NCBI RefSeq assembly: GCF_000019965.1 | Contig: NC_010571.1 | Location: 2,303,001 to 2,367,000, forward strand | Length of the DNA stretch: 64,000 bases | Source: Opitutus terrae PB90-1 | GTDB taxonomy: Bacteria; Verrucomicrobiota; Verrucomicrobiia; Opitutales; Opitutaceae | Reading direction: 5' to 3' | Shown: piece by piece, positions 1 through 64,000 of the stretch | Layout of the letters: each line of letters begins with the position of its first letter | Position numbering within the stretch: the first letter of the stretch is position 1 | Notes under the pieces: model-generated | Database searches by the model: none | What the model saw: only the letters and a program-made list of their open reading frames with translations | Told to the model about the DNA's origin: nothing | Position numbers and translations under genes: made by a program

Positions 1-563
1 TTCGTGATCGCGAGTCGCTCCGGCTCGCCCAGGCCGGTGAGGTTCATGCTCTCGCGCCGGATCGCCGCGATGCTTTCCAGCGTGGTAGCCTGGGCGCGCC
101 AGTCGCCGAACTGGCCGCCGGCCACGATGTTTCGGCCGGTGCCCTTGCCGGAGGCGTCTTCCCAAAGGTGGACCAGGTTTTGCGGTTCGTCGTACGGGAG
201 GGCCCGCAGCAGGATGTGGTTGACCAGGCTGAACACCGCCGTGCACCCGCCGATGCCGAGCGCGAGCGTGAGGACGACGGTCGCGGTGAACCCGGAATCC
301 CGCCGCAGCATTCGCAGCGCATAGCGGAGGTCCTGCGCGAGTTGTTCGAGCCAGAAGAAACCGCGGGCGTCGCGCTCGCGCTCCTTGATCTGCTCGACGC
401 CGCCAAACGCGCGGAGCGCGGCGAACCTCGCTTCGTCGCTCGGCATCCCACGCGCGAGGTTTTGTTGTGTCTCGCGTTCGAGATGCTCGGCGATTTCCGC
501 GGTCATTTCCCGGTCGAGCCGGCCGGGGCGAAACAGCGCAACGAAGCGGTCGAATAAATTCAT
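1..563 (-). CDS. ADOP1: orphan FtsX/MacB-type permease with prefix domain (3' part outside window)
   Basis: The first 187 codons are visible, read from an ATG at 563. Residues 1-75 form the helical prefix domain also seen in ADOP2 and ADOP3 (LDREMTAEIAEHLERETQQ, then ARFAALRAFGGVEQIKER). A first membrane segment follows ([16 protein letters not shown]), then the start of a MacB-like periplasmic domain (YDEPQNLVHLWE). The start codon overlaps the stop of the upstream metallo-hydrolase gene in an ATGA, which suggests translational coupling. The protein should sit in the inner membrane. Its substrate and ATPase partner are unknown. The gene is cut by the window edge, not broken. Confidence 0.9.
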   Translation of the reverse strand, partial: MNLFDRFVALFRPGRLDREMTAEIAEHLERETQQNLARGMPSDEARFAALRAFGGVEQIKERERDARGFFWLEQLAQDLRYALRMLRRDSGFTATVVLTLALGIGGCTAVFSLVNHILLRALPYDEPQNLVHLWEDASGKGTGRNIVAGGQFGDWRAQATTLESIAAIRRESMNLTGLGEPERLAIT

Positions 564-1615
564 GATTTGGTCGCAGGCGCGCCGACGAGGAGCGCCCAGA
601 GTCTTTCGAGATTCCCCGTGTGCTGTCGGACGACCTCATCCGTCGGGTTCGCCAGCCGATCCCAGTCGGCAAATCGTGTCGGCAGCGCGAACCGCGATTT
701 CACCGCGTCGAGCGTCAGGCCGTCGCGCAGGGCCTCGTTCAGTCCCAGCCAGAGTTCCCGATCGTAGTCGCGGATGAACTTCAGATCCGCGGGGCTCAGA
801 GGAGGCGCGTGTCCGGGGATGATGTGCGTCAACTCGATCCCGGAATCCACGAACTCGCTGAGCACCTCGATCCACCGCGCGACCTCCATCGTGCCCGCCC
901 AGGCCTGAAACGGCGGCGGCAGCTTGGCCAGCGAGCAGGCGCCGCCGGTCAGCAGTACTTTCTCCTCGGGAATGTGGACGAGAATGTCCGAGTGGCTGTG
1001 CCCTTTGCCGAAGTAGATCAGTCGCACGGTGCGATCGCCGAGGTCGAGCGTCAGTCGGTCATTGAACGTGATCGCCGGCTCCACGATGCCGGTCCGAAGC
1101 GTCTCCAGGGCCTCCAGCCCGTCCGCGATCTTCTCCGCCGATGTTTGATAGGCCGGAGAGACCTTTTCCAGCCCGGCGAGAATCTGCTGTTCCTTCGCGA
1201 TCTCCTGCGTGAGACGCGACTGGACGTCGTGCTGACGCGGTTTGTCCTGCTCCTGTCCCTCGTGGATTCCGGCGTGGCCGACGATGAACCGGGGTTCGAA
1301 GACGCCGTTGCCCGCCACATGCTCCCAGTGATCGTGGGTATTGATGACAAAGGCGTAATCCTGCCGTTTGAACTCGGCTTCGATCAGTACTTTTGCGGTG
1401 CGCATGTCCGCGGCCGAGGCACGGGTATCGATGACCACAATGCCGCGGGCGGAATTGAGTGCGAAGGTGCGGCCGCGCCCCTCCTGCACGATGATCATCG
1501 TGGGGGACAGCCGGACGATTTCCATCGTTGCAGCCAGCCCATCGGCAGCCGCGAGCGCGAGCAGACCCAGCCCGAGCACGACCCGTCTCGCAATTCGGGG
1601 TTGCGAGATATTCAT
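560..1615 (-). CDS. Exported metallo-beta-lactamase-fold hydrolase with altered metal motif
   Basis: This is a 351-residue protein. The start at 1615 was chosen because it gives a signal peptide (hydrophobic LGLGLLALAAADGLAA) and has GGAG nine bases upstream; a longer frame upstream looks non-coding. The metallo-beta-lactamase motif is visible at residues 94-99 as H-D-H-W-E-H, where the usual Asp of HxHxDH is Glu. His206 lies in GHSHSD. The usual TGD is TGGAC, so the bridging Asp is missing and a Cys (227) is nearby. A final His269 lies in PGHAPP. The fold call is sound, but activity and substrate are uncertain. It is likely periplasmic. Its stop overlaps the ADOP1 start, so it probably belongs to the PadR-linked permease operon. 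Confidence 0.85.
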   Translation of the reverse strand: MNISQPRIARRVVLGLGLLALAAADGLAATMEIVRLSPTMIIVQEGRGRTFALNSARGIVVIDTRASAADMRTAKVLIEAEFKRQDYAFVINTHDHWEHVAGNGVFEPRFIVGHAGIHEGQEQDKPRQHDVQSRLTQEIAKEQQILAGLEKVSPAYQTSAEKIADGLEALETLRTGIVEPAITFNDRLTLDLGDRTVRLIYFGKGHSHSDILVHIPEEKVLLTGGACSLAKLPPPFQAWAGTMEVARWIEVLSEFVDSGIELTHIIPGHAPPLSPADLKFIRDYDRELWLGLNEALRDGLTLDAVKSRFALPTRFADWDRLANPTDEVVRQHTGNLERLWALLVGAPATKS

Positions 1616-1715
1616 CTTTGGTAGCTCCATTTCCATCGGGTGTTGAAATCCTTGTCGTGCGCGCCGACGTGCGACTCCGCCCCCAAGCGCGATGAGCCGA
1701 TCGTCGTGGCAGCGC

Positions 1716-1895
1716 TCAGCCCATCCAGAAACCCTTGCGATGGGAAACGCCGAGCACCTTCCGGCATTCAGGACAGAAGTAGACGTAGCGCTTCCCAAAA
1801 AAGCTGGAGAGCGCGCGGCACCATACGGTGTGCAGCGCCTGGCCGCAGTGCGGACAGACGGGCAGGACGTCGTTCTTTTCGATGCATTCGATCAT
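1716..1895 (-). CDS. Small zinc-ribbon protein
   Basis: This 59-residue protein has two CPxC knuckles, CPHC near residue 14 and CPEC near residue 40, which together form a likely four-cysteine zinc site. The tail is basic and aromatic (GVSHRKGFWMG). The ATG at 1895 was preferred over a longer frame because the extra residues are low in structure. It lies 69 bp after ADOP2 and 100 bp before the metallo-hydrolase on the same strand, so it is probably co-transcribed. The specific function is not recognised. Such ribbons bind nucleic acid or protein, but nothing here decides which. Confidence 0.7.
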   Translation of the reverse strand: MIECIEKNDVLPVCPHCGQALHTVWCRALSSFFGKRYVYFCPECRKVLGVSHRKGFWMG

Positions 1896-1964
1896 GACAG
1901 GTCTTTCGTTTGGTGTTCGTGTTGAACCGGGGTCGCGGAGAACCGGCGCCATCGCGGGCGAGCG

Positions 1965-4571
1965 TCACTCGTTGCGCAGCACCTCGATGACATTGACCCG
2001 GGCCGCGCGGCGGGCGGGCGCCAGGCACGCGCAGCCGACGATCAATCCCAGCAGCAAGGTCGCGGCGACGATAGTCAGCGGGTCCCACGGCCGGATGCCG
2101 TAAAGCAGCCGGGAAAGCGCGAACCCCGCCAGGATGCCGGCGGGAATGCCGAACCCGAATCCCGCGGCGGCCAGCCGGGCGCCCTCGCGCAGCACGAGCC
2201 GCAACAGCTCGCGCAGCGGCGCGCCCAGCGCGAGCCGGATGCCGAACTCGCGTGTGCGCTGACCCACGACGTAGGCGACGATGCCGTAGAGCCCGGCCAT
2301 CGCCATCGCGACGGCGACCAGCGCGAAGAGGACGGTCATGCCGGAATACATCCGGCGGAGGAACAGCGATTGCCCAATCATCTTCTCCAACGTGCTGATG
2401 CCCATCAGCGGCAGCGACGGATCCTGCTCCTGCAGCAACGTGCGCACGGTGGGAGCGAGCGCTTCCGGCTCGCCCCGGGTGCGCACGACGACTCCGGCGG
2501 CTGCCTGCGGCATGGCATGGAAAGGCACGTACACGCCCGGGCGCACCTCACGCTCGAGTCCATAGTGGCGGACGTCGCGGGCGACGCCGACGACCTCGAG
2601 CCACGGATCGTTGCTGCCGCGGGAACGCATCCGTTTGCCGACGGCGTTCTGCCCCGGCCAGAACAGCTGCGCGAGCGTCTCGTTGACGATGATCTTGTAG
2701 TGCCAGTTCTGCTCGGTGAACCCTTGACCCGCAGCAAAGGTAATGCCGATCGTTGCGAAGTATTCCGGCATACAGATGCGCGTGAGGATGACCGGCGACT
2801 TTGCGTCCGGCCCGCCAGGCAAGCCGCCTTCCGGTTCAAAAAAGCTGCCGGAATGCGTGCCCGAAAAAGGCAGGATGGTGGAAACGCTCGCGGCCTCGAC
2901 GTCGGGCAGAGCCCGCAACCGGGCGAGGTGTTGTTCGAAGAAGGCGAGGCGGGAAGCATTGTCGCGATACGCGGCCGAGGGCAGCGACAGTCCGTAGATG
3001 AGCCGCCGCTCGGGCTGAACGCCGGGATTGATCTGTTGCACCCGCAGAAACGCCCGGCCCAACAAGCCAGCGACGAACAGCAGCAGCAGCGCGAGCGCGA
3101 TCTCGCCGACCACGAGTATTCGCAAGGTGGCCAGCCGGCTCGCCGGGTGAGTGGCCTGCTGCGCCGCCGGCCCCATCACGCTGCGCACGTCGACCCGGCT
3201 GAGCACGTGGCGCGCGGGGATCAGCCCCGCGACGAGTACGCCGAGTGCGGTGAGGCCGATGATGAACGCCGCGAACCGCCAGTCCATGTCGAAGCGGCTC
3301 CACGCTGGCAGGTCGGGAAACAGCCGGAGCGCGCCGGCGAGCAACCAGCGACCGAGCAAGTGTCCGGCCGCTCCACCAAGCGCCGCCAACACGATGCTCT
3401 CGACCAGAAGCTGGCGCAGCAATTGGAACCGGGAGGCGCCGAGCGCGGCGCGCAATCCGAGTTCCGGCAGGCGCGCGAGCGTCCGCGCCAGCACCAGCCC
3501 GGCGATATTGGCGCCGGCGATCAGGAGCAGCACCAGCACCGCGCCCTGCAGCACCACGCCGATCGTGCGGTCGCGGCCGAGATATCGCCAGAGCAGCGGC
3601 TGCACCACGGGCGAGGTGACTTCGTACTCCTTCGCGTCGGGAATGTGAGCGCGATGGATGCGGAGCAGATCCGCACTCGCCTGTTCGACCGTGACGCCGG
3701 GCTTCAGCCGGCCGATCGCGTTGCCCGCCCAGCCCTGCCGGTTGGGTTTTTCCGCAAACGGCAGCCAGACGGCGGCGCGCGACGGAAACACGGCGGTCGG
3801 CGGCAGCACGCCGATGATTTCATGCGGTTCGGAATCGACGGTGATCGTCTTGCCAATGACGGCCGGGTCGCCGGCGAACCATTCCTGCCAGAGGTGATAG
3901 CCGATCAAGGCGATTTTCGGTCCACCGCGCAGCTCCTCGTCGGCGCGAAACATCCGGCCGAGCGCGGGCTGCACCCCGAAGACCTCAGCGAGATCGTGGG
4001 TGACCTGCTGGCCGGGGAGGTGCTCGCTGCGGCCGGCGATGGCGAGGTTGAAAGCGCCGCCCCGCCAGTGGGCCATGCCGGCGAAGGTCTGATTCTCCTG
4101 CCGCCACGCCTCGAACGCATCGTAGTTGATTCCCGTGTACACGAGATTCCACTTCGGTGCGGTGATATCGATATCGACGAGCTGCTCCGGCTGCGGAAAC
4201 GGAATCGGTCGCAGATAGATCCCGTTTACCAAACTGAAAACCACCGTATTGCCCGCGATGCCGATCCCGAGGATGAGCACGGCGGCGAGCGCGAAGCCGG
4301 GGGCCTTGACGAGCTGGCGGAGCGCCATGCGAAGATCGCGCAACGTATGGTCAATCCAGAGTCCGCCGCGTGCCTCGCGCTCGCGTTCCTTGAGCTGCTC
4401 GACACCGCCGAACGCGCGCAGCGCGGCGTAGCGCGCCTCGTCCGGCGGCAGCCCGCGTGCAAGGTTCTGCTCGGTCTCGCGTTCGAGATGCGCGCGCAGC
4501 TCCTCGTTCATCTCGCGATCAATTCGCGAGCGGAACAGCAGCGCGCGAATCCGATCGAGCATCATTTTCAT
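1965..4571 (-). CDS. ADOP2: orphan FtsX/MacB-type permease with prefix domain
   Basis: This 868-residue protein begins with the prefix domain (residues 1-75, IDREMNEELRAHLERETE). Next come a membrane segment near 95-117, a first MacB periplasmic domain, three membrane segments around the motif GASRFQLLRQLLVES, a second periplasmic domain from about 500 to 730, and three C-terminal segments with RTREFGIRLALGA. It ends in EVLRNE, whereas most copies here end in LRAE. It starts 34 bp after ADOP3. The prefix-domain type is known for genes associated with PadR regulators, which fits the padR upstream. It is an inner-membrane protein; transport or mechanotransmission is inferred from FtsX/MacB relatives and the substrate is unknown. 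Confidence 0.93.
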   Translation of the reverse strand: MKMMLDRIRALLFRSRIDREMNEELRAHLERETEQNLARGLPPDEARYAALRAFGGVEQLKEREREARGGLWIDHTLRDLRMALRQLVKAPGFALAAVLILGIGIAGNTVVFSLVNGIYLRPIPFPQPEQLVDIDITAPKWNLVYTGINYDAFEAWRQENQTFAGMAHWRGGAFNLAIAGRSEHLPGQQVTHDLAEVFGVQPALGRMFRADEELRGGPKIALIGYHLWQEWFAGDPAVIGKTITVDSEPHEIIGVLPPTAVFPSRAAVWLPFAEKPNRQGWAGNAIGRLKPGVTVEQASADLLRIHRAHIPDAKEYEVTSPVVQPLLWRYLGRDRTIGVVLQGAVLVLLLIAGANIAGLVLARTLARLPELGLRAALGASRFQLLRQLLVESIVLAALGGAAGHLLGRWLLAGALRLFPDLPAWSRFDMDWRFAAFIIGLTALGVLVAGLIPARHVLSRVDVRSVMGPAAQQATHPASRLATLRILVVGEIALALLLLFVAGLLGRAFLRVQQINPGVQPERRLIYGLSLPSAAYRDNASRLAFFEQHLARLRALPDVEAASVSTILPFSGTHSGSFFEPEGGLPGGPDAKSPVILTRICMPEYFATIGITFAAGQGFTEQNWHYKIIVNETLAQLFWPGQNAVGKRMRSRGSNDPWLEVVGVARDVRHYGLEREVRPGVYVPFHAMPQAAAGVVVRTRGEPEALAPTVRTLLQEQDPSLPLMGISTLEKMIGQSLFLRRMYSGMTVLFALVAVAMAMAGLYGIVAYVVGQRTREFGIRLALGAPLRELLRLVLREGARLAAAGFGFGIPAGILAGFALSRLLYGIRPWDPLTIVAATLLLGLIVGCACLAPARRAARVNVIEVLRNE

Positions 4572-4605
4572 AGGAGGGTCCTCGACTCGGGGTTGGCCAA
4601 CACGC

Positions 4606-7338
4606 TCACTCCGCGCGCAACGTGTCCACCGGGTTCACGCGCGCGGCCCGCCAGGCCGGGATGCCGCTCGCCAACAGCGCGATCATGAGGATCAGCGACC
4701 CGATGCCGGCAAACACGAGCCCGTCGTTCGCTGGGGTGCCGTAGAGGAGGCCCTTCAATGGCAAGATCGCACCATAGGCGAGCGGCAGGCCCAACGCCAA
4801 GCCGGTGAGCGTCAGCCGGACGCCCTGCTGCGCGACCGCGCGGACCACGTTCGCGGCGGTGGCTCCGAGGGCCATGCGCACCCCGATCTCGCGCGTGCGG
4901 CGGGCGACATGGAACGACACCAGTCCGTAGATACCGGTCAACGCGAGCACGAGCGCCAGCAATCCCTGCATTCCCACCACCGCAGCGCCAAAGCGAAGCG
5001 GCATCAACGCCATCGGGCTCTGCGCGATCTGTTGCTCCATGGTGCGGACGTTGTAGACGGGCAGATCGGGCTCCATCGCGCGGATCTGGCGCTCGACCGC
5101 CTGCGCCAGCGCCAGTGGTTCGCCCTCGGTGCGCACGACGAGCGTCACGCCGCCGCGGAAGTTTTGGGCCAAGGGCAGATATACCGCTTCCCAAGACGGG
5201 TCCGCTAGCGCGACAAACCTGCCATCACGGATCACGCCGACGATTTCAGTCGGCGCGCCGCCGTTAATGACGAGCCGGCGGCCGATGGCGGGCTCGCCCG
5301 GCCAAAGCCGGCGCGCGAGCGACTCGGTGACGATCGCGACGGGCGGTGCATTCCTGTCGTCGCTGGCGCGAAAGTCGCGGCCGGACGCGAGGGGGATGCC
5401 CATCGTTTCCAGAAACGTGTGCGTCACGGCGTGCACGGGCGTGAGCCGGAAACGCGTGTTGTCACCTCCGCGCCGCCCTTGGGGAACAACATCTCCGGCC
5501 ATACTGGGATCGACGTCGAACGGCACGCGTTCGGCGAGGCTGACGCTCTTCACGCCCGGCAGCCGCGCGACCCGGTCGAGCACCTCGGCGTGAAATTGCT
5601 GCGCGCGCAGAAGACCGTTGCGCAACACGTAACGTTGCAGGCTCAAATCGTAGGAAGCCAGTAGCAGGTGGTCGGACCGAAAACCGGGATGAACGCCGGC
5701 CAGCGCGCGCGTGCTGCGCAGGCCGAGTCCTGCAGCGATGAGGACGATGCACGCCAGGGTAACCTGCGTCACGACGAGCAGGCTCCGCAACCGGTGGTGC
5801 GATTTCCCCGGTGTCGGCGAGGCTTCCTTCAGCATCGGCAATACGTCCTGGCGTGCCGCCCGGAGCGCGGGCCAGAGCGCTGCCAGCACGCCGGCGACGA
5901 GCGCCATCCCACCGGTGAAGACGAAGACGCGCCAGTCCGCGCCGTGCTCGGCCAACGGCGGAATGTCGCCCAACACAGCCAGCAGCGACCTCAGCCACGC
6001 ATCCACCCAATCCGCCAGGACCAGCGCAAACGCGCCGGCGAGGATTGCCATGAGCACGGCTTCGACGAGCAGGGGCCGGAGCAACCGCCAGCGCGAGGCG
6101 CCGAGCGCACCGCGCACCGCCAACTCGCGCTCGCGCGCCACGGCGCGCGCGAACAGCAGATTGGCCGCATTCGCGACCGCCATGCCCAGTACCAGCAACG
6201 CGCCAATCGCCAGTACCGCCATGATGGAAATGGTGAAACGGGACGCTTTGGGCGCGGGCCGACTCCACCGTTCGGGCAGTAGCTGGGCTCGTGCCGGTGC
6301 GTGGTATTCCGGGTAGGTCGCGATAAGCCGCGCGAGGACGACTTCGGCTGCGGATTGCGCCTGCTCCAGCGTCACCTCCGGGCGCTGGCGCGCGATGACG
6401 TTGAAGGCCAACTGACCGCGATTGTCCAACACGCCGCCGTTGGCCGGCTGCAGCACGGGCAACATCGAGGCGGGCACGAAACCGCTCATGGCGTCGGACC
6501 ACTGGGCGCCGTGAAACCCCGTGGGGGTGACGCCGACGATCGTGAAGGTGAGCGCGTTGATCGTCGCCGGCTGACCGATGACGCGAGGATCGCCGCCGAA
6601 GCGGCTGCGCCAGCAGGCTTCCGTCAACACGATGATCGGATCGGCGCCGGGGACGCGGCCCTCGTTGGCCGCGAACAACCGACCGTGCGCCGGCTCCAGG
6701 CCCAAGGCCGAAAAGAAGTTGTCGCTCACCGCAGCAATCCACGTTCGCTCGGCCCCGGCGTCCGTCCGGCCCAACGACACCGTGAGCTGCTGGTATGCGA
6801 GCACGTCGGAAAAAGCCGCCGCCATCGCGGCATCGGTTTCGCCGTCCGTCGCGATCGCTTTTCGAAAATCGAGAAAATCAGGGAAGGACAGGTTCAGCGG
6901 GAATCCGAACCGAGGACTTTTCTGGAGAACATGGACGAGTTCTCCTGGCTCCTTCACCGCCAGCGGGCGCAGGAAGAAGTCGCTCACCAGGAGGAATACG
7001 CTCGTGTTCACGCCCAAGCCGAGCGCGAGCGTGAGCACGACGGTGGCGGTGAAGCCGGGCGCTCGCATCAGTTGCCGGGCGGCCTGCCGGATGTCCTGCG
7101 CGAGTTGCTCGAGCCAGACGAAGCCGCGGTCGTCCCGCGCGCGCTCCTTGATCTGCTCGACGCCGCCGAACGCGCGCAGCGCAGCGTAGCGGGCGTCGGC
7201 CGGCGACAGGCCGCGGGCGAGGTTTTGCTCGGTCTCGCGGTCTAGATGCGCGCGGAGTTCCTCGTCCATTTCGCGGTCGAGCCGTCCTCGACGAAGGAGG
7301 GCCAAGAGATGCGACCATAAGCGGTGGAGCGAAGCCAT
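4606..7338 (-). CDS. ADOP3: orphan FtsX/MacB-type permease with prefix domain
   Basis: At 910 residues this is the longest copy in the window. The prefix domain is clear (RLDREMDEELRAHLDRETEQ, ALRAFGGVEQIKERAR). The first periplasmic domain carries a small insertion (ATDGETDAAM) near residue 165. The core motif is GASRWRLLRPLLVEAVLMAI, and the C-terminal part has MALMPLRFGA and RRTREIGVRMALGATAANVV, which match ADOP10 closely. The protein ends in NPVDTLRAE. It is the first permease after padR (163 bp spacer) and so probably the first structural gene of that operon. Confidence 0.93.
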   Translation of the reverse strand: MASLHRLWSHLLALLRRGRLDREMDEELRAHLDRETEQNLARGLSPADARYAALRAFGGVEQIKERARDDRGFVWLEQLAQDIRQAARQLMRAPGFTATVVLTLALGLGVNTSVFLLVSDFFLRPLAVKEPGELVHVLQKSPRFGFPLNLSFPDFLDFRKAIATDGETDAAMAAAFSDVLAYQQLTVSLGRTDAGAERTWIAAVSDNFFSALGLEPAHGRLFAANEGRVPGADPIIVLTEACWRSRFGGDPRVIGQPATINALTFTIVGVTPTGFHGAQWSDAMSGFVPASMLPVLQPANGGVLDNRGQLAFNVIARQRPEVTLEQAQSAAEVVLARLIATYPEYHAPARAQLLPERWSRPAPKASRFTISIMAVLAIGALLVLGMAVANAANLLFARAVARERELAVRGALGASRWRLLRPLLVEAVLMAILAGAFALVLADWVDAWLRSLLAVLGDIPPLAEHGADWRVFVFTGGMALVAGVLAALWPALRAARQDVLPMLKEASPTPGKSHHRLRSLLVVTQVTLACIVLIAAGLGLRSTRALAGVHPGFRSDHLLLASYDLSLQRYVLRNGLLRAQQFHAEVLDRVARLPGVKSVSLAERVPFDVDPSMAGDVVPQGRRGGDNTRFRLTPVHAVTHTFLETMGIPLASGRDFRASDDRNAPPVAIVTESLARRLWPGEPAIGRRLVINGGAPTEIVGVIRDGRFVALADPSWEAVYLPLAQNFRGGVTLVVRTEGEPLALAQAVERQIRAMEPDLPVYNVRTMEQQIAQSPMALMPLRFGAAVVGMQGLLALVLALTGIYGLVSFHVARRTREIGVRMALGATAANVVRAVAQQGVRLTLTGLALGLPLAYGAILPLKGLLYGTPANDGLVFAGIGSLILMIALLASGIPAWRAARVNPVDTLRAE

Positions 7339-7501
7339 GGCGGACGTGTCTGGAAGGATTGGGGACGGGCTAGGCCGATCGGAGGACGCGGCGGAGACGT
7401 GTGGCGGCCTTGCCGCGCCTTTCTTGGGGAACTGAATGGCTTGATTTGCGGAGAGGAGCGGGTGGGAACGCGCTCGCTCGGCGGGACGGTGAAGCCGCCG
7501 C

Positions 7502-7831
7502 CTACAATTCGGCGTGCATCACCGTGGCGATCGCGGTGCAGAGTCGTTCCCAGGCGCTGTGCTGGTTTTCAAGCTGGCGGAGGCCGGCCTCGGTGAGCTC
7601 GTAGTACTTGGCGCGGCGGTTGTTTTCGGACGTGCCCCACCGGGCCTTGAGCCAGCGTTTGCGCTGCATGCGGTAGAGCGCGAGGTAGAGCGAACCCTCC
7701 TCGATTTTCAGCGTCTCCGCGGAGAGGACGTGGATGCGTTGCGCGATGCTCCATCCGTGCTGCGGTCCGGTGCTAAGCACGCGGAGGATCATCATTTCGA
7801 GGTTTCCCTGGAGGAGGTCGATTTTTTCCAT
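7502..7831 (-). CDS. PadR-family transcriptional regulator
   Basis: This 109-residue winged-helix protein has the PadR signature: a first helix region LLQGNLEMMILRVLS, HGWSIAQRI, then EGSLYLALYRMQRKRWL and the wing strand RRAKYYELTEAGLRQLE. The compact length is typical of the PadR type that accompanies prefix-domain permeases. AAGGGAAG precedes the ATG as a plausible ribosome site. It reads into ADOP3, ADOP2, the zinc ribbon, the metallo-hydrolase and ADOP1, so it is the likely regulator of that set. PadR proteins usually repress by binding inverted repeats, and a strong inverted repeat lies directly upstream (7837-7888). The inducer is unknown. Confidence 0.93.
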   Translation of the reverse strand: MEKIDLLQGNLEMMILRVLSTGPQHGWSIAQRIHVLSAETLKIEEGSLYLALYRMQRKRWLKARWGTSENNRRAKYYELTEAGLRQLENQHSAWERLCTAIATVMHAEL

Positions 7832-7836
7832 GGCTT

Positions 7837-7888
7837 CCCTTGTTCGGCTAGGGGGGAGCCAATACCCCGACCCCTAGCCGAGCAAGGG
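7837..7888. promoter_or_regulatory. Inverted repeat upstream of padR (candidate operator)
   Basis: There are two 18-bp arms, CCCTTGTTCGGCTAGGGG at 7837-7854 and CCCCTAGCCGAGCAAGGG at 7871-7888. They are complementary except for one base and are separated by 16 bp. The repeat begins six bases before the padR start codon and covers its 5' leader. Its position suits autoregulation by PadR or an mRNA hairpin that hides the ribosome site. The alternative is an unrelated dispersed repeat. Confidence 0.6.
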
Positions 7889-8037
7889 GAGAAGCGTCGC
7901 GCCGGCACGTCAGCGCGGATGCTAATCAATGCGAGCAGGGACGCTTCTGGATAGCCGCACGGGCGGACGGTTTCGCGCCACAGGCGCCGGTGCATTCCGG
8001 GGGGCCGGCCGGCGTGGCCCCCGTTGGGCGCGACGGC

Positions 8038-8892
8038 CTATTCTGCGGCGGCGGGGAAGGTGGGCAGCTTGGCGATGTCCGCCGGCTCATGTTGGATGAT
8101 GACGGCCGCGTGCAGATTCGCCGCGAGCTGCTTGAAACGATCGAGTGAGGCGAGGGTCTCGGCGCGGTCCGTGTTGAAGGTCGGAACGCCATCCGTGGCG
8201 TAGTTCTCGGCGAAATGCGTGACATCGCCGGTCAGCAACACCGGACCGGTTTTCTCGAGCCGGACCAACAGTCCGCAATGGCCGGGCGTGTGGCCGGGCA
8301 GCCCGAGCATCACGACCGTGCCGTCGCCGAACACGTCCTTGTCGGGCTGGGCGAGTTCCACTTGGCCGCCTCCGCCAATCCAGGGCAGGAGCGGTGCGGG
8401 GTCGGCGTGAGCCTGCGGCGGGTGGGCGGTGATCGCGGCCCAATCGCGAGCGCCGATCAGGAGCTTCGCATGCGCGAACCGCGGCAGCTGACCGACGTGA
8501 TCGAAATGATAGTGGCTCAGGGCGACGTAGCTGATCGCGGCCGGATCCACGCCGAGTTTCTTCAACTGTTCCTCCAGCGTCAGCGTGAGCGTTGCATCCA
8601 TCGGCGCCTTCGGATCGATCGGCTTGCCCTTCATTTCCGCCGGCAAGCCCGCGTCCCAGAGCAGGTAGTCGTCGCCGTGACGGATCAGATAGCAGCTCAC
8701 CGCCAGCGTCTTCGACTGCCCCGGATACGCCGACGTATCCGAGAACACGTTAAGGTCGTTGGCGGCGACCGTGCCGCCATCCAGCCGGGTCAGCGTGATT
8801 TTAGCGCGTTGCGGCGCGTTGCTGGCGTTTGCGGTCAGCAGGGCGAAGAGCGCTGCCCACAAGGCTGTTCCCAATCGGGTCTGGTGGTTCAT
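8038..8892 (-). CDS. Exported AHL-lactonase-like metallo-beta-lactamase hydrolase
   Basis: This 284-residue protein has a signal peptide (residues 1-26, WAALFALLTANASNA). All metal ligands of the fold are present: H127-x-H129-x-D131-H132 (SHYHFDH), a GHTPGH stretch at 201-205, TGD with Asp223, and His268 in IQHEP. The layout matches the N-acyl-homoserine-lactonase-like group, which opens lactone rings, but the substrate cannot be fixed from sequence. It is probably periplasmic. The start at 8892 has AAAGGAA upstream; a longer frame overlaps the DUF5069 gene and was rejected. It follows DUF5069 by 37 bp. Confidence 0.9.
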   Translation of the reverse strand: MNHQTRLGTALWAALFALLTANASNAPQRAKITLTRLDGGTVAANDLNVFSDTSAYPGQSKTLAVSCYLIRHGDDYLLWDAGLPAEMKGKPIDPKAPMDATLTLTLEEQLKKLGVDPAAISYVALSHYHFDHVGQLPRFAHAKLLIGARDWAAITAHPPQAHADPAPLLPWIGGGGQVELAQPDKDVFGDGTVVMLGLPGHTPGHCGLLVRLEKTGPVLLTGDVTHFAENYATDGVPTFNTDRAETLASLDRFKQLAANLHAAVIIQHEPADIAKLPTFPAAAE

Positions 8893-8929
8893 CGATCGTT
8901 CCTTTCGCGTTCGGGGGATCATCAAAGCG

Positions 8930-9382
8930 TCAGCCGCGGCCGCCGAACGACACGTAGTCGTCGAGATCGAGATGATCGCAGTAGGTGCGGATGTCGTCGC
9001 GCTGCGGGCCGTAGCCGGCGATTTTGCCAGCGAGCCAGCTGTGGCCAGAGGCACTGCCGGGGGCGAATGATTCGAGCCACGCGGACCATTGGGCGATCTC
9101 GGCGGGCGTGCGGCGCGGCTGCAGATGTTCCGTGATCCACGCCAGCATCTCGGAGTCGGACTTGCCGGTCTTCACGGCATCGAGCAGCGCCGGCGCCTCG
9201 ATGCCGGTGAAGGCGAAGAACTGCCGGTCCATCATTGCGCCGTAGACGTATTCGCCGTTCTTGCCGGCGAGCGTGGCGCGGGCTTTCTCGAGCAGCCGCG
9301 GGAGTTGCGCGAAGCCGCCGAGCCGGGCCCGCGGGCTGCGCGGCGGATGTTGGGTAAGATCGGGCTCGGCGAAGTTGATCAT
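8930..9382 (-). CDS. DUF5069 protein
   Basis: This 150-residue soluble protein has the hallmarks I associate with DUF5069: an N-terminal DLTQHPPRSPRARLGGF, then LPRLLEKARATLAGKNGEY, and a C-terminal part ending YCDHLDLDDYVSFGGRG. No signal peptide or membrane segment is seen. The family is known mainly from Verrucomicrobiota and Planctomycetota and has no settled function, so it supports the taxonomic guess. It is on the same strand as, and close to, the lactonase-like gene. Confidence 0.85.
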   Translation of the reverse strand: MINFAEPDLTQHPPRSPRARLGGFAQLPRLLEKARATLAGKNGEYVYGAMMDRQFFAFTGIEAPALLDAVKTGKSDSEMLAWITEHLQPRRTPAEIAQWSAWLESFAPGSASGHSWLAGKIAGYGPQRDDIRTYCDHLDLDDYVSFGGRG

Positions 9383-9461
9383 GAGGGAAGCAGCGGGCGC
9401 GGTTGCGGAGTTAACCTCCGAAGCGGGCGGGTGAGCGACGACAAACCGGTCGGCGAGCAGC

Positions 9462-9968
9462 TCAGCACACGCGATCGCTGGGGCGCGGCTGTGCCGCCGC
9501 TCCCGCGGATTCGGCCGTCCAGAAACGCCAGCGCATCCACAACACCGTTGCGCTGGCGGTCGCGGCGAGCACGACGTCGATGGGGAACCAGTAGGGATAG
9601 CGAATCAACCGGTGACTGAGCACCTCGCGGGAGAGGGGGTAGAGCCAGGCGACACCGCCGGAAAGGCCATCGAGTCCGAGGTGCGAGGCATAGGCGACCG
9701 GCGCGAGCAGCAGGGCGATGAGCGGCAGCCGGCGACGCGCGAACATCGCGAGCAACACGAAGACCATCGTTCCGCCGGTGAAAGCGAATACGGTGTGTGA
9801 CCAGCTCGCGTAGCGCGCCGCGAGCGACAGGTGCGGGTGCAACACGTCGGGCAACGCACCGGCGAGCGCCACGATGCCGGCCGCCGCGTAGAACTCGCGC
9901 GGGGTCCGCCGCGGGAGTAACGGCGCCGCCGCCAGCGCGGGCAGGAGAGCGTGCGAGAGGACGTTCAT
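9462..9968 (-). CDS. YdjM/DUF457-type membrane-bound metal-dependent hydrolase
   Basis: This 168-residue protein has several hydrophobic segments and the histidine pattern of the YdjM-like family: SHAL at the N-terminus, LPDVLHPH near residue 45, WSHTVF near 58, and ASHLGLDGLSGG near 100. These His and Asp residues lie next to membrane segments and are thought to bind metal. The start at 9968 was chosen because the family begins with M-x-x-x-SH. It is an inner-membrane protein. The family's physiological role is poorly defined. Confidence 0.85.
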   Translation of the reverse strand: MNVLSHALLPALAAAPLLPRRTPREFYAAAGIVALAGALPDVLHPHLSLAARYASWSHTVFAFTGGTMVFVLLAMFARRRLPLIALLLAPVAYASHLGLDGLSGGVAWLYPLSREVLSHRLIRYPYWFPIDVVLAATASATVLWMRWRFWTAESAGAAAQPRPSDRVC

Positions 9969-10143
9969 GCGAGCAACCTCGGAGGAGATTCGCCGGGAGC
10001 ATGAGCTGTCTGCGGCCGAACCCAATCCAGAAGGTGGCCACCGGCGCGCGGACGAGGAGCGCTTTTGAGTGCGCCCGGGTGCTCACACACGAAGACGACG
10101 GCGTCTGGCGCGCCGACGTTGGCGTTGCCGGCGGGCCGTCGAA

Positions 10144-11028
10144 TCAAGATTCAAGGAAACCGACGCGCTTAATCGTCTTCATGATTTCGGTCGGTTCGCC
10201 GGAGGGCGCGGACCGTCGCTTCATCCAGCGCGTGAACATCCAGTCGAGGTAATGCGGGTGACCGTTCTCCTTCCATTGCTGCCCGAACCCGATCTGCAGG
10301 TGGCTCTCCGGATCATCGTAGCGGCGCGTCAGCTCCGCGAGTTCTTCGGTGGTAGGCGCGTGATACTTTCCATCGTGAATGACGCCAGGCCCCGTCAGCC
10401 GGCCGGTTTTGTGCGCGGGCTCCTCGGTGGCGTAGCCCAGCACGAGCGCGATGACGGGAAAGCAATACGTCGGCGGAAGATCCAGCAGCTTCCAGAGCCG
10501 GCTCATATCGCCGCGATGCACCCCGTTAGTCGGCAGGTAGTCGACGCCGAGCGAGCGAGCGGCGAGCGCGGCGTTCTGCGCGGCGAGGGTGGCGTCCACT
10601 GTCGCCGTGATCAGATTCGTCAGCGTGTTGGGCTCGTGGACGTGGCCGAGGGCCCTCGCGCTGGCGACGAGTCGGTTGTGATCGGCGAAGTAGACCAACA
10701 GCCGGCTGCCAGCGTAGCCGCAGATCTGCTTCATCGTCTCGCGGTCGCGGACGACGACGATGGAGTAGCACTGCATGTTCGACGCGTTCGCGGATCGCAC
10801 CGAGGCCGCGAGGATCGCCTGCAGCGTCTCCTCCGGAATCTCCTGATCAGTGAAATTGCCGTGGGTGGAGTGCAGCGCGTGAATCGTATCGAGCGTCGGA
10901 TTGGACGGTGTTCCTGGCGCGCGCGCCGCAGCGGCAGCGGCCACGGCACGCGGCGAGAGTTCGAGGAGCGAAACGCCGGCGCCGAGCAGGGCGGCGTGTT
11001 TCATGAACGTGCGACGGTTGGTTTTCAT
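10144..11028 (-). CDS. Tat-exported nitroreductase-family flavoprotein
   Basis: This 294-residue protein has a twin-arginine signal (TNRRTFMK, then a hydrophobic stretch to about residue 35), so it is probably exported folded with its FMN. The nitroreductase-like part begins near residue 50. SVRSANASNMQCYSIVVV corresponds to the cofactor-binding segment, followed by ALAARSLGVDYLPTNG and YCFPVIALVLGY. The usual RRS motif near the start of the domain is absent, so it belongs to a divergent branch. No ribosome site of the GGAGG type precedes the ATG. The substrate is unknown. Confidence 0.85.
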   Translation of the reverse strand: MKTNRRTFMKHAALLGAGVSLLELSPRAVAAAAAARAPGTPSNPTLDTIHALHSTHGNFTDQEIPEETLQAILAASVRSANASNMQCYSIVVVRDRETMKQICGYAGSRLLVYFADHNRLVASARALGHVHEPNTLTNLITATVDATLAAQNAALAARSLGVDYLPTNGVHRGDMSRLWKLLDLPPTYCFPVIALVLGYATEEPAHKTGRLTGPGVIHDGKYHAPTTEELAELTRRYDDPESHLQIGFGQQWKENGHPHYLDWMFTRWMKRRSAPSGEPTEIMKTIKRVGFLES

Positions 11029-11071
11029 ATCAGAGGGAGGAAGGTCAGCGGACCGCGGACTCAGGCGGGTT

Positions 11072-11599
11072 TCAGCTCGCGGGCGGATAGAGTTTTCGAA
11101 AATGCAGGCGCTGCACCGTGGCGTCTCTTGTCCACGGGGTGCGCTCGACGATCCCGAAGCCGGCTTTCGCGTAGAGATGACAAGCAGGAGCGAAAAATGG
11201 CAGGTCGAGCGTGAAAGCATCGACGGCGATCACACCGACACCGCGCAGCCGCCGCAGAATTTCCTGCAGCTGCAGAGTGCCAAGACCGCGGTGCTGGCGA
11301 TCGGGCACGACGCAGTGGTGGCCGATGCGCGCCGATGCTGGCGCGGCGCGCGGATCGAAGGAGCCGAACCCGACCAAGGTCTCATGCTGCCAGCTCAGGA
11401 AGACGCAGCGTCCCACTTCTGGTGTGCGGAAGGCGACACGATCGAAGTCCGCCCAGGCGGCCAGCTCCGGAGCCCAGCGCGAGGAATTGCGCGTGATCAG
11501 CGGGCCATAGGCCAGCCGGAGCAGCGAAGCGAGCGACCCTTCCGGGGCGTGAACGATTTCGGTGAATCGGAGGTCGGTCTGGTTGGATGCGTCAGTCAT
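11072..11599 (-). CDS. GNAT-family N-acetyltransferase
   Basis: The protein is 175 residues from the ATG at 11599. The GNAT fold is seen as RFTEIVHAPEGSLASLLRLAYG, then LVGFGSFDP, IGHHCVVPDRQHRGLGTLQL (acetyl-CoA loop, Q-x-x-G-x-G pattern) and a C-terminal LYAKAGFGIVERTPW. Alternative starts are an ATG at 11632 and a GTG at 11683; the shorter one was chosen because the fold begins right after it. The acceptor substrate is unknown. Confidence 0.85.
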   Translation of the reverse strand: MTDASNQTDLRFTEIVHAPEGSLASLLRLAYGPLITRNSSRWAPELAAWADFDRVAFRTPEVGRCVFLSWQHETLVGFGSFDPRAAPASARIGHHCVVPDRQHRGLGTLQLQEILRRLRGVGVIAVDAFTLDLPFFAPACHLYAKAGFGIVERTPWTRDATVQRLHFRKLYPPAS

Positions 11600-11845
11600 C
11601 TGGAACCGAGCATGCGCTGGTGATTCGGACATCGTGGCGTCCAGTGATTGAGGGGAACTGAGCGCCGTGAGTCTGTCGGCCACGGATGACCAGGGCGACA
11701 GTGGTTGGACTGACGGGCGTGCGCGTCGCCAAGCGGTCGCACCGCTCGGTTGACGGTTCTGGCTCCAGTTCGCTGGCGTGCGCTCGAGACGGAGGATCGG
11801 GCCGGGCCGAATCGGAGGGGGCGTCGTGGCAGCAGCCCGGGCCGT

Positions 11846-13015
11846 TCACCGCATGCTCTTGAGGCCGGAATCGATCTCGGCGGCGATGCGGGCCAGGACC
11901 TCGTCGAACGAGCCCATCCCGTCGATCTTCGTCACGCCGTGAAGCTGGTTATATTTTTCGATCACCGGGACGGTCTTCGTCTCGTGCTCGCTGAGCCGCT
12001 TCACGATCTTCGAGGTGGCGTTGTCGTAGGGCATGCAGGCGTCCGTCTTGCTGCGCTCGTCGAGCCGGCGGATGAGCTCCAGCGTGGGCACCTCGATCTC
12101 GATGATCTTCGAAATCGACGATCCGCGTTTTTGCAGCAGGCCGTCGAGGATATAGGACTGCACGAGCGTGCGTGGAAAGCCCTTGAAAATGTAACCTTTC
12201 ACCCCCTTCGAGGCGGCGAGCTTCTGCTCGATGAGCGGCACGACGATTTCGTCGGGCACGAGCTGGCCGTTCTCGTAAAGTGCGACAATTTTTTTGCCCA
12301 GTTCGGTGCCGCGCTTGATCTCCGCGTCGAGCATCGGGCCGGTGGCGATGTATTCGAGGTCGAACTTCTTCGCGAGCGCCTTGCCCTGCGAACCGCGGCC
12401 GGAGCCCGGATAACCGAAGAGGACGACGTTGAAGAGCCGCTTGCTCAGCTCGGCGGACACGAGTTCGGTGATCTGCGCGGTCACCTCGTCGATGCTGCGG
12501 GTCCCGTCGACCTCGGTGCAGATGCCCTTGTCCCGGTAAAACTGCAGCACGGGCAGCGTCTTCTGATTGTATTCCCGCAGCCGGTTGCGGATCACGCTCT
12601 CGTTGTCATCGCTGCGGCCGGAGGTCGCACCGCGTTTCAGGAGCCGGCGGACGGATTCCTCCTCCGGGACCTTCAGGCTGATGAGGCAGCTCAGCGAGGT
12701 GTGCAGCTTCAGCATCAGGCCTTCGAGAATGTAGGCCTGGATGTAGGTGCGTGGGAAGCCGTCGAAGAGAAAGCCATTGCAGCCGGTATTGTCGGTGATG
12801 GTTTTCTCGATGATCTGGACGATGATCTCGTCCGACACGAGACCGCCGGCGGCGATGATGCTCTGGGCCTCGAGCCCGAGCTTGGTCTTGCCCGCCATCT
12901 CTTTCCGGAGGAGATCACCGGTGGAGATGTAGAACAGATTGTAACGCTTGATGAGGAATTCCGACTGCGTGCCTTTACCAGCTCCAGGGGGACCGAACAG
13001 CGCGATATTCAGCAT
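11846..13015 (-). CDS. adk: Tandem (double-domain) adenylate kinase
   Basis: This 389-residue protein holds two adenylate-kinase domains in one chain; a normal enzyme is about 190-215 residues. Domain 1 (1-190) is complete by motif: P-loop GPPGAGKGT at 8-16, STGDLL at 31-36, FDGFPRT at 84-90 and GRSDDN at 133-138, with a short LID. Domain 2 (194-389) keeps the fold but has GYPGSGRGS (P-loop Lys to Arg), FKGFPRT (Asp to Lys) and no GRxDDN. Domain 1 should make ADP from ATP and AMP; domain 2 looks catalytically weak or regulatory. The start at 13015 gives the standard MLNIALFGPP beginning. It is divergent to the PaaX-like gene. Confidence 0.93.
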   Translation of the reverse strand: MLNIALFGPPGAGKGTQSEFLIKRYNLFYISTGDLLRKEMAGKTKLGLEAQSIIAAGGLVSDEIIVQIIEKTITDNTGCNGFLFDGFPRTYIQAYILEGLMLKLHTSLSCLISLKVPEEESVRRLLKRGATSGRSDDNESVIRNRLREYNQKTLPVLQFYRDKGICTEVDGTRSIDEVTAQITELVSAELSKRLFNVVLFGYPGSGRGSQGKALAKKFDLEYIATGPMLDAEIKRGTELGKKIVALYENGQLVPDEIVVPLIEQKLAASKGVKGYIFKGFPRTLVQSYILDGLLQKRGSSISKIIEIEVPTLELIRRLDERSKTDACMPYDNATSKIVKRLSEHETKTVPVIEKYNQLHGVTKIDGMGSFDEVLARIAAEIDSGLKSMR

Positions 13016-13278
13016 GGGGTGAGGGGCTAGCCAATCGGCGCGGGGGACGGGTCCGCCGACGACGCAGGCACGATGGCGCAATGCGGCCCGGGCGTCACGC
13101 CTGATATTGGCGGCTTGCGTCGAGCGCGTTGCGGTAGTCGCAGCGAGGTTGGAGCCGCGTGGGCGCAGCGAGAGCGGCGATTGCGAACGAAGGCGTTGTG
13201 CACCGCGTCGGCGCAATGGCGAACGTCCGCCCGCTCTTCACGCGCCGTCGTGACGGTCCTGGGGGCCGAATCCTGCCG

Positions 13279-13318
13279 AAGCCACGAGCGTGGTCCGATC
13301 GGACCACGTTCGTGGCTT
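13279..13318. repeat. 40-bp palindrome, copy 1
   Basis: The arms are 20 bp, centred between 13298 and 13299, with one mismatch (core GTGGTCCGATCGGACCAC). The same palindrome recurs at 14277-14312, so the pair brackets the PaaX-like gene. Copy 1 lies in the 337-bp divergent spacer between adk and that gene, which otherwise shows nothing recognisable. It may be a REP-type element, a MITE remnant, or an operator. Confidence 0.85.
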
Positions 13319-13352
13319 GTGTCCAGCTAGCGAATAGCGCACGCTCGGAGGC

Positions 13353-14111
13353 GTGCGCTCGTCCGTTGCGCCATCGCTGCAGATCCTGTTCGCGCTCGCT
13401 GACGCTGCCGCGGAGTTGTCGCGGATCGCGGTCTGCGGCGCGTGGGAGCGGTGGCTCGGTCCGCAACGTTTCGGACGGCACTGGGCGCTGTTGCAGCGAA
13501 GCGGATGGGTTGCCGCGCCGAGCACGGCCGGTAACCTAAGTCGAGTGCTGCGACTCACTGCCGCCGGCCGCCTGGCCGCAGCCGGCGGCCGCGATCCGGA
13601 AGCGCAGTGGGACCGCTCTTGGGATGGGCGCTGGCGCGTGGCGCTGTTCGATATCCCTGAGCAGCGGCGCGCGCTGCGGGTCAAGCTTCGCCGCCGGCTG
13701 GCCGAACTCGGGTTCGGTTACCTGCAGAACAGCGTTTGGGTGAGCCCCGACCCGTGCGAGAGGTTGCAGGCGCTTGTGCGCGACCTCAGCGGTGAGGCCG
13801 AGTCGTTCTCGTTCATCGAAGCTCGTCCGTGCGCAGGAGAAACAGACGCTGACGTGGTCAAGGGCGCGTGGAGCTTCCCAGCCATCAACCGAAATTACGC
13901 GAACTATTTAGAGGTGCTAAAGCACCAGCCGAGACGGATCGACGGAGTCGCGGCACGGCGCAGTTGGTTGCAGGTCGAATGGAAGGCGTGGCTGAAGGCG
14001 GTGCGCAGCGATCCGCTTCTTCCCGAACCGCTGTTGCCCACCCCGTATCTCGGCCGCGAGGCATGGCGGCAGCGTTGTAGTGCGCTGAGGCATCTGATCC
14101 GAGCCGGCTGA
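13353..14111 (+). CDS. PaaX-like transcriptional regulator
   Basis: This is the only plus-strand gene in the window: 252 residues from a GTG at 13353. The N-terminal 80 residues resemble a winged helix (GPQRFGRHWALLQRSGWV, then LRLTAAGR). Residues 90-150 carry the PaaX middle domain, related in fold to Cas2: WDGRWRVALFDIPEQRR, LRRRLAELGFGYLQNSVWVS. The C-terminal part (YANYLEV to the end) is the remaining PaaX region. PaaX proteins repress phenylacetate genes by binding phenylacetyl-CoA, but no phenylacetate genes are nearby, so the effector here is unknown. It is flanked by two copies of one palindrome. Confidence 0.85.
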   Translation: MRSSVAPSLQILFALADAAAELSRIAVCGAWERWLGPQRFGRHWALLQRSGWVAAPSTAGNLSRVLRLTAAGRLAAAGGRDPEAQWDRSWDGRWRVALFDIPEQRRALRVKLRRRLAELGFGYLQNSVWVSPDPCERLQALVRDLSGEAESFSFIEARPCAGETDADVVKGAWSFPAINRNYANYLEVLKHQPRRIDGVAARRSWLQVEWKAWLKAVRSDPLLPEPLLPTPYLGREAWRQRCSALRHLIRAG

Positions 14112-14188
14112 GATCCGACGAACAAGGGTGGGCGGCGTCGGGCGGGAATTGCGCGGGCCGCCTTCGACCTAAAATGGTCGTTTCAACG

Positions 14189-14204
14189 CGACTGGCGCCA
14201 GTCG
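14189..14204. promoter_or_regulatory. Perfect 16-bp palindrome downstream of the PaaX-like gene
   Basis: CGACTGGCGCCAGTCG at 14189-14204 is a perfect inverted repeat without a spacer. It lies 77 bp after the PaaX-like stop codon. It could be a protein-binding site or part of a weak terminator; no T-run follows. The rest of 14112-14276 shows nothing recognisable. Confidence 0.4.
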
Positions 14205-14276
14205 GTCGCTGATGATCCAGATCGTGAGCGGCCGACAGTCAGTTCCCCTGGTCCTCGGAATTGCTGGTTGGCGGGA

Positions 14277-14312
14277 GCCACGAACGTGGTCCGATCGGAC
14301 CATGTTCGTGGC
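14277..14312. repeat. 36-bp palindrome, copy 2
   Basis: The 18-bp arms are centred between 14294 and 14295 with one mismatch. The sequence matches the palindrome at 13279-13318 almost base for base (shared core CGTGGTCCGATCGGACCA). The two copies are about 1 kb apart, on either side of the PaaX-like gene. Confidence 0.85.
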
Positions 14313-14351
14313 CGGTGGTCGGGTCGGGGAGAAAGCGATTTGGCACGGTTC

Positions 14352-14375
14352 GCCTGGAGCGCGAGAGCTCCAGGC
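14352..14375 (-). terminator. Hairpin at the end of the unknown gene 14400-15089
   Basis: There is a perfect 9-bp stem, GCCTGGAGC at 14352-14360 and GCTCCAGGC at 14367-14375, with a six-base loop. It begins about 25 bases after the stop codon of the minus-strand gene. No clear T-run follows, so an intrinsic terminator is possible but unproved. Confidence 0.4.
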
Positions 14376-14399
14376 AAGATGCGGCTCAGGCGAAAGGGC

Positions 14400-15089
14400 T
14401 CACCGATCGCATTGTTCGAGCAGGCGCCGGCCGACGGCGGCGCGGCGACGCGCGAAGGGCGCCGAGGACGTTGAGAGTCGCGGCAAAATCCGGCGCCAGC
14501 GAACCGCGGCGTAAAGGAGCTCATCCCGCGCGAACTCCGGAGCGATTTCGGTGAGCACAAGGCTCGTGTGGAATAAGGGGAACCTTCGCCAGCGGCCGTC
14601 ACCCGTGCGCGCCTGTTTCAGCTCGGCCAGCCCGAGCTGCAGTCGTTCCTCGGAGCGGGGAAAGAGGTTGAGGGCGACGTTGCGCCAATACCCGCCGGAG
14701 CAGGTGCCGCAGCAATAGGTCCCGCTGGTGTGGCCGCTTCGCTCCCAGCGATCCAGTTGCGCGGCCATGCCGGCGATCGCACGATCCAGCGCTGATTGCA
14801 CGGTCAATTCCCTCACGTTGAGCAGCGTGAGCACGCGGCACGCTTCCTCGCCGAGCAGATGCGCGATGCCGACGCGCGAATGCACGGGTTCGCCGGTGAA
14901 AAGCCGGTAGCCGGCACGATCGCGATCGGTCGGAGCGAACATGCCGGCATAGGCGCCGGGCAAACCTTGGCGCGCGGCGATCGATTGCGCGGCACGGGTT
15001 CGGTCCGCGGACGTGATCGGCCGCGCGAAGAAAAGCGAGTCGGCGAGCGCGTCGAGCGTGGCGCCGAGACTGCGAACGGGCGGAGTCAT
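14400..15089 (-). CDS. Unknown soluble protein with a cysteine-rich motif
   Basis: I do not recognise this 229-residue protein. It has no signal peptide or membrane segment. A striking stretch near residue 120 reads [20 protein letters not shown], with three cysteines in five residues, which could bind metal or be redox-active. The remainder is helical and arginine-rich. The start ATG overlaps the stop of the VOC gene in an ATGA, so the two are probably translationally coupled and functionally linked. Confidence 0.75.
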
Positions 15090-15457
15090 TTGCGGGCGTG
15101 GACGATCAGCTCGTTGCCGTCGGGATCGCGAATGATGCAGCCCCGGCAGGCTGGCGATTCAAACGGACCATCGGCGATCGAGACGGCGTTCGCTTTGAGA
15201 TGAGCGATCGTGGCGTCGAAGTCCACCACCTCGAGGGCGAGCGTGGCTCCATGCGAGCCGGCGCGGTGCTTCTCGTCGGCCGAGGTGATCGCCAGGGTGC
15301 CGGCGCCGATGTCGTATTCCACCCACTGGTCATCCCAATTGGCGGTCACCTTGAGTCCGAGCGTATCCTCATAAAAGGATCGCGAGGTCTTCACGTTGGC
15401 GACCGGGTAGACGACGAAGGCGACGTCTTTGAAGAGCGGTGAGGAGGGGGAGGGCAT
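15086..15457 (-). CDS. VOC-family (glyoxalase/bleomycin-resistance fold) protein
   Basis: This 123-residue single-domain protein has the vicinal-oxygen-chelate pattern: [55 protein letters not shown] and, near the C-terminus, [19 protein letters not shown]. The family includes lyases, dioxygenases and binding proteins, and the substrate cannot be told. It is upstream of and overlaps the unknown gene 14400-15089 by four bases. Confidence 0.9.
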
Positions 15458-15498
15458 GGGGGCGAAGTTGAGAGATGAGGGTTGAGAGTTGAGGGTGG

Positions 15499-15697
15499 AG
15501 AGATGAGAGATGAGAGATGAGAAATGAGAAATGAGAGATGAGAGATGAGAGATGAGAGATGAGAGATGAGAGATGAGAGATGAGAGATGAGAGATGAGAG
15601 ATGAGAGATGAGAGATGAGAGATGAGAGATGAGAGATGAGAGATGAGAGATGAGAGATGAGAGATGAGAGATGAGAGATGAGAGATGAGAGATGAGA
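15499..15697. repeat. 7-bp tandem array (about 28 copies of GAGATGA)
   Basis: This is an almost perfect run of the heptamer GAGATGA (equivalently AGAGATG) over roughly 200 bp, with a few GAAATGA variants at the left end and diverged GTTGAGA units from about 15467. It fills most of the 321-bp gap between the glycosyltransferase and VOC genes. A minus-strand open frame across it only encodes the 7-residue repeat and is not a gene. Similar degenerate heptamers occur in other spacers of this window. Confidence 0.95.
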
Positions 15698-15778
15698 GCG
15701 CGGTGGGCCTCGAAAGCATAAGGACCGATGCAGTCGAAGCCGAGGACGATCTTGGCGGTGGACGGCAGTCCGGGGCGC

Positions 15779-17038
15779 TCAGCTGGCGCGCTGGAGTGAC
15801 TCGAGTGTGTCGAGTGTGATGGTCGCGGGCTGGCCGAGCTGGACCTTCGCGGCCAGGGCTTCGCAGGCGGCGCTGACTTCGGGATTGTTGAGCAACGAGC
15901 GCAGTGCGGCGGTGACGTTCGTCACGGTGAATTTTGCCGGATAGAGCCGGCGCCCGACGCCGAGCCGGACGAGCCGTTGGGCGTTGTCCGGCTGGTCGTG
16001 CGCCATGGGCATCACCAGTTGCGGAATGCCGGCCGCCAATGCCTGCGCGAGCGTGCCGATGCCGCCATGGTGCACGATGGCGGCGGCGCGTGGCAGGAGC
16101 CGACTGAACGGCACGTAGCCGGTGGCGAGAATCGTGTCGGGAAGTTCGGCTGGCAGTTGCGCGCGATCCGGCGTGGCGAACACCGCGCGGAGCCGAAGCT
16201 CGCGGCAGACCGCCAGCGCAGTCGCAAAGAATTCGTGGGCGTGGAGCATGGCGCTGCCCGCGGTGAAGACCACCGGCGCGGGTCCGGCGGCGAGGAAGCG
16301 CTCGATGGCGGGCGAGAGTTCCTGGTACTGGCCAAGATCATAGAGCGGAAAACCGGCGAGCCGGTGACGTGGCGGCCAGTCTGGCTGAGGTGAACCAAAC
16401 CAATCCGGAAACAGGCACAGCACGCCGTCGGGCGAGTTCATCCATTCGCGCATCAAGCTGCGTGGCGCCGGCACGCCGAGCGTGCGGCAGGCGGCGCGCA
16501 CGGAGCGGCCGGCGCATTGGTCGAGAGGGTTCGGCAGCGCGAAGAACAGCCGTTTGAACCACCGTGGCATCCGGGCAAACCACTCCAGGTGCGCGCGCAT
16601 CACGGGCGTGTCGTGCAGGCTCAGGATCACCGATGGCTGGAGGTGCACCGTGGCGAGCGGGAGCCGGAGTTTTTCGCGCGCCAGCCGGGCGCCGAGCGCG
16701 AGCAACGAGCCGACCAGGACAACATCGGGCCCGGCGCGTTCGCGCACGGCCGCGATGGTGTCGTAGTACTCAGCCGTCATGTCACCCGCGAAGCCGAGCG
16801 TAAGATGCATGCCGTGCCACGGGTGCCACAACTTGGGATTACGCACCAGCCGCTCATACTGGCCCGGATCGCCGACCGGCACGTGAGGCACACCGGCGCG
16901 ACGCGCGGCGTCGGCGAACGTCGGTGGCGCAATCAGCGTCGCGGCATGGCCACGCTGCTGCAACTCGTGTCCGATCCAGAGGAACGGGTTGACGTCACCG
17001 GCGCTGCCGAAAGGCACGAGAATGAAATGACGAGGCAT
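15779..17038 (-). CDS. Family 1 (UGT-like) glycosyltransferase
   Basis: This 419-residue protein has the GT-B fold of the UGT/GT1 group. The N-terminal acceptor half begins with [20 protein letters not shown]. The C-terminal donor half has the diagnostic [20 protein letters not shown] followed by [15 protein letters not shown]. Such enzymes move a sugar from a nucleotide sugar to a lipid, sterol, flavonoid or macrolide; the acceptor here is unknown. There is no signal peptide, so it is cytoplasmic. The ATG is preceded by a pyrimidine-rich CTTCCTCCC, not a GGAGG-type site. Confidence 0.92.
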
Positions 17039-17155
17039 GGGAGGAAGCAGAGAGCTGAGAGGCCAGAGCCAAGAGCAGGACCGATTGAAGCGGGTCGTCG
17101 GGGAAATTCATCGCGGCCGTCGTGGCCGGCGCGCCCTCTATGAATCCAGCGCTGC

Positions 17156-17566
17156 CTAGGCCGATGACGCCGTTGACAGTTTCCGTTCCGGGAGCGCGGC
17201 GAAGGCGTAGACCGCAGCCAGACCGAGCAGCAGCAGGCCGAAGCCGACATCGAAACCGCGCAGCAAAGAAGCGACGCCGACGCGCTGCAGATACAGGAGG
17301 GAAATGAAAGCGCAGAGAGTTCGCCCAAGGCTGGTCGAGAGGAGCTCGGCCCGCTTGAAAATCGAGATGTAGGCGAAGCAGAGCACCGCGGCGAGGACGG
17401 TGCCGTTGAAGACATGCATGCTCGCCTTGAGATTGGCCCAGACGTCCGGGGCAAGGCCAGCTGGCGCCGGTCGACCTTGAATGCCAACAGCCATGGCGAT
17501 GTGCAGACCGACGAACAGCGTCTGCACGATGCCGCCGACGAGGAGCAGAACGGATTTGGTTTTCAT
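17156..17566 (-). CDS. Four-helix membrane protein of unknown function
   Basis: This 136-residue protein has four predicted membrane segments (about 5-28, 52-70, 80-101 and 105-126). A loop contains HVFNGTV. I do not recognise a named family. It starts 44 bp after the ADOP4 stop on the same strand and may be co-transcribed with it. Confidence 0.75.
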   Translation of the reverse strand: MKTKSVLLLVGGIVQTLFVGLHIAMAVGIQGRPAPAGLAPDVWANLKASMHVFNGTVLAAVLCFAYISIFKRAELLSTSLGRTLCAFISLLYLQRVGVASLLRGFDVGFGLLLLGLAAVYAFAALPERKLSTASSA

Positions 17567-17610
17567 GATGGAGTCGAGGCAGGGGATACGGGGCTGCGCG
17601 AGCGGCGGAG

Positions 17611-20046
17611 CTACTCGGCGCGCAGCGCGTCGGTGGGATTGATGCGGGTGGCCCGGCGGCTTGGCAGCCAGCAGGCGAGCAGCGTCGTGACGGCGACGAG
17701 GAGGAGCACCGCGAGATAGGTGAGTGGGTCCGACGTGGTGGTTTCAAAGAGGAAACTGCGGACGAGGTGCGTGGAGGCCGCAGCGCCGATCAGCCCGAGC
17801 ACGGCGCCGATCGCGGCGAGCCAAAGACCTTGGCGGATCACCAGCTGGACGACGTCGGTGGTTCGCGCTCCGAGCGCCATCCGCACGCCGATTTCGCGTG
17901 TGCGCCGCGCCACCGCGTAGCTGATCGTGCCGAACACGCCGAGCGCGGTGAGCGTCAGCCCGAGCAGCCCGGCCAGCAGGAGACCGTTGGCGGCGAACGA
18001 CGAAATCGACAGAGCGAACTTCATGTAGTCGGCCATCGTCTCCACGCCGAATACCGGCAGTCGTGGATCAAGTTGAGCGATGCAGTCGATCATCGGTTTG
18101 ATCAGCAACCGGGGATCTCCGCTGGTGCGCACCTGAATCGTCAGGTCGGATTGGAACGACTGGCTTTGCGGCAGATAGAAATACGGGTGCGGCGGTTCGG
18201 TGGGCGTGAGATATTTAACGTTGCGCACCACGCCGATCACTTCGCGTGTCTCGCCCCAAACGCGGAAGGTCCGGCCGAGCGGGTTCTGGTGCGGCCAATA
18301 GCGCGCGGCCATCGTTTCGTTGACAATGGCGACCTTGGCGGCGCTGTTCCGATCGGCTGCCGCGAAATCCCGTCCGGCGACCAGCGGGATGCGCAGCGTC
18401 CGAAAATAGTCCGCCGTCACCGTGTTGAACATCACCTGGAGCGCTTCCTCCGGCGGGGGGACATAGCCGGGGACCTCGATCGCACTCTGGGTGCGTGGCA
18501 CGATTTCCAGCGGCAGCTGGTTGGCGAGGCTCACGACCTCGACGCCTGGCAGACGGCCGAGTTCGTGCAGAAGCCGGTCACAAAAATCGCGGCCGTTCTC
18601 CTGGTCGTAGCCATTTGGCCGCAGGTCGATCGACATCAGCGCGACGTGCGCTGGATCGAAGCCGAAGTCCGCGGACTTCTGTCGCTGTGCGCTGCGCAAA
18701 AGCAACCCGGCGATCACCAACAGCGGAACGGAGACGGCGATCTGCGCCACGACCAAGGCGCTGCGGCCCCATGTGCGCGTGGGCGAGCCGTTCGCGGGCC
18801 CGGCCTTCAGCGCCGGCAACACCACCGTCCGGGCGCCCTGCAGGGCGGGCAACAATCCGAACAGCAGGGCGCTGCCCAGCGAGGCGGCGAGCGTGAACGC
18901 GAACACGGTCGCATCAGGTTCGGCATTCAGCACCACCGGCGTCTTCGCGGTATCCGGCCACACCGCACGCAGGAGCTCCGGCGTGCCGGAGGCGATCAGG
19001 CCGCCGAGCGCGCCACCCAGCAGCGCGAGCACCACACTCTCGGTCAGAAATTGACGAACCAGCCGGAGTCGACTGGCCCCGAGCGCAAGCCGGATGGCGA
19101 CCTCGTGGATGCGGCTGGCGGCGCGCGCCAGGAGCAGGTTGGCGACGTTGGCACACATGATCAGTAGGACAAGCGCGGCCATGCCGAGCATCAGCGAGAA
19201 GATCGGCGTCATGTAGGTTTGCGCGCCGAACGGCGAACGCGTGAACGGAACCAGAATGGCGCTCTTGCCCTGGTATTCTGCGGGAAACTCCGTCGCGAGC
19301 GCAGCGCTGATCGCCGCGATTTCCGCCCGAGCCTGTTCGAAACTGACGCCCGGCCGCAGCCGCGCCACGGTCGCGAGCGTGCGAAAATCGCGCTTAGTGA
19401 ACAGATCGGTGCCGTTGCCGCCGAACGGCCGCAGCTGTTCCGCCGCCGCGACCGGAACGAACACATCGAGTCCGAAGCCAACGGTCGTGCCAAGGTAGTC
19501 TGGCGGGGCGACGCCGACGATGGTGCAAAGTCGACCGTTCAATCGCACCCCGCGACCGACGATCGTGGGATCGCCGCCAAACCGACGTTGCCAGTAGCGA
19601 TGCGAGAGCACGAGCACCAGCGCACCGCCGGGAAAATGATCGTCCTCCGGCTGGAGCAATCGACCGAGGTGGGGCTGGAGGCCGAGCATAGCATGCAGCC
19701 CGCCGGTGACGTATTCGCCCCACACGCGGCGCGCGAGCACGCCGTCATCGAGGCTGAACGTCATCGCGCCCGTTGCTTCGAGTTGCGTCAGCGAGCGCGC
19801 GCGTTGCTGAAACTCGCGCAGCTCGACGTAGGACAGCGTCAACCGGTCGCCGCCGCGCGTGGTCCAGTAGACGGTGACCAGGCCACGCGAGTCAGGAACG
19901 CCGGCGAGTGGCCGAAGAACGACGCCCTTCAGCGCGCTGAAGATTCCCGTGTTGAGGCCGATGCCGAGCGCGAGCGTGAGCACGGCGATCGCGGTGAATC
20001 CGGGCGACTTGGCGAGCTGGCGGAGCGCGAAGCGAAGGTCGGACAT
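17611..20046 (-). CDS. ADOP4: orphan FtsX/MacB-type permease
   Basis: The 811 residues show the standard short architecture without a prefix domain. A cytosolic lead [17 protein letters not shown] is followed by membrane segment 1 (17-39) and a first MacB periplasmic domain (about 45-275, with LGLQPHLGRLLQPEDD and RFGGDPTIVGR). Next come three segments around [15 protein letters not shown] (280-400), a further segment near 430, a second periplasmic domain (about 460-680, with YWPHQNPLGR) and three final segments with RRTREIGVRMALGA. The end is RINPTDALRAE. These are features of the family defined as duplicated orphan permeases, which lack an adjacent ATPase. It is most like ADOP11. Confidence 0.93.
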   Translation of the reverse strand: MSDLRFALRQLAKSPGFTAIAVLTLALGIGLNTGIFSALKGVVLRPLAGVPDSRGLVTVYWTTRGGDRLTLSYVELREFQQRARSLTQLEATGAMTFSLDDGVLARRVWGEYVTGGLHAMLGLQPHLGRLLQPEDDHFPGGALVLVLSHRYWQRRFGGDPTIVGRGVRLNGRLCTIVGVAPPDYLGTTVGFGLDVFVPVAAAEQLRPFGGNGTDLFTKRDFRTLATVARLRPGVSFEQARAEIAAISAALATEFPAEYQGKSAILVPFTRSPFGAQTYMTPIFSLMLGMAALVLLIMCANVANLLLARAASRIHEVAIRLALGASRLRLVRQFLTESVVLALLGGALGGLIASGTPELLRAVWPDTAKTPVVLNAEPDATVFAFTLAASLGSALLFGLLPALQGARTVVLPALKAGPANGSPTRTWGRSALVVAQIAVSVPLLVIAGLLLRSAQRQKSADFGFDPAHVALMSIDLRPNGYDQENGRDFCDRLLHELGRLPGVEVVSLANQLPLEIVPRTQSAIEVPGYVPPPEEALQVMFNTVTADYFRTLRIPLVAGRDFAAADRNSAAKVAIVNETMAARYWPHQNPLGRTFRVWGETREVIGVVRNVKYLTPTEPPHPYFYLPQSQSFQSDLTIQVRTSGDPRLLIKPMIDCIAQLDPRLPVFGVETMADYMKFALSISSFAANGLLLAGLLGLTLTALGVFGTISYAVARRTREIGVRMALGARTTDVVQLVIRQGLWLAAIGAVLGLIGAAASTHLVRSFLFETTTSDPLTYLAVLLLVAVTTLLACWLPSRRATRINPTDALRAE

Positions 20047-20049
20047 GGA

Positions 20050-20142
20050 CAGAGGAGTCTAGAGCTGAGCGTCCAGAGCTGAGAGGAGGCGTGAACCCTG
20101 CTGCGCCGCTAGGGCCGGGCGTCTGGAGTTGAGAGCTGAGTG
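20050..20142. repeat. Degenerate heptamer spacer before ADOP4
   Basis: Units of the GAGAGCT / GAGAGTT type recur here (AGAGCTGAG, GAGTTGAGAGCTGAG) in the spacer between the redoxin-like gene and ADOP4. They are clearly more degenerate than the array at 15499-15697. No coding signal was seen. Confidence 0.6.
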
Positions 20143-20172
20143 CCGCAGCCGTTGCAGGCCGGAGCGGCGAGC

Positions 20173-20745
20173 TCAAGGCGAGGAGCTGGGTGTGGCGGTG
20201 GCGACCGGAGTCGGAGCGGCCGCGACGATCGCGGCGACAATGGCGGATACCGCAGCGGGGTCGACTTTCTGGCCGCTGGTCTGGAAGACGAGCCGGCGGT
20301 CGGGCGCGAACACGAGAATGCACGCGCGTTCCGACGGGAGCGCGTAGGTTTTGGCGAAGTGCCCTTTCCAGTCCATCAGCGTCCAGTGCTTCGCGTCGCT
20401 GCCGAACATCTTCTTCACCATTCCGCGCATGAACGAGGGCACGCCGGAGAGCGTCGCCACGCCCACCCAGCGAACGGGCGGATGCGCGGTGTGCTCCAGT
20501 TCCTCGCCGATGGCCTTTGACCAGTTGCCGATGAAAGTGCTGCCCTTGCGGTCGGCGACTGTCAGGAGTGTGACTTGGCCAACGCTGTTGGCGTCGGTGT
20601 GCTCGCGGTCGAACTGATCCTTCAAAGAGAAGGCGAGCAGCGGCGCAGCCGTGGTGGCGGCGGGCGCCGAATCGGCGGCCAGCAGGGGCGTGAAAGAGAC
20701 GCCGGCGAGCATGAGCACGGCGAGGAGGAGTCGGACGGAGAACAT
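20173..20745 (-). CDS. Exported thioredoxin-fold (redoxin-like) protein without a CxxC
   Basis: The 190-residue protein has a signal peptide (to about residue 23, FTPLLA). The mature part shows the redoxin pattern LLAFSLKDQFDREHTDANSV, then VTLLTVADRKGST and VRWVGVATLSGVP. The catalytic CxxC of thiol-disulfide proteins is absent (KGST stands near that place), so it resembles YtfJ-type proteins, not active reductases. The C-terminal tail is Ala/Pro/Thr-rich. It is probably periplasmic, with function unknown. Confidence 0.75.
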   Translation of the reverse strand: MFSVRLLLAVLMLAGVSFTPLLAADSAPAATTAAPLLAFSLKDQFDREHTDANSVGQVTLLTVADRKGSTFIGNWSKAIGEELEHTAHPPVRWVGVATLSGVPSFMRGMVKKMFGSDAKHWTLMDWKGHFAKTYALPSERACILVFAPDRRLVFQTSGQKVDPAAVSAIVAAIVAAAPTPVATATPSSSP

Positions 20746-20880
20746 GATGGTGGGCGGTGGATGGTGGACGGTGGACAGCTGAGCTGGGAGGCGGCGGAGG
20801 TTGAGTCGACGGGGCGGTGCCGGTTGTTCGCGGCACCTGCTGCTTCGGACTTGTTCACCTCCGCCGCCGCGCGACTAGCC

Positions 20881-21012
20881 CGGATCTTTCACGAACATCG
20901 TGAAAGATCCGCCCTTCGGGCCGACTTTGTCGGGGCTAGCCGCGACAAAGTCGCTCCGCCGCAGGCGGACGGAAATTTCGAGCACATGAATACTCTCGTT
21001 CATGAAATTTCC
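20881..21012. repeat. Chain of five adjacent hairpins
   Basis: Five inverted repeats lie head to tail in the 270-bp gap between the redoxin-like and nitroreductase genes. (1) CGGATCTTTCACGA at 20881-20894 with its perfect complement at 20898-20911. (2) GCCCTTCGGGC at 20911-20921. (3) CGACTTTGTCG at 20922-20932 with 20943-20953. (4) TCCGCC-GCA-GGCGGA at 20955-20969. (5) GGAAATTTC at 20971-20979 with GAAATTTCC at 21004-21012, nesting CATGAA/TTCATG. The chain starts four bases after the nitroreductase stop. It may be a terminator or mRNA-end structure, or a composite of dispersed palindromes. Confidence 0.85.
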
Positions 21013-21015
21013 GGG

Positions 21016-21714
21016 CTAGAACGACTCGTAGGCGACGAAATCTTCGAGCGGCTTTTTCTTGGGCGGCTGCGGCCACTCGACGGGCACGCCAATCGGCGTG
21101 ATGCAGACCCGCGTGTAGTAGTCCGGAATCTTGAAGACCGCTTTCGTGACGGAATCGGGAATCGAATCGGTCAGGAAGACCGTGCCGTAGCCGAGGGCGC
21201 GAGCGGCCAGCATCAGATTTGCGGCCGCCAGCGGGCCATCATAGTGATTGTAGTCCGGGTATTTCGAGCGGTTGTCGGTGAGAACGACCACGTAAACCGG
21301 CGCGGAGAGATAGCCGTCATAGGTGGCCTGCGCCGACTTCGTGAACTGTTCCTTGGTGACGTTCGGATAATACTCGGGATGCTGCGCGAAGTGCTCGGCC
21401 GCTGCGGCGAGGCAGGCCTCCTTCAGCTCACGGATTTTTTCGGGCGAGCGGACGACGAGAAATTTCCACGGCTGTTGGTTGCCGGACGTGGCGGACATCC
21501 GGGCGGCGTCGAGGATCTTCGTGACGTGTTCCGCCGGCACGGGCGCGTCGGGCTTGAACGCGCGGACCGAGCGCCGCGACTGGACAATGTCCCAGAAATC
21601 GAGCGGCGCATCGGTGCGAGCCGGCGCGGCGGTTTGGGCATGCGTGGCGCAGGCCACGAACGCAACGGCGCCGAGCAGAGCGGCGCAGTGCAGGAATAAA
21701 CGACGGGTGGGCAT
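21016..21714 (-). CDS. Exported nitroreductase-family flavoprotein
   Basis: The 232-residue protein has an RR-containing signal (PTRRLFLH, hydrophobic to about residue 28) and so is probably exported via Tat. It has the classical nitroreductase motifs: QSRRSVRAFKPDAPVPAEH (FMN phosphate contact), SATSGNQQPWKFLVVRSPEK, and GPLAAANLMLAARALGYGT. It should bind FMN and reduce an unknown quinone or nitro-compound with NAD(P)H. The start at 21714 was chosen for the signal peptide; the upstream DNA is heptamer repeat. It follows ADOP5 by 145 bp and ends at a chain of hairpins. Confidence 0.92.
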   Translation of the reverse strand: MPTRRLFLHCAALLGAVAFVACATHAQTAAPARTDAPLDFWDIVQSRRSVRAFKPDAPVPAEHVTKILDAARMSATSGNQQPWKFLVVRSPEKIRELKEACLAAAAEHFAQHPEYYPNVTKEQFTKSAQATYDGYLSAPVYVVVLTDNRSKYPDYNHYDGPLAAANLMLAARALGYGTVFLTDSIPDSVTKAVFKIPDYYTRVCITPIGVPVEWPQPPKKKPLEDFVAYESF

Positions 21715-21717
21715 AGA

Positions 21718-21783
21718 AGTTGAGAGTTGAGAGTTGAGAGATGAGGGTTGAGGGGAGCCCAGAGTCTCGAGCTGAGAGATGAG
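21718..21783. repeat. Degenerate heptamer spacer
   Basis: Units GTTGAGA and GATGAGA recur (for example GTTGAGAGTTGAGAGATGAG from 21720) directly upstream of the nitroreductase start. They are of the same type as at 15499-15697, 43973-44054, 47237-47327 and 55367-55436. Confidence 0.75.
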
Positions 21784-21859
21784 AGACGGAGCGGAGATCG
21801 GGATTCGGAGATCGCAGGGCACTGAGGTCGGTCACTTCGACTTCAACTTCCTGCTTCGA

Positions 21860-24271
21860 CTATTCCGCGCGGAGCGCGTCGATGGGGTTAAGGCGGGTGG
21901 CGCGATGCGCGGGGAGCCAGGAGGCGAGCGCCGCGGCGGCGAGCACGGTGGCAACGCTCGCGGCGAGCTGCGGGAGGCTCAGTGGGGTGGCGTCGGCGAG
22001 CATGGCGCCGACGGCTTTCGCGATCAGCCAGGAGCCGAGGGCCCCAATCACGCCGCCGAGCGCAACCCACGCGAGCGCCTGACGCACGACCAGCGTGGCG
22101 ATGTCGCGCGGGGCGGCGCCGAAGGCCACGCGCACGCCGATGTCACGGCGGCGGCGGGCGAAGGTGAACGAGAGCGTGCCGTAGAGTCCGAGCGCGGCGA
22201 GTGCAAGAATGCCGACGGTGAGCGCGTCCACTACCGAGGTGACAATAGCCAGGACGCGGCCGGAATCGTCGAAGTGATTCCGCATGGACTTGACGTCGGC
22301 GAGCGCCAGATCCGGATCGAGCCGGGCCAGCTCGGCGCGGATCGAGTCGACCGGCACGGGGAGGCCGGCGCGGCTCCGCACGACGAGAAAGCCCTCGGGC
22401 CACGGGCTGTCGGAATACGCGAAGTAGGCTTCGGGTTTGGCGGGACGCTCGGCGAATTGGCGGATGTCCTCGACGACGCCGACGATCTGCCCCGACCAGG
22501 TTTCACCCGACTGCGCCGGGCGAAGGTGGTGCCCGATGGGATTTTGCCCGGGCCAGTAACGCTGGGCCATGGTGCGGTTGATGACCACGGCGCTGCGCGG
22601 GACGGCGGAGTCCTGCTCGGTGAGCGGCCGGCCTTGCAGCAGCCGGGCGTTGAGGGCGGCGAAGAACTGCGGAGAGATGTAGGAGACCTCCACATACGGG
22701 CGGGGCGAGGCGGGATCGTAGCTCTCCTGGTCGGTGAGCAGCGGCATGCTGATGCCGCCGTTGAGCGGGAGCTTGGTCGTCACCGCGGCATCGCTCACGC
22801 CGGGCTGTGCCTGCACCGCGGCGAGGAACCGATCCCAGAAGGCGACGCGGGTTGCGTCCGAATACTGCGTGCCGCGCACGACCACGGCGGAGGTGACGAC
22901 TTGATCGGAAATCATCGCGCGGGATCCGGCGACCATTTGTTGATAGGTTCCAGACAGCTGCATCGCGATGCTGACGAGGAACTGGGCGAGCGCGATCTGG
23001 CCGATGACCAGCCGGCGCAGCCGTCGCTGGGTTTTGCGGGCGCTGGTGTGATTGACGCCAGCTTCCTTGAGGCCGCTCACCACATCGGTCTTGGAGGCGA
23101 GGAGTGCGGGCGTCAGTCCGGCGGCCTGCACGACGAAGACGGCGAGCAATCCGATGCAACCGAGCAACCAGCCATCGACGACGAGTCCGGCGCGCGGCAT
23201 GACGGCGGCGGGCAACGCAGCGCGGAGCGCGTCGAGGCCCCAGAGCGTCAGCAGAAAGCCGGCGCCGCTGGCGAGCAGCGCGAGCAGGATGCTCTCGGCG
23301 AGCACCAGGCGGATGATGCGCAGGCGCGAGGCACCGAGCGCCACGCGCACGGCGATCTCGGATTGGCGGCTGATACCGCGCGCGAGCATCATGCTCGCGA
23401 CGTTTTGCGCCGCGAGGACCAGCAGGGTCCAGCCGGCGGCGAGCAGGACCGAGATGCGCAGCGCGGGCAGGCCGCCGAGTCCCTGCTGCAGCGGCATGAA
23501 CCAAAATTCCTTGCGCGGATCGGCGTCGGGCGTGGACTGGCGGATTTTCGCGGCGACGGCGCCGAGTTCTGCGTCGGCCTGGCTGGCGCTGACGCCTGGC
23601 TTTAGCCGGGCCAGCGAAGCGAGCCAATAATCGCCGCGGCTGGCACCTTGGTGGCGAAGCACCAGCGGGAGGAAGATCTGCAACCGGCGCTCGCGCGTCC
23701 ACAACGACAGCAACTCGAAGCCGGGCGGCATCACGCCGACAATCGTGACGTTGCGGCCATCGAGCCGCAGTGTGCGACCGATGCAATCGGGTCGTCCGGC
23801 AAACCGGCTCTGCCAGAGTGAATGACTGATGATCGCGACCGCGGCGCCGTCCTGGCCGGCCACGTCGTCGGCGCTGAACCAGCGGCCGAGAAGCGGCGGG
23901 ACTTTCAGCGTAGAGAAAACACCGGGCGTGCAATAGGCGCCCTCAACCGACTCGGGCTGGTCGCCACCGAGCGTGTAGCGTCGCGGCGAAAATGCGCCCA
24001 CGGCTTCGAGTCCTCCGACTTGCTCCTGGATATCGAGGAGATCGGGGGTGGACAGCGGCTTGAAGTCGAAGTGCGAGCCGCTGGACTTCGTCCAGATCTG
24101 TCCGATCCGGTCGCCCTCGGGATAGGGAAGCGGATCAAGGAGCAGGCTTTTGACGACCGTGAAGACGGCGGCGGTGCCGGCGATGCCGACGGCGAGCGTG
24201 ATCACCGCGACGGCGGTGAAGCCGGGCGATTTCAGCAGCTGGCGGAAGGCGTAGCGGAGGTCGGAGAGCAT
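21860..24271 (-). CDS. ADOP5: orphan FtsX/MacB-type permease
   Basis: The 803-residue protein has no prefix domain. Membrane segment 1 is unusual (AVGIAGTAAVFTVV in place of LGIGxNT). Periplasmic domain 1 carries DFKPLSTPDLLDIQEQ and LLGRWFSADDVAG. The second domain has TTKLPLNGG and RYWPGQNPIGHH, a pattern it shares with ADOP9, so the two form a subgroup. It ends in NPIDALRAE. It is the last gene of the six-permease run 36886 to 21860, 59 bp after ADOP6. Confidence 0.93.
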   Translation of the reverse strand: MLSDLRYAFRQLLKSPGFTAVAVITLAVGIAGTAAVFTVVKSLLLDPLPYPEGDRIGQIWTKSSGSHFDFKPLSTPDLLDIQEQVGGLEAVGAFSPRRYTLGGDQPESVEGAYCTPGVFSTLKVPPLLGRWFSADDVAGQDGAAVAIISHSLWQSRFAGRPDCIGRTLRLDGRNVTIVGVMPPGFELLSLWTRERRLQIFLPLVLRHQGASRGDYWLASLARLKPGVSASQADAELGAVAAKIRQSTPDADPRKEFWFMPLQQGLGGLPALRISVLLAAGWTLLVLAAQNVASMMLARGISRQSEIAVRVALGASRLRIIRLVLAESILLALLASGAGFLLTLWGLDALRAALPAAVMPRAGLVVDGWLLGCIGLLAVFVVQAAGLTPALLASKTDVVSGLKEAGVNHTSARKTQRRLRRLVIGQIALAQFLVSIAMQLSGTYQQMVAGSRAMISDQVVTSAVVVRGTQYSDATRVAFWDRFLAAVQAQPGVSDAAVTTKLPLNGGISMPLLTDQESYDPASPRPYVEVSYISPQFFAALNARLLQGRPLTEQDSAVPRSAVVINRTMAQRYWPGQNPIGHHLRPAQSGETWSGQIVGVVEDIRQFAERPAKPEAYFAYSDSPWPEGFLVVRSRAGLPVPVDSIRAELARLDPDLALADVKSMRNHFDDSGRVLAIVTSVVDALTVGILALAALGLYGTLSFTFARRRRDIGVRVAFGAAPRDIATLVVRQALAWVALGGVIGALGSWLIAKAVGAMLADATPLSLPQLAASVATVLAAAALASWLPAHRATRLNPIDALRAE

Positions 24272-24306
24272 GAGCTGAGAGCCAAGAGTTCAGAGCTGAG
24301 AGCAGG
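24272..24306. repeat. Heptamer units in ADOP6-ADOP5 spacer
   Basis: The 59-bp spacer holds AGCTGAGAGCCAAGAG and CAGAGCTGAGAGCAGG, which are degenerate GAGAGCT units. They reach to just before the ADOP5 start codon; no ribosome site of the GGAGG type is seen. Confidence 0.6.
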
Positions 24307-24330
24307 GCGAGGTCGGCGAGGCAGAGAGAT

Positions 24331-26733
24331 CTACTCGGCGCGGAGCGCGTCGACGGGGTTGACGCGGGTGGCGCGGCGGGCGGGGAGCCAGCAGGCCAGC
24401 AACGCGGTGGCCAGGACCAGCGTGAGCACGGCACCGAAGGTGTGCAGGTCTGTCGGCGCGACGTGGTAGAGCAGATGCTTGAGCAGGCGCGAACTCACGC
24501 CGGCGGCGACCAGCCCGATCAGTCCACCGACGGCCGCCACGGCAACGCCTTGGCGCAGGACCATCGTGAGAACCTGCTTCGGCTGGGCACCGAGCGCCAG
24601 GCGGATGCCGAGCTCGCGGGTGCGTTGGCCGACTTGATACGACAGCACGCCGTAGAGGCCGACCGTCGCCAGGATGATGCTGAGACTGGCGAACACGCCG
24701 AGCAGGCCGCCCGTCAGCCGCTGCGGGGCGATGGTCGCGTCGAACCGGGCGTCCATCGTCGCGAGCGAGTAAATGGGAATGTCCGGCGCGAGCGTGCGCA
24801 TCGTCTGGCGAATCTCGCTCAGGAGCGGAGCGGTGTCGCCGGAACCGCGCACGACGAACGACATTCGCCAGGGGGCGCCGCGCTGCCCGTAAGGAATGTA
24901 AGCCTGCACGTCGGTCGAGCTTCCGAGCCCGCGGTTTTCCACATGCTCGACGAGGCCGACCACTTCGACCCACGGTCGGCCGTCGCCCGACGTGCCGAAC
25001 TTGATCCGGCGGCCAATGGGATCCTGTCCCGGAAAATGCAGGGCGGCGAGACGAGTGTCGATCACCGCGACCTTCGGGGCCGCCATCGTGTTATCGCGGT
25101 CGGAAAATCCGCGGCCGCGCAGAATGGGCATGCCTACGGCGGAGAAGTAGCCCGGGGTGACGCTGAAGCTCGCGCCCTGCGGTTGCTGGTTCGGTGGAGG
25201 AGGCGGCAGGCCTTCGACACTGAGGGGCCGAACGAAGTAGTCGCCGCCGAGCGGCATTTCGGAGATGACGCCGACCTGGGTGACGCCGGGCAGCACGGAA
25301 AGTCGGGCGACGGCGCGTTCAAGCATCGCGGCCCGCGGCGCATCCTCGAGGGGCGGGGCCCAGACGAACGAGACCACGCGCACCGGAGTGAAGCCCAGGT
25401 TGGCGTGGTAGAGGCGGTAGAGCGACCGGACCATCAGCCCGGTGCCGACCAGGAGCAGGCAGGTGATGGCGATCTGCGCGGTGACCAGACCGAAGAGCCA
25501 GCGGTGGCCGGACGGGCGCTGTTGCGCCGCCCAGGCGAGGCTAGCGGCGGAGCGGGGACGACCGCGGAGTTGGTGCCACACCGCGGCGAGGCTGGAGAGC
25601 AACACCGCGAGCACACCCGCGGCGAGGGCGAAGCCGAGCGCGCGTCGGTCGAGCGCCAGCGAATCGAGGCGCGGGAGCCCGGCGGGCAGCCAGGTGCGCA
25701 CGGCATCGATGGACCAGGCGGCGACGACTGCGCCCGCGGCGGCGCCGACGAGCCCCAGCAGCGAGGATTCGGCAAGGAGCAGTGCGATGAGCCGGCCGCG
25801 GCCGGCGCCGAGGGAACTACGGATCGCGAATTCCCTTTGCCGGCCGAGCGCGCGGGCCAGCTGCAAGCTGGCAAGGTTGGCACACGCGATCAGCAGCACG
25901 CCGCTCGCCGCGCCGAGGAGGAGCCACAACATCGCCCGAGCGCTGCCGAGCAGAGAATCGTGCAACGACGTGAGCACGATCCCGCGGTCCTTCAGCGCCG
26001 GATGGGTGGCGGCGAGTTGCTGCGCAATGGTAGTCATGTCGTGGCGGGCCGTCTCAAGCGTTACCCCCGGCTTCAGCCGGCCGAGGACGACGAAGGGTCC
26101 CGGCGGGCGATTGGGCTGGCCGACGAGGTCCCAGACGAAAGGCGCCACGGGCACCCAGAACTCGCATTCGACGACGGGCTGGATGACGCCGCGCGGCAGG
26201 ACGCCGATGATTGTGTAGGACTGGTCGCGGATGCTTAGCTTGCCGCCGATGGCGGAATCCTCGCCGCCGAACATCCGGCGCCAGAGCGGCTCGCTCAGCA
26301 CGACGGTGCGTTCGGCTTTCGGCTGATCATCCTCGGCGGTGAACAGCCGGCCGCGGAGGGGAGCAACGCCGAGGGCTTGAAGATAGTCGAAGGTGATTTG
26401 TGCGCCGGTCAGGTGTTCGGCGTCACCTGGGCCACGCACGGCTTCGCTCCAGACGTTGGCGGCGCCGAGCGCGGTGAAGGAATGCTGGGCCTCGCGCCAG
26501 GCGACGAAGTTCTCGTAGTTCACCGCCGGATGGACGGTTTCGCCGGAGCGTTCGACGAGGCTGACCAGTCGGTCGGCCTTGGGGAAGATCAGCGGCTGGA
26601 GTAGCACGTGATCGACCACGGAAAAGAGCGTGGTGTTGATCCCGATGCCAAGCGCGAGGATGACGAGGGAGACCGCGGTGTAGCCCGGCGATTTCAGCAG
26701 CTGGCGGAAGGCGTAGCGGAGGTCAGCGTACAT
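24331..26733 (-). CDS. ADOP6: orphan FtsX/MacB-type permease
   Basis: This 800-residue copy has the standard short architecture. Distinctive points are RRMFGGEDSAIGGKLSIRD in periplasmic domain 1, GAGRGRLIALLLAESSLLGL as the core motif, and a proline-rich insert (LPPPPPNQQPQ) in the second periplasmic domain near residue 490. The C-terminal part has [20 protein letters not shown] and ends in NPVDALRAE. It is the fifth gene of the six-permease run. Confidence 0.93.
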   Translation of the reverse strand: MYADLRYAFRQLLKSPGYTAVSLVILALGIGINTTLFSVVDHVLLQPLIFPKADRLVSLVERSGETVHPAVNYENFVAWREAQHSFTALGAANVWSEAVRGPGDAEHLTGAQITFDYLQALGVAPLRGRLFTAEDDQPKAERTVVLSEPLWRRMFGGEDSAIGGKLSIRDQSYTIIGVLPRGVIQPVVECEFWVPVAPFVWDLVGQPNRPPGPFVVLGRLKPGVTLETARHDMTTIAQQLAATHPALKDRGIVLTSLHDSLLGSARAMLWLLLGAASGVLLIACANLASLQLARALGRQREFAIRSSLGAGRGRLIALLLAESSLLGLVGAAAGAVVAAWSIDAVRTWLPAGLPRLDSLALDRRALGFALAAGVLAVLLSSLAAVWHQLRGRPRSAASLAWAAQQRPSGHRWLFGLVTAQIAITCLLLVGTGLMVRSLYRLYHANLGFTPVRVVSFVWAPPLEDAPRAAMLERAVARLSVLPGVTQVGVISEMPLGGDYFVRPLSVEGLPPPPPNQQPQGASFSVTPGYFSAVGMPILRGRGFSDRDNTMAAPKVAVIDTRLAALHFPGQDPIGRRIKFGTSGDGRPWVEVVGLVEHVENRGLGSSTDVQAYIPYGQRGAPWRMSFVVRGSGDTAPLLSEIRQTMRTLAPDIPIYSLATMDARFDATIAPQRLTGGLLGVFASLSIILATVGLYGVLSYQVGQRTRELGIRLALGAQPKQVLTMVLRQGVAVAAVGGLIGLVAAGVSSRLLKHLLYHVAPTDLHTFGAVLTLVLATALLACWLPARRATRVNPVDALRAE

Positions 26734-26823
26734 GCGAGTTTAAGCTAAAAGTTTAAGTGGAAGAGAGGAGCGGCGAAGCGGAGGACTTGAACTTCGACTT
26801 TCCGCTTCAACACGCCGGAGGCG
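26734..26823. repeat. ADOP spacer element (imperfect inverted repeat)
   Basis: The whole 90-bp spacer between ADOP7 and ADOP6 is about 91% identical by eye to the spacer at 29215-29304. It has an A/T-richer left part (GTTTAAGCTAAAAGTTTAAG), a right part (CTTGAACTTCGACTTTCCGC), and a mini-hairpin CGCC-GGA-GGCG at 26813-26823 touching the ADOP7 stop codon. Left and right parts are imperfectly complementary (about 19 of 26 bases). Confidence 0.85.
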
Positions 26824-29214
26824 CTATTCGGCGCGGAGTGCTTCGACGGGATTGACGCGCGTGGCGCGGCGCGCGGGGAGCCACGACGCCAGCAGCGCGA
26901 CGACGAGCAGGACCAGGCTGACCGCGAGCAGCACGGTGAAATCAGTCTGCGACGTGGCGTAAAGCTGGCTCGCGATCAATTGCGCGGCACCGAAGCTCGC
27001 GGCGATGCCGATCATGAGCCCCAACAGAACGAGCTTTAGTCCGTCGTGCAGGACCAGTGACAACACGCGGTGCGTGGCGGCGCCGAGCGCGATTCGAATC
27101 CCGAGCTCACGCGTGCGCTGAGAAACGGAATACGACATGACGCCGTAAATCCCGATGCAGGCGAGCACGAGCGCCACCGCGGCGAAGATTACGAGCAGGC
27201 CCATGACCGTGCGGCGGCCCTGCAGCGATCGCTCCACGGCCAGATCAAGTGTCGTCAGGTTCGCGATGGGGATCTGCGGATCGACCTGACGTACGGCGCC
27301 GCGGAGCTCGTCAGCGAGCGTGAGCGGCGAGACTTGCGTCCGCACGGCGAACATCGTGTGCCAGGGGAAATGCACCGGCGGCACGTAGAGGTGGGGGAAC
27401 GGATTCAGGTCGAGCCGGAGCTGGCGTACGCTGCCGACGACGCCGACGATCTCCCACGCGGCGTCCTTGAAATGGATCAACTGGCCCAGTGGGTCGGCCT
27501 CGCCGAAGAGCTGGCGGGCGAGCGTGTCGTTGATGATCATCACGCGCGGCGCCTCTGCGCGGTTGTCGGCTTCGGAGAAGAACCGGCCGCGCAGCAGCGG
27601 AATGCCGAAGGTCTGGAAATACTCGCCGTCGGCCGAATCGAAGCCGGCGCGCAGATCGTCGCGCGTGTTGGGTTGGTCTTCGCGGCTGACGACGTCGCCG
27701 AACCCCGTGCGGCCGTTCATCGGCGTGGAGGAGGCCATGCCCGCGAACGAAACGCCGGGAATCTGCCGCAGGTTACGGAGCACGTCGGCGATGAAGCGCG
27801 TGCGATGCGCGATGGTCGGCGCCTTGCTCGCGGGCTGGGTCAGGTTGAAGAAGGCAACGTTGTCGCGGTTGAAACCCGTGTCGGCGTTGAGCGCCTGCAT
27901 GAAGCTGCGGAGGAGGAGCCCAGCGCAGACCAGGAGAACGACCGTGAGCGCGGTTTCGGAGATGACGAGGGCGCCCTGCAGCCGCTTGCGCGAACCGCTG
28001 CTCGTGCCGCGCGTGCCCTCCTTCAGCGCGCCCTGGACGTTGGGACGAGCCGCGCTCAACGCGGGGAAAAGTCCGAACAGCAGACCGGTGAGGGCCGCGG
28101 CGCCAACGGTAAAGCCGAGCACGGTCAGATCGATTTGGACGTTCACGCCGGGGATCGTGTTGAGCGCGGTGTAGCGCAGCAGCGGGTTGATGGACCACAG
28201 GCCCACGAAGATGCCGGCGATTCCACCGAGCAAAGCGATCAACAGGCTTTCGGTCAGGAACTGCCGGACGATTCGCGCGGTGCTGGCGCCCATCGCGACG
28301 CGGACGGCGATTTCGCCCTGACGCGACGTCGCGCGGACGAGGAGCAGATTCGCGACGTTGGCGCAGGCGATCAAGAGCACGGCGCCGACCGCAGCGAGCA
28401 GCGTGACGAGAAACGGCCGGGTGTTGCCGTAGATCGATTCATGCAGCGAGCGGACGGCTACCGTCCAGTTCTGCCGGAAACTCGGATACTCGGAGAGGAT
28501 GGCCTTACGCGCGGTCGCAAGCTCGGCGGTCGCCTGCTCGGCCGTGGCGCCGGGTTTGAGCCGGCCGATGACGTTGCAGCCGTAGTTGTAGTTGCGCAGA
28601 GTCTTGTATTCGTCGGTCCGGATCGTTGCCGGCGAGAGAAAGTTGACGGTGTTGGTGAGCAGCGCGCCGGGCGGGAGCACGCCGATGATCGTGTAATTCT
28701 GTCCGTCCATCTGCACGGTGCGGTCGAGGATCGCCGGGTTGCCGCGAAAGTAGGACTGCCAGAATTCGTGGCTGAGGATGACGACGTAGCGATTGCCGCC
28801 GGGGGCATCGTCGGCTTCGACGAAACCGCGGCCGAGCAGCGGTTTCACACCCAGGGCGTCCAGGTAGTGCGCGGAGACCTCGCCGCCACTGACGCGGATG
28901 GGGTCGGCATCCGCGGTGAGGTTGCGGTCGATGTTGTGGAACGCCGCGATGAAATCGATCTGAGTAGTCTGGCTCTGCCAATCGAGGAACACGCCGCCGT
29001 CGGAGCCACCGATAGCGCCGTTGCCGCGGTTTTCGGCGATCTGCACGAGCCGGTCCGGATCCGGATACGGCAGCGGCTGGAGGAGGACGGCGTTGACGAC
29101 GCTGAAGATCGCGGTGTTGGCGCCGATCCCGAGCGCGAGCGTGAGCACGGCGATCGCGGTGAAGCCGGGAGATTTCAGCAGTTGGCGAAGAGCGAAGCGG
29201 AGATCAGCGCACAT
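26824..29214 (-). CDS. ADOP7: orphan FtsX/MacB-type permease
   Basis: This 796-residue copy is the shortest complete one and a very typical member. It has [20 protein letters not shown] in segment 1, [20 protein letters not shown] and [17 protein letters not shown] in domain 1, [20 protein letters not shown] as core, and [14 protein letters not shown] near the end, closing with NPVEALRAE. The ATG is preceded by AAACTCCC, a pyrimidine-rich context also seen at 38197 and 60558. Spacers on both sides are the repeated element. Confidence 0.94.
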
Positions 29215-29304
29215 GGGAGTTTAAGCTCGAAGTTTAGGTGGAAGAGAGGGGCGGCGAAGCGGAGGACTTGAACTTTGACTTTCCACTTCAACACGCCGTA
29301 GGCG
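29215..29304. repeat. ADOP spacer element (imperfect inverted repeat)
   Basis: This is the sister copy of 26734-26823, with only about eight differences over 90 bp. It ends in CGCC-GTA-GGCG (29294-29304), which abuts the ADOP8 stop codon. The flanking permease proteins are far less alike than the spacers. Confidence 0.85.
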
Positions 29305-31719
29305 CTACTCGGCGCGGAGCGCATCGATGGGGTTCACGCGGAGGGCCTTCCGCGCCGGCAGCCAGCAGGCGGCGAGCGCGATGACGCCCAGCAGCAGCGT
29401 GACGGCGGCGATGGCGAGCGGGTCATTAGAGACCAACTCTGGCGTGGCCATGGCAAGCAGCCGGCCGAGTGCGAACGCGCCGGCCAAACCGATCAGCGTG
29501 CCGACGAGGGTGAGCGTGAGACCGGCGCGGAGAATCAGCCAGACGACGTCGCTACTCTGCGCGCCGAGCGCCACGCGCACGCCGATCTCCGGCGTGCGTT
29601 GAACGACGAGGCGGGCGATCACGCCATAGAGCCCGAGAGCGGCGAGGAAGACGCCGAGCAGGGCGAAGGCGACAAGGATGGTATTCACCATGTGGAGCCC
29701 CCCGGTGCCCAGCTCGATGAGCTGGTCGACCGTGCCGAGCTGCTGGATCGCGAGGGTTGAATCCAGCTCGAGCACCGTGCGGCGCAGCGGTTCGGCCAGC
29801 GGTGCAGGATCGCGGGTGCGAACAGCGACCGTGACGAAATTCCACGTCTCCTGGGCCAGCGGGCGGAAGACCTGGTAGCGGGTGGCCGGGGCGGTGACGC
29901 TGAACGCGAAGCGCAGGTCCGGCATCACGCCGACGATCTCCATCCAGCCGCGGTTCTTCGGGTCGAGCCCGCCGATCCGGCGTCCGATGGGATCTTCGTT
30001 CGGAAACAAGGCGCGCGCCATAGATTCGCTGATGATCGCCACGGGCGGGGCGGAGGCATCGTCGGCGGCCGTGAAGTTCCGGCCGGCGAGCAGCTTGATC
30101 TGGAGCGTGGGCACGAAGGACGGCGTGACCCCGTTGACGTTCGCGACGGGCTCGCGTCCCGCCGCGGGCGGCTCGCGTCCCTCGACGAGGTAGTTCCGGC
30201 TGGTGAGAAACTGGAATACGGGCAGCGTCCAGCCGACCGCGACGTCGTCGACCCCGGGCAATGCGGCGACGCGTTCCTGCAGCCGCGTGTAGAACGAGAG
30301 GGTTTCGGCGCCGGTGGGATAGCGGGCCTCCGGCAGGTTGAGGACCACCTGCAGCACGCCGTCGTGATTCCAGCCGAGATCGCGGACAAGCATGCGGTTC
30401 ATCCCGCGGATGAACAGGCCGGCACCGGCGAGCAGCACCAGCGCCAGGCTGAACTGTGCGACGATGAGGGCGTGGCGCATCCGGTTCTGGGCGCGGCCGC
30501 CGGTGTTGCCGCGCGTGCCAGTCTTGAGGGTGTCATTCACGCGGACTCGGGCCATCAGCCATGCGGGCACGAGCCCGAAACCGATGCCGGTGAGCAGCGA
30601 AACGGCGAGGGCGAAGCTCAGGACGCGCCAGTCGAGCTCGAGGGTGAACGCGACGAAGCCGTTGGCGGAAAGCCGACTGGAGATCCACTCGTTGGACCAG
30701 GCGGCGACGAGCACGCCGCAGCCGCCGCCGGCGACGGACAGCAGCACGCTTTCACACAGCAGCGGCAGCAGGAGCCGGCGACGGGAAGCACCGAGCGCCG
30801 CACGGATCGCAAACTCGTGCGCGCGGGCAATCGCGCGTGAGAGTTGGAGGTTCGCGAGATTGGAGCACGCGATCACGAGGACGAAGCCGGCGAGCCCGAG
30901 AAGGAGCAGCGAAATGCCGAGCGTGGCGGGATTGCTCACGGTGGATTGCAGCGGCACGGCACGCAGACCGTCCTCGCTTTGCGTGCTCGGGCGCAGGGGC
31001 GCGAGCCGCACCGCCAGCGCAGCGAACCGGGCGTTCAGCTGTTCGAGCGACAAGCCGATGCGGTAGCGACCAAGGATCTGCACCCGCGTATCTTCGCGGT
31101 CCACGCGCTCCTTGTCGGAAAAGGCATAGGGCCGGAATGCCTGGGCCGGTCCCCACAGGAAAACCGAGGCAAAGCGCGCGGGCATGACGCCGACGATCGT
31201 GCAGGGCTCGCCGTCGATGCGCACCGTCCGGCCGATCACGGCCGGGTCGCCGCCGAACTGGGCCTGCCACGTCGCGTGACTCAGCATGACCGCGCGGTTG
31301 CCAGGATGGTCCTCGTCGGCGGTGAAATATCGGCCGAGTTCAGGTTGCAGACCGAGCGCCGGGAAGAAGCTGGCGGTGACGCGCAGGGCAATGAGGTTGA
31401 CCGACGGCCGATCAGGCTGCTCGAGGGTCATGCCCCAGGCTTGGTAGGCAGCGAGCGTGGCGAAATCCGCCGCTTCGCGTTCCAACTCGAGGTAGTCGGG
31501 GACGGTGTGATTGGCGGTCTGCGACTGAGGCGTCGTACGGTAGATCCGGACGAGGTGTGGCTTGTCGGGAAACGGCAGCGGCTGCAGCAACAGCGTATCC
31601 AGCAGACTGAACATCGAGGTGTTCAGCCCGATGCCGAGCGCGAGCGTGAGGACCGAGACGATCGTGAAGCCGGGCGACTTGAGCAGCTGACGGAACGCGA
31701 ATTTCAGATCGGCGATCAT
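29305..31719 (-). CDS. ADOP8: orphan FtsX/MacB-type permease
   Basis: This 804-residue copy groups with ADOP18. Both have FLVEGREPP or YLVEGREPP in the second periplasmic domain, PWN or TWN followed by FVTV or YVTV, and VVQRTPEIGVR before the C-terminal ALGAQ. Domain 1 has LGLQPELGRYFTADEDHPG and AQFGGDPAVIGRTVRIDG. It ends in NPIDALRAE. It is the third gene of the run that starts with ADOP10. Confidence 0.93.
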   Translation of the reverse strand: MIADLKFAFRQLLKSPGFTIVSVLTLALGIGLNTSMFSLLDTLLLQPLPFPDKPHLVRIYRTTPQSQTANHTVPDYLELEREAADFATLAAYQAWGMTLEQPDRPSVNLIALRVTASFFPALGLQPELGRYFTADEDHPGNRAVMLSHATWQAQFGGDPAVIGRTVRIDGEPCTIVGVMPARFASVFLWGPAQAFRPYAFSDKERVDREDTRVQILGRYRIGLSLEQLNARFAALAVRLAPLRPSTQSEDGLRAVPLQSTVSNPATLGISLLLLGLAGFVLVIACSNLANLQLSRAIARAHEFAIRAALGASRRRLLLPLLCESVLLSVAGGGCGVLVAAWSNEWISSRLSANGFVAFTLELDWRVLSFALAVSLLTGIGFGLVPAWLMARVRVNDTLKTGTRGNTGGRAQNRMRHALIVAQFSLALVLLAGAGLFIRGMNRMLVRDLGWNHDGVLQVVLNLPEARYPTGAETLSFYTRLQERVAALPGVDDVAVGWTLPVFQFLTSRNYLVEGREPPAAGREPVANVNGVTPSFVPTLQIKLLAGRNFTAADDASAPPVAIISESMARALFPNEDPIGRRIGGLDPKNRGWMEIVGVMPDLRFAFSVTAPATRYQVFRPLAQETWNFVTVAVRTRDPAPLAEPLRRTVLELDSTLAIQQLGTVDQLIELGTGGLHMVNTILVAFALLGVFLAALGLYGVIARLVVQRTPEIGVRVALGAQSSDVVWLILRAGLTLTLVGTLIGLAGAFALGRLLAMATPELVSNDPLAIAAVTLLLGVIALAACWLPARKALRVNPIDALRAE

Positions 31720-31732
31720 GGAGCCGGAAGGA

Positions 31733-31831
31733 GCAAGGTTTAAGGTGTAAGGTCTAAGGTGGCAGGAGGGGCGGAGAGGTGCGGGGCGATCGGAGCTTTA
31801 CACGTTGCACTTAACACAGCGCCGAAGGCGC
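31733..31831. repeat. Variant ADOP spacer element
   Basis: The spacer between ADOP9 and ADOP8 has the same plan as the other spacer elements but different words: GGTTTAAGGTGTAAGGTCTA on the left, CTTTACACGTTGCACTTAAC on the right, and AGCGCC-GAA-GGCGCT (31818-31832) against the ADOP9 stop. Both halves changed together, so the inverted-repeat plan is kept while the sequence differs. Confidence 0.65.
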
Positions 31832-34258
31832 TCATTCTGCGCGAAGCGCCTCGACCGGGTTCACGCGCAGGGCGCGGCGGGCAGGGCCAATGCAGGCGGC
31901 CAGCAGCACGCCGCCGACGAGACCGGCGCCGGAGAGCAGCACGAGCGGATCGAGCGGGTCGGCGCCGTAGACGAGCGATCGAAGCGCCAGCGAGCACGCG
32001 GCCGAGAGCGCGATTCCGGGCACCAGGCCGCCGAGCAGCCACGCGCTGGCCTGCCGGCCGACCAGCCCGAGGATCTGGCGCGGTTGCGCACCGATGACGA
32101 TCCGCACGCCGATCTCGCGCGTGCGTTCCGCGATCACACACGACAACGTGCCGTAGATGCCGACCGCGGCGAGCAGGAGGGCCATGGCCGTGAACGCGTT
32201 GATCAGGCCCGCCGACAGCCGGCGCCGGCTGCCGGCCTGATGCAGCACCTCGCCCATGGTGCGAACGTTCGACAGCGCCAGATCCCCATCCGTGAGCGCG
32301 AGCTCATGCCGGATCAGCGCCGCGACGGCGCGGGCTTCGCCTGACGTGCGCACCACGAGGTAGGCACTTTCCTCCGGCAACGCCTCCTCCGGCGTGCCCG
32401 CCAACGAGCACGCATAGTAGAGCTCGGGCCGCGGACTGGTTTCAGCACCCCACTGACGCACGTCTTCGACCACGCCGACAACGTGGAACTGAAACGGTGA
32501 GCGGGCGCTGTTGATCCGAATGCGGTGGCCCAAGGGATCGGTATCGGGCCAGCACTGACGGGCCATCGTCTGGTTGATCACGACCGGGATGTCCGGTCCG
32601 TCCCATCGCGTGAAATCCGCCGGCTGCCCGCGCAGCCAGCCGAGGCCCATCGCTCGGAAATAGCCGGGCGAGACACCGGTGTTTTCCACGAGCGGACGCC
32701 GGACCTTGGGGTCGAACTTCTGCTCGTCGATCAGCACGTCGAAGTTGCTGCCGCCTTCCAGCGGCAGCTTGGAGGTCAGCGCGGCCTGCTCCACGCCGGG
32801 CAGCACCCGCACCCGCTCAATGAGGGTGTTCCAGAAGCGGACGCGCGCGGCGACGGCGCGGTAGCGCTCGCCCTGCGGGGCGACTTCCGCGGTGAGCACG
32901 CGATCGGTGTCCAGCGCGCGATTGGTCTCGAACACCTTCAGATAACTCGCGGTGAACAGGATTGCGGCATAGGCCAGCACGACGGCCACGGCGGCCTGGG
33001 CCATCACGAGGTTGCGCAGGAACCGCCGGCGCAGGCGCGAGCCTGTCTGGGTGCGTCCCGCATCGTTCAGCGTGACGGCGACCGAGCCGTGCGCGGCGGT
33101 CAGCGCCGGCACCGCGCCGGCGATCAGCGCGGCGACGAAGCCGGTGGCGGTGGCGAAGGCCAGCACGCGGCCATCGAGCGCGATGGCGGCGCGGCGCGCC
33201 TCGATCACGAGTGAGGACGGGATCAGCTGGCGCACGGCATCGGTGCCCCACGCGGCGAGCAGCACGCCGACCGCGCAGCCGAGAAGCCCGAGCAGGAGCG
33301 CTTCGGTCAGCAGTTGGCGCACCAGGGCGGGACGCGATGCACCGATGGCCAGCCGGATCGCAAACTCGCCCTGCCGCCGGGTGCCGCGGGCGAGCAGGAG
33401 CCCGGCGACGTTGGCGCAGCCGACCAGCAGCAGCAGCGCCACGGCTCCGCCGAGCGGTTTCATCCCCGACGCCGTGTCGCGCGTGATTTCCTGGCGGAGC
33501 GAACGCACGAGCATTGGCTTGTGCGTGTTCGTGTCGGGAAACTGGGCGGCGAGTTGCGCGCCGATCGCCTTGACGTCGGCATCGGCGGTCGCGAGCGGGA
33601 CGTCCGGTTTCAGCCGTGCGACGCCGAGCAGCCAGTGATTTCCACGCTGCTCCAGGTCGTTTGGCTCACCGTGCAGCGGGAGCCACGCCTGATAGTCCTG
33701 GCCCGCATACGAAGGGGAAGAGAACTCAAAGTCCGCGGGCATGACCCCGACGATTTCGGTCGGTCTTCCGTCCAGCCGGGCGGTCCGGCCGACGATCGAA
33801 GCGTCACCACCGAACGCCCGCAGCCACAGCCCGTGGCTGATGACGGCGACCGGCGCGGCGCCGGGCTGGTCGTCCGCTTCGTCCAACCAACGGCCGAGTG
33901 CGGGGCGGGAGCCCAGCGCCCGCAGGACGCCGGCGGTGCATTGAATGGCGGCAAGCGACTCGGCCTCTTGCGCGCCCAGATTGATCCGCGCCGGCCGGTA
34001 GACGCCGAAATCGACAAAGCTGCGGTTGCGCTCACGCAGGTCCCGGAAATCGGGAAACGAGAGCGGCTGGCCGCCGTTGGAGCGGACGTAAACGATCTCC
34101 CCGGAGCGTGGATACGGGAAGGGATCGAGCACGAGTGCCTGCAGCACGCTGAAGAGCGTGGTGGCGGCGCCGATGCCGAGGGCGAGCGAGAGCACGGCGG
34201 TGGCCGTGAAACCGGGCGATTTCAGCAGCTGCCGGGAGGCAAAGCGCAGATGGTTCAT
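31832..34258 (-). CDS. ADOP9: orphan FtsX/MacB-type permease
   Basis: This 808-residue copy is related to ADOP5 (shared TSKLPLEGG-type motif, FDP in the second periplasmic domain, and QCWPDTDPLGHRIR). Segment 1 reads LALGIGAATTLFSVL, with no Asn in the LGIG motif. Core motif: GASRPALVRQLLTEALLLGL. C-terminal: ERTREIGVRIVIGAQPRQIL, where the usual ALGA is VIGA. It ends in NPVEALRAE. Confidence 0.93.
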   Translation of the reverse strand: MNHLRFASRQLLKSPGFTATAVLSLALGIGAATTLFSVLQALVLDPFPYPRSGEIVYVRSNGGQPLSFPDFRDLRERNRSFVDFGVYRPARINLGAQEAESLAAIQCTAGVLRALGSRPALGRWLDEADDQPGAAPVAVISHGLWLRAFGGDASIVGRTARLDGRPTEIVGVMPADFEFSSPSYAGQDYQAWLPLHGEPNDLEQRGNHWLLGVARLKPDVPLATADADVKAIGAQLAAQFPDTNTHKPMLVRSLRQEITRDTASGMKPLGGAVALLLLVGCANVAGLLLARGTRRQGEFAIRLAIGASRPALVRQLLTEALLLGLLGCAVGVLLAAWGTDAVRQLIPSSLVIEARRAAIALDGRVLAFATATGFVAALIAGAVPALTAAHGSVAVTLNDAGRTQTGSRLRRRFLRNLVMAQAAVAVVLAYAAILFTASYLKVFETNRALDTDRVLTAEVAPQGERYRAVAARVRFWNTLIERVRVLPGVEQAALTSKLPLEGGSNFDVLIDEQKFDPKVRRPLVENTGVSPGYFRAMGLGWLRGQPADFTRWDGPDIPVVINQTMARQCWPDTDPLGHRIRINSARSPFQFHVVGVVEDVRQWGAETSPRPELYYACSLAGTPEEALPEESAYLVVRTSGEARAVAALIRHELALTDGDLALSNVRTMGEVLHQAGSRRRLSAGLINAFTAMALLLAAVGIYGTLSCVIAERTREIGVRIVIGAQPRQILGLVGRQASAWLLGGLVPGIALSAACSLALRSLVYGADPLDPLVLLSGAGLVGGVLLAACIGPARRALRVNPVEALRAE

Positions 34259-34432
34259 GGCCGGAGGCGACCGCGATCAGCACTCCGCGCGCGAACGAAA
34301 ACAAACCACCGGCCCGCTGCCGGGACGGCAGCGGCGACGGCTTCGCTCAGGGACTGACGGCTACGAATGATCGCGGACCATGGCGGGAGAGGGCGTGTGC
34401 GTTGAGGGCGGTCGACCGAAGGTGGTGGGGGA

Positions 34433-36886
34433 CTATTCCGCGCGGAGCGCGGTCATCGGATCGACGTGGGTGGCTTTGCGGGCCGGCCAGAAGCAGGCGA
34501 ACGCGGCGGTGGCGACGAGAACAATGGTGACCACCGGGAAGGCGAAAGGATCGAGCGTGCTGATGCCGATCAACACGTGCGACATGACGAAGGACACACC
34601 GAGGGCCATCACCAGGCCGAGCGCGAGACCGATGGCGGTGAGCCGCAGGCCTTCGCGCGAGACGAGCCGGACGATGTTGCGGCTGGTGGCGCCGAGTGCG
34701 ACGCGCACGCCGATTTCGCGGGTGCGGCTGGTCACGCCGTAGGCGACGACCGCGTAGAGTCCCAGGATCGCGAGCAGCAGCGCGATGCCGCCCTGGACGC
34801 CGGCGAGCACCGACCCGAAGCGGAACGGCATGAGCGCGAGCGGGCTGTTCAGCATGTGTTCATCCATCGCGATCGTGCCGTAGATCGGCAGATGCGGATC
34901 GAGTCCTTGAATCACCTGGCGGACCGGCGCGGCGAGCGCGTGCGGCGCCTGCTGCGTGCGCACGACCAGCGTGGCGGGCATGTTGTAGAACTGGGCGAAC
35001 GGACGGTAATAGTAGGGCCGCGGCTGCTCGCCGATCATGAGATATTTTCCCGTGGCGGCGACGCCGACAACCTCGATCGCGGGCCCGCCGCGCCAGAGCC
35101 GGAAGTGCTGGCCGATCGGATCCTTGCCCGGCCAGAAGGCGTTCGCCATGGCCTCGTTGATGACCGCCACTTCCGGCGCGCGCTCGTCGTCCGTCGGCAG
35201 CAGGTCGCGACCGCGGAGCAGCCGGATGCCAAAGGTCTTGAGGAACGACGGCTCGACGCCGGAGAACGCGACTGCGATGTGATCGTCCGGCACATGACCG
35301 GACGGATTGTCGGGCCAGTTGTCGCGCATCAGGATGCTCTGCGTGAATGGGACGTGCTGGGCCAGGCTCGCGGCTTCGACGCCGGGCAGCGCGCGGACAC
35401 GCTCGAGCAGGTCGCGCTGGAACTGCAGTCCGCGTTCCTTCGAATAGCCCTGGAGATTGAGATCGAACGACTGCATCAGCAGCCGGTCGGGGAGGAAACC
35501 GACGTCGGCGTGACGCGCGATGGCGAGGCCGCGCAGGAAGAGCACGGAGGCAATCAGCACGACGGCGGAGGTCGCGACCTGGCCGATCACGAGCAGATTC
35601 CGCAGCCGGTGGCGGCCCGGACCGGTCTGCCGGCCGGCGCCTTGTTTCAATCCTTCGTTCAAATCGATGCGCGACGAGCGCAGCGCGGGCACCAGTCCGG
35701 CGCCGACGCCGGCGCAGAACGAGACAAGCGCGGTAAAAGCCCACACCTGCCAGCTGATCGAGTCGTTCACCCGGATGGGAATATCACCGGCGGGCGTCAA
35801 GCTGCGCATCGCGTCGCCGCCCCACCACGCGAGGCTGTAGCCGACGATGCCGGCGAGGACGGCAAGCAGCACGCTTTCCGCGAGCAACAGCCGGACGATG
35901 CGCCAGCGGGAGGCGCCGAGGGCGGCGCGAACGACGAGCTCCTTCTCGCGCGCGAGCGCGTGGCTGCCCATCAGGTTCGCAACGTTGGCGCAGGCGATGA
36001 AGAGCACCAGCAGGACCAGCCCGGTGAAGAGGCAGCCGATGACCGGCGCGAGGTCGGCCATGACCGGATCGGGCCGCGCGTGCCGCTCGAGGATCGCCTG
36101 AAAACGGAAACCGCGGTGATCGTCGGGGAACTGTTGGGCGAAGCGCTGCGCGAACACCCCGAGTTCGGCGTTGGCTTCCGCGAGCGTGGCGCCCGGGGCG
36201 AGATGCGCGAGCACGCGCCACGCGCTCGAGCCGCGGTATTTGAAAAAGCCGTCGCCGTCGGGGCGCAACTGCGCATAGGTGCCGGACGGCACCCACAGGC
36301 TGACGCTGACGGAGTAGGAGAAGCTTTCGAAGCCGGGCTTCGCGACGCCGACGATCGTGAACGGTTTGGCGTTGATCAGCACGGAACGGCCGATGACGCG
36401 GGGATCGCCACCGAACTGAGTTTGCCAGTAACGGTGCGTGAGGACGGCGACGGGCGTGCCGGGCGGCATCGCGCCGTCGGCGGGTTGTAGCGGCCGGCCC
36501 AGGACGACGTTGACGCCCATGCGGGAGAACGCATCCGGGGTGACCGCTTCGATCCAGGTGCGTTCGGGCGATTGGCCGGGTGCGCTGACGTGCGCGGCCA
36601 TCGGCAGAAAGGCGACGTGGTCGGTCAGCGATTTGGAGCCGTCGCGGAGGTCCTGAAAATCGAGGAACGAGATCTGGTGCGGCAGATTGATCGCATTGCT
36701 CCGGCCGACGATCGCGACCAGCCGGTCGGGGTCGCGAACGTCCATCGGCTGGAGGAAGATCGCGTTCACCATCATGAAAATCTGGGTGTTCACCGCGATG
36801 CCGAACGCCAGCGTGAGCACGACGACGGTCGTGTAGCCGGGGAACTTGGCCATCTGACGCATGGCGTAGCGGAGGTCGGAGAGCAT
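34433..36886 (-). CDS. ADOP10: orphan FtsX/MacB-type permease, head of a six-gene run
   Basis: The protein is 817 residues from the ATG at 36886. An upstream ATG at 36940 would add 18 unlike residues and was rejected, because relatives begin M-L-S-D-L-R-Y-A. The copy resembles ADOP3 (ALMPFRFGSVLAGVQGG near the C-terminus, SRTREIGVRVALGATSRNIV). Domain 1 has LGRPLQPADGAMPPG. It ends in DPMTALRAE. A sigma-54-like element lies immediately upstream; its predicted transcription start would leave almost no leader. It is probably the first gene of ADOP10-ADOP5. Confidence 0.93.
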   Translation of the reverse strand: MLSDLRYAMRQMAKFPGYTTVVVLTLAFGIAVNTQIFMMVNAIFLQPMDVRDPDRLVAIVGRSNAINLPHQISFLDFQDLRDGSKSLTDHVAFLPMAAHVSAPGQSPERTWIEAVTPDAFSRMGVNVVLGRPLQPADGAMPPGTPVAVLTHRYWQTQFGGDPRVIGRSVLINAKPFTIVGVAKPGFESFSYSVSVSLWVPSGTYAQLRPDGDGFFKYRGSSAWRVLAHLAPGATLAEANAELGVFAQRFAQQFPDDHRGFRFQAILERHARPDPVMADLAPVIGCLFTGLVLLVLFIACANVANLMGSHALAREKELVVRAALGASRWRIVRLLLAESVLLAVLAGIVGYSLAWWGGDAMRSLTPAGDIPIRVNDSISWQVWAFTALVSFCAGVGAGLVPALRSSRIDLNEGLKQGAGRQTGPGRHRLRNLLVIGQVATSAVVLIASVLFLRGLAIARHADVGFLPDRLLMQSFDLNLQGYSKERGLQFQRDLLERVRALPGVEAASLAQHVPFTQSILMRDNWPDNPSGHVPDDHIAVAFSGVEPSFLKTFGIRLLRGRDLLPTDDERAPEVAVINEAMANAFWPGKDPIGQHFRLWRGGPAIEVVGVAATGKYLMIGEQPRPYYYRPFAQFYNMPATLVVRTQQAPHALAAPVRQVIQGLDPHLPIYGTIAMDEHMLNSPLALMPFRFGSVLAGVQGGIALLLAILGLYAVVAYGVTSRTREIGVRVALGATSRNIVRLVSREGLRLTAIGLALGLVMALGVSFVMSHVLIGISTLDPFAFPVVTIVLVATAAFACFWPARKATHVDPMTALRAE

Positions 36887-36896
36887 GCGGAGATGT

Positions 36897-36917
36897 ATTT
36901 GCACGCGCCGTGCCGCA
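36897..36917 (-). promoter_or_regulatory. Sigma-54-like promoter element upstream of ADOP10
   Basis: On the minus strand this reads GCGGCACGGCGCGTGCAAAT. The GG (-24, at 36913) and GC (-12, at 36901) are 12 bp apart as in sigma-54 promoters, and the core GGCAC-N5-GTGCAAA matches those at 47491-47511 and 60685-60706. The expected start would be near 36889, three bases before the ADOP10 ATG. Because GCAC-N5-GTGC is itself an inverted repeat, a dimeric operator is the main alternative. Confidence 0.55.
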
Positions 36918-37010
36918 TCCGTCGACATTTCGCTAGTCACGGTGCATCAGTATGATAAAATTGACGAGCCGTGGGCCGATGGCCCGTGTTGTTCGGAAAC
37001 GAAACGAATC

Positions 37011-37027
37011 GTTCCCACGGATGGGAC
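37011..37027. promoter_or_regulatory. TCCC-N6-GGGA palindrome (candidate activator site)
   Basis: TCCC at 37013-37016 and GGGA at 37023-37026 are separated by six bases. The centre is 118.5 bp upstream of the -12 base of the element at 36897-36917. The same motif has the same offset, within 1 bp, at 47594-47624 and 60788-60818. Confidence 0.5.
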
Positions 37028-37135
37028 GGCACCAAATCCGGCCGATTCAACGGACCGACCGCCGCTGAGGTTTCTTACGAGGCGCGCTCGCCGTTCCGGG
37101 CCGCCCGGCAGCCGGGCCTGCCGCCGCGAAACCTG

Positions 37136-37549
37136 CTAGCGCTCGATACGGGTGACGGACGAACCGATCAACTGCCAGCGACTACGCCGGTGGATCCACA
37201 CGTCGACGAAGCGCGCGCGGCCGGAGATGGGGCGGCCGGCGAACGTGCCGGTGAATTGGGAGCGACCCACGACGCAGGCCATCTCGCCCGTGCGGCGGAC
37301 GGTGAGGTCATCGATGCGCAGCTGGGCGAGCTTAAGTTCAGGGCGGAGGAAACCGGCGATGAACGTGCGCCGCGTGACCTTCCGACCATGCAGATCGATG
37401 CCGACGAAGTCGCGGGCGAGCAGAGCCCGCAGCGTTGCGGCGTCGCCAGTTCGCTCGGCGCGCGTGAGTTCGCGTTCACAGGCGAGCAGACTTTGGCGGT
37501 CGGTGGTCACGCGGTTGGACCGAGGCGTCGGGCGTTTTCCAGATTTCAT
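37136..37549 (-). CDS. DUF4440/SnoaL-like (NTF2-fold) protein
   Basis: The 137-residue protein has a basic N-terminal tail. The NTF2-like pattern is LLACERELTRAERTGDAATLRALLARDF, then VGIDLHGRKVTRRTFIAGF, VRRTGEMACVVGRSQFTGTF and a C-terminal FVDVWIHRRSRWQLIGSS. The family contains small cone-shaped enzymes and binding proteins, and the role here is unknown. A 249-bp gap with the sigma-54-like module separates it from ADOP10. The start at 37549 was chosen over a longer frame. Confidence 0.8.
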   Translation of the reverse strand: MKSGKRPTPRSNRVTTDRQSLLACERELTRAERTGDAATLRALLARDFVGIDLHGRKVTRRTFIAGFLRPELKLAQLRIDDLTVRRTGEMACVVGRSQFTGTFAGRPISGRARFVDVWIHRRSRWQLIGSSVTRIER

Positions 37550-37813
37550 GGGAATGTTTGGCGAGGGAAAGTTCGAACCGGTCAGCCCCAGGTGGACACT
37601 GAAGGACACAGACTCATATGGTCGTAAAAGGTCCGGTCGGCCGCCGATCAGAATGCCGCATCAGGAACGCATCACGGGCGTTCAACTTGGCCACAAAGGG
37701 CGCAGAAAGCACAGAATCGGGTTCCTACCATGTGCCTCTTGCGCGTGCGGGCCAGTGGGATGGAGCGAGCATCGGTTGCGGCGGAGCCGCTCTGTCCATC
37801 GGTGGTTCAGGTC

Positions 37814-38197
37814 CTACGCTTCGATCCGCTCGAATTTGAAGAGCACCGGGCGAAGGCCGTCGGTGCAGCAGGAGATCATTACGGTGGGATCGCCGGCGTG
37901 GATCTTGTGAATGATCGCTCGCAGGTCGGCCCACGCCCAGGTGCAGAAGCCCGGAGGCGGATCCCACGGGCTTTCGGTCATGAAGACCTGACCTTCTTCG
38001 AACCGGCCGCAGGCGGCCCGGCGTCCGTAAGGATGCTGATCATAGAGGTCCGCGTGGAACAGCTTTCGGAGAACGGTGATCCGGCACTTGTAGCGTTTCG
38101 CCGGCTCGGCGGTCGCAGTCGCCGCGGAGGCGAGGTTGGCGGTTGCGCCACACAGCGTCGCTGCAGTGGCGAGTTTCATGAATTCACGACGGTGCAT
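37814..38197 (-). CDS. TIGR04076-family protein with Tat signal
   Basis: The 127-residue protein starts with a twin-arginine signal (HRREFMKLATAATL). The mature part matches the TIGR04076 pattern: YKCRITVLRKLFHADLYDQ, GRFEEGQVFMTES, PPPGFCTWAWADLRAIIHKI, and ISCCTDGLRPVLFKFERIE. The conserved cysteines could bind metal. Most members I know lack an export signal, so this exported version is notable. The function of the family is not known. Confidence 0.85.
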   Translation of the reverse strand: MHRREFMKLATAATLCGATANLASAATATAEPAKRYKCRITVLRKLFHADLYDQHPYGRRAACGRFEEGQVFMTESPWDPPPGFCTWAWADLRAIIHKIHAGDPTVMISCCTDGLRPVLFKFERIEA

Positions 38198-38377
38198 GGG
38201 AGTTTGAGAAGTGGCGGGCTTCGCCGCCGCTGTTCGCGAGCTGAGTCGGGCGAGATGCACCCAGGCCCAACACAGCGGATTGGGTTCGGATCGGAGGTTT
38301 GACGGGAGCGCGTAGGCACACGGAAAGAAGATTCCTTCAGTCGCGGTATGATGCCGCTCCCCGAGCGTGGTCGATGA

Positions 38378-40219
38378 TTACTCTGTCTTTCCGCGCGAAA
38401 ATTGGTCGGCGTAGAACTGCTGCAGCAGGTTCTCCGGAATGCGGTCGACCGGATATGATCCGTGCATCTGGACGTGAACCCAGCGTCCGTCCCGCTTTTC
38501 CAGCACCCCTGTTTGGAAGACGTTCTGCAGGCAGTGTTCCTTGCCCTTGATCGTGGCGCAGTCATCCAGGTAGGTGGAATACCAGGCGACATCGCCGGAC
38601 CGGGAAAAGCGGATACGCAGGTCCCGAAACTCGAAGCGGGTGCCGCGGAAATCGGGATCGCGCCACTGGTCGGCGTAGCGTTTGAACGCATCCAAGCCGA
38701 TCACGGTGCTGTTGGAGAACACCCAGAAGTGAAAGAGATCGTCGCCCCATAGGTGGAACATGGCGTCGAAATCCTTTTCGATCGCCCAGCCAATGGCCTG
38801 TTCGATGCAGTGCTTCACGGCGGCGTAGTCGCGGGAAGGCGCCTGACCCGATTCGATGAGCCCGGGGGAGTCGGGGGGAAGCTGAGGAGTCGTCATGGGG
38901 CGGGGAGGATTGGTCAGAGCGAGGTTGTAGCCGTTGGCGAACCGGGCGAACACGCCCGTTTCGTTCATCGGCCGGTGCTGCAGGAAAACGAGCGCGACGA
39001 GATCCTCGCGCGGATCGATCTGGCAACGGGTCGTGTTCGAGCCGGACCAGCCGAACTGGCCCAGCGAGCACAACGTCGGGTCTTTCGCGGGATCGATGAC
39101 AACTTCGGCGCCGAGTCCAAATCCGCGCGAATCGGAGTAGGCGTGCGTGGGTTTGCTGGTGCGCGCGAGATGGTTCAGCGTCATGTATTCGACGGTCTTG
39201 CGTCCGAGGATTCGCACGCCGTCGAGTTCGCCGCCGTTGAGCAGCATCTGCGCGAAACGGGCGTAGTCACCCGTGGTGGAGAACAACCCGCCGCCGCCGC
39301 TCCGGATGCCCTGCCGCCGCCGCGCCACGTCGGCTTGGCCGGGCTCGTCGTTCACGAGCTGGTCACCCTGCCGGCGGTAGACGCTCGCGAGCCGCGGCAG
39401 TTTTTCCGCCGGCACGTCGAAGCTGGTGTCGACCATCCGCAGCGGGCGAAAGAGGCGCGCCTGGAGAAACTCTTCGAGATTCTGACCGGAGACGCGTTCG
39501 ATGATCGCGCCAAGAACATCCGTGCTGATGCCGTAGCGGAACGCGGCGCCGGGTTCGTGCGCGAGCGGCAGCTTGGCGGCGCGGGCGACGAACTCGTCGA
39601 GTGACGCGGCGGCCCACGGATTGTGGCGGCGGTAGAGTTGCGAGAGCACGTCCGTGTCGCCGAAATCGTAGGTGAACCCGGCGGTGTGCGAAAGGAGATG
39701 GCGGATACGAGGAGGCGTCTTGGGCTCGACGAGCTCCGGCGCGTCGACGGTGCCGCCGGTGAGGACGCGCACGTCCTTGAAGTCGGGCAGATAGGTCGCG
39801 ATCGGCGCGTCAAGGTCGAGCCGGCCCTCCTCGAACAGGATCATCGCGCCGACGGAGGTGATCAGCTTCGAGTTCGAAGCGATCCGGAAAATCGTGTCCT
39901 GCTCCATCGGTGCGCGCGTCTCGAGATCGCGCCAGCCGTAGGTGCGCCAGTCGGCGATTTGGCCGTGCCGAACCAGCAGCGTGACGAAACCGGAGCAGCG
40001 ACCCTCGTCGACGAGCTGGCGGAGATTGGCGTGGAGCCGGTCGAGCCGGTCGGGCGCGAAGCCGAGGTCGCGGGCGCTTCCGAGCGGGAGCGGGGCGGCG
40101 GCGTCGGTGGCGAGGGCAGCAGCGCAGGGTGCGCGCGAAACGCCGGCGAGTGCGACGAGGCAAAGCCACACGGGGAAGGCCCGCGGGTGTCGGGGTTGGA
40201 ACAACGAAAGCGGATGCAT
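38378..40219 (-). CDS. Exported serine beta-lactamase-fold hydrolase with C-terminal NTF2-like domain
   Basis: This 613-residue protein has a signal peptide (to about residue 36). Residues 45-450 form a class C beta-lactamase / esterase domain: the nucleophile motif S115-N-S-K118 in FRIASNSKLI, Tyr229 in RYGIS, HLLSHTAGFTYDF, and the late GQFGWSGSNTTRC region. Residues about 470-600 look like an NTF2/SnoaL-type domain (IGWAIEKDFDAMFHLWGDDL, VHVQMHGSYPVDRIPENL). The fusion is unusual. It is likely a periplasmic or secreted esterase or peptidase-like enzyme, with the substrate unknown. Confidence 0.9.
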   Translation of the reverse strand: MHPLSLFQPRHPRAFPVWLCLVALAGVSRAPCAAALATDAAAPLPLGSARDLGFAPDRLDRLHANLRQLVDEGRCSGFVTLLVRHGQIADWRTYGWRDLETRAPMEQDTIFRIASNSKLITSVGAMILFEEGRLDLDAPIATYLPDFKDVRVLTGGTVDAPELVEPKTPPRIRHLLSHTAGFTYDFGDTDVLSQLYRRHNPWAAASLDEFVARAAKLPLAHEPGAAFRYGISTDVLGAIIERVSGQNLEEFLQARLFRPLRMVDTSFDVPAEKLPRLASVYRRQGDQLVNDEPGQADVARRRQGIRSGGGGLFSTTGDYARFAQMLLNGGELDGVRILGRKTVEYMTLNHLARTSKPTHAYSDSRGFGLGAEVVIDPAKDPTLCSLGQFGWSGSNTTRCQIDPREDLVALVFLQHRPMNETGVFARFANGYNLALTNPPRPMTTPQLPPDSPGLIESGQAPSRDYAAVKHCIEQAIGWAIEKDFDAMFHLWGDDLFHFWVFSNSTVIGLDAFKRYADQWRDPDFRGTRFEFRDLRIRFSRSGDVAWYSTYLDDCATIKGKEHCLQNVFQTGVLEKRDGRWVHVQMHGSYPVDRIPENLLQQFYADQFSRGKTE

Positions 40220-40474
40220 GGAACGACGGCGGAGGAGCGGTTGCAGGACTGGCGCGGGCAGATGCTGCCGCGGACGGACTGGTCGAGCTGCCCTGCCACA
40301 CTGTTATTGTCGCGACTAGGTGAGCTGTGACGTGGTTTGAACCTAATCAATGAGGTGCAATGAACCCACGGCGGGGCTGGCGTATCGCGCCGCATCCAGC
40401 TCGACGCGCGTGACAGCGGACGGCGTCGCTGCGGCGCAGGGCGTGAATAATGGGTTGATCATCGATGGCCGCGC

Positions 40475-41383
40475 TCAGTTAGCCTGTGCCACGACGGAGG
40501 GCAGGCTTTTCAGGGCGCTTGCGGCCGGTTCGAAACCGGGATCGATCTTGAGCGAAGCTTCGTAAGCGGCGCGCGCGGCGGCGAGGTTCCCCTGCCGTTT
40601 CGAAAGGTTGCCGATACGCCAATGCGCATGCTGGTGCTTCGGTGCCGCCGGCGGCGTGAGCTGCGGAAGCTCGAGGCAGTGGCGCAGGGCGGCGAGCCCG
40701 CGCTCCGCGGCGACGCCATTGGTGTCGCAGAGTTTTCCCACGAGATAGTTCACATAAAAATCGTCCGGCGCCGTTTTCAGGTAGGCGTCGTATTCCGCGA
40801 GCGCCTCGGTGAACTTCTTCTCCGCCTGATAGAGCGTCGCATACGCGAGTGCGCCGCGCGCCGGGTCGAGTTGCTTGAGGATCGCCGCCTCCGCGGCGGC
40901 CTTGTCGGTGCCGCCGCCGGCGATCGCCGGTGCCTGCCGGTAATACTCGAACAAACACTGGTGCGTGCGCGCATCCGCCGGGTCGAGCCGGGCGGCGCGC
41001 TGGTAGGATGCGAGGCATTTTTTCGCGAGGCCGAACTTCGAGAGCACGCCGGCCTGCTGCGCCTTGGTGCCGAAGGCATCGCCGAGCGCGCGATGCGTTT
41101 CGGCGTGGGTAGGCGCGAGGCCCACAGCTTTTTCGAACCAGCGGACGGCGGCATCACCGTCGTTGCGGCGGAGGGCCAGGTAGCCGAGGCAGCGCAACGG
41201 CTCCGGATTGCCGGAATCCTTTTCCGTGAGCGCCGCGTAGGCGCTTTGGGCCTCGGCGTCCTTGTGCGCTTCGAAGAGTGCCCGTGCTGCGGCGAGCTCG
41301 TCGACGGAAGCGGGCGCGGCGGCGAGCGGAGCCGCCAGCACGATGCTGAGCAACGCGAGGGAGGTGGGGCGAACGAAGTTCAT
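40475..41383 (-). CDS. Exported TPR protein
   Basis: This 302-residue protein has a signal peptide (LALLSIVLAAPLAAAPA) and several tetratricopeptide units: AALTEKDSGNPEPLRCLGYL, DGDAAVRWFEKAVGLAP, ASYQRAARLDPADARTHQCL, FTEALAEYDAYLKTAPDDFY, and a C-terminal AAYEASLKIDPGFEP. It is a likely periplasmic scaffold. A TTG six bases upstream (41389) is a possible alternative start. It lies 156 bp after ADOP11 on the same strand. Confidence 0.88.
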   Translation of the reverse strand: MNFVRPTSLALLSIVLAAPLAAAPASVDELAAARALFEAHKDAEAQSAYAALTEKDSGNPEPLRCLGYLALRRNDGDAAVRWFEKAVGLAPTHAETHRALGDAFGTKAQQAGVLSKFGLAKKCLASYQRAARLDPADARTHQCLFEYYRQAPAIAGGGTDKAAAEAAILKQLDPARGALAYATLYQAEKKFTEALAEYDAYLKTAPDDFYVNYLVGKLCDTNGVAAERGLAALRHCLELPQLTPPAAPKHQHAHWRIGNLSKRQGNLAAARAAYEASLKIDPGFEPAASALKSLPSVVAQAN

Positions 41384-41539
41384 GGGCAACGGAAGGAGCG
41401 ATCAGCGACCTGCAATCGATGGCGACCGAACGGGAAAACATGGGGATCACCGACGAGCGGTTGCATAGCCGCAGCGCGTCCGCGCTGAAAGCTGCGGCGT
41501 TTCATCGGGCGATCGTGATCGCGGCGAGTGGTGCTTCCT

Positions 41540-43966
41540 TCATTCCGCTCGTAGCGCGTCAACCGGATCGACTTTCGTTGCGCGACGCGCCGGCAGCCAG
41601 CAGGCGAGAAGCGACACCAGCGCCAGGCCGAGCGTGACCGCACCGAAGGTGAGCGCGTCGAATGGGCTCACACCATAGAGGAAGCCGGCGAGCAGGCGCG
41701 TCACGGCGAACGCGCCGAGCAGGCCGACGCCGATACCCAACACGGCGACGCGCATGCCCTGGCCGATGACCAGTCGGAGCACGTCGCCGGTGCTGGCGCC
41801 GAGCGCCATGCGCACGCCGAATTCCTGCGTGCGCTGGCTGACGACGTAGGCGACCACGCCGTAGACGCCCATGGCGGCGAGCACGAGCGCGACGATCCCG
41901 AGCCAGGTGAGCAATCGCGAAGCGAGGACCGGCGCCATGAACGCCGCCTTGATGTAGTCGTCCATCGTGATCGTGGCCCAGACCGCGACGTTGGGATCGA
42001 GCTGGCGGAGCTCGCGCTGGAGCGTGGCACCGAAAAGCGACGGATCGCCTCGGGTGCGCAGGCACAGTCCGAGATTGAGATCCCACACACCCTGGCGGAA
42101 CGGGGTGTAGAAGAAACCGCGTGGCGGTTCGTTGAGCGACCGGTATTTTCCGTCTTTCGCGACGCCGACCACGGTGAGCTCGCGCCAAGCGGCTTTGAAT
42201 TTGTGGCCGATCGCATTCTGGCCGGGCCAATACCGCTTCGCCATCGTTTCGTTGATGATCGCGACCTTGAGCGCGGAGTCGTCGTCGTGATCGGTGAAGT
42301 CGCGGCCGTCGACGAGCGGGATGCCGAGCGTCGCGAAATAGCCCGGAGACACGATGCTGTAGGGAAGGCTCGAATCCTCGCCGGGTTTTTGTTCATGGCC
42401 CTGGACGGTGACGCCGTGTTGCGGACCGCCCTCGAAGCCCAGCGGGAACCAGCTGCTGAGCGCGACGGACTCGACGCCGGGCAGCCTGGCGAGCCGCTCC
42501 TGCAGCCGGGCGTAGAAGACTTTCCCGGTGGCTTCGTTGTAGCCGTTCATGCCGATGCGGAGGCCGGCGAGCAGCACGCGGTCGGGTTTGAAACCGAGTT
42601 CGGCGTGGTAGGCACGTTGCGCGCTCTTGATGCACAGGCCGGCGCCGACGAGCAGGACGAGCGACAGCGCGACTTCGCCGAGCACGAGCAGACTGCGCAA
42701 CCGCTGGTGCGAGGAACCGCTGGAAGACGTGCGGCCGCCATCCTTCAGCGTGGAGTTGAGGTCGGGCCGGGAAGCGCGCAAGGCCGGGATCAATCCGAAC
42801 AGGACGCCGGTCACGATCGAGCCGCATACGGTGAACGCGAGCGTGGTTGTGTTGATCTCCGTGCCGATGCCAATCGGCAGCGGAGTCGGCGGCTGCCAGC
42901 GCTTCAGCAGATCCACGGCCCAGAACGCGATGACGATGCCGAGTCCGCCGCCGAGGCCGGCGAGCAGCAGGCTTTCCGTGAGCAGCTGGCGCACGAGCCG
43001 GACGCGGCTGGCGCCGACGGCGAGTCGGATGGCGATTTCCTTTTGCCGGCCGGCGGCGCGCGCCAGCAGCAGGCTGGCGAGGTTGGCGGCAACGATCAGC
43101 ACGACGCCGAGACTCACGGCGAGCAGAATGGCCAGCACCGGGCCCATGATCGGCTGCACCCCGTAGGGCGCATGAAGGAAATCGAGCACGTGAAGTCGGA
43201 TCTGCTGGTTGGTATTCGGATAAGACTTCTCCAGGCGCGCGGCGACGGCATCGACGACGGCCTGCGCCTGCTCGCGGCTGACGCCGGGTTGGAGCCGGGC
43301 TTGCGTGTGGAGCCAGTGATCGTCGCGCTGCTCGAGCGAGCCCATGTTGGCCACTGCGTGGTGCATCGAGAGCGGCGCCCAGAAATCGCAGATCAATCCA
43401 CTCATCGTGCCGCGGAAGGAGGCCGGCGCGACGCCGATGACCGTGAACGCGTGGCGGTTGAGCTGAACGGCCTTGCCGATCACGCTCGGATCGCCGTTGA
43501 ACTGGCGTCGCCAGAACCGCTCGCCGAGCACGAGCACCGGATTGCCGCCTGGTTTCTGATCCTCGTCGGGGAGAAACAGCCGGCCGAGCAGCGGTTGCAC
43601 GCCGAGCAGGTCGAAAAAGTTTGCTGTCGCGATCTGGCCATAGAGCCACGTCGACTGCTCGCCGATGGTCAGGCAGGCGGGCGTGACCTGCGAGGCGATG
43701 ATGCCGGCGAACACGTCGCGCTGTTCGCGATAGTCCTTGATATCGGGCAGCGAACAGGTGTCCCACATCTGGTCCGCGTGCGAGGTGGTGAGCACGACGA
43801 TCTCCTCCTGGCGGTGCACGCCGGGCAGCGGGTTGAGCAGGATGCCTTGGATCCAGCAGAACACGGTGGTGGTGGCGCCGATGCCGAGCGCGAGCGAGAG
43901 CACGGCGATGGCGGTGAAGCCAGGAGCCTTGGCGAGTTGCCGGAGAGCGAAGCGGAGGTCGGACAC
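41540..43966 (-). CDS. ADOP11: orphan FtsX/MacB-type permease
   Basis: The protein is 808 residues from a GTG at 43966 ([17 protein letters not shown], the usual start of the family). It is most like ADOP4. Domain 1 has LGVQPLLGRLFLPDEDQKPG and RQFNGDPSVIGKAVQLN; the core is GASRVRLVRQLLTESLLLAG; the C-terminal part has QRTQEFGVRMALGASTGDVL. It ends in VDPVDALRAE. It stands alone between the DUF3788 gene and the TPR gene. Confidence 0.93.
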   Translation of the reverse strand: MSDLRFALRQLAKAPGFTAIAVLSLALGIGATTTVFCWIQGILLNPLPGVHRQEEIVVLTTSHADQMWDTCSLPDIKDYREQRDVFAGIIASQVTPACLTIGEQSTWLYGQIATANFFDLLGVQPLLGRLFLPDEDQKPGGNPVLVLGERFWRRQFNGDPSVIGKAVQLNRHAFTVIGVAPASFRGTMSGLICDFWAPLSMHHAVANMGSLEQRDDHWLHTQARLQPGVSREQAQAVVDAVAARLEKSYPNTNQQIRLHVLDFLHAPYGVQPIMGPVLAILLAVSLGVVLIVAANLASLLLARAAGRQKEIAIRLAVGASRVRLVRQLLTESLLLAGLGGGLGIVIAFWAVDLLKRWQPPTPLPIGIGTEINTTTLAFTVCGSIVTGVLFGLIPALRASRPDLNSTLKDGGRTSSSGSSHQRLRSLLVLGEVALSLVLLVGAGLCIKSAQRAYHAELGFKPDRVLLAGLRIGMNGYNEATGKVFYARLQERLARLPGVESVALSSWFPLGFEGGPQHGVTVQGHEQKPGEDSSLPYSIVSPGYFATLGIPLVDGRDFTDHDDDSALKVAIINETMAKRYWPGQNAIGHKFKAAWRELTVVGVAKDGKYRSLNEPPRGFFYTPFRQGVWDLNLGLCLRTRGDPSLFGATLQRELRQLDPNVAVWATITMDDYIKAAFMAPVLASRLLTWLGIVALVLAAMGVYGVVAYVVSQRTQEFGVRMALGASTGDVLRLVIGQGMRVAVLGIGVGLLGAFAVTRLLAGFLYGVSPFDALTFGAVTLGLALVSLLACWLPARRATKVDPVDALRAE

Positions 43967-43972
43967 GAGCAG

Positions 43973-44054
43973 GTTGAGAGTTGAGGGTTGAGCGTTGAGA
44001 GGCCCGAGCGGAGGGCGGAAAAAGTTGAGAGTTGAGAGCTGAGAGTTGAGGGAC
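43973..44054. repeat. Degenerate heptamer spacer before ADOP11
   Basis: GTTGAGAGTTGAGGGTTGAG and AGTTGAGAGTTGAGAGCTGA tracts (GAGAGTT units) occupy the spacer upstream of the ADOP11 start, broken by a short GC-rich piece. The remaining spacer up to 44132 shows nothing recognisable. Confidence 0.75.
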
Positions 44055-44132
44055 GAGCGAACGCAGCAGGCGGTAGGGGAAAGATTTTTTTGGTCTGGCC
44101 TATTGCTTGTTGCTTACTGCGTATGGCCAATC

Positions 44133-44567
44133 TCAGTGCGCGAGCTTCGCGGCGAGGAGCGCTTCGATTAGGACGGGGTCGCAGGAATCGCGGTCGAAAC
44201 TGAAGGCCGTGCCTTCGGGATAACGCTTGGCGGTTTTCAGGAGTGTGGCGATGGCCCTGGCGTGAGACCCTTGCTGCAGCGCGGCAATCGCCTTCGCGCC
44301 GAGAATCAACGAGAGCCGGAACGCGCCGCGCTGCGGCACGAGATAGAACAGCCGACGTTTTTTCAGCAGTGCCAGGCGATACCAGCCGGCCTGATTCGAA
44401 TACTGCCAGTCGCTCGTCGCGCGGGGGCAGGCGTCCTGGAGATCGGCGAGCACGCGATCGAGCGGAGCGAATGCCACACCGAGAACCGCCTTCAGATCAA
44501 CATCGGTGGGTTTCTGCTTTGGGTCGGGGAATGCCGCAGCGGGATCGAGAGAGGCGCGGGTTTTCAT
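44133..44567 (-). CDS. DUF3788-family protein
   Basis: This 144-residue soluble protein has the DUF3788 pattern: LDRVLADLQDACPRATSDWQ, YSNQAGWYRLALLKKRRLFY, FRLSLILGAKAI, and CDPVLIEALLAAKLAH at the end. The family has no settled function. The start at 44567 was chosen over a longer frame whose extra 40 residues run through heptamer-like DNA. It lies between ADOP12 and ADOP11 on the same strand. Confidence 0.8.
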   Translation of the reverse strand: MKTRASLDPAAAFPDPKQKPTDVDLKAVLGVAFAPLDRVLADLQDACPRATSDWQYSNQAGWYRLALLKKRRLFYLVPQRGAFRLSLILGAKAIAALQQGSHARAIATLLKTAKRYPEGTAFSFDRDSCDPVLIEALLAAKLAH

Positions 44568-44699
44568 GCAGCCGGTGTAGACGAGCCGAGAACCGAGAGT
44601 CCAGAGCTCAGAGCGGGAGCAAAGGGCTCGCAGTTTGGATTTGTGGATGAGCGCGGGATCTTCATTCGGCAATCGGCAATGAGGCAATCGGCATTCGGC

Positions 44700-47231
44700 T
44701 CATTCCGCCCGCAGCGCGATCATCGGATCGACTTTGGTGACGCGTCGCGCTGGCAGGAACGTGGCGAGGAGCGCGATCCCTCCGAGTAGCAGCGCGACGG
44801 CGGCGTAGGTGAGCGGGTCGAACGGATTGGTTTCGAACAACGCGCCGGCAATCGCGGAGCGCGCGGTCAGCGCGATCGCGCCGGTGGCGGCGAGTCCGAG
44901 TACGAGTCCCAGCGCGACTTGCCGGCCGGCTTGACGCAGGACGAGCGTGAGCAGTTGACGTCGATCGGCGCCGAGCGCGAGCCGGATGCCGAACTCCTGG
45001 CGGCGACGATTGACCGCGTGGGCGGTGACGCCGTAGAGCCCGGCGGCGGCGAGCGCCACGGCGATGATGCCGACGGCGAGTGACAGCAGCGTGATCAGCC
45101 GCGATTGGCCAAGGTAGGTTTCAAACTGCGCCTGTGGCGTGCCGGTGTAGTAGATCGGCATGTCTGGATCGACTTTGGCGACCGCCTCGCGGATTGCCTG
45201 AAGGCTCGCCTCGGCGCGAATTCCGTCGCGCGGCCGGACGATCACGGTCACGTAGGACATCCCGCTCAGCGTCGGCTGGCCGCGATTGTAGAGATTGGAG
45301 GTGAACGGCAGATAGTAGCCGGAGTTGTGCGCGCGGCTGTCGAACGGGCCGGACATCCGCACGTCGGCGACGATGCCGACGATGACCCGCCACGGCTCCG
45401 GCGTTTTCGGATTCGGATTCACCGAGCGGAAACGCCGGCCGAGCGCATCGCCATTCGGGAAATGCAGTCGGGCGAACGTGGCGTTCACGATCGCCACCGG
45501 CAGTTTCAGATCGCTCTCCTCCGGCCTGAAATCGCGGCCGGCGAGAATCGGTTGGCCTAGCGTGGCGAAGTAGCCGTCGGTGATCCGCTCCGACGCGACG
45601 ATCGGCTGGCTGGCTTCATCGGCGGCGGTCTGGCCCTCGATCTCCACCGGGCCTTCCGGCACCGAGATCATGCGGTAGCGTTCGCTGAACGCGGCGGACG
45701 CGAGCGACGGGTGCACGCGCAATTCGGCGAGCACTTTTTCGTTGAAGGCGATCCGTGCCGCCTCGGTGGGATGATCGCCGGCCATCAGCATATACCGGGC
45801 GCTCATGACGGCAGTCGGATCGTAGCCGTGGTCGATGTGCTGCTGACGTTCGATCGAGCGGAGCTGCAGCAGTGAGCCGATCAGCAGAATGCACGTGACG
45901 ACGATCTGGAGCACGACCAACACGCGGGCGATCACGCCGGTGCGCCGGCTGGTGGCGCCGCGGCCGCCCTCCTTCAATTCGGCGGCCAGCCCGACGCGGG
46001 CTGCCATCAGGCCCGGCAGCAAACCGGAGCCCACCGTGGCGAATAGCGTGGCGGCGACAATTGTCGTGAGCACGGGGCCGTCGATGCTGAATCGCATCCA
46101 GCCGGGCAGCGGTGGACGGAACGCGCGAACGGCACTGTCGAGCCAGCCGACGGTCCACAGCGCGAGGAGTGTGCCGAGGGCGGCGCCAACGAGCGCGAGC
46201 AGCAGGTTTTCGGTGAGCAGCTGGCGCAGCAACCGGGCGCGGGTCGCGCCGAACGAAGCGCGGATCGCCAGCTCGCGTAGTCGGAGCGTGGCGCGCGCGA
46301 ACTGCATGTTGGCGACGTTGACGCACGCGATCAGCAGCACGCCGAGGCTGAACGCGAGCAGCGTGTAGAGCAGCCCGGCACTGCGGGGCGTGGTGAACGC
46401 GGCGAGCAGCGGCTGCACCTGGCCGGTCTTGAGCGCAGCGTTCTCCGGATGCTCCTTGGCGAGTTGCGCGGCAATCAAGCTGACCTCGGCGCTGGCCTGA
46501 GCGAGCGTCACACCGGGCTTGAGCCGCCCGTAGACGATGACGGGGCGATTGGCGTGCTCGTGCCGCGGACGCACCGGCGACTCCGTGCGGAGCGCAATCC
46601 ACAACTGTTCGTCGTAGGGGAACGCAAATCCGCGCGGCATGACGCCGATGATCGTGCCGACGCGGCCGTTCACGCGAAGCGAGCGGCCGATCACGTTGGG
46701 ATCGGACTCGAACAGCTCGCGCCAGAGCGCATCGCCGAGGATGATGGTGGGCGCGGCGCCATCGCGATCGTCCTCCGCCGTGAAATCGCGGCCGAGAACG
46801 GGGCGGATGCCGAGCATGCGGAAGAAATCGTGGGTGACATAGCCGGCGGCGCGGCGCTCGGTCGCACCGTTGAGGTTGACGTTGGCCGCCGAAAACAGGA
46901 GCCAGCCGGCGAGCGAGTCGAAGGACATTTGCCGCGCCTGCAGGTCGAGCAGATCGGCCGGCATGATCCGTGGCACCAGCGCTTCGAGCTCGGTCGTGGA
47001 CTGGCCAAACTGCACGGTGACGAGCCGGTCGGCGTCGGGGAACGAGAACCCGCGCAGCAGGACGCCGTTGACGACGGCGAACTGCGTCGTGACGGCGCCG
47101 ATGCCGAGGGCGAGCACGCCAGCGGCGATGGCGCAGAAGGCTTTTTCCTTTGCCAGCATGCGCGCGCCGATCCGCAGATCGATGCCGATCGTGCCGAGCG
47201 TGAAGGCGACGCGGGAAAGAACGGAGGGCAT
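44700..47231 (-). CDS. ADOP12: orphan FtsX/MacB-type permease, long N-terminus
   Basis: This 843-residue copy has a longer lead before segment 1 (FTLGTIGIDLRIGARMLAKE), a trait shared with ADOP17. Both also have LLRGFSFP after segment 1 and ALGRRFRSV or ALGRRFRTV in the second periplasmic domain. The core is GATRARLLRQLLTENLLLAL. The ending VDPMIALRAE is close to that of ADOP14 and ADOP17. A sigma-54-like element and a TCCC-N6-GGGA site lie upstream in a 425-bp non-coding gap. Confidence 0.93.
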   Translation of the reverse strand: MPSVLSRVAFTLGTIGIDLRIGARMLAKEKAFCAIAAGVLALGIGAVTTQFAVVNGVLLRGFSFPDADRLVTVQFGQSTTELEALVPRIMPADLLDLQARQMSFDSLAGWLLFSAANVNLNGATERRAAGYVTHDFFRMLGIRPVLGRDFTAEDDRDGAAPTIILGDALWRELFESDPNVIGRSLRVNGRVGTIIGVMPRGFAFPYDEQLWIALRTESPVRPRHEHANRPVIVYGRLKPGVTLAQASAEVSLIAAQLAKEHPENAALKTGQVQPLLAAFTTPRSAGLLYTLLAFSLGVLLIACVNVANMQFARATLRLRELAIRASFGATRARLLRQLLTENLLLALVGAALGTLLALWTVGWLDSAVRAFRPPLPGWMRFSIDGPVLTTIVAATLFATVGSGLLPGLMAARVGLAAELKEGGRGATSRRTGVIARVLVVLQIVVTCILLIGSLLQLRSIERQQHIDHGYDPTAVMSARYMLMAGDHPTEAARIAFNEKVLAELRVHPSLASAAFSERYRMISVPEGPVEIEGQTAADEASQPIVASERITDGYFATLGQPILAGRDFRPEESDLKLPVAIVNATFARLHFPNGDALGRRFRSVNPNPKTPEPWRVIVGIVADVRMSGPFDSRAHNSGYYLPFTSNLYNRGQPTLSGMSYVTVIVRPRDGIRAEASLQAIREAVAKVDPDMPIYYTGTPQAQFETYLGQSRLITLLSLAVGIIAVALAAAGLYGVTAHAVNRRRQEFGIRLALGADRRQLLTLVLRQAGRQVALGLVLGLAATGAIALTARSAIAGALFETNPFDPLTYAAVALLLGGIALLATFLPARRVTKVDPMIALRAE

Positions 47232-47236
47232 GGGAC

Positions 47237-47327
47237 GGAGGAGTCGAGAGCTGAGGGCGGAGAGTCTAGAGCCGAAGCGAAGAGCAGGTTGAGAGTTGAG
47301 GGTTGAGAGTTGAGAGCTGAGAGCCGG
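47237..47327. repeat. Degenerate heptamer tract in ADOP12 leader
   Basis: GAGAGCT / GAGAGTT units (TCGAGAGCTGAG, GTTGAGAGTTGAGGGTTGAG, GAGAGTTGAGAGCTGAGAG) cover the DNA just upstream of ADOP12. If the promoter at 47491-47511 is real, this tract would be transcribed as part of the leader. Confidence 0.75.
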
Positions 47328-47490
47328 AGAAAATGGACCAAGAAGGACAGTAGGTTTTCACGCGGGCTTTGAAGGTGTATTCACATCGCGACCTGGAGGT
47401 GGATGGCCGGTTTGGGTCAACTCACCGTGCGACGGCACGCGACGGGCGGGCCGGAGGAGGCGTGCCATGATGAGCGTGGCATGAGACGGA

Positions 47491-47511
47491 GTTTGCACGC
47501 GCTGTGCCAAG
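47491..47511 (-). promoter_or_regulatory. Sigma-54-like promoter element upstream of ADOP12
   Basis: On the minus strand this reads TTGGCACAGCGCGTGCAAAC. GG (-24, 47507) and GC (-12, 47495) have the correct 12-bp separation, giving an expected start near 47483 and a leader of about 250 bases. The module, with its upstream palindrome, is repeated at 60685-60818. An inverted-repeat operator (GCAC-N5-GTGC) is the alternative reading. Confidence 0.65.
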
Positions 47512-47593
47512 CACCGGCCCGTACGGTTTGTGCCTGCCGTTCAGCCGGTTGCGCTGTTTTTGGCACGCCCGGGGCCGAGAACCGTTGCGAACA

Positions 47594-47624
47594 TGGAACG
47601 AGACGGTCCCGCGAGCGGGATCGT
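47594..47624. promoter_or_regulatory. Conserved 31-bp block with TCCC-N6-GGGA (candidate activator site)
   Basis: The block matches 60788-60818 at 27 of 31 positions by eye. Its core is TCCC (47607-47610), six bases, GGGA (47617-47620), centred 118.5 bp from the -12 base. This is a typical distance for an enhancer-binding protein of sigma-54. Confidence 0.6.
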
Positions 47625-47656
47625 CGACCTCGGGTGCCGGTGCCGCGGTCGCGGCG

Positions 47657-47728
47657 CTACTCGGCGACGGCGGGGAAGCCCGGGGTCTTCGCGAGCGAAC
47701 GGAGGGCGAGGCGGAGGTCGGCAATCAT
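47657..47728 (-). pseudogene. Relic of an ADOP permease (N-terminal 23 codons)
   Basis: Twenty bases after the ADOP13 stop, an ATG at 47728 opens a 23-codon frame encoding IADLRLALRSLAKTPGFPAV and ending in TAG at 47657. It aligns with the first 23 residues of complete ADOPs ([20 protein letters not shown]) and stops where segment 1 should begin. The remaining 2.3 kb is missing, and the ADOP12 regulatory module follows within 35 bp. It looks like the stump of a deleted copy. Confidence 0.8.
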
Positions 47729-47748
47729 GGGGTGAAGGGGAAAGCGCA

Positions 47749-50283
47749 CTACTCCGCGCGAAGCGCCTCGATCGGATCGACCTTCACGGCATCGCGTGCC
47801 GGGATGTAGCTGGCCAACAGCGCGGATCCGGCGAGGACGGCCATTGCTCCTATGAGGGCGATCGGATCGGCCGGACTGATATGAAAGAGTAACGACGAGA
47901 GCGTCCGGCCCACGAGCAGCGAGAGGACGATGCCCGCCCCGCACGCGACCGCGATTTGGCGCGCACCTTGTTTCATCACGAGCGCGAAGATGTCGCGCGG
48001 TCCGGCGCCGAGCGCGGAGCGGATTCCGATTTCGCGCGTCCGGCGGGCGACGGCGTAGGCTTTCACGCTGTAGACGCCCATCACCGACAGCAGAAGCGCG
48101 ACAGCCCCGAACAGGCCGAAGACCGCCGCTCCGAGTCGGGCGCTCCACAGGGAGGCGTCGCGATCAATGAAGTCGGCGAACGGCTCGTGGCGCAGCATGG
48201 GCAGGTTGGGATCGAGGCGCTGAAGTTCCGCACGCACGGCGCCGAGCGCGGCCGCGAGCGCCGCCGGGCCGGTGGCCTCGAGGCGCGTGTGCAGGTAGGC
48301 CGTGCCCGTGTAGCCATGCACGAGCGGGACGAATATCCGGAGCGTCGGCTCGACCTGGAGAAACTCGTGCCGGTGCTCGCCGACGACACCGACGATCTCG
48401 AGATCCGTGGCCGCGCCCCCTGCGGCCGACGCTGCCATCGATACGCGCTGGCCGAGCGCGTCCTCACCCGGGAAGAGTCTTTGCGCGAGGCTCGCGTCGA
48501 TGATCGCGACTCGGGGCGCACCGGCGTCGCGGCTCTCGAGTTCGCTGAAGTCGCGCCCGCGCAGGACCGGCACCCCGAGCGCGTCGAAGTAGCCCGGCGT
48601 GATGCCCGTGAACAGCGCCTGTGGCCCGGGGGACGCATCGGCCGGCGTGCCTGCGGTCTGCACCCGGCGGCTGATCTCGCGGTTGTTCATCGGAGCCTGA
48701 GTGCTGAAGGCGGCGCGGGCGACGCCGGGAAGTGCGCCCACGCGCTCGAGCACGGCGGCGAGGCTGCGCTGGGCGTCGGCGGGCGCCGCGTTGCGCAGCG
48801 AGAAGTCAAACTCGGTGAGGAGCCGGTCCTGCGCCTTGAAGCCAAGCGGAATGTCGCCCGCCTTCAGGGCTCCGCGCAGGAACAGGCTCGCACTGAACAG
48901 CAGCACCAGCGAGAGCGCGATCTGCGCCATCACGAGCAGGTGCCGTCCCGCGAAGAAGCGATTCCATCGCTCGGACGGGCCGGCTGCCGCCCCGACCGAC
49001 TTCAGGTCCGAAACGACATCGAGCCGCGAGGCGCGCAAGGCCGGCGCGAGACTGAACAGCAGGGTTGCGACGACGCAGGCGGCGAACGTGAAACTCAGCA
49101 CGGTGGAGTCGAGTTCCGGTTTCAATGTGACCGTGACCGTGGCGATGCCCTGCAACGCGCCCGTGAGCGAGGCGATCAGCGCTCGGTTGGCCCAGTCACT
49201 GATGAACAACCCGAGAGCGCCGCCGGCAAACGCGAGCACGAGACCCTCGATCATGAGTTGCTGGACGATCCGGCGGCGGCCGGATCCGAGTGCGAGCCGG
49301 AGCGCGATCTCCTTCGCACGCGCCGCGCCGCGCGCGAGGAGCATGTTCGCGAGATTCAAGCTCGCAATGAGCAGCACGCACGCGGCCATGAGCACGAGCG
49401 GCGCAGCGAGCAACGCCAGCGCCTCCTCGGCTTCCGGTTCCGACGTGATCCCGAGACGGCCTGCCGGTGCGACCAGAAGTTCGCGCGCACCGACCGAGCC
49501 GGCCGGCTGAAGGTCGCTGATTTGTTGCGCCAGCGCCGGCAGGCGCGGTGCGATGGCGTCGAGCGATTCGCCCGGCAGCAACCGCGCGACGACGAGGAGC
49601 GAATGGTTGTCGCGCGCAGTCAGGTCGGGCTGGCCGCCGATCCGGCTGAACGCCGAGTTGATTCGGGGGAACATCCCGAGCGGGAGCCAGAGGTCGGGCG
49701 CGATGAGCACACCGCCTCCCTTGAAATCCTCGCGGGTGACGCCGATGACGGTGCAGGCCTGGCCGTTTACCCACAGCGTGCTTCCGACGAAGTCGGGCCG
49801 GCCTCCCAGACGCTGCCATGCGGCGTGGCTTGCGACGGCGACGGGCAGGCCCGCGTTCGGACGGGACTCCTCGGCATTGAAGAACCGGCCTTGCGCGGGC
49901 TCCGTGCCGAAGAGGGAAAAGAAGTTTGCGGTCGTGAGATGCACGAGACTGCGGTTCATCGCCTCGCCGCGGTGGGCGCTGAGGCCGGCCTGTGCCTTCG
50001 CGAGCGCGGCGACGTCGGAGAACACACCGCGCGAAGTGCGCAACACCTCGTATTCGGCGAGAGAGAACCTCCGGAAGTCGCGCTCGGCGCCCTGCCGGGC
50101 GTTGAAGACGCTGACGATCTTTCCCGACTCCTCCGGCCGGGCCGGGCGCAACAGCGCAGTATGGACGAGGGAGAACACCGCGGAGTTCGCCCCGAGGGCA
50201 AGCGCCAGCGTGAGCAGCGCGGTCGCGGTGAAGCCGGGAGACTTGGCGAGCTGACGGACCGTGAACTTCAGATCTCCGATCAT
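47749..50283 (-). CDS. ADOP13: orphan FtsX/MacB-type permease
   Basis: This 844-residue copy diverges from the others: segment 1 reads LALALGANSAVF, the core is GSGRRRIVQQLMIEGLVLAF in place of GASR...LLTES, and domain 1 has a longer C-terminal part with SEPEAEEALALLAAPLVLMA. The second periplasmic domain has FPGEDALGQRVSMAASAAGG. The C-terminal part has RRTREIGIRSALGAGPRDIF, ending in VDPIEALRAE. It is the last intact gene of the run ADOP17-ADOP13. Confidence 0.92.
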   Translation of the reverse strand: MIGDLKFTVRQLAKSPGFTATALLTLALALGANSAVFSLVHTALLRPARPEESGKIVSVFNARQGAERDFRRFSLAEYEVLRTSRGVFSDVAALAKAQAGLSAHRGEAMNRSLVHLTTANFFSLFGTEPAQGRFFNAEESRPNAGLPVAVASHAAWQRLGGRPDFVGSTLWVNGQACTVIGVTREDFKGGGVLIAPDLWLPLGMFPRINSAFSRIGGQPDLTARDNHSLLVVARLLPGESLDAIAPRLPALAQQISDLQPAGSVGARELLVAPAGRLGITSEPEAEEALALLAAPLVLMAACVLLIASLNLANMLLARGAARAKEIALRLALGSGRRRIVQQLMIEGLVLAFAGGALGLFISDWANRALIASLTGALQGIATVTVTLKPELDSTVLSFTFAACVVATLLFSLAPALRASRLDVVSDLKSVGAAAGPSERWNRFFAGRHLLVMAQIALSLVLLFSASLFLRGALKAGDIPLGFKAQDRLLTEFDFSLRNAAPADAQRSLAAVLERVGALPGVARAAFSTQAPMNNREISRRVQTAGTPADASPGPQALFTGITPGYFDALGVPVLRGRDFSELESRDAGAPRVAIIDASLAQRLFPGEDALGQRVSMAASAAGGAATDLEIVGVVGEHRHEFLQVEPTLRIFVPLVHGYTGTAYLHTRLEATGPAALAAALGAVRAELQRLDPNLPMLRHEPFADFIDRDASLWSARLGAAVFGLFGAVALLLSVMGVYSVKAYAVARRTREIGIRSALGAGPRDIFALVMKQGARQIAVACGAGIVLSLLVGRTLSSLLFHISPADPIALIGAMAVLAGSALLASYIPARDAVKVDPIEALRAE

Positions 50284-50376
50284 CTTGGGGTAACGTTGAA
50301 GGGGTGGGGAGTAAGGGCGGACGCGCGGCGCTGACTCTAGCCACTATGCTTTGATCACGACCCGGCGCCACAGGTG

Positions 50377-52806
50377 CTACTCGGAGCGCAGCGCGATCAT
50401 GGGATCGACCCGGGAGGCGCGACGCGCGGGCAGCCACAGGGCGGCCAGACCGACGGCAAAAATCGCGACAATGACGCCGACATAAATCAGCGGGTTGTTG
50501 GCCATGGAGCTGCCGAAGATCTGTTCCAGTGGCCGCGACAGCAGGAATCCGCCGACGAGCCCAACGGCGAGACCAAGCGCGATCTGTCTGCCGCCCTGCT
50601 GCAGAACCAAGCGCAACAACTGGCTGACGGTGGAGCCGAGTGCCATGCGGATGCCGAATTCCCGCATGCGGCGGCTCACGGCCTGCGAGGTCACGCCGTA
50701 GACGCCGACGGCGCCGAGGAAGAGCGTGATGAGCGCAAACACCGCCGCGAGGATGCCGAGGATGTTGAAGCCACGCATCGCTTGAGCGGTCTGGCTGGTG
50801 AGCGTACCCACGGAATGGATCGGCTGGTCGGGATCGATGGCGGCGATGGCGCGGCGAACCGGATCGAGCAACTGCAGCGGGTCCGATTTCGTGCGAATGA
50901 AGAGATCGAGCCAGCCCCAGCCCATCTGATCCTGGGCGAGGTAGAAACCCGCTTCGTTGCGGCCGGGTTCCTCGAAGAGTCCCTGCATCTGCAGGTCGGG
51001 TACGACGCCGACGACGGTGGCCCAGTTCTCGTCGGTTTGGTTGGTGCGGAAGCGCCGGCCCAGCGCGTCCTCTCCGGGCCAGAACCGGCGGGCGAAGGAT
51101 TCGTTGACGACAGCGGAACGCGTGTCGGTGAGGGTTTGTTCGCGGTTGTCGAAGAGCCGCCCGGCGATGGGGCGGACCGAGATCAGCCGGAAGTACTCGT
51201 TCGAGACGACTTCCAGCCATGCCACGGGTCGCTCGTTGGGATTAGCGTAGGTGACGCCCTCCGGCTCGATCTGCGTCGGGACGCCGGAGCCGATGAAATT
51301 GCGGCTGGTGACCGCGACGGATTCCACGCCTGGTTCGGACTGCAGCCGCTCGAGCAGCCGGCGATAGAAGCGCGCGCGATCCGCCGGCGTGGGCTGGGTG
51401 CCATCCTGCAATTCGATCCGGCCGGTGAGGAGCTTGTCGGGCTCGTAGCGGAGATTGGCGTGGCGGGTCAGATAAACGGTGAGGCTCAGCACGCCGGCCG
51501 CGACGAGCAGCGCGGTCGAGAATGCGATTTGCGCGGACACGAGCCAGCGCGCGAGCGGGCCGACGCCGATGCCGGTGGCGGCGCGGGCGTCGTCCTTGAG
51601 CGCGGTGTTCACATCGATCCGCGAGGATTGCCACGCGGGCACGATGCCGGCGAGGATGCCGGCCAGCAGGGTGGAGACCGTGGCGACGACGAGCACGCGC
51701 TGGTCGAGGCGGAAGTCCATCCAGTCCGGCACGGCCCGTTGGTGCACCAGGTAGTCTTGGAGAAAATCAACGCCCAAGCGGGCGACGAGCAGCCCGCCGA
51801 GACAACCAAGCGCTGCGAGGAGAAACGATTCGAGCAGCATCTGGAGGAGCAGGCGCGTGCGCCCGGCGCCGACGGCGGCGCGGACGGCGAACTCGCGGGT
51901 GCGCCGGGCAGCGCGGCCAAGGAGCATCGTGGCGACATTGACGCAGGCGAGCACGAGAATGAACACCGTCATGGCCAGCATCAGGAAAAGCAGCGGCCGG
52001 GCGCCGCCGCCGGAGTAGGCGTTGGCGACGGTCAAAAGGTTGGCGCGATTGTAGCCGGCGTTGGTTTCCGGCCAGAGCTGCACGCAGCTGGCGGCGAGCG
52101 TGTCGAGCTCGGCGCGCGCCTGCGCGGGTTTGACGGAGGGCTTGAGACGGCCGAACAACTCCACGCGATCGATGAGTCGCTGCCGTGGATCGTTCGGCGT
52201 GGCACGCAGGTTGATCCAGAGCTCGGCGGAGCCGGGAAACTGGAATTTCGGCGGCATGATGCCGATGATCGTGCCGGGCTCGCCGTTGATGTTGACCTTG
52301 CGGCCGAGTGCTCCGGGCGAGCCGGCGAACTGCTCCTGCCACAGCACGTGGGATAGCACGATGAACAACGGCTGGCCGGGCCGATCCTCCTCGGCGGAGA
52401 ACCAGCGACCCAGCATCGGCTGCGTGCGCGCGACACCAGGCAGATCGGCGCTAGCCAGAATACCCGTGTGGCGCGACGGCACGCGCTGAGGCCCGCTCAG
52501 GTTCATCCCGAGCCACTGCGTGGCCGCCAGGCTTTCGAAGGAGGTCTGTCGCTCGCGTACTAGAAGATAGTCGCGATACGACATCACCTCCCAACGATCA
52601 GAGTCGCTGCTCTTGGGCGCCTGCCAGGCGATGTGATACAGGCTGTCGGCGGCCGGCAGCGGCATGCCACGCAGCAGCACTGCATCGATGAGACTGAACT
52701 GGGTCGCGACGAGCCCGATACCGAGCGCGAAGGAAACAACGGCCGTGAGGGTGAAGCCCGGGCGCCGGATCAACTGGCGAAGGGCGAAGCGAAGGTCGGA
52801 GCGCAT
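50377..52806 (-). CDS. ADOP14: orphan FtsX/MacB-type permease
   Basis: This 809-residue copy is related to ADOP12 and ADOP17 (FWPGEDALGRRFRTNQ, ending VDPMIALRSE). It is the only copy ending in LRSE. Segment 1 reads FALGIGLVATQFSLIDAVL, without the Asn of LGIGxN. The core is GAGRTRLLLQMLLESFLLAA. The C-terminal part has RRMREFGIRMALGSTVSQLL. The ATG follows a C-rich CGCTCCCCC. Confidence 0.93.
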   Translation of the reverse strand: MRSDLRFALRQLIRRPGFTLTAVVSFALGIGLVATQFSLIDAVLLRGMPLPAADSLYHIAWQAPKSSDSDRWEVMSYRDYLLVRERQTSFESLAATQWLGMNLSGPQRVPSRHTGILASADLPGVARTQPMLGRWFSAEEDRPGQPLFIVLSHVLWQEQFAGSPGALGRKVNINGEPGTIIGIMPPKFQFPGSAELWINLRATPNDPRQRLIDRVELFGRLKPSVKPAQARAELDTLAASCVQLWPETNAGYNRANLLTVANAYSGGGARPLLFLMLAMTVFILVLACVNVATMLLGRAARRTREFAVRAAVGAGRTRLLLQMLLESFLLAALGCLGGLLVARLGVDFLQDYLVHQRAVPDWMDFRLDQRVLVVATVSTLLAGILAGIVPAWQSSRIDVNTALKDDARAATGIGVGPLARWLVSAQIAFSTALLVAAGVLSLTVYLTRHANLRYEPDKLLTGRIELQDGTQPTPADRARFYRRLLERLQSEPGVESVAVTSRNFIGSGVPTQIEPEGVTYANPNERPVAWLEVVSNEYFRLISVRPIAGRLFDNREQTLTDTRSAVVNESFARRFWPGEDALGRRFRTNQTDENWATVVGVVPDLQMQGLFEEPGRNEAGFYLAQDQMGWGWLDLFIRTKSDPLQLLDPVRRAIAAIDPDQPIHSVGTLTSQTAQAMRGFNILGILAAVFALITLFLGAVGVYGVTSQAVSRRMREFGIRMALGSTVSQLLRLVLQQGGRQIALGLAVGLVGGFLLSRPLEQIFGSSMANNPLIYVGVIVAIFAVGLAALWLPARRASRVDPMIALRSE

Positions 52807-52837
52807 GGGGGAGCGGTGTGTGGAATCCGAGACATTA

Positions 52838-52926
52838 AGTTTGAAGTTTAAGTTGAAGGAGAGCCGGGGAGGCGTGGGGGGACTTGAACTTCAACTTTTC
52901 ACTTCAACCGCGACGCCGTCGCGGCG
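52838..52926. repeat. ADOP spacer element (imperfect inverted repeat)
   Basis: The spacer has a left part AAGTTTGAAGTTTAAGTTGA and a right part CTTGAACTTCAACTTTTCAC, with about 17 of 22 bases complementary. A GC-rich CGCC-GTCGC-GGCG stands directly before the ADOP15 stop codon. The family is the same as at 26734-26823. Confidence 0.8.
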
Positions 52927-55359
52927 CTATTCCGCGCGGAGGGCATCGAGCGGGTTGATGCGCGTGGCGCGTTGCGCGGGCAGCCAGCAGGCGAACACGG
53001 CGACCGAGAACAGAAGCACTGCCACCAGCGCGATCGTGAGCGGATCCGATGCGGCCATCCGCGGCATGAAGCCCTGCAGCACGAGATTGAGTGCGTAGGC
53101 CACCACGGCGCCGAGGCCGAGTCCGATCGCGGTGAGCGTCATGCCCCCGCGGAGCACGAGCGTGAGCACGTCGCGCGGCCGCGCGCCGAGCGCCAGCCGG
53201 ATGCCAAACTCGCCGGTGCGCTGCGCCACGAGATTCGAGATCACGCCATAAAGTCCGACCGAGGCGAGCAGCACGCCGAGCAACGCAAACGCGCCGATCG
53301 TTTGATTCACCAGCACGATGTTGTGGGAATAGCGGTCGATCGCCTCCGGAATCGTGTAGAGCTCCTGGACGGCGACGTCGGGATCGATGTCCGCCACGGC
53401 GCGACGGACTTCATTCTTGAACGTGGCGGGCGAAGGGCCTCGCACCAGCAGGAACATGTAGCCCCACGGCTCGTGCACCATCGGCTTGTAGACCTGGAAC
53501 AGCGTGTCCGGATTGCTGAGCTGCACGGCGAAGCCGATGTCGCGCACCACGCCGATCACCTCGCGCCAGACGAGGACGTTGTCCTGCCGATCGCCGATGC
53601 GTTTGCCGAGTGCGCTTTGGCCGGGCCAGAAATGCCGCGCCATCGTTTCATTGATGATGACGACGGGCGGAGAGCTGGCGTTGAGCTCCTCCGGGAACAA
53701 CCGGCCCTCGAGCAGCGGGATCCCCATGGTCTGGAAATAGTCGGACGCGACCAGCGTGTAGCCGCCGACGGGTTGCTTGGCAGGATCGTCGGAGGTCTGG
53801 CCGTCGACCTGAATGGGGACGCTCTTGGAATAGCCGAACAACGGAGCCGTCGACGCGATGCCGGTGCTTTCCGCCTGCGGGATCTGCTTGAGCCGGCGGG
53901 CAAGTTTCTCGATCGCGAGCCGGCGCTTGTCCTCGCTGTTGTAAGTCGACTGTTCGGGCAGATGGATGTTGGCGGCGAGCACGCGATCGGTGTCCCAGCC
54001 ATTGTTGGCGTGGAGCAGCGCATTGAACCCGCGCAGCATCACGCCGGCGGTGGCGAGCAGCGCGAGGGCCGACGCGACCTGCGCGACGATGAGGCTATGG
54101 CGGAACCGGTGCGTCGAACGGCTCGAGCTGGAGCCGCGGGTCTGTTGCTTGAGCGTGCTGACCACATCGCCCCGCGACGCCATCCAGGCCGGCACGAGTC
54201 CGAACACCAGGCCGCTGAACACGGCGGCCAGCAGCGTGAGCAGCAGGATCGGCACATCGAGGTTCAAGGTGAGATGCTCGGTCCCGCCGATCTGGATCTG
54301 GCTCTCGAGGAGGGCGTTCATCCAGATGCCGACCAGCACGCCCAAGCCGCCGCCGGCGAGCGCGAGCAGCATGGATTCGGTGAGCTGGTGAAGAATGAGC
54401 CGGGCGCGCGAGGCGCCGAGCGCGGAACGGATGGCGAGATCGCGGGTGCGCGCGGCGGCGCGGGCGAGCTGGAGATTCGCGAGGTTGAAGCACGCGATCA
54501 GCAGCACGACGATGCCGACGCCGCACAGCAGCCACATCATGAACCGCCCTGTGCTGTCCATAACGACCTTGTGCAGCGGCTCGGGCCGGACCGTGCGGCC
54601 GGCGCTGTGCTGCGGATAGTCCTGGGCCCAGCGAGCGAACACCGGCTGCGCCTGGGCCGTGGCCTGCTCGACCGTCATGCCCGGAGCGAGCCGGCCGATG
54701 GCGAAGAAAAGCCGGTTGGTGCGATCCTGCACGATGTGCTGGGGCAACGTGATCGGGCGCCAGAGATCAACGGGGCCGAAGAACAGCGGATAGCGGAAGC
54801 TGGCGGGCATGACGCCGATGATGGTGACCTGCTCCGCGTTGAGCCGGAGCGTGCGACCGATGACGTTGGGATCGCCGCCGAGCCGGCTCTGCCAGAACGA
54901 GTGACTGAGGATCGCGACCTGGTTGCGGCCGGGCGTTTCCTCGTCGGCGGTGAACGCGCGGCCGAGCATCGGCTGCACCCGAAACGTCGAGAAGAACTCG
55001 GCGGACGCGTCGACGGCGCGGAGCCGCTCGGCGGGCTGGCCGGGTTCGGCCCAGGCATTGTTCCACCCGGCGAGCGTCGTGACCGATTCGAAGGCGGCAT
55101 GTTCGCCGTTCGCCACCTGGACGCGCAGTTCCTCGACCTCCGGGAAGCCGTAGCCGTCAGGCTGGCCCTGCGCATTGAGCGCCTGAATGAGCAGCATGCG
55201 ATCGGGCTCCGGGTAGGGCGCGCTGCGGAACAGCAACACGTCGACGAGCGTATACATCGAGGTGTTCACGCCGATGCCGAGTGCGAGGGTGATCAGCGCG
55301 ACGAGCGTGAACCCCGGAGTCTTGATCAGGGACACGAGAGCGTGACGGAGCGTGGACAT
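52927..55359 (-). CDS. ADOP15: orphan FtsX/MacB-type permease
   Basis: This 810-residue copy is the closest relative of ADOP16: both have EPWGYMFLLVRGP or TPWSYFQVVIRGP in the second periplasmic domain, and QRTGEFGIRLALGAR or QRMGEFGIRVALGAR before the last segments. Domain 1 has VQPMLGRAFTADEETPG and SRLGGDPNVIGRTLRLN. The core is GASRARLILHQLTESMLLAL. It ends in RINPLDALRAE. Confidence 0.93.
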   Translation of the reverse strand: MSTLRHALVSLIKTPGFTLVALITLALGIGVNTSMYTLVDVLLFRSAPYPEPDRMLLIQALNAQGQPDGYGFPEVEELRVQVANGEHAAFESVTTLAGWNNAWAEPGQPAERLRAVDASAEFFSTFRVQPMLGRAFTADEETPGRNQVAILSHSFWQSRLGGDPNVIGRTLRLNAEQVTIIGVMPASFRYPLFFGPVDLWRPITLPQHIVQDRTNRLFFAIGRLAPGMTVEQATAQAQPVFARWAQDYPQHSAGRTVRPEPLHKVVMDSTGRFMMWLLCGVGIVVLLIACFNLANLQLARAAARTRDLAIRSALGASRARLILHQLTESMLLALAGGGLGVLVGIWMNALLESQIQIGGTEHLTLNLDVPILLLTLLAAVFSGLVFGLVPAWMASRGDVVSTLKQQTRGSSSSRSTHRFRHSLIVAQVASALALLATAGVMLRGFNALLHANNGWDTDRVLAANIHLPEQSTYNSEDKRRLAIEKLARRLKQIPQAESTGIASTAPLFGYSKSVPIQVDGQTSDDPAKQPVGGYTLVASDYFQTMGIPLLEGRLFPEELNASSPPVVIINETMARHFWPGQSALGKRIGDRQDNVLVWREVIGVVRDIGFAVQLSNPDTLFQVYKPMVHEPWGYMFLLVRGPSPATFKNEVRRAVADIDPDVAVQELYTIPEAIDRYSHNIVLVNQTIGAFALLGVLLASVGLYGVISNLVAQRTGEFGIRLALGARPRDVLTLVLRGGMTLTAIGLGLGAVVAYALNLVLQGFMPRMAASDPLTIALVAVLLFSVAVFACWLPAQRATRINPLDALRAE

Positions 55360-55366
55360 GGGGACG

Positions 55367-55496
55367 GGGCCCAGAGCTAAGAGACTGGAGCTGTGAGCAA
55401 ACAGTCGGTTGAGAATTGAGCGTTGAGAGTTGAGAGAGGCGGAACTCGGGACTTGAACTTCAACGTTCCACTTCAGCTGCCCCGCGGTCGCAGGGG
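55367..55496. repeat. Hybrid spacer: heptamers plus right half of spacer element
   Basis: The left part carries GTTGAGAATTGAGCGTTGAG heptamer-like units where other spacers have GTTTAAG words. The right part is the familiar CTTGAACTTCAACGTTCCAC. This shows that the two repeat types occupy equivalent places. The spacer ends at the ADOP16 stop codon. Confidence 0.7.
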
Positions 55497-57908
55497 CTAT
55501 TCAGCCCGGAGCGCCTCGACGGGATCGGCGGTGGCGGCCTGACGGGCGGGCAGCCAGGTGGCAACGAAGGCGACGACGAAGATCGCGATGCACGTGAGCC
55601 CGAGAATCGTGTAGTTCTGCGCAATCAGCGGGCCGAGACTCTGCCGCAACGCGAGTCCGAGCGCATAGGCCGCGACCGCGCCGATCGCCAAGCCGACAAG
55701 GGTCAATCGCAGGCTGCGCAGCAGGACCAGACCCATGACGTCGATCTGGCGCGCGCCGAGGGCGACCCGGATGCCGAACTCGCCCATGCGCTGGCTGACG
55801 TTGTGCGAGACGATGCCGTAGAGCCCAACGCTTGCGAGCACGAGCCCGAGCAGCGCAAACGCGAATAGCACGCCATTGATCACGACCAGATTGTGCAGGA
55901 ACTGATCGCGCATATCCGCCAGCGTCCAAATGAATCGGGGAGCCACGTCGGGCGAGACCTGGGCGATGGCGCGGCGCAGGTCACCGTCGAAGCGCTTCGG
56001 GTTCGGCCCGCGAATCACGACTTGGAAATACGACCAGGGGGTGTGCGTCATCGGGGTGAAATACTGCATCCGCGCGACGGGTTCGGTGAAGTTGATGGCG
56101 TCCTCCACGTCAGCGACGACGCCGATCACCTCGCGCAGCGTGGTTTTGCCGTCACCGGCCCGCGTGCCGAGGCGCTTGCCGATGGCGCTCTCCTTGGGCC
56201 AGAAGTTATCGGCCAGGGACTTGTTGACCACCACCCGCTCGGGTGAGGTGTGCGAGACGTTTTCGGGGAAGGTCTGGCCCTCAAGCACGCGAATCCCGAG
56301 CGCCTTGAAAAACCCGGGCGTAATGAGATATCCGCTACCCTTGGGCAAGTTGGTCTGGCTCGAGTCCTGGCCTTCCTTGAAGATATCATTGCCCGCGGTG
56401 CTGCCGCCGATCGGTAGCGTGGACGCGATGGCGGCGACCTCGACGCCCGGAATGGCGGAGAGCCGGCGGATGATCTCGTCCTGGAAGGCACGGGTTTGCT
56501 CCGTGTTATAGGAGCGTTCGTCCACCTGCAGGTTGGCGGTGAGGATCGACTCGGTGTCCCAACTCGGGCGCGCGTTCAGCGTGCGGTCGAGTCCGTAGAT
56601 CATCATGCCGGCGACGGAGAGGAGCGCGAGCGACAGCGCCACCTGGCCGACGACGAGCAACCCGCGGATCCAGCCCTGGTGGCGACCGCCGGTGGTGCCG
56701 CGCGTCTGCTGTTTCAGGATGTCGTTGATGTCGGCTCGCGCCGCCAGCCAGGCGGGGACGAGGCCGAAGCCGAGGCCGGCGACGATCGAGATGGCGGCGT
56801 TGAACGCGAGCACGTGCCCGTCAATGGGCAGATGGAGCGTGCTGAAGAGCCCGAGCCGAATATTCCGGCCGATGAGCAGATTGCTCCAGTGCGCGACCAG
56901 CAGGCCAAGCGCGCCGCCGATGACGGACAGCAACAGCGACTCGACGAGCTGCTGACGGATGAGCCGCCATCGGCTGGCGCCAAGCGCGGAGCGAATCGCC
57001 AGATCGCGGAGCCGGCTGGCGGCGCGGGCCATTTGCAGGTTGGCGAGATTGGCGCACGCGATCGCGAGGATGGCAGCCGCCAGACCGATCTGCAGCGTGA
57101 GGATCGCGACGTTGGCCGAGCCGCCGACGCGGCCGGCAAGCTGCATTCGAAAATGGTAATTCTGATACAGCCGCGGATGATCCTTGGCCCACCGTTCCGC
57201 CAGGGGCGCGATGCTGGCGAGCGCCGCCACGGGGGTCACGCCGGGGGTGAGGCGCACGACCACGCCGAACTCGCGGCGGTCGCGCGCGGTCACCTGGTTG
57301 TCGGCGGGCACCAGCGGACGGAAATACTGGCCTTCGCCAAACATAAAAATCGTCGAGTAGGGCTCTGGCAGCACGCCGATGATCGTGAACACGCGGCCGT
57401 TGATTCGCATGGTCTGACCGACGGCCTCCGGATTTGCGCCGAACTGCCGCCGCCACAGATTTTCGGTGATCAGGACAACCGCGTCGCGGCCGGCGACGCA
57501 TTCGTCGGCGGAGAAGGTGCGCCCCAGCAGCGGCGGCGTTTCGAGCGCCTTGAAGAGCGCGGCGTCGACCGCGTTGCCCTGCATGGATTCCGGCAGCTGG
57601 CCGGGCAGCGTGACGGTTTCCAGCAGGCCGGATTGCATGGCGATCACGGCGAAGGCCGGACTCTGATGCGCCCGCAATTCCTCGATCTCCGGCACGGAGA
57701 GGCGGAGGAACTCCGCCTGCGGCGTCTGGCCGTTGAGGTTGACGATCGACTCCGGGCGGGGGAACGGCGCCGAGGCGAACATCAGCGTGTTCATCAACGA
57801 ATACATCGACGAGTTGACGCCGATGCCGAGCGCGAGCGTGACGATCGCGATGAGGGCGAAGCCCGGAGACTTCAGCAGACTGCGGAAGGCGTAGCGGAGG
57901 TTGAACAT
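55497..57908 (-). CDS. ADOP16: orphan FtsX/MacB-type permease
   Basis: This 803-residue copy pairs with ADOP15. Segment 1 reads TLALGIGVNSSMYSLMNTLM, with the Tyr also found in ADOP15 (NTSMYTLVDVL). Domain 1 has LGRTFSADECVAGRDAVVLI, the core is GASRWRLIRQQLVESLLLSV, and the second periplasmic domain has FWPKESAIGKRLG. It ends in [10 protein letters not shown]. Confidence 0.93.
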   Translation of the reverse strand: MFNLRYAFRSLLKSPGFALIAIVTLALGIGVNSSMYSLMNTLMFASAPFPRPESIVNLNGQTPQAEFLRLSVPEIEELRAHQSPAFAVIAMQSGLLETVTLPGQLPESMQGNAVDAALFKALETPPLLGRTFSADECVAGRDAVVLITENLWRRQFGANPEAVGQTMRINGRVFTIIGVLPEPYSTIFMFGEGQYFRPLVPADNQVTARDRREFGVVVRLTPGVTPVAALASIAPLAERWAKDHPRLYQNYHFRMQLAGRVGGSANVAILTLQIGLAAAILAIACANLANLQMARAASRLRDLAIRSALGASRWRLIRQQLVESLLLSVIGGALGLLVAHWSNLLIGRNIRLGLFSTLHLPIDGHVLAFNAAISIVAGLGFGLVPAWLAARADINDILKQQTRGTTGGRHQGWIRGLLVVGQVALSLALLSVAGMMIYGLDRTLNARPSWDTESILTANLQVDERSYNTEQTRAFQDEIIRRLSAIPGVEVAAIASTLPIGGSTAGNDIFKEGQDSSQTNLPKGSGYLITPGFFKALGIRVLEGQTFPENVSHTSPERVVVNKSLADNFWPKESAIGKRLGTRAGDGKTTLREVIGVVADVEDAINFTEPVARMQYFTPMTHTPWSYFQVVIRGPNPKRFDGDLRRAIAQVSPDVAPRFIWTLADMRDQFLHNLVVINGVLFAFALLGLVLASVGLYGIVSHNVSQRMGEFGIRVALGARQIDVMGLVLLRSLRLTLVGLAIGAVAAYALGLALRQSLGPLIAQNYTILGLTCIAIFVVAFVATWLPARQAATADPVEALRAE

Positions 57909-57931
57909 GGCGAGTGCAGACCTGCGGTCTG

Positions 57932-58020
57932 CGAGTTGAAGAAGGAAGTTTAGGTTGAAGTGAGCAGTGGCGGAGAGGGTGACTTAAACTTCATCTTTTC
58001 ACTTCGACTCGCCGCAGGCG
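57932..58020. repeat. ADOP spacer element (imperfect inverted repeat)
   Basis: The left part is GTTGAAGAAGGAAGTTTAGG and the right part CTTAAACTTCATCTTTTCAC, imperfectly complementary. CGCC-GCA-GGCG (58010-58020) abuts the ADOP17 stop codon, exactly as at 26813-26823 and 29294-29304. Confidence 0.8.
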
Positions 58021-60558
58021 CTACTCGGCCCGGAGCGCGGTCATCGGGTCGACGCGCGTGGCGCGCTGGGCGGGCACGAGCGTGGCGACAAACGCCACGG
58101 CGGTGAGCAGCAGCGCGACGGTCGTGTAGGTGAGCGGATCGAGCGGGCTGATCTCGAACAGCTGCGTGGCGATGCCGTCGCGGGCGAGCACGGCGACGGT
58201 GGCGGTGAGTGCGAGTCCAGCCCCCAGTCCGATGAGCAGCTGCACGCCGCCCTGGCGGAGCACCATCTGCAGGATCCGCTGGGTGTCGGCGCCAAGCGCC
58301 ATGCGAATGCCGAATTCCTGCATCCGCTGGTTGACGGAGAAACTCATCACGCCGTAGAGGCCGACCGACGAGAGCAGCACGGCGATGCCGCCGAAGAGCG
58401 TGAACATGCTGGCGATAATCCGGTTCACGCCGAGGAAGCTCTCCTGGTTCACCCGCGCGGTGCCGACGAAGTAGAGCGGCAGGTTGGCGTCGACCTTGTT
58501 GACCTCGCGTTGGAGCGTGGTCGCCAGGACGGCGGCGCGCCGCTCGATGTCCGCGGCATTGTTAGCCCGCGGCCGCACGATGACGGTGGCGAACTGCTGC
58601 TGCACCGGGCCGGGCAGGGCCGGACCGAAGACGGACGAGAAATACGGCACGTAGAACCCGGTGTCGTCCACCTGCGGATTGTTGAACGGCCCGAGCATCC
58701 GGACATTGGAGACGACGCCGACGATCGTGCGCCACGGTCCGAACAGCTGGCCGTTGTTGCCGACGGTGCGGAAGCGACGGCCAAGCGCGCTCTCATTGCC
58801 AAAGTGCTTGTGCGCGAAAGCAGCGTTCACGATGGCGATCGGCTGCTTGGCATCGGTGTCGTCGAGTGCGAAGTCGCGGCCCTCGATGATCCGCGCCTTG
58901 AGCGTCTCGAAGTAGCCTTCGGACACCTGCTCGAAGTTGGTGTTCGGCCGGTCCTCGTCCTTGGCGTAGGCGCGGCCGTCGATCTCGATGCGACCAAAGC
59001 CGGAGAAGGTCATCCGGAAGCGGTTGGTAAGGGCGGCGCCCTCGTATTCGGGATTCGCGCGCAGCTCACGGAGCAGCCGGTCGAAAAACAGTTTTCGCGC
59101 CTCGGGCGTTGGATAGTCGCCCTCCATCAGGGCGAGTCGCGCGCTCAGGATCGCCCCGTTGTCGTAGCCCCAGGCGATCTGGTTCTGGCGCAGGATTGAT
59201 TTCAGCTGGAGCAGCGCGCCGACCAGCAAGAGGCTGCTGACGAGGATCTGCATGACGACCAGCGAGCGGGTGATGACGGTGACGGCGCGGCTGGTGTTGC
59301 CCCGGCCGGACTCCTTCAACGCGTCGACGGCGCTGGCGCGCGAGGACATCCACGCGGGAACGAATCCGGACACGAGCGCCGCGAGCATCGTGGCGCTGAC
59401 CACGAAGACGAGCACGGGCACGTCGATGTTGAATACGATGTAGGCGGGAATGGGATTTTCGCCGGAGTGCGTGGCGGCGTTGAGGTATCCCGTCGCCCAC
59501 GAAGCGAGGCCGATGCCGACAGTGGCGCCGAGCGCGGCGACGAGCAGCGACTCGGTCAGCATCTGCCGGATCAGCCGGATCCGGGTCGCGCCGAGCGAGG
59601 AGCGGATCGCGAGTTCCTTCGCGCGCAGCGTCGCGCGCGCGAACTGCATGTTCATCACGTTGACGCAGGCGATGAGCAGCAGGCCGACGCAGAAGCCGAG
59701 CATCGTCCAGAGCAGGCCCTTGATGTTGGGCGGCGTGAAGGTCTTGATCAGCGGCTGGATCACCGCCGTGTCGAACTTCTTGTTCGTGTCGGGAAACGCG
59801 GCGGCGAGCTGCTTGGCGAGGCCGGAGAACTCGGCCTGGGCCTGGTCGAAGCTGACGCCGGGCTTGAGCAGCGCGAGCACGCCCGGCTGATTGCCCTGCG
59901 CGTTCGGGCTGTTGCGCGGGGTCGGCGGATACTCGGCGTAGAGCGGGATCCACAGCTCCTCGTTCACCGGAAAGGCGAAGCCCTGGGGCATCACGCCGAC
60001 GATGGTCGCCGGTTTGCCGTTGATCCGGATGCTGCGGCCGATCACTTCGGGCGAGCCGCCAAAATCGCGCTGCCAGAGTTGGTAGCTGATCAGCGTGATC
60101 TTCTCCGCGCCCGGCTGATCGTCGCGCGGCGCGAAATCGCGGCCGATCACCGGCCGCACGCCGAGAATCCGGAAAAAGTCGGCGGAGACGTAGGCGCCCG
60201 TGTAGCGCTTGGGCGTCCCATCAGCGGTGACGTTGACGGTCGCGCCGTTGATGAACGCGGCCATCATCTCGAACGAGGTCTGCTGCTCGCGCATCGCCTC
60301 GTAATCGAGCGAGAAAATCTGGCTGTTGAAGCCGAACGGATTCGACTGCGTCGGATCGACCACCTGAACGCCGGCGAGCCGGTCGGCGTTGGGAAAGGAA
60401 AAGCCGCGCAGCATCGTGCCATTGACGACGCTGAACATCGACGTGACGGCGCCGATACCGACCGCAAGGACGGTGACGGCGAGCGTGCAAAAACTCTTTT
60501 CCTTGATGAGCACGCGGAGACCGATCCGCAGATCCTGGAAGAACGTTTGAATGAGCAT
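58021..60558 (-). CDS. ADOP17: orphan FtsX/MacB-type permease, head of a five-gene run
   Basis: This 845-residue copy is the sister of ADOP12. It has a longer lead (FFQDLRIGLRVLIKEKSFC), LLRGFSFP or MLRGFSFP after segment 1, the core GATRIRLIRQMLTESLLVAA, FGNESALGRRFRTVGNNG, and the ending VDPMTALRAE. It starts the run ADOP17-ADOP13, in which spacers are 93-137 bp. A sigma-54-like element and a palindrome lie in the 361-bp gap upstream, giving a predicted leader of about 120 bases. The ATG follows ACACTCCC. Confidence 0.93.
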   Translation of the reverse strand: MLIQTFFQDLRIGLRVLIKEKSFCTLAVTVLAVGIGAVTSMFSVVNGTMLRGFSFPNADRLAGVQVVDPTQSNPFGFNSQIFSLDYEAMREQQTSFEMMAAFINGATVNVTADGTPKRYTGAYVSADFFRILGVRPVIGRDFAPRDDQPGAEKITLISYQLWQRDFGGSPEVIGRSIRINGKPATIVGVMPQGFAFPVNEELWIPLYAEYPPTPRNSPNAQGNQPGVLALLKPGVSFDQAQAEFSGLAKQLAAAFPDTNKKFDTAVIQPLIKTFTPPNIKGLLWTMLGFCVGLLLIACVNVMNMQFARATLRAKELAIRSSLGATRIRLIRQMLTESLLVAALGATVGIGLASWATGYLNAATHSGENPIPAYIVFNIDVPVLVFVVSATMLAALVSGFVPAWMSSRASAVDALKESGRGNTSRAVTVITRSLVVMQILVSSLLLVGALLQLKSILRQNQIAWGYDNGAILSARLALMEGDYPTPEARKLFFDRLLRELRANPEYEGAALTNRFRMTFSGFGRIEIDGRAYAKDEDRPNTNFEQVSEGYFETLKARIIEGRDFALDDTDAKQPIAIVNAAFAHKHFGNESALGRRFRTVGNNGQLFGPWRTIVGVVSNVRMLGPFNNPQVDDTGFYVPYFSSVFGPALPGPVQQQFATVIVRPRANNAADIERRAAVLATTLQREVNKVDANLPLYFVGTARVNQESFLGVNRIIASMFTLFGGIAVLLSSVGLYGVMSFSVNQRMQEFGIRMALGADTQRILQMVLRQGGVQLLIGLGAGLALTATVAVLARDGIATQLFEISPLDPLTYTTVALLLTAVAFVATLVPAQRATRVDPMTALRAE

Positions 60559-60684
60559 GGGAGTGTGTGGGTGACGATTGCCGACGGCCGAACGCGAATT
60601 GCCGATGGAATCAATGGAGAGACGGAAGGGCGTGCGGGGGCAGGCCGGGGACGCGTGGGGGCACAGGGCAATTCACGGGCCGGT

Positions 60685-60706
60685 GTTTTGCACGGCGTGT
60701 GCCAAG
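60685..60706 (-). promoter_or_regulatory. Sigma-54-like promoter element upstream of ADOP17
   Basis: On the minus strand this reads CTTGGCACACGCCGTGCAAA. GG (-24, 60702) and GC (-12, 60690) are 12 bp apart, and the start is predicted near 60678. About 130 bp of this non-coding gap (60685-60818) is recognisably homologous to 47491-47624. The rest of the gap, 60819-60919, shows nothing recognisable. Confidence 0.65.
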
Positions 60707-60787
60707 CTTCGGCGACAGCCGTGGCTGCGTTTATTCAGCGAGTTACGCGTTTCTTCCCGCTGGCCGGAGCGGGGGCCGTCGCAAAGG

Positions 60788-60818
60788 TGGAACGAGGCCG
60801 TCCCGCGAATGGGATCGT
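60788..60818. promoter_or_regulatory. Conserved 31-bp block with TCCC-N6-GGGA (candidate activator site)
   Basis: This is the second copy of the block at 47594-47624. TCCC (60801-60804) and GGGA (60811-60814) are centred 117.5 bp from the -12 base of the element at 60685-60706. The flanking GGAACGAG and GATCGT are conserved too. Confidence 0.6.
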
Positions 60819-60919
60819 GTGACACGAGCGACCGACATGGCTTAATTCCCGGCGGACAGAGGCGACGGCGCGCGCAGTCCGCGAGAACAACGACCGCATC
60901 GATAGGGCAAACGGTGAAA

Positions 60920-62008
60920 TCAGTTGTGGATGTGAGACAGCGCGCGCACGAGCGAGCGGAACGGCCGGCGATCACGGCGAACGATCTCCCAGTATTCGAC
61001 GTAGCGATCCTGGCTGATGATGCCGAGCGGGCCTTCGTAGATGCCACCGCGTCCGCCATGATCGTGGACGCGGACGGCGAGGAGGTTTTCGTCCCGGAGC
61101 AGCGAAGCGGGAAAATAGTACCCGCGATATTGGTCGTAGAAGTCGGCGCCGCTGTGTCGGTCGGACTCGTTGAGGTTGCCGGTACTCCCGATCTTCGTGC
61201 CGTTCAGATAGACCTCATCGGTGTCGTCAATCTTGCCGAGCATGAGCACCATCGTCGCGACGTCCGCGTGGGGTGTGGCGCGGAAGGTTTTCCGATACCA
61301 GCCGAAGCCGTCGAGGTCGCCCTGGCTCGTGCTTTCCCAAAATGCGGGCACGGGCATTGTGGCGAAGTCGGACTCGTCGCAGGCGGGATCCTTCCAGACC
61401 GGATCGTCGCCGGCGTGGAATTTCCAGGTGCCCGCAAGATCGATCTCGGGCAGCGGCAGGTTGGAGCTGTAGATGCCGATCGAGTGGCCGACGATCCCGC
61501 CGCCGGAAGCGCCGTCGTAGACCCGGACGGCGATCACGTTGTCCTCGCCGGCGCGGAGCAGACCGGCTGGCAGCGCGTAGATACGATCGACGTTCCACGC
61601 GGCGATGAAGTCAGGCGGAAACGCGCCGCGGCCGCCGACTTTCTGGCCGTTGACGTAGACCTCGTCGGCGTCGTCGATCCGGCCGAGCAGGAGATAGGTG
61701 GGCTGGTTCGGGCTGTCGCTGAACCGGAAGCTCCGGCGGTACCAGGCGTAGCCGTTATAGCCATCGTAGCCGTCATCCTCCCAGTACCCGGGCACGGAAA
61801 CGCGCGACCAGTGGTGGTCATTGAAATCGGGCTGGGCCCAACGGAGATCGTCGCCCACGGAGAACCGCCAGCGACCGCTGAGGTCGACGAGCTCGTCGCG
61901 GGAGCGCGCGTCGAAATGATCGTGAGCGAAAAGCGCCGGCGTGACGGCGGTGACGACAAAGGCCGCAAGGGCGAGGCCGGTGCGGAAGCGGAGGTGCGGG
62001 CGGTTCAT
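60920..62008 (-). CDS. Exported protein with two GH2-type sugar-binding beta-sandwich domains
   Basis: This 362-residue protein has a signal peptide (ALAAFVVTAVTPALFA). The mature part is an internal duplication. Repeat 1 has LSGRWRFSVGDD, WSRVSVPGYWED, YAWYRRSF and LGRIDDADEVYVNGQKVG. Repeat 2 has LAGTWKFHAGDD, FATMPVPAFWES, FGWYRKTF and LGKIDDTDEVYLNGTKIG. These match the N-terminal jelly-roll domain of family 2 glycosidases and related esterases, but no catalytic barrel follows. It is probably a periplasmic or secreted carbohydrate-binding protein. The start at 62008 was chosen for the signal. A palindrome TTGAAGCTTCAA (62015-62026) lies just upstream. Confidence 0.87.
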   Translation of the reverse strand: MNRPHLRFRTGLALAAFVVTAVTPALFAHDHFDARSRDELVDLSGRWRFSVGDDLRWAQPDFNDHHWSRVSVPGYWEDDGYDGYNGYAWYRRSFRFSDSPNQPTYLLLGRIDDADEVYVNGQKVGGRGAFPPDFIAAWNVDRIYALPAGLLRAGEDNVIAVRVYDGASGGGIVGHSIGIYSSNLPLPEIDLAGTWKFHAGDDPVWKDPACDESDFATMPVPAFWESTSQGDLDGFGWYRKTFRATPHADVATMVLMLGKIDDTDEVYLNGTKIGSTGNLNESDRHSGADFYDQYRGYYFPASLLRDENLLAVRVHDHGGRGGIYEGPLGIISQDRYVEYWEIVRRDRRPFRSLVRALSHIHN

Positions 62009-62104
62009 GGTGATTTGAAGCTTCAAGCTCGAGCACCGACTGGGCGGACGGCGCGTCGGCGAAGGGCAAAACACGGCAGGCGCGCGGGAGTTACAGCCCA
62101 GTTG

Positions 62105-62209
62105 AGGTGGGAAGCTTAAGTTGAAGAAATGGGAGTGACGCGACCCAGCTCGGCGGCGACTTCCGCTTCGACTTCAACTTCTCACTTCAACTGTCCGCGC
62201 CGGCGCGCG
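62105..62209. repeat. ADOP spacer element (imperfect inverted repeat)
   Basis: The left part is GAAGCTTAAGTTGAAG and the right part CTTCGACTTCAACTTCTCAC, ending in GC-rich DNA at the ADOP18 stop codon. This is the same family as the spacers at 26734, 29215, 52838 and 57932. It follows ADOP18 although the next gene is not a permease. Confidence 0.75.
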
Positions 62210-64000
62210 CTATTCGGCGCGGAGCGCCTCGATGGGGTCGACCTTCGTGGCGCGACGGGCGGGAAGGTAGCTGGCGATGAGCGCCACGATCACGAGTACG
62301 GCGGTGGTCACGGGTAGGATCACGAAATCGATGTTCGGTTGTCCCGCGAACATTGCGCTCAAGAGCAGGCTCATGGCCACCGAGCCCAGGAGGCCGACGC
62401 CCGCGCCGATGGCGGCGAGCCTGAAGCCGGTGCCCATGATGAGCGTGAGGATGTCGCGCCACTGCGCGCCGAGCGCCATCCGTACGCCGATCTCGGGCGT
62501 GCGCTGCACGACGAGTCGCATGATCACGCCATAAAGGCCGAGGGCGGCGAGGAAGAGGCCCAGCAGGCTGAAGCCAAAAAAGATCGTGGTGATAAGCTCG
62601 AGCGCGCGGGTGCCAGTCTTGGCCAGTTCGTCGGCCGTGTTCAGCAGCTGAACGGGGATGGTAGGATCCAGGGCCTGGACCGCCTGTCGCAGCGGTTCGG
62701 TGACGGGGTGCGGTGCGCGCACCAGCACGGTGACGTAGTTCCACGGTTCCTGCGCGAGGGGCTGGAAAACCTGGAACGGCGTCGTGGCCGGCGCGGGATT
62801 TCCGGCCATCCCGACATCGTGGAAGACGCCAACGATCTCGGCTGAGGCGCGGTTGCCGGCGTCGCCGGTGCTGAGGTGCCGGCCGATGGGATTCTCGCCC
62901 GGGAAGAGCGCGCGGGCCATCGCCTCGTTGATCATCACGACGCGCGGGGCGCCAAGGGCATCCGTTGCGCTGAACTGTCGACCGGCCTGCAGCTGGATCC
63001 GCAGGGTCTCGAGATAGGTGGGGCTGACGGCATTGACGAAGGCGCGCGGTTCGCGGCCGGGGGCCGGCGGTTCGCGTCCCTCGACCAGGAAGGTGCGCGT
63101 GGCGAGCAGTTGGTAGAGCGGGGCCGTCCAGCCGATGCCGACGTTTTCGACGCCAGGCAGTGCGCGCAGCCGTTGCTCGAGGTTGTCGTAGAAACCGAGG
63201 ACCTGCTGGGGCGTGGCGTAGCGCGCCGCCGGGAGATTGATCACGCAGTGGGTGAGTCCGGCAGGCGTCCATCCCGGATCGCGCGCCAGCAGCGTTTGCA
63301 TGCCGCGCATGAAGAATCCGGTGGCGCTGAGGAGAATGAGGGCCGCGGCGAATTGGAGCACGATCAGCGCGTCGCGGAAGCGGTGCTGCGAGCGGTCACC
63401 CGTCGCGGCCCGGCCGCCCGACTTAAGCGTGTCGTTCACGTCCACGCGCGAGGACAGCCACGCCGGGGCGAGCCCGAAGAACATGCCGGTTAGCAGCGAA
63501 AGTCCGGAGGCGAACACGAGCACCCGCCAGTCGATCGTCAGATCGAAATGGATCGGCAGATTCTGGGCGATCTGGCTGGAGATCCACGCGTTGCCCCAGA
63601 CGGTGACGAGAACCCCGAGCGCGCCGCCGGCCAGCGCGAGCATCGTGCTCTCCAGCAGCAGCGGTCGCAGCAGGTGGGAGCGCGAGGCGCCGAGTGCCGC
63701 GCGAACGGCGAACTCACGCGTGCGGGACAGGGCGCGGGCCATCTGGAGATTGGCGAGATTGCCGCAGACAATCAGCAGCACGAATCCGGCGAGGCCGAGG
63801 AGCATCAGGGTCGCGACGTCGGTGCCGGGCTGCATCGTCGAGGATTGCAGGTCCACCGCTCGCAGTCCGTCCTTGCTCTGCTCGCGCGGGCGGGAATCCG
63901 CGAGGTTGGCGTAAATGGCGGCGAGTCGGGTGTTCAGCTGCGCGAGCGTGAGACCTTGGTCGAAGCGACCGAGGACCTGCACGGAGGTGTCGGCGCGGTC
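62210..64000 (-). CDS. ADOP18: orphan FtsX/MacB-type permease (5' part outside window)
   Basis: The last 596 residues are visible and the frame runs off the right edge. Just before the window end it reads ADTSMQVLGRFDQGLTLAQL, equivalent to VQILGRYRIGLSLEQLNARF in ADOP8, so about 210 residues are missing outside. Its closest relative is ADOP8 (FLVEGREPPAPGREP, VVQRTPEIGVRMALGAQ). The core is GASRSHLLRPLLLESTMLAL, and it ends in VDPIEALRAE. Confidence 0.92.
   Translation of the reverse strand, partial: DRADTSVQVLGRFDQGLTLAQLNTRLAAIYANLADSRPREQSKDGLRAVDLQSSTMQPGTDVATLMLLGLAGFVLLIVCGNLANLQMARALSRTREFAVRAALGASRSHLLRPLLLESTMLALAGGALGVLVTVWGNAWISSQIAQNLPIHFDLTIDWRVLVFASGLSLLTGMFFGLAPAWLSSRVDVNDTLKSGGRAATGDRSQHRFRDALIVLQFAAALILLSATGFFMRGMQTLLARDPGWTPAGLTHCVINLPAARYATPQQVLGFYDNLEQRLRALPGVENVGIGWTAPLYQLLATRTFLVEGREPPAPGREPRAFVNAVSPTYLETLRIQLQAGRQFSATDALGAPRVVMINEAMARALFPGENPIGRHLSTGDAGNRASAEIVGVFHDVGMAGNPAPATTPFQVFQPLAQEPWNYVTVLVRAPHPVTEPLRQAVQALDPTIPVQLLNTADELAKTGTRALELITTIFFGFSLLGLFLAALGLYGVIMRLVVQRTPEIGVRMALGAQWRDILTLIMGTGFRLAAIGAGVGLLGSVAMSLLLSAMFAGQPNIDFVILPVTTAVLVIVALIASYLPARRATKVDPIEALRAE

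Follow-up and report, generated by a model that had tools for sequence, protein, structure and literature searches.

Three sets of minus-strand ADOP genes lie in the window, a stretch of 64,000 nucleotides from the chromosome of Opitutus terrae PB90-1, and all of these ORFs scored over the cut-off of the permease model TIGR03434. The first set has six ORFs at 21860..36886 (34433-36886, 31832-34258, 29305-31719, 26824-29214, 24331-26733 and 21860-24271), the second has two at 41540..47231 (44700-47231 and 41540-43966), and the third has five at 47749..60558 (58021-60558, 55497-57908, 52927-55359, 50377-52806 and 47749-50283). Each set stands behind a regulatory module, designated A, B and C, respectively, and would form an operon of about that extent. 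A seventh ADOP (17611-20046) lies past a 1.8-kb gap from the module A run. ADOP permeases have been named orphans because they have no ATPase and no known role. In the whole genome, 39 matches to TIGR03434 exceeded the curated cut-off; 22 fell within a module-bearing array of 132 kb, and the other 17, which fell outside it, were counted against the regulon reading developed below.

The modules were read directly from the DNA. An earlier, sequence-only reading had described three minus-strand sites of the form GGCAC-N5-GTGCAAA with a 12-bp -24/-12 spacing, each accompanied by TCCC-N6-GGGA; all three were present as described, and the centres of the palindromes lay exactly 118.5 (A), 118.5 (B) and 117.5 bp (C) from the -12 base. 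In module A, the -24/-12 promoter (GGCACGGCGCGTGCA) occupies 36900..36914 on the minus strand with its -12 base at 36901, and transcription is predicted to start at 36889, 3 bases ahead of the ATG at 36886. Its UAS1, the predicted activator site, is at 37013..37026, and a second site at +22, UAS2, is at 36991..37004, with a T[CT][CT]C half-site. The corresponding minus-strand elements of module B are UAS1 at 47607..47620, UAS2 (again at +22) at 47585..47598 and the promoter at 47494..47508 (-12 base 47495, predicted start 47483). Those of module C are UAS1 at 60801..60814, UAS2 (at +22) at 60779..60792 and the promoter at 60689..60703 (-12 base 60690, predicted start 60678). Module C also carries a putative IHF site at 60733..60745 on the same strand, matching WATCARN4TTR at 12 of 13 positions in reverse orientation, in register -67. 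It may be noted that modules B and C have extra bases in common around the UAS.

The list of modules in the sequence-only reading ended at the window edge, and four further modules (D to G) were found just outside it. TCCC-N6-GGGA occurs seven times in the 132-kb array, and every copy has a same-strand -24/-12 site 112-115 bp away. Exact TTGGCAC-N6-TGCAAA occurs three times in the 5.96 Mb genome, at modules B, C and G; module A differs from it in the first two bases. Module D has GGCCC in place of GGCAC, and in module E there is no second half-site.

When the whole genome was searched for the two-part motif, nine pairs were obtained at spacings of 84-114 and none with the reversed pattern. Spacings of 53-83 gave no pair, and spacings of 115-145 gave one, which reused the UAS of module C. 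The window held three pairs, compared to none in 150 order-2 Markov sequences; frequent occurrence at random positions, which the sequence-only reading had named as fatal to it, was thus not observed. On the reversed, other-spacing and Markov controls, a chance origin of the pairs was rejected. The palindrome TCCC-N6-GGGA alone was weak in the window (three copies against a shuffle mean of 1.1, with 7 of 100 shuffles reaching 3). The -24/-12 pattern with up to three mismatches showed no enrichment in the window (32 matches against an expected 39.7), and with up to two mismatches it gave 66 matches genome-wide compared to 81 in the reversed control. Since this pattern is uninformative alone genome-wide, the search relied on the two-part motif. 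One -24/-12 site, at 2893865 and with a single mismatch, was dropped, there being no UAS at the right upstream distance in its 18-kb locus.

We examined the genome for the proteins that such promoters need. One rpoN match was present (E 5.8e-58), and the array itself contains, behind its own module, ORF 2390951-2392444 in contig coordinates, which encodes an activator whose domains are REC, Sigma54_activat and a Fis HTH, as in NtrC-type enhancer-binding proteins. A histidine kinase is encoded alongside, with a HATPase match and weaker HAMP and PAS matches. Among the best 80 of 521 confirmed stretches, those being the named loci, the kinase gene was directly 3' of the activator gene in 73. By hydropathy, the O. 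terrae kinase has two membrane helices with an 11-residue gap, that is, a very short outside loop, as in BceRS-type kinases. Many of the relatives' kinases had one helix above threshold, and those of L128, L137 and L142 had none; a gap of 89 residues in the L149 kinase was false. A further gene of the regulator operon codes for a small membrane protein, which came from a small-ORF scan run without a control.

The array further holds an HlyD-type adaptor, recognised by profile match, and a stand-alone ABC ATPase (ORF 2386502-2387206 in contig coordinates), separate from the permeases. A TolC-type channel, a partial ORF with an OEP match of E 6.4e-5, lies 2.3 Mb away. At the level of genes, the parts of a MacAB-TolC system are therefore all found, namely adaptor, MacB-type ATPase and permease, and TolC-type channel. 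MacB has its ATPase fused to its permease, and no such fusion was seen here.

In 150 family genomes drawn from a larger group, the motif followed the activator. Genomes were grouped from the listed rows and best E-values; among the matches listed, the motif was found in 50 of 50 genomes whose activator ortholog reaches 75% identity or more (207 sites, control 6) and, of the 91 genomes in which no ortholog reaches 50%, in 14 (20 sites, control 12). The latter group includes G011, which had no match at all, and G107, where the activator start is at a contig end. Nine genomes had an ortholog of 51-67%, and among the matches listed the strict motif was absent in five of them. Altogether the motif occurred in at least 33 of 49 sampled genera, and in the 80 named loci, the best of 521 confirmed stretches, it appeared in its strict form only under Opitutaceae- or Verrucomicrobia-type titles.

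The L1 loop of the activator reads GAFTDA and not GAFTGA, which raises the alternative that another activator of the genome drives these sigma-54 promoters, the in-array protein being a repressor or helper. The genome has 13 PF00158 matches (the last three weak), and, according to the available part of PMC10714721, RpoN was not pulled down with a GAFTDA protein in Dickeya. Against this, the motif tracks the orthologs of the in-array activator, a module stands ahead of that activator's own operon, and the GAFTDA loop is kept in 75 of 80 relatives, these being the best of 521 confirmed stretches, the other five having GAFTGA. The literature on this loop is divided: the part of PMC4641369 consulted lists GAFTDA among variants that would maintain activation, in contrast to the Dickeya result. 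Control by another activator is judged very unlikely, and the in-array protein is taken below as the candidate activator.

To describe the module across relatives, we assembled 132 unique modules of length 124-129 or 136-140 (nine own and 123 others) from loci L047-L085 and L196-L295. The logo columns TCCC, GGGA, GGCMC and TGC were set by the search pattern and carry no independent weight; T-26, A-11 and A-10 were conserved though not fixed by it. As in enhancer-dependent sigma-54 promoters, both the modules and the logo have GG at -24 and GC at -12 with a 12-bp offset. The sequence-only reading had also considered that the GCAC-N5-GTGC core, as an inverted repeat, could be a dimeric operator. 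On that view, a repressor or activator would bind there as a dimer and work together with sigma-70, and the -24/-12 match would be accidental. In the array, sites A, B, C, E and G, five of the seven, are indeed perfect palindromes of this type, but only 30 of the 132 modules retain the palindrome and base -15 varied (C50 T35 G31 A16), while T-26, A-11 and A-10 were conserved. On this conservation the operator alternative was rejected, and we regard it as exceedingly improbable.

The second UAS half-site was at exactly +22 in 114 of the 132 modules. Over 150 listed rows of 222 non-own sites, the UAS spacing was bimodal, with peaks at 127 and 137, one helical turn apart; two rows fell in 130-135, and 20 were outside both peaks and the gap. 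A UAS that is roughly 100-150 bp upstream and helically phased is what enhancer-dependent sigma-54 promoters have. The adaptor, permease and TolC modules nearly all belonged to the short-spacing class, and the activator modules were split (9 short, 10 long). The bimodality may partly reflect inheritance.

An IHF-type bend site is usual with a distant UAS, though not universal. An IHF-like match near -56 or -68 was observed in 76 of the 132 modules, compared to at most 18 at control positions, and the genome has two IHF/HU genes. In the reverse register, modules A, B, C and D matched at 11, 11, 12 and 13 of 13 positions, better than in the forward register, where only G was strong (12/13) and F borderline (10); module E had a match in neither. 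A fixed forward site in every module was consequently discarded, as the three window modules lack it and the reverse register fits A-D better.

The first recognised gene downstream of the 132 modules was an adaptor in 30 cases, a permease in 27, the activator in 19, an ATPase in 15 and TolC in 7, a tally that leans towards genomes whose activator ortholog reaches 75% identity, from which all 100 fetched regions came. Thus 98 modules had a recognised regulon gene downstream and 34 had none; in six of the 27 permease cases the match starts more than 0.8 kb off, two of these matches scoring below 50 bits. The shared regulon, which the sequence-only reading had offered as an inference, is borne out by these genes. 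They also bear on whether the modules could be relics of tandem duplication, upstream DNA copied without function. The array looks duplication-grown, and the bases shared by B and C would suit such an origin. Pure duplication was rejected, however, because the genes behind the modules are unrelated to one another (adaptor, ATPase, TolC, activator); the breadth of genera and the lack of conservation in the DNA between the elements also speak against it, and we assign it hardly any probability.

Taken together, the modules, their pairing, rpoN, the activator, the co-occurrence and the spacing point to a textbook sigma-54 enhancer system that would drive a newly defined envelope-transport regulon. 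On this sequence evidence, the three window modules are very probably enhancer-dependent sigma-54 promoters of one regulon, a reading of the promoters that rpoN, the in-array activator and the co-occurrence strongly support. The kinase, whose two membrane helices leave hardly any loop outside, would sense a membrane or envelope signal and phosphorylate its partner NtrC-type response regulator from the same array. The regulator would then bind about 120 or 130 bp upstream at a pair of sites offset by 22 bp, TCCCATTTNYGGGA and a weaker version of it, and an IHF/HU-type protein may bend the DNA between UAS and promoter. The AAA+ domain of the activator would open the sigma-54 polymerase complex at -24/-12. 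The regulator operon probably activates itself. The output would be a MacAB-TolC-like export system in separate pieces: an adaptor, a stand-alone ABC ATPase and many duplicated FtsX-type permeases (ADOPs), with the TolC-type channel and a second ATPase as further pieces elsewhere in the chromosome. It likely serves to defend the cell against envelope-active compounds or to repair damage to the envelope.

Like NtrBC, ZraSR, AtoSC and PrsKR, the array has a REC-AAA+-Fis regulator with an adjoining kinase, and like NtrC-type systems it has a tandem UAS about 120 bp upstream, an IHF-like site, a -24/-12 promoter and a module before its own operon. It differs from them in the GAFTDA loop and in its target, an FtsX-permease array. 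Identity of the activator with PrsR, NtrC, AtoC or ZraR was ruled out, the scores being under the cut-offs (AtoC 387 vs 714 bits; NtrC 382 vs 558.6; PrsR, TIGR02915, 368.2 vs 502.6). The same held for all 25 NCBIfam models listed, of 75 matched.

BceRS-type systems have an OmpR-type regulator; here the regulator is NtrC-type. The promoters, too, are sigma-54-like, and an adaptor and a TolC-type channel are present. An apparently intramembrane-sensing kinase beside an FtsX-type ABC permease is common to the array and to BceRS-BceAB, as far as the latter is described in the available part of PMC3023708. With MacAB-TolC and the darobactin exporter DarBCD, the array has in common an HlyD-type adaptor, a MacB-type ATPase, an FtsX permease and an outer-membrane channel, and the DarC model matches the array adaptor over 10-415 of 417. 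The proteins nevertheless score below the Dar cut-offs (adaptor 89 vs 450 bits; ATPase at 28 kb 242 vs 375). Unlike in both exporters, the ATPase is separate from the permease, and 22 permeases lie in one array.

Enrichment of sigma-54 promoters for this permease class is already reported in the accessible part of PMC12316311 (PLoS One 2025): in Opitutia it covers COG0577 permeases as well as COG1136 ATPases, and in gammaproteobacteria and Bacteroidia the COG0577 permeases. For these genes, that part of the survey mentions neither a cognate activator nor a UAS or spacing, and its pipeline, as described there, kept only GAFTGA activators, so that a GAFTDA regulator would have been dropped. This suggests that GAFTGA-only filters may miss a widespread activator class.

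A more speculative reading, which as a whole we consider possible but rather unlikely, is a permease-switching exporter under sigma-54. Here about twenty interchangeable FtsX permeases would share a single adaptor, a single TolC-type channel and one or two stand-alone ATPases, and the intramembrane-sensing kinase would turn all of them on together. The kinase activity would be set by the product of the first gene in the regulator operon, a small membrane protein of the DYxRR type that is so far undescribed. The same wiring would exist in Verrucomicrobiota, gammaproteobacteria, Acidobacteriota and Bacteroidota, where each group would have a UAS of its own.

The proposed sigma-54 regulon would tie the ADOPs to one adaptor, specific ATPases, a TolC-type channel and one two-component system; through these links, partners are predicted for them and a handle on the inducing signal is gained. 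With the UAS defined this sharply, regulon members can be listed in related genomes; the definition also points to small uncharacterised membrane proteins.

The sequence-only reading had described three modules at the heads of permease groups, and these were found as described on the minus strand. The −12 bases of modules A, B and C lie at window positions 36901, 47495 and 60690, and the centres of their TCCC-N6-GGGA palindromes (the putative activator site, UAS) are 118.5, 118.5 and 117.5 bp upstream of these bases. By itself, the palindrome is unremarkable in 64 kb (three found against a shuffle mean of 1.1, with at least three in 7 of 100 shuffles), and no enrichment was found for the −24/−12 pattern by itself in window and genome-wide tests. 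The pair of elements, however, occurred three times in the window and in none of 150 simulated windows.

The window corresponds to positions 2303001–2367000 of the 5.96 Mb genome. The palindrome appeared seven times in the 132 kb around it, each time with a minus-strand −24/−12 site 112–115 bp away. The −12 bases of modules D, E, F and G, also on the minus strand, are at genome 2367649, 2378456, 2388812 and 2392646; the −24/−12 site of D (GGCCC) was met under a relaxed pattern only. The genome-wide search for the two-part motif, proposed as a check in the sequence-only reading, gave nine matches against none for the reversed control. When the spacing was shifted to 53–83 no match was obtained, and a shift to 115–145 gave one, which reused the UAS of module C. 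Two of the nine matches are outside the array, at genome 28146 and 3900199. The observation of the modules is upheld by the sequence tests made, and we regard it as real.

With operon extents as we infer them, module A heads six or seven FtsX-type permeases (ADOPs), B two, C five, D one and E four. Module F heads an HlyD-type adaptor, a stand-alone ABC ATPase and three permeases, and module G a small membrane-protein ORF, the activator and a kinase. We count the group behind the 28146 site (L047, 1501–3127) as a distant member of the regulon: it comprises a small ORF that looks exported, an ABC ATPase and the beginning of a TolC-like outer-membrane efflux protein (PF02321, E 6.4e-5), with an ADOP immediately upstream (genome 24101–26674). 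The site at 3900199 is followed by a 117-residue hydrophobic ORF. The genome holds 39 full-score ADOP matches, 22 in the array and 17 elsewhere. A divergent ADOP (G000:C1:2392875-2395292, plus strand) starts right beside the UAS of module G, and no plus-strand −24/−12 site was found there for it in the array scan. Window 38378–40219, flanked by the permeases of module B and those of module A, encodes a protein of the serine beta-lactamase family that also has a SnoaL-like domain; two metallo-beta-lactamase-fold proteins are encoded at window 560–1798 and 8038–9054.

The predicted sigma-54 start of module A is only 3 nt before the ATG of ADOP10 (window 36884–36889), and that of module F (near 1795 of L043, within the array) only 5 nt before the adaptor ATG; both mRNAs may therefore be leaderless. 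In 27 of the 30 adaptor modules, a leader of 3–19 nt results if the first in-frame ATG is taken as the start codon.

Module anatomy was examined in relatives as well. For 150 of the 222 family sites from other genomes, the UAS–promoter spacing peaked at 127 and 137 bases, one helical turn apart (125–129, 89 sites; 136–140, 39; 130–135, 2; elsewhere, 20). In both spacing classes, A/T-rich and TT columns lay equally far from the promoter. In 85 unique modules, inner palindrome columns left free in the search were conserved, 67 having A at +4 and 77 having T at +6. A weaker UAS copy begins at +22, where T[CT][CT]C was present in 114 of 132 modules (9 own, 123 others). T-26, A-11 and A-10 were likewise conserved, though outside the fixed columns. 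In 76 of 132 modules an IHF-consensus match of at least 11/13 was seen around −56 or, in reverse orientation, around −68 (other positions, at most 18), the forward register being weak in the window modules. Conservation between the elements was near zero, so that homology of the whole region does not account for the match. The GCAC-N5-GTGC core is an inverted repeat, and the sequence-only reading had accordingly offered a dimeric operator as an alternative; this was disposed of, because the palindrome is kept in just 30 of the 132 modules. A sigma-54 mechanism is very probable on the sequence tests made, with two reservations: the weak forward IHF register in the window and the GAFTDA loop of the activator described next.

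The genome has one rpoN match and 13 PF00158 matches, one of them inside the array, so that both proteins sought as a check are represented. The in-array activator (L043:3951-5444) combines a receiver, an AAA+ and a Fis-type HTH domain, and its loop reads GAFTDA instead of GAFTGA. The following gene encodes a kinase (HATPase over the cut-off, PAS_4 just over, HAMP below), with two hydropathy helices 11 residues apart; this gap was 5–16 residues in those relatives whose kinase had both N-terminal helices above the threshold. Two IHF/HU family genes are present, one (G000:C1:3400760-3401029) about 3.5 kb from rpoN.

Among 150 sampled genomes of the family, the motif was found in 68 (231 sites versus 19 for the reversed control). 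Grouped by activator identity among the matches listed, all 50 genomes with at least 75% carried it (207 sites, control 6), compared with 4 of 9 at 51–67% (4 sites, control 1) and 14 of the 91 with lower identity, about 40%, or no match (20 sites, control 12). Fisher p for the first group versus all other genomes was ~6e-25, a statistic that ignores kinship.

Of 80 named loci with an activator relative (the best 80 of 521 confirmed stretches), 75 have GAFTDA, Bacteroidales included. In 73 the kinase gene immediately follows that of the activator; ATPases were found in 64 loci, adaptors in 51 and ADOPs scoring 100 bits or more in 41. Among the sources of these loci are Opitutaceae, Pelagicoccus, Wenzhouxiangella, Catenovulum, Pseudoalteromonas, an Acidiferrales MAG and many Bacteroidales; the strict motif was confined to Opitutaceae-, Opitutia- or Verrucomicrobia-type titles. 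The relaxed motif gave six matches in 36 distant loci (control 0), three in one Steroidobacteraceae MAG. Some more distant relatives have other palindromes upstream of −24/−12-like sites, consistent with a UAS that changes along with the DNA-binding domain. In L160, L162, L172 and L175 (Lysobacterales, Pelagicoccus, acidobacterial) these were TGTCC..GGACA, GTGCC..GGCAC and TGTTCG..CGAACA.

The passages of PMC12316311 consulted describe COG0577 as enriched for sigma-54 promoters in Opitutia, gammaproteobacteria and Bacteroidia, and COG1136 likewise in Opitutia, and present this as the first evidence for a link of this kind; the promoter–permease link is thus already known at survey level. They name neither an activator nor a UAS for these genes, and no published activator, activator site, phased enhancer geometry or gene-level regulon was found in the literature searched. 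The regulon output is unusual for this kind of sigma-54 system.

Within 2.3 kb of the 132 unique modules, the first gene that could be recognised was an adaptor in 30, a permease in 27, an activator in 19, an ATPase in 15 and TolC in 7; 34 had none. Six of the permease matches start more than 0.8 kb away and two score below 50 bits. The ATPase modules continue with TolC in 11 cases and with a permease in 4. In 25 of the 34 modules that had no recognised gene, a small hydrophobic ORF lies close to the promoter (the one tested was TonB_C-like, PF03544); the remaining nine may include chance matches or modules cut off by a contig end. A small hydrophobic ORF also comes first in 17 of 19 activator modules, with DY in 11 of the 17, often as DYxRR; the own copy closely follows 2392646 (L054), and examples in relatives include L077, L211 and L255. 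No Pfam match was found for three ORFs of this small hydrophobic type (two own copies, one relative). In L071, L229, L233, L237, L242, L282 and L293 the module is followed by the gene of a small, apparently exported protein carrying a P-A-[YF]-x-V type motif, and most of these loci then have an ORF whose appearance suggests Smr type.
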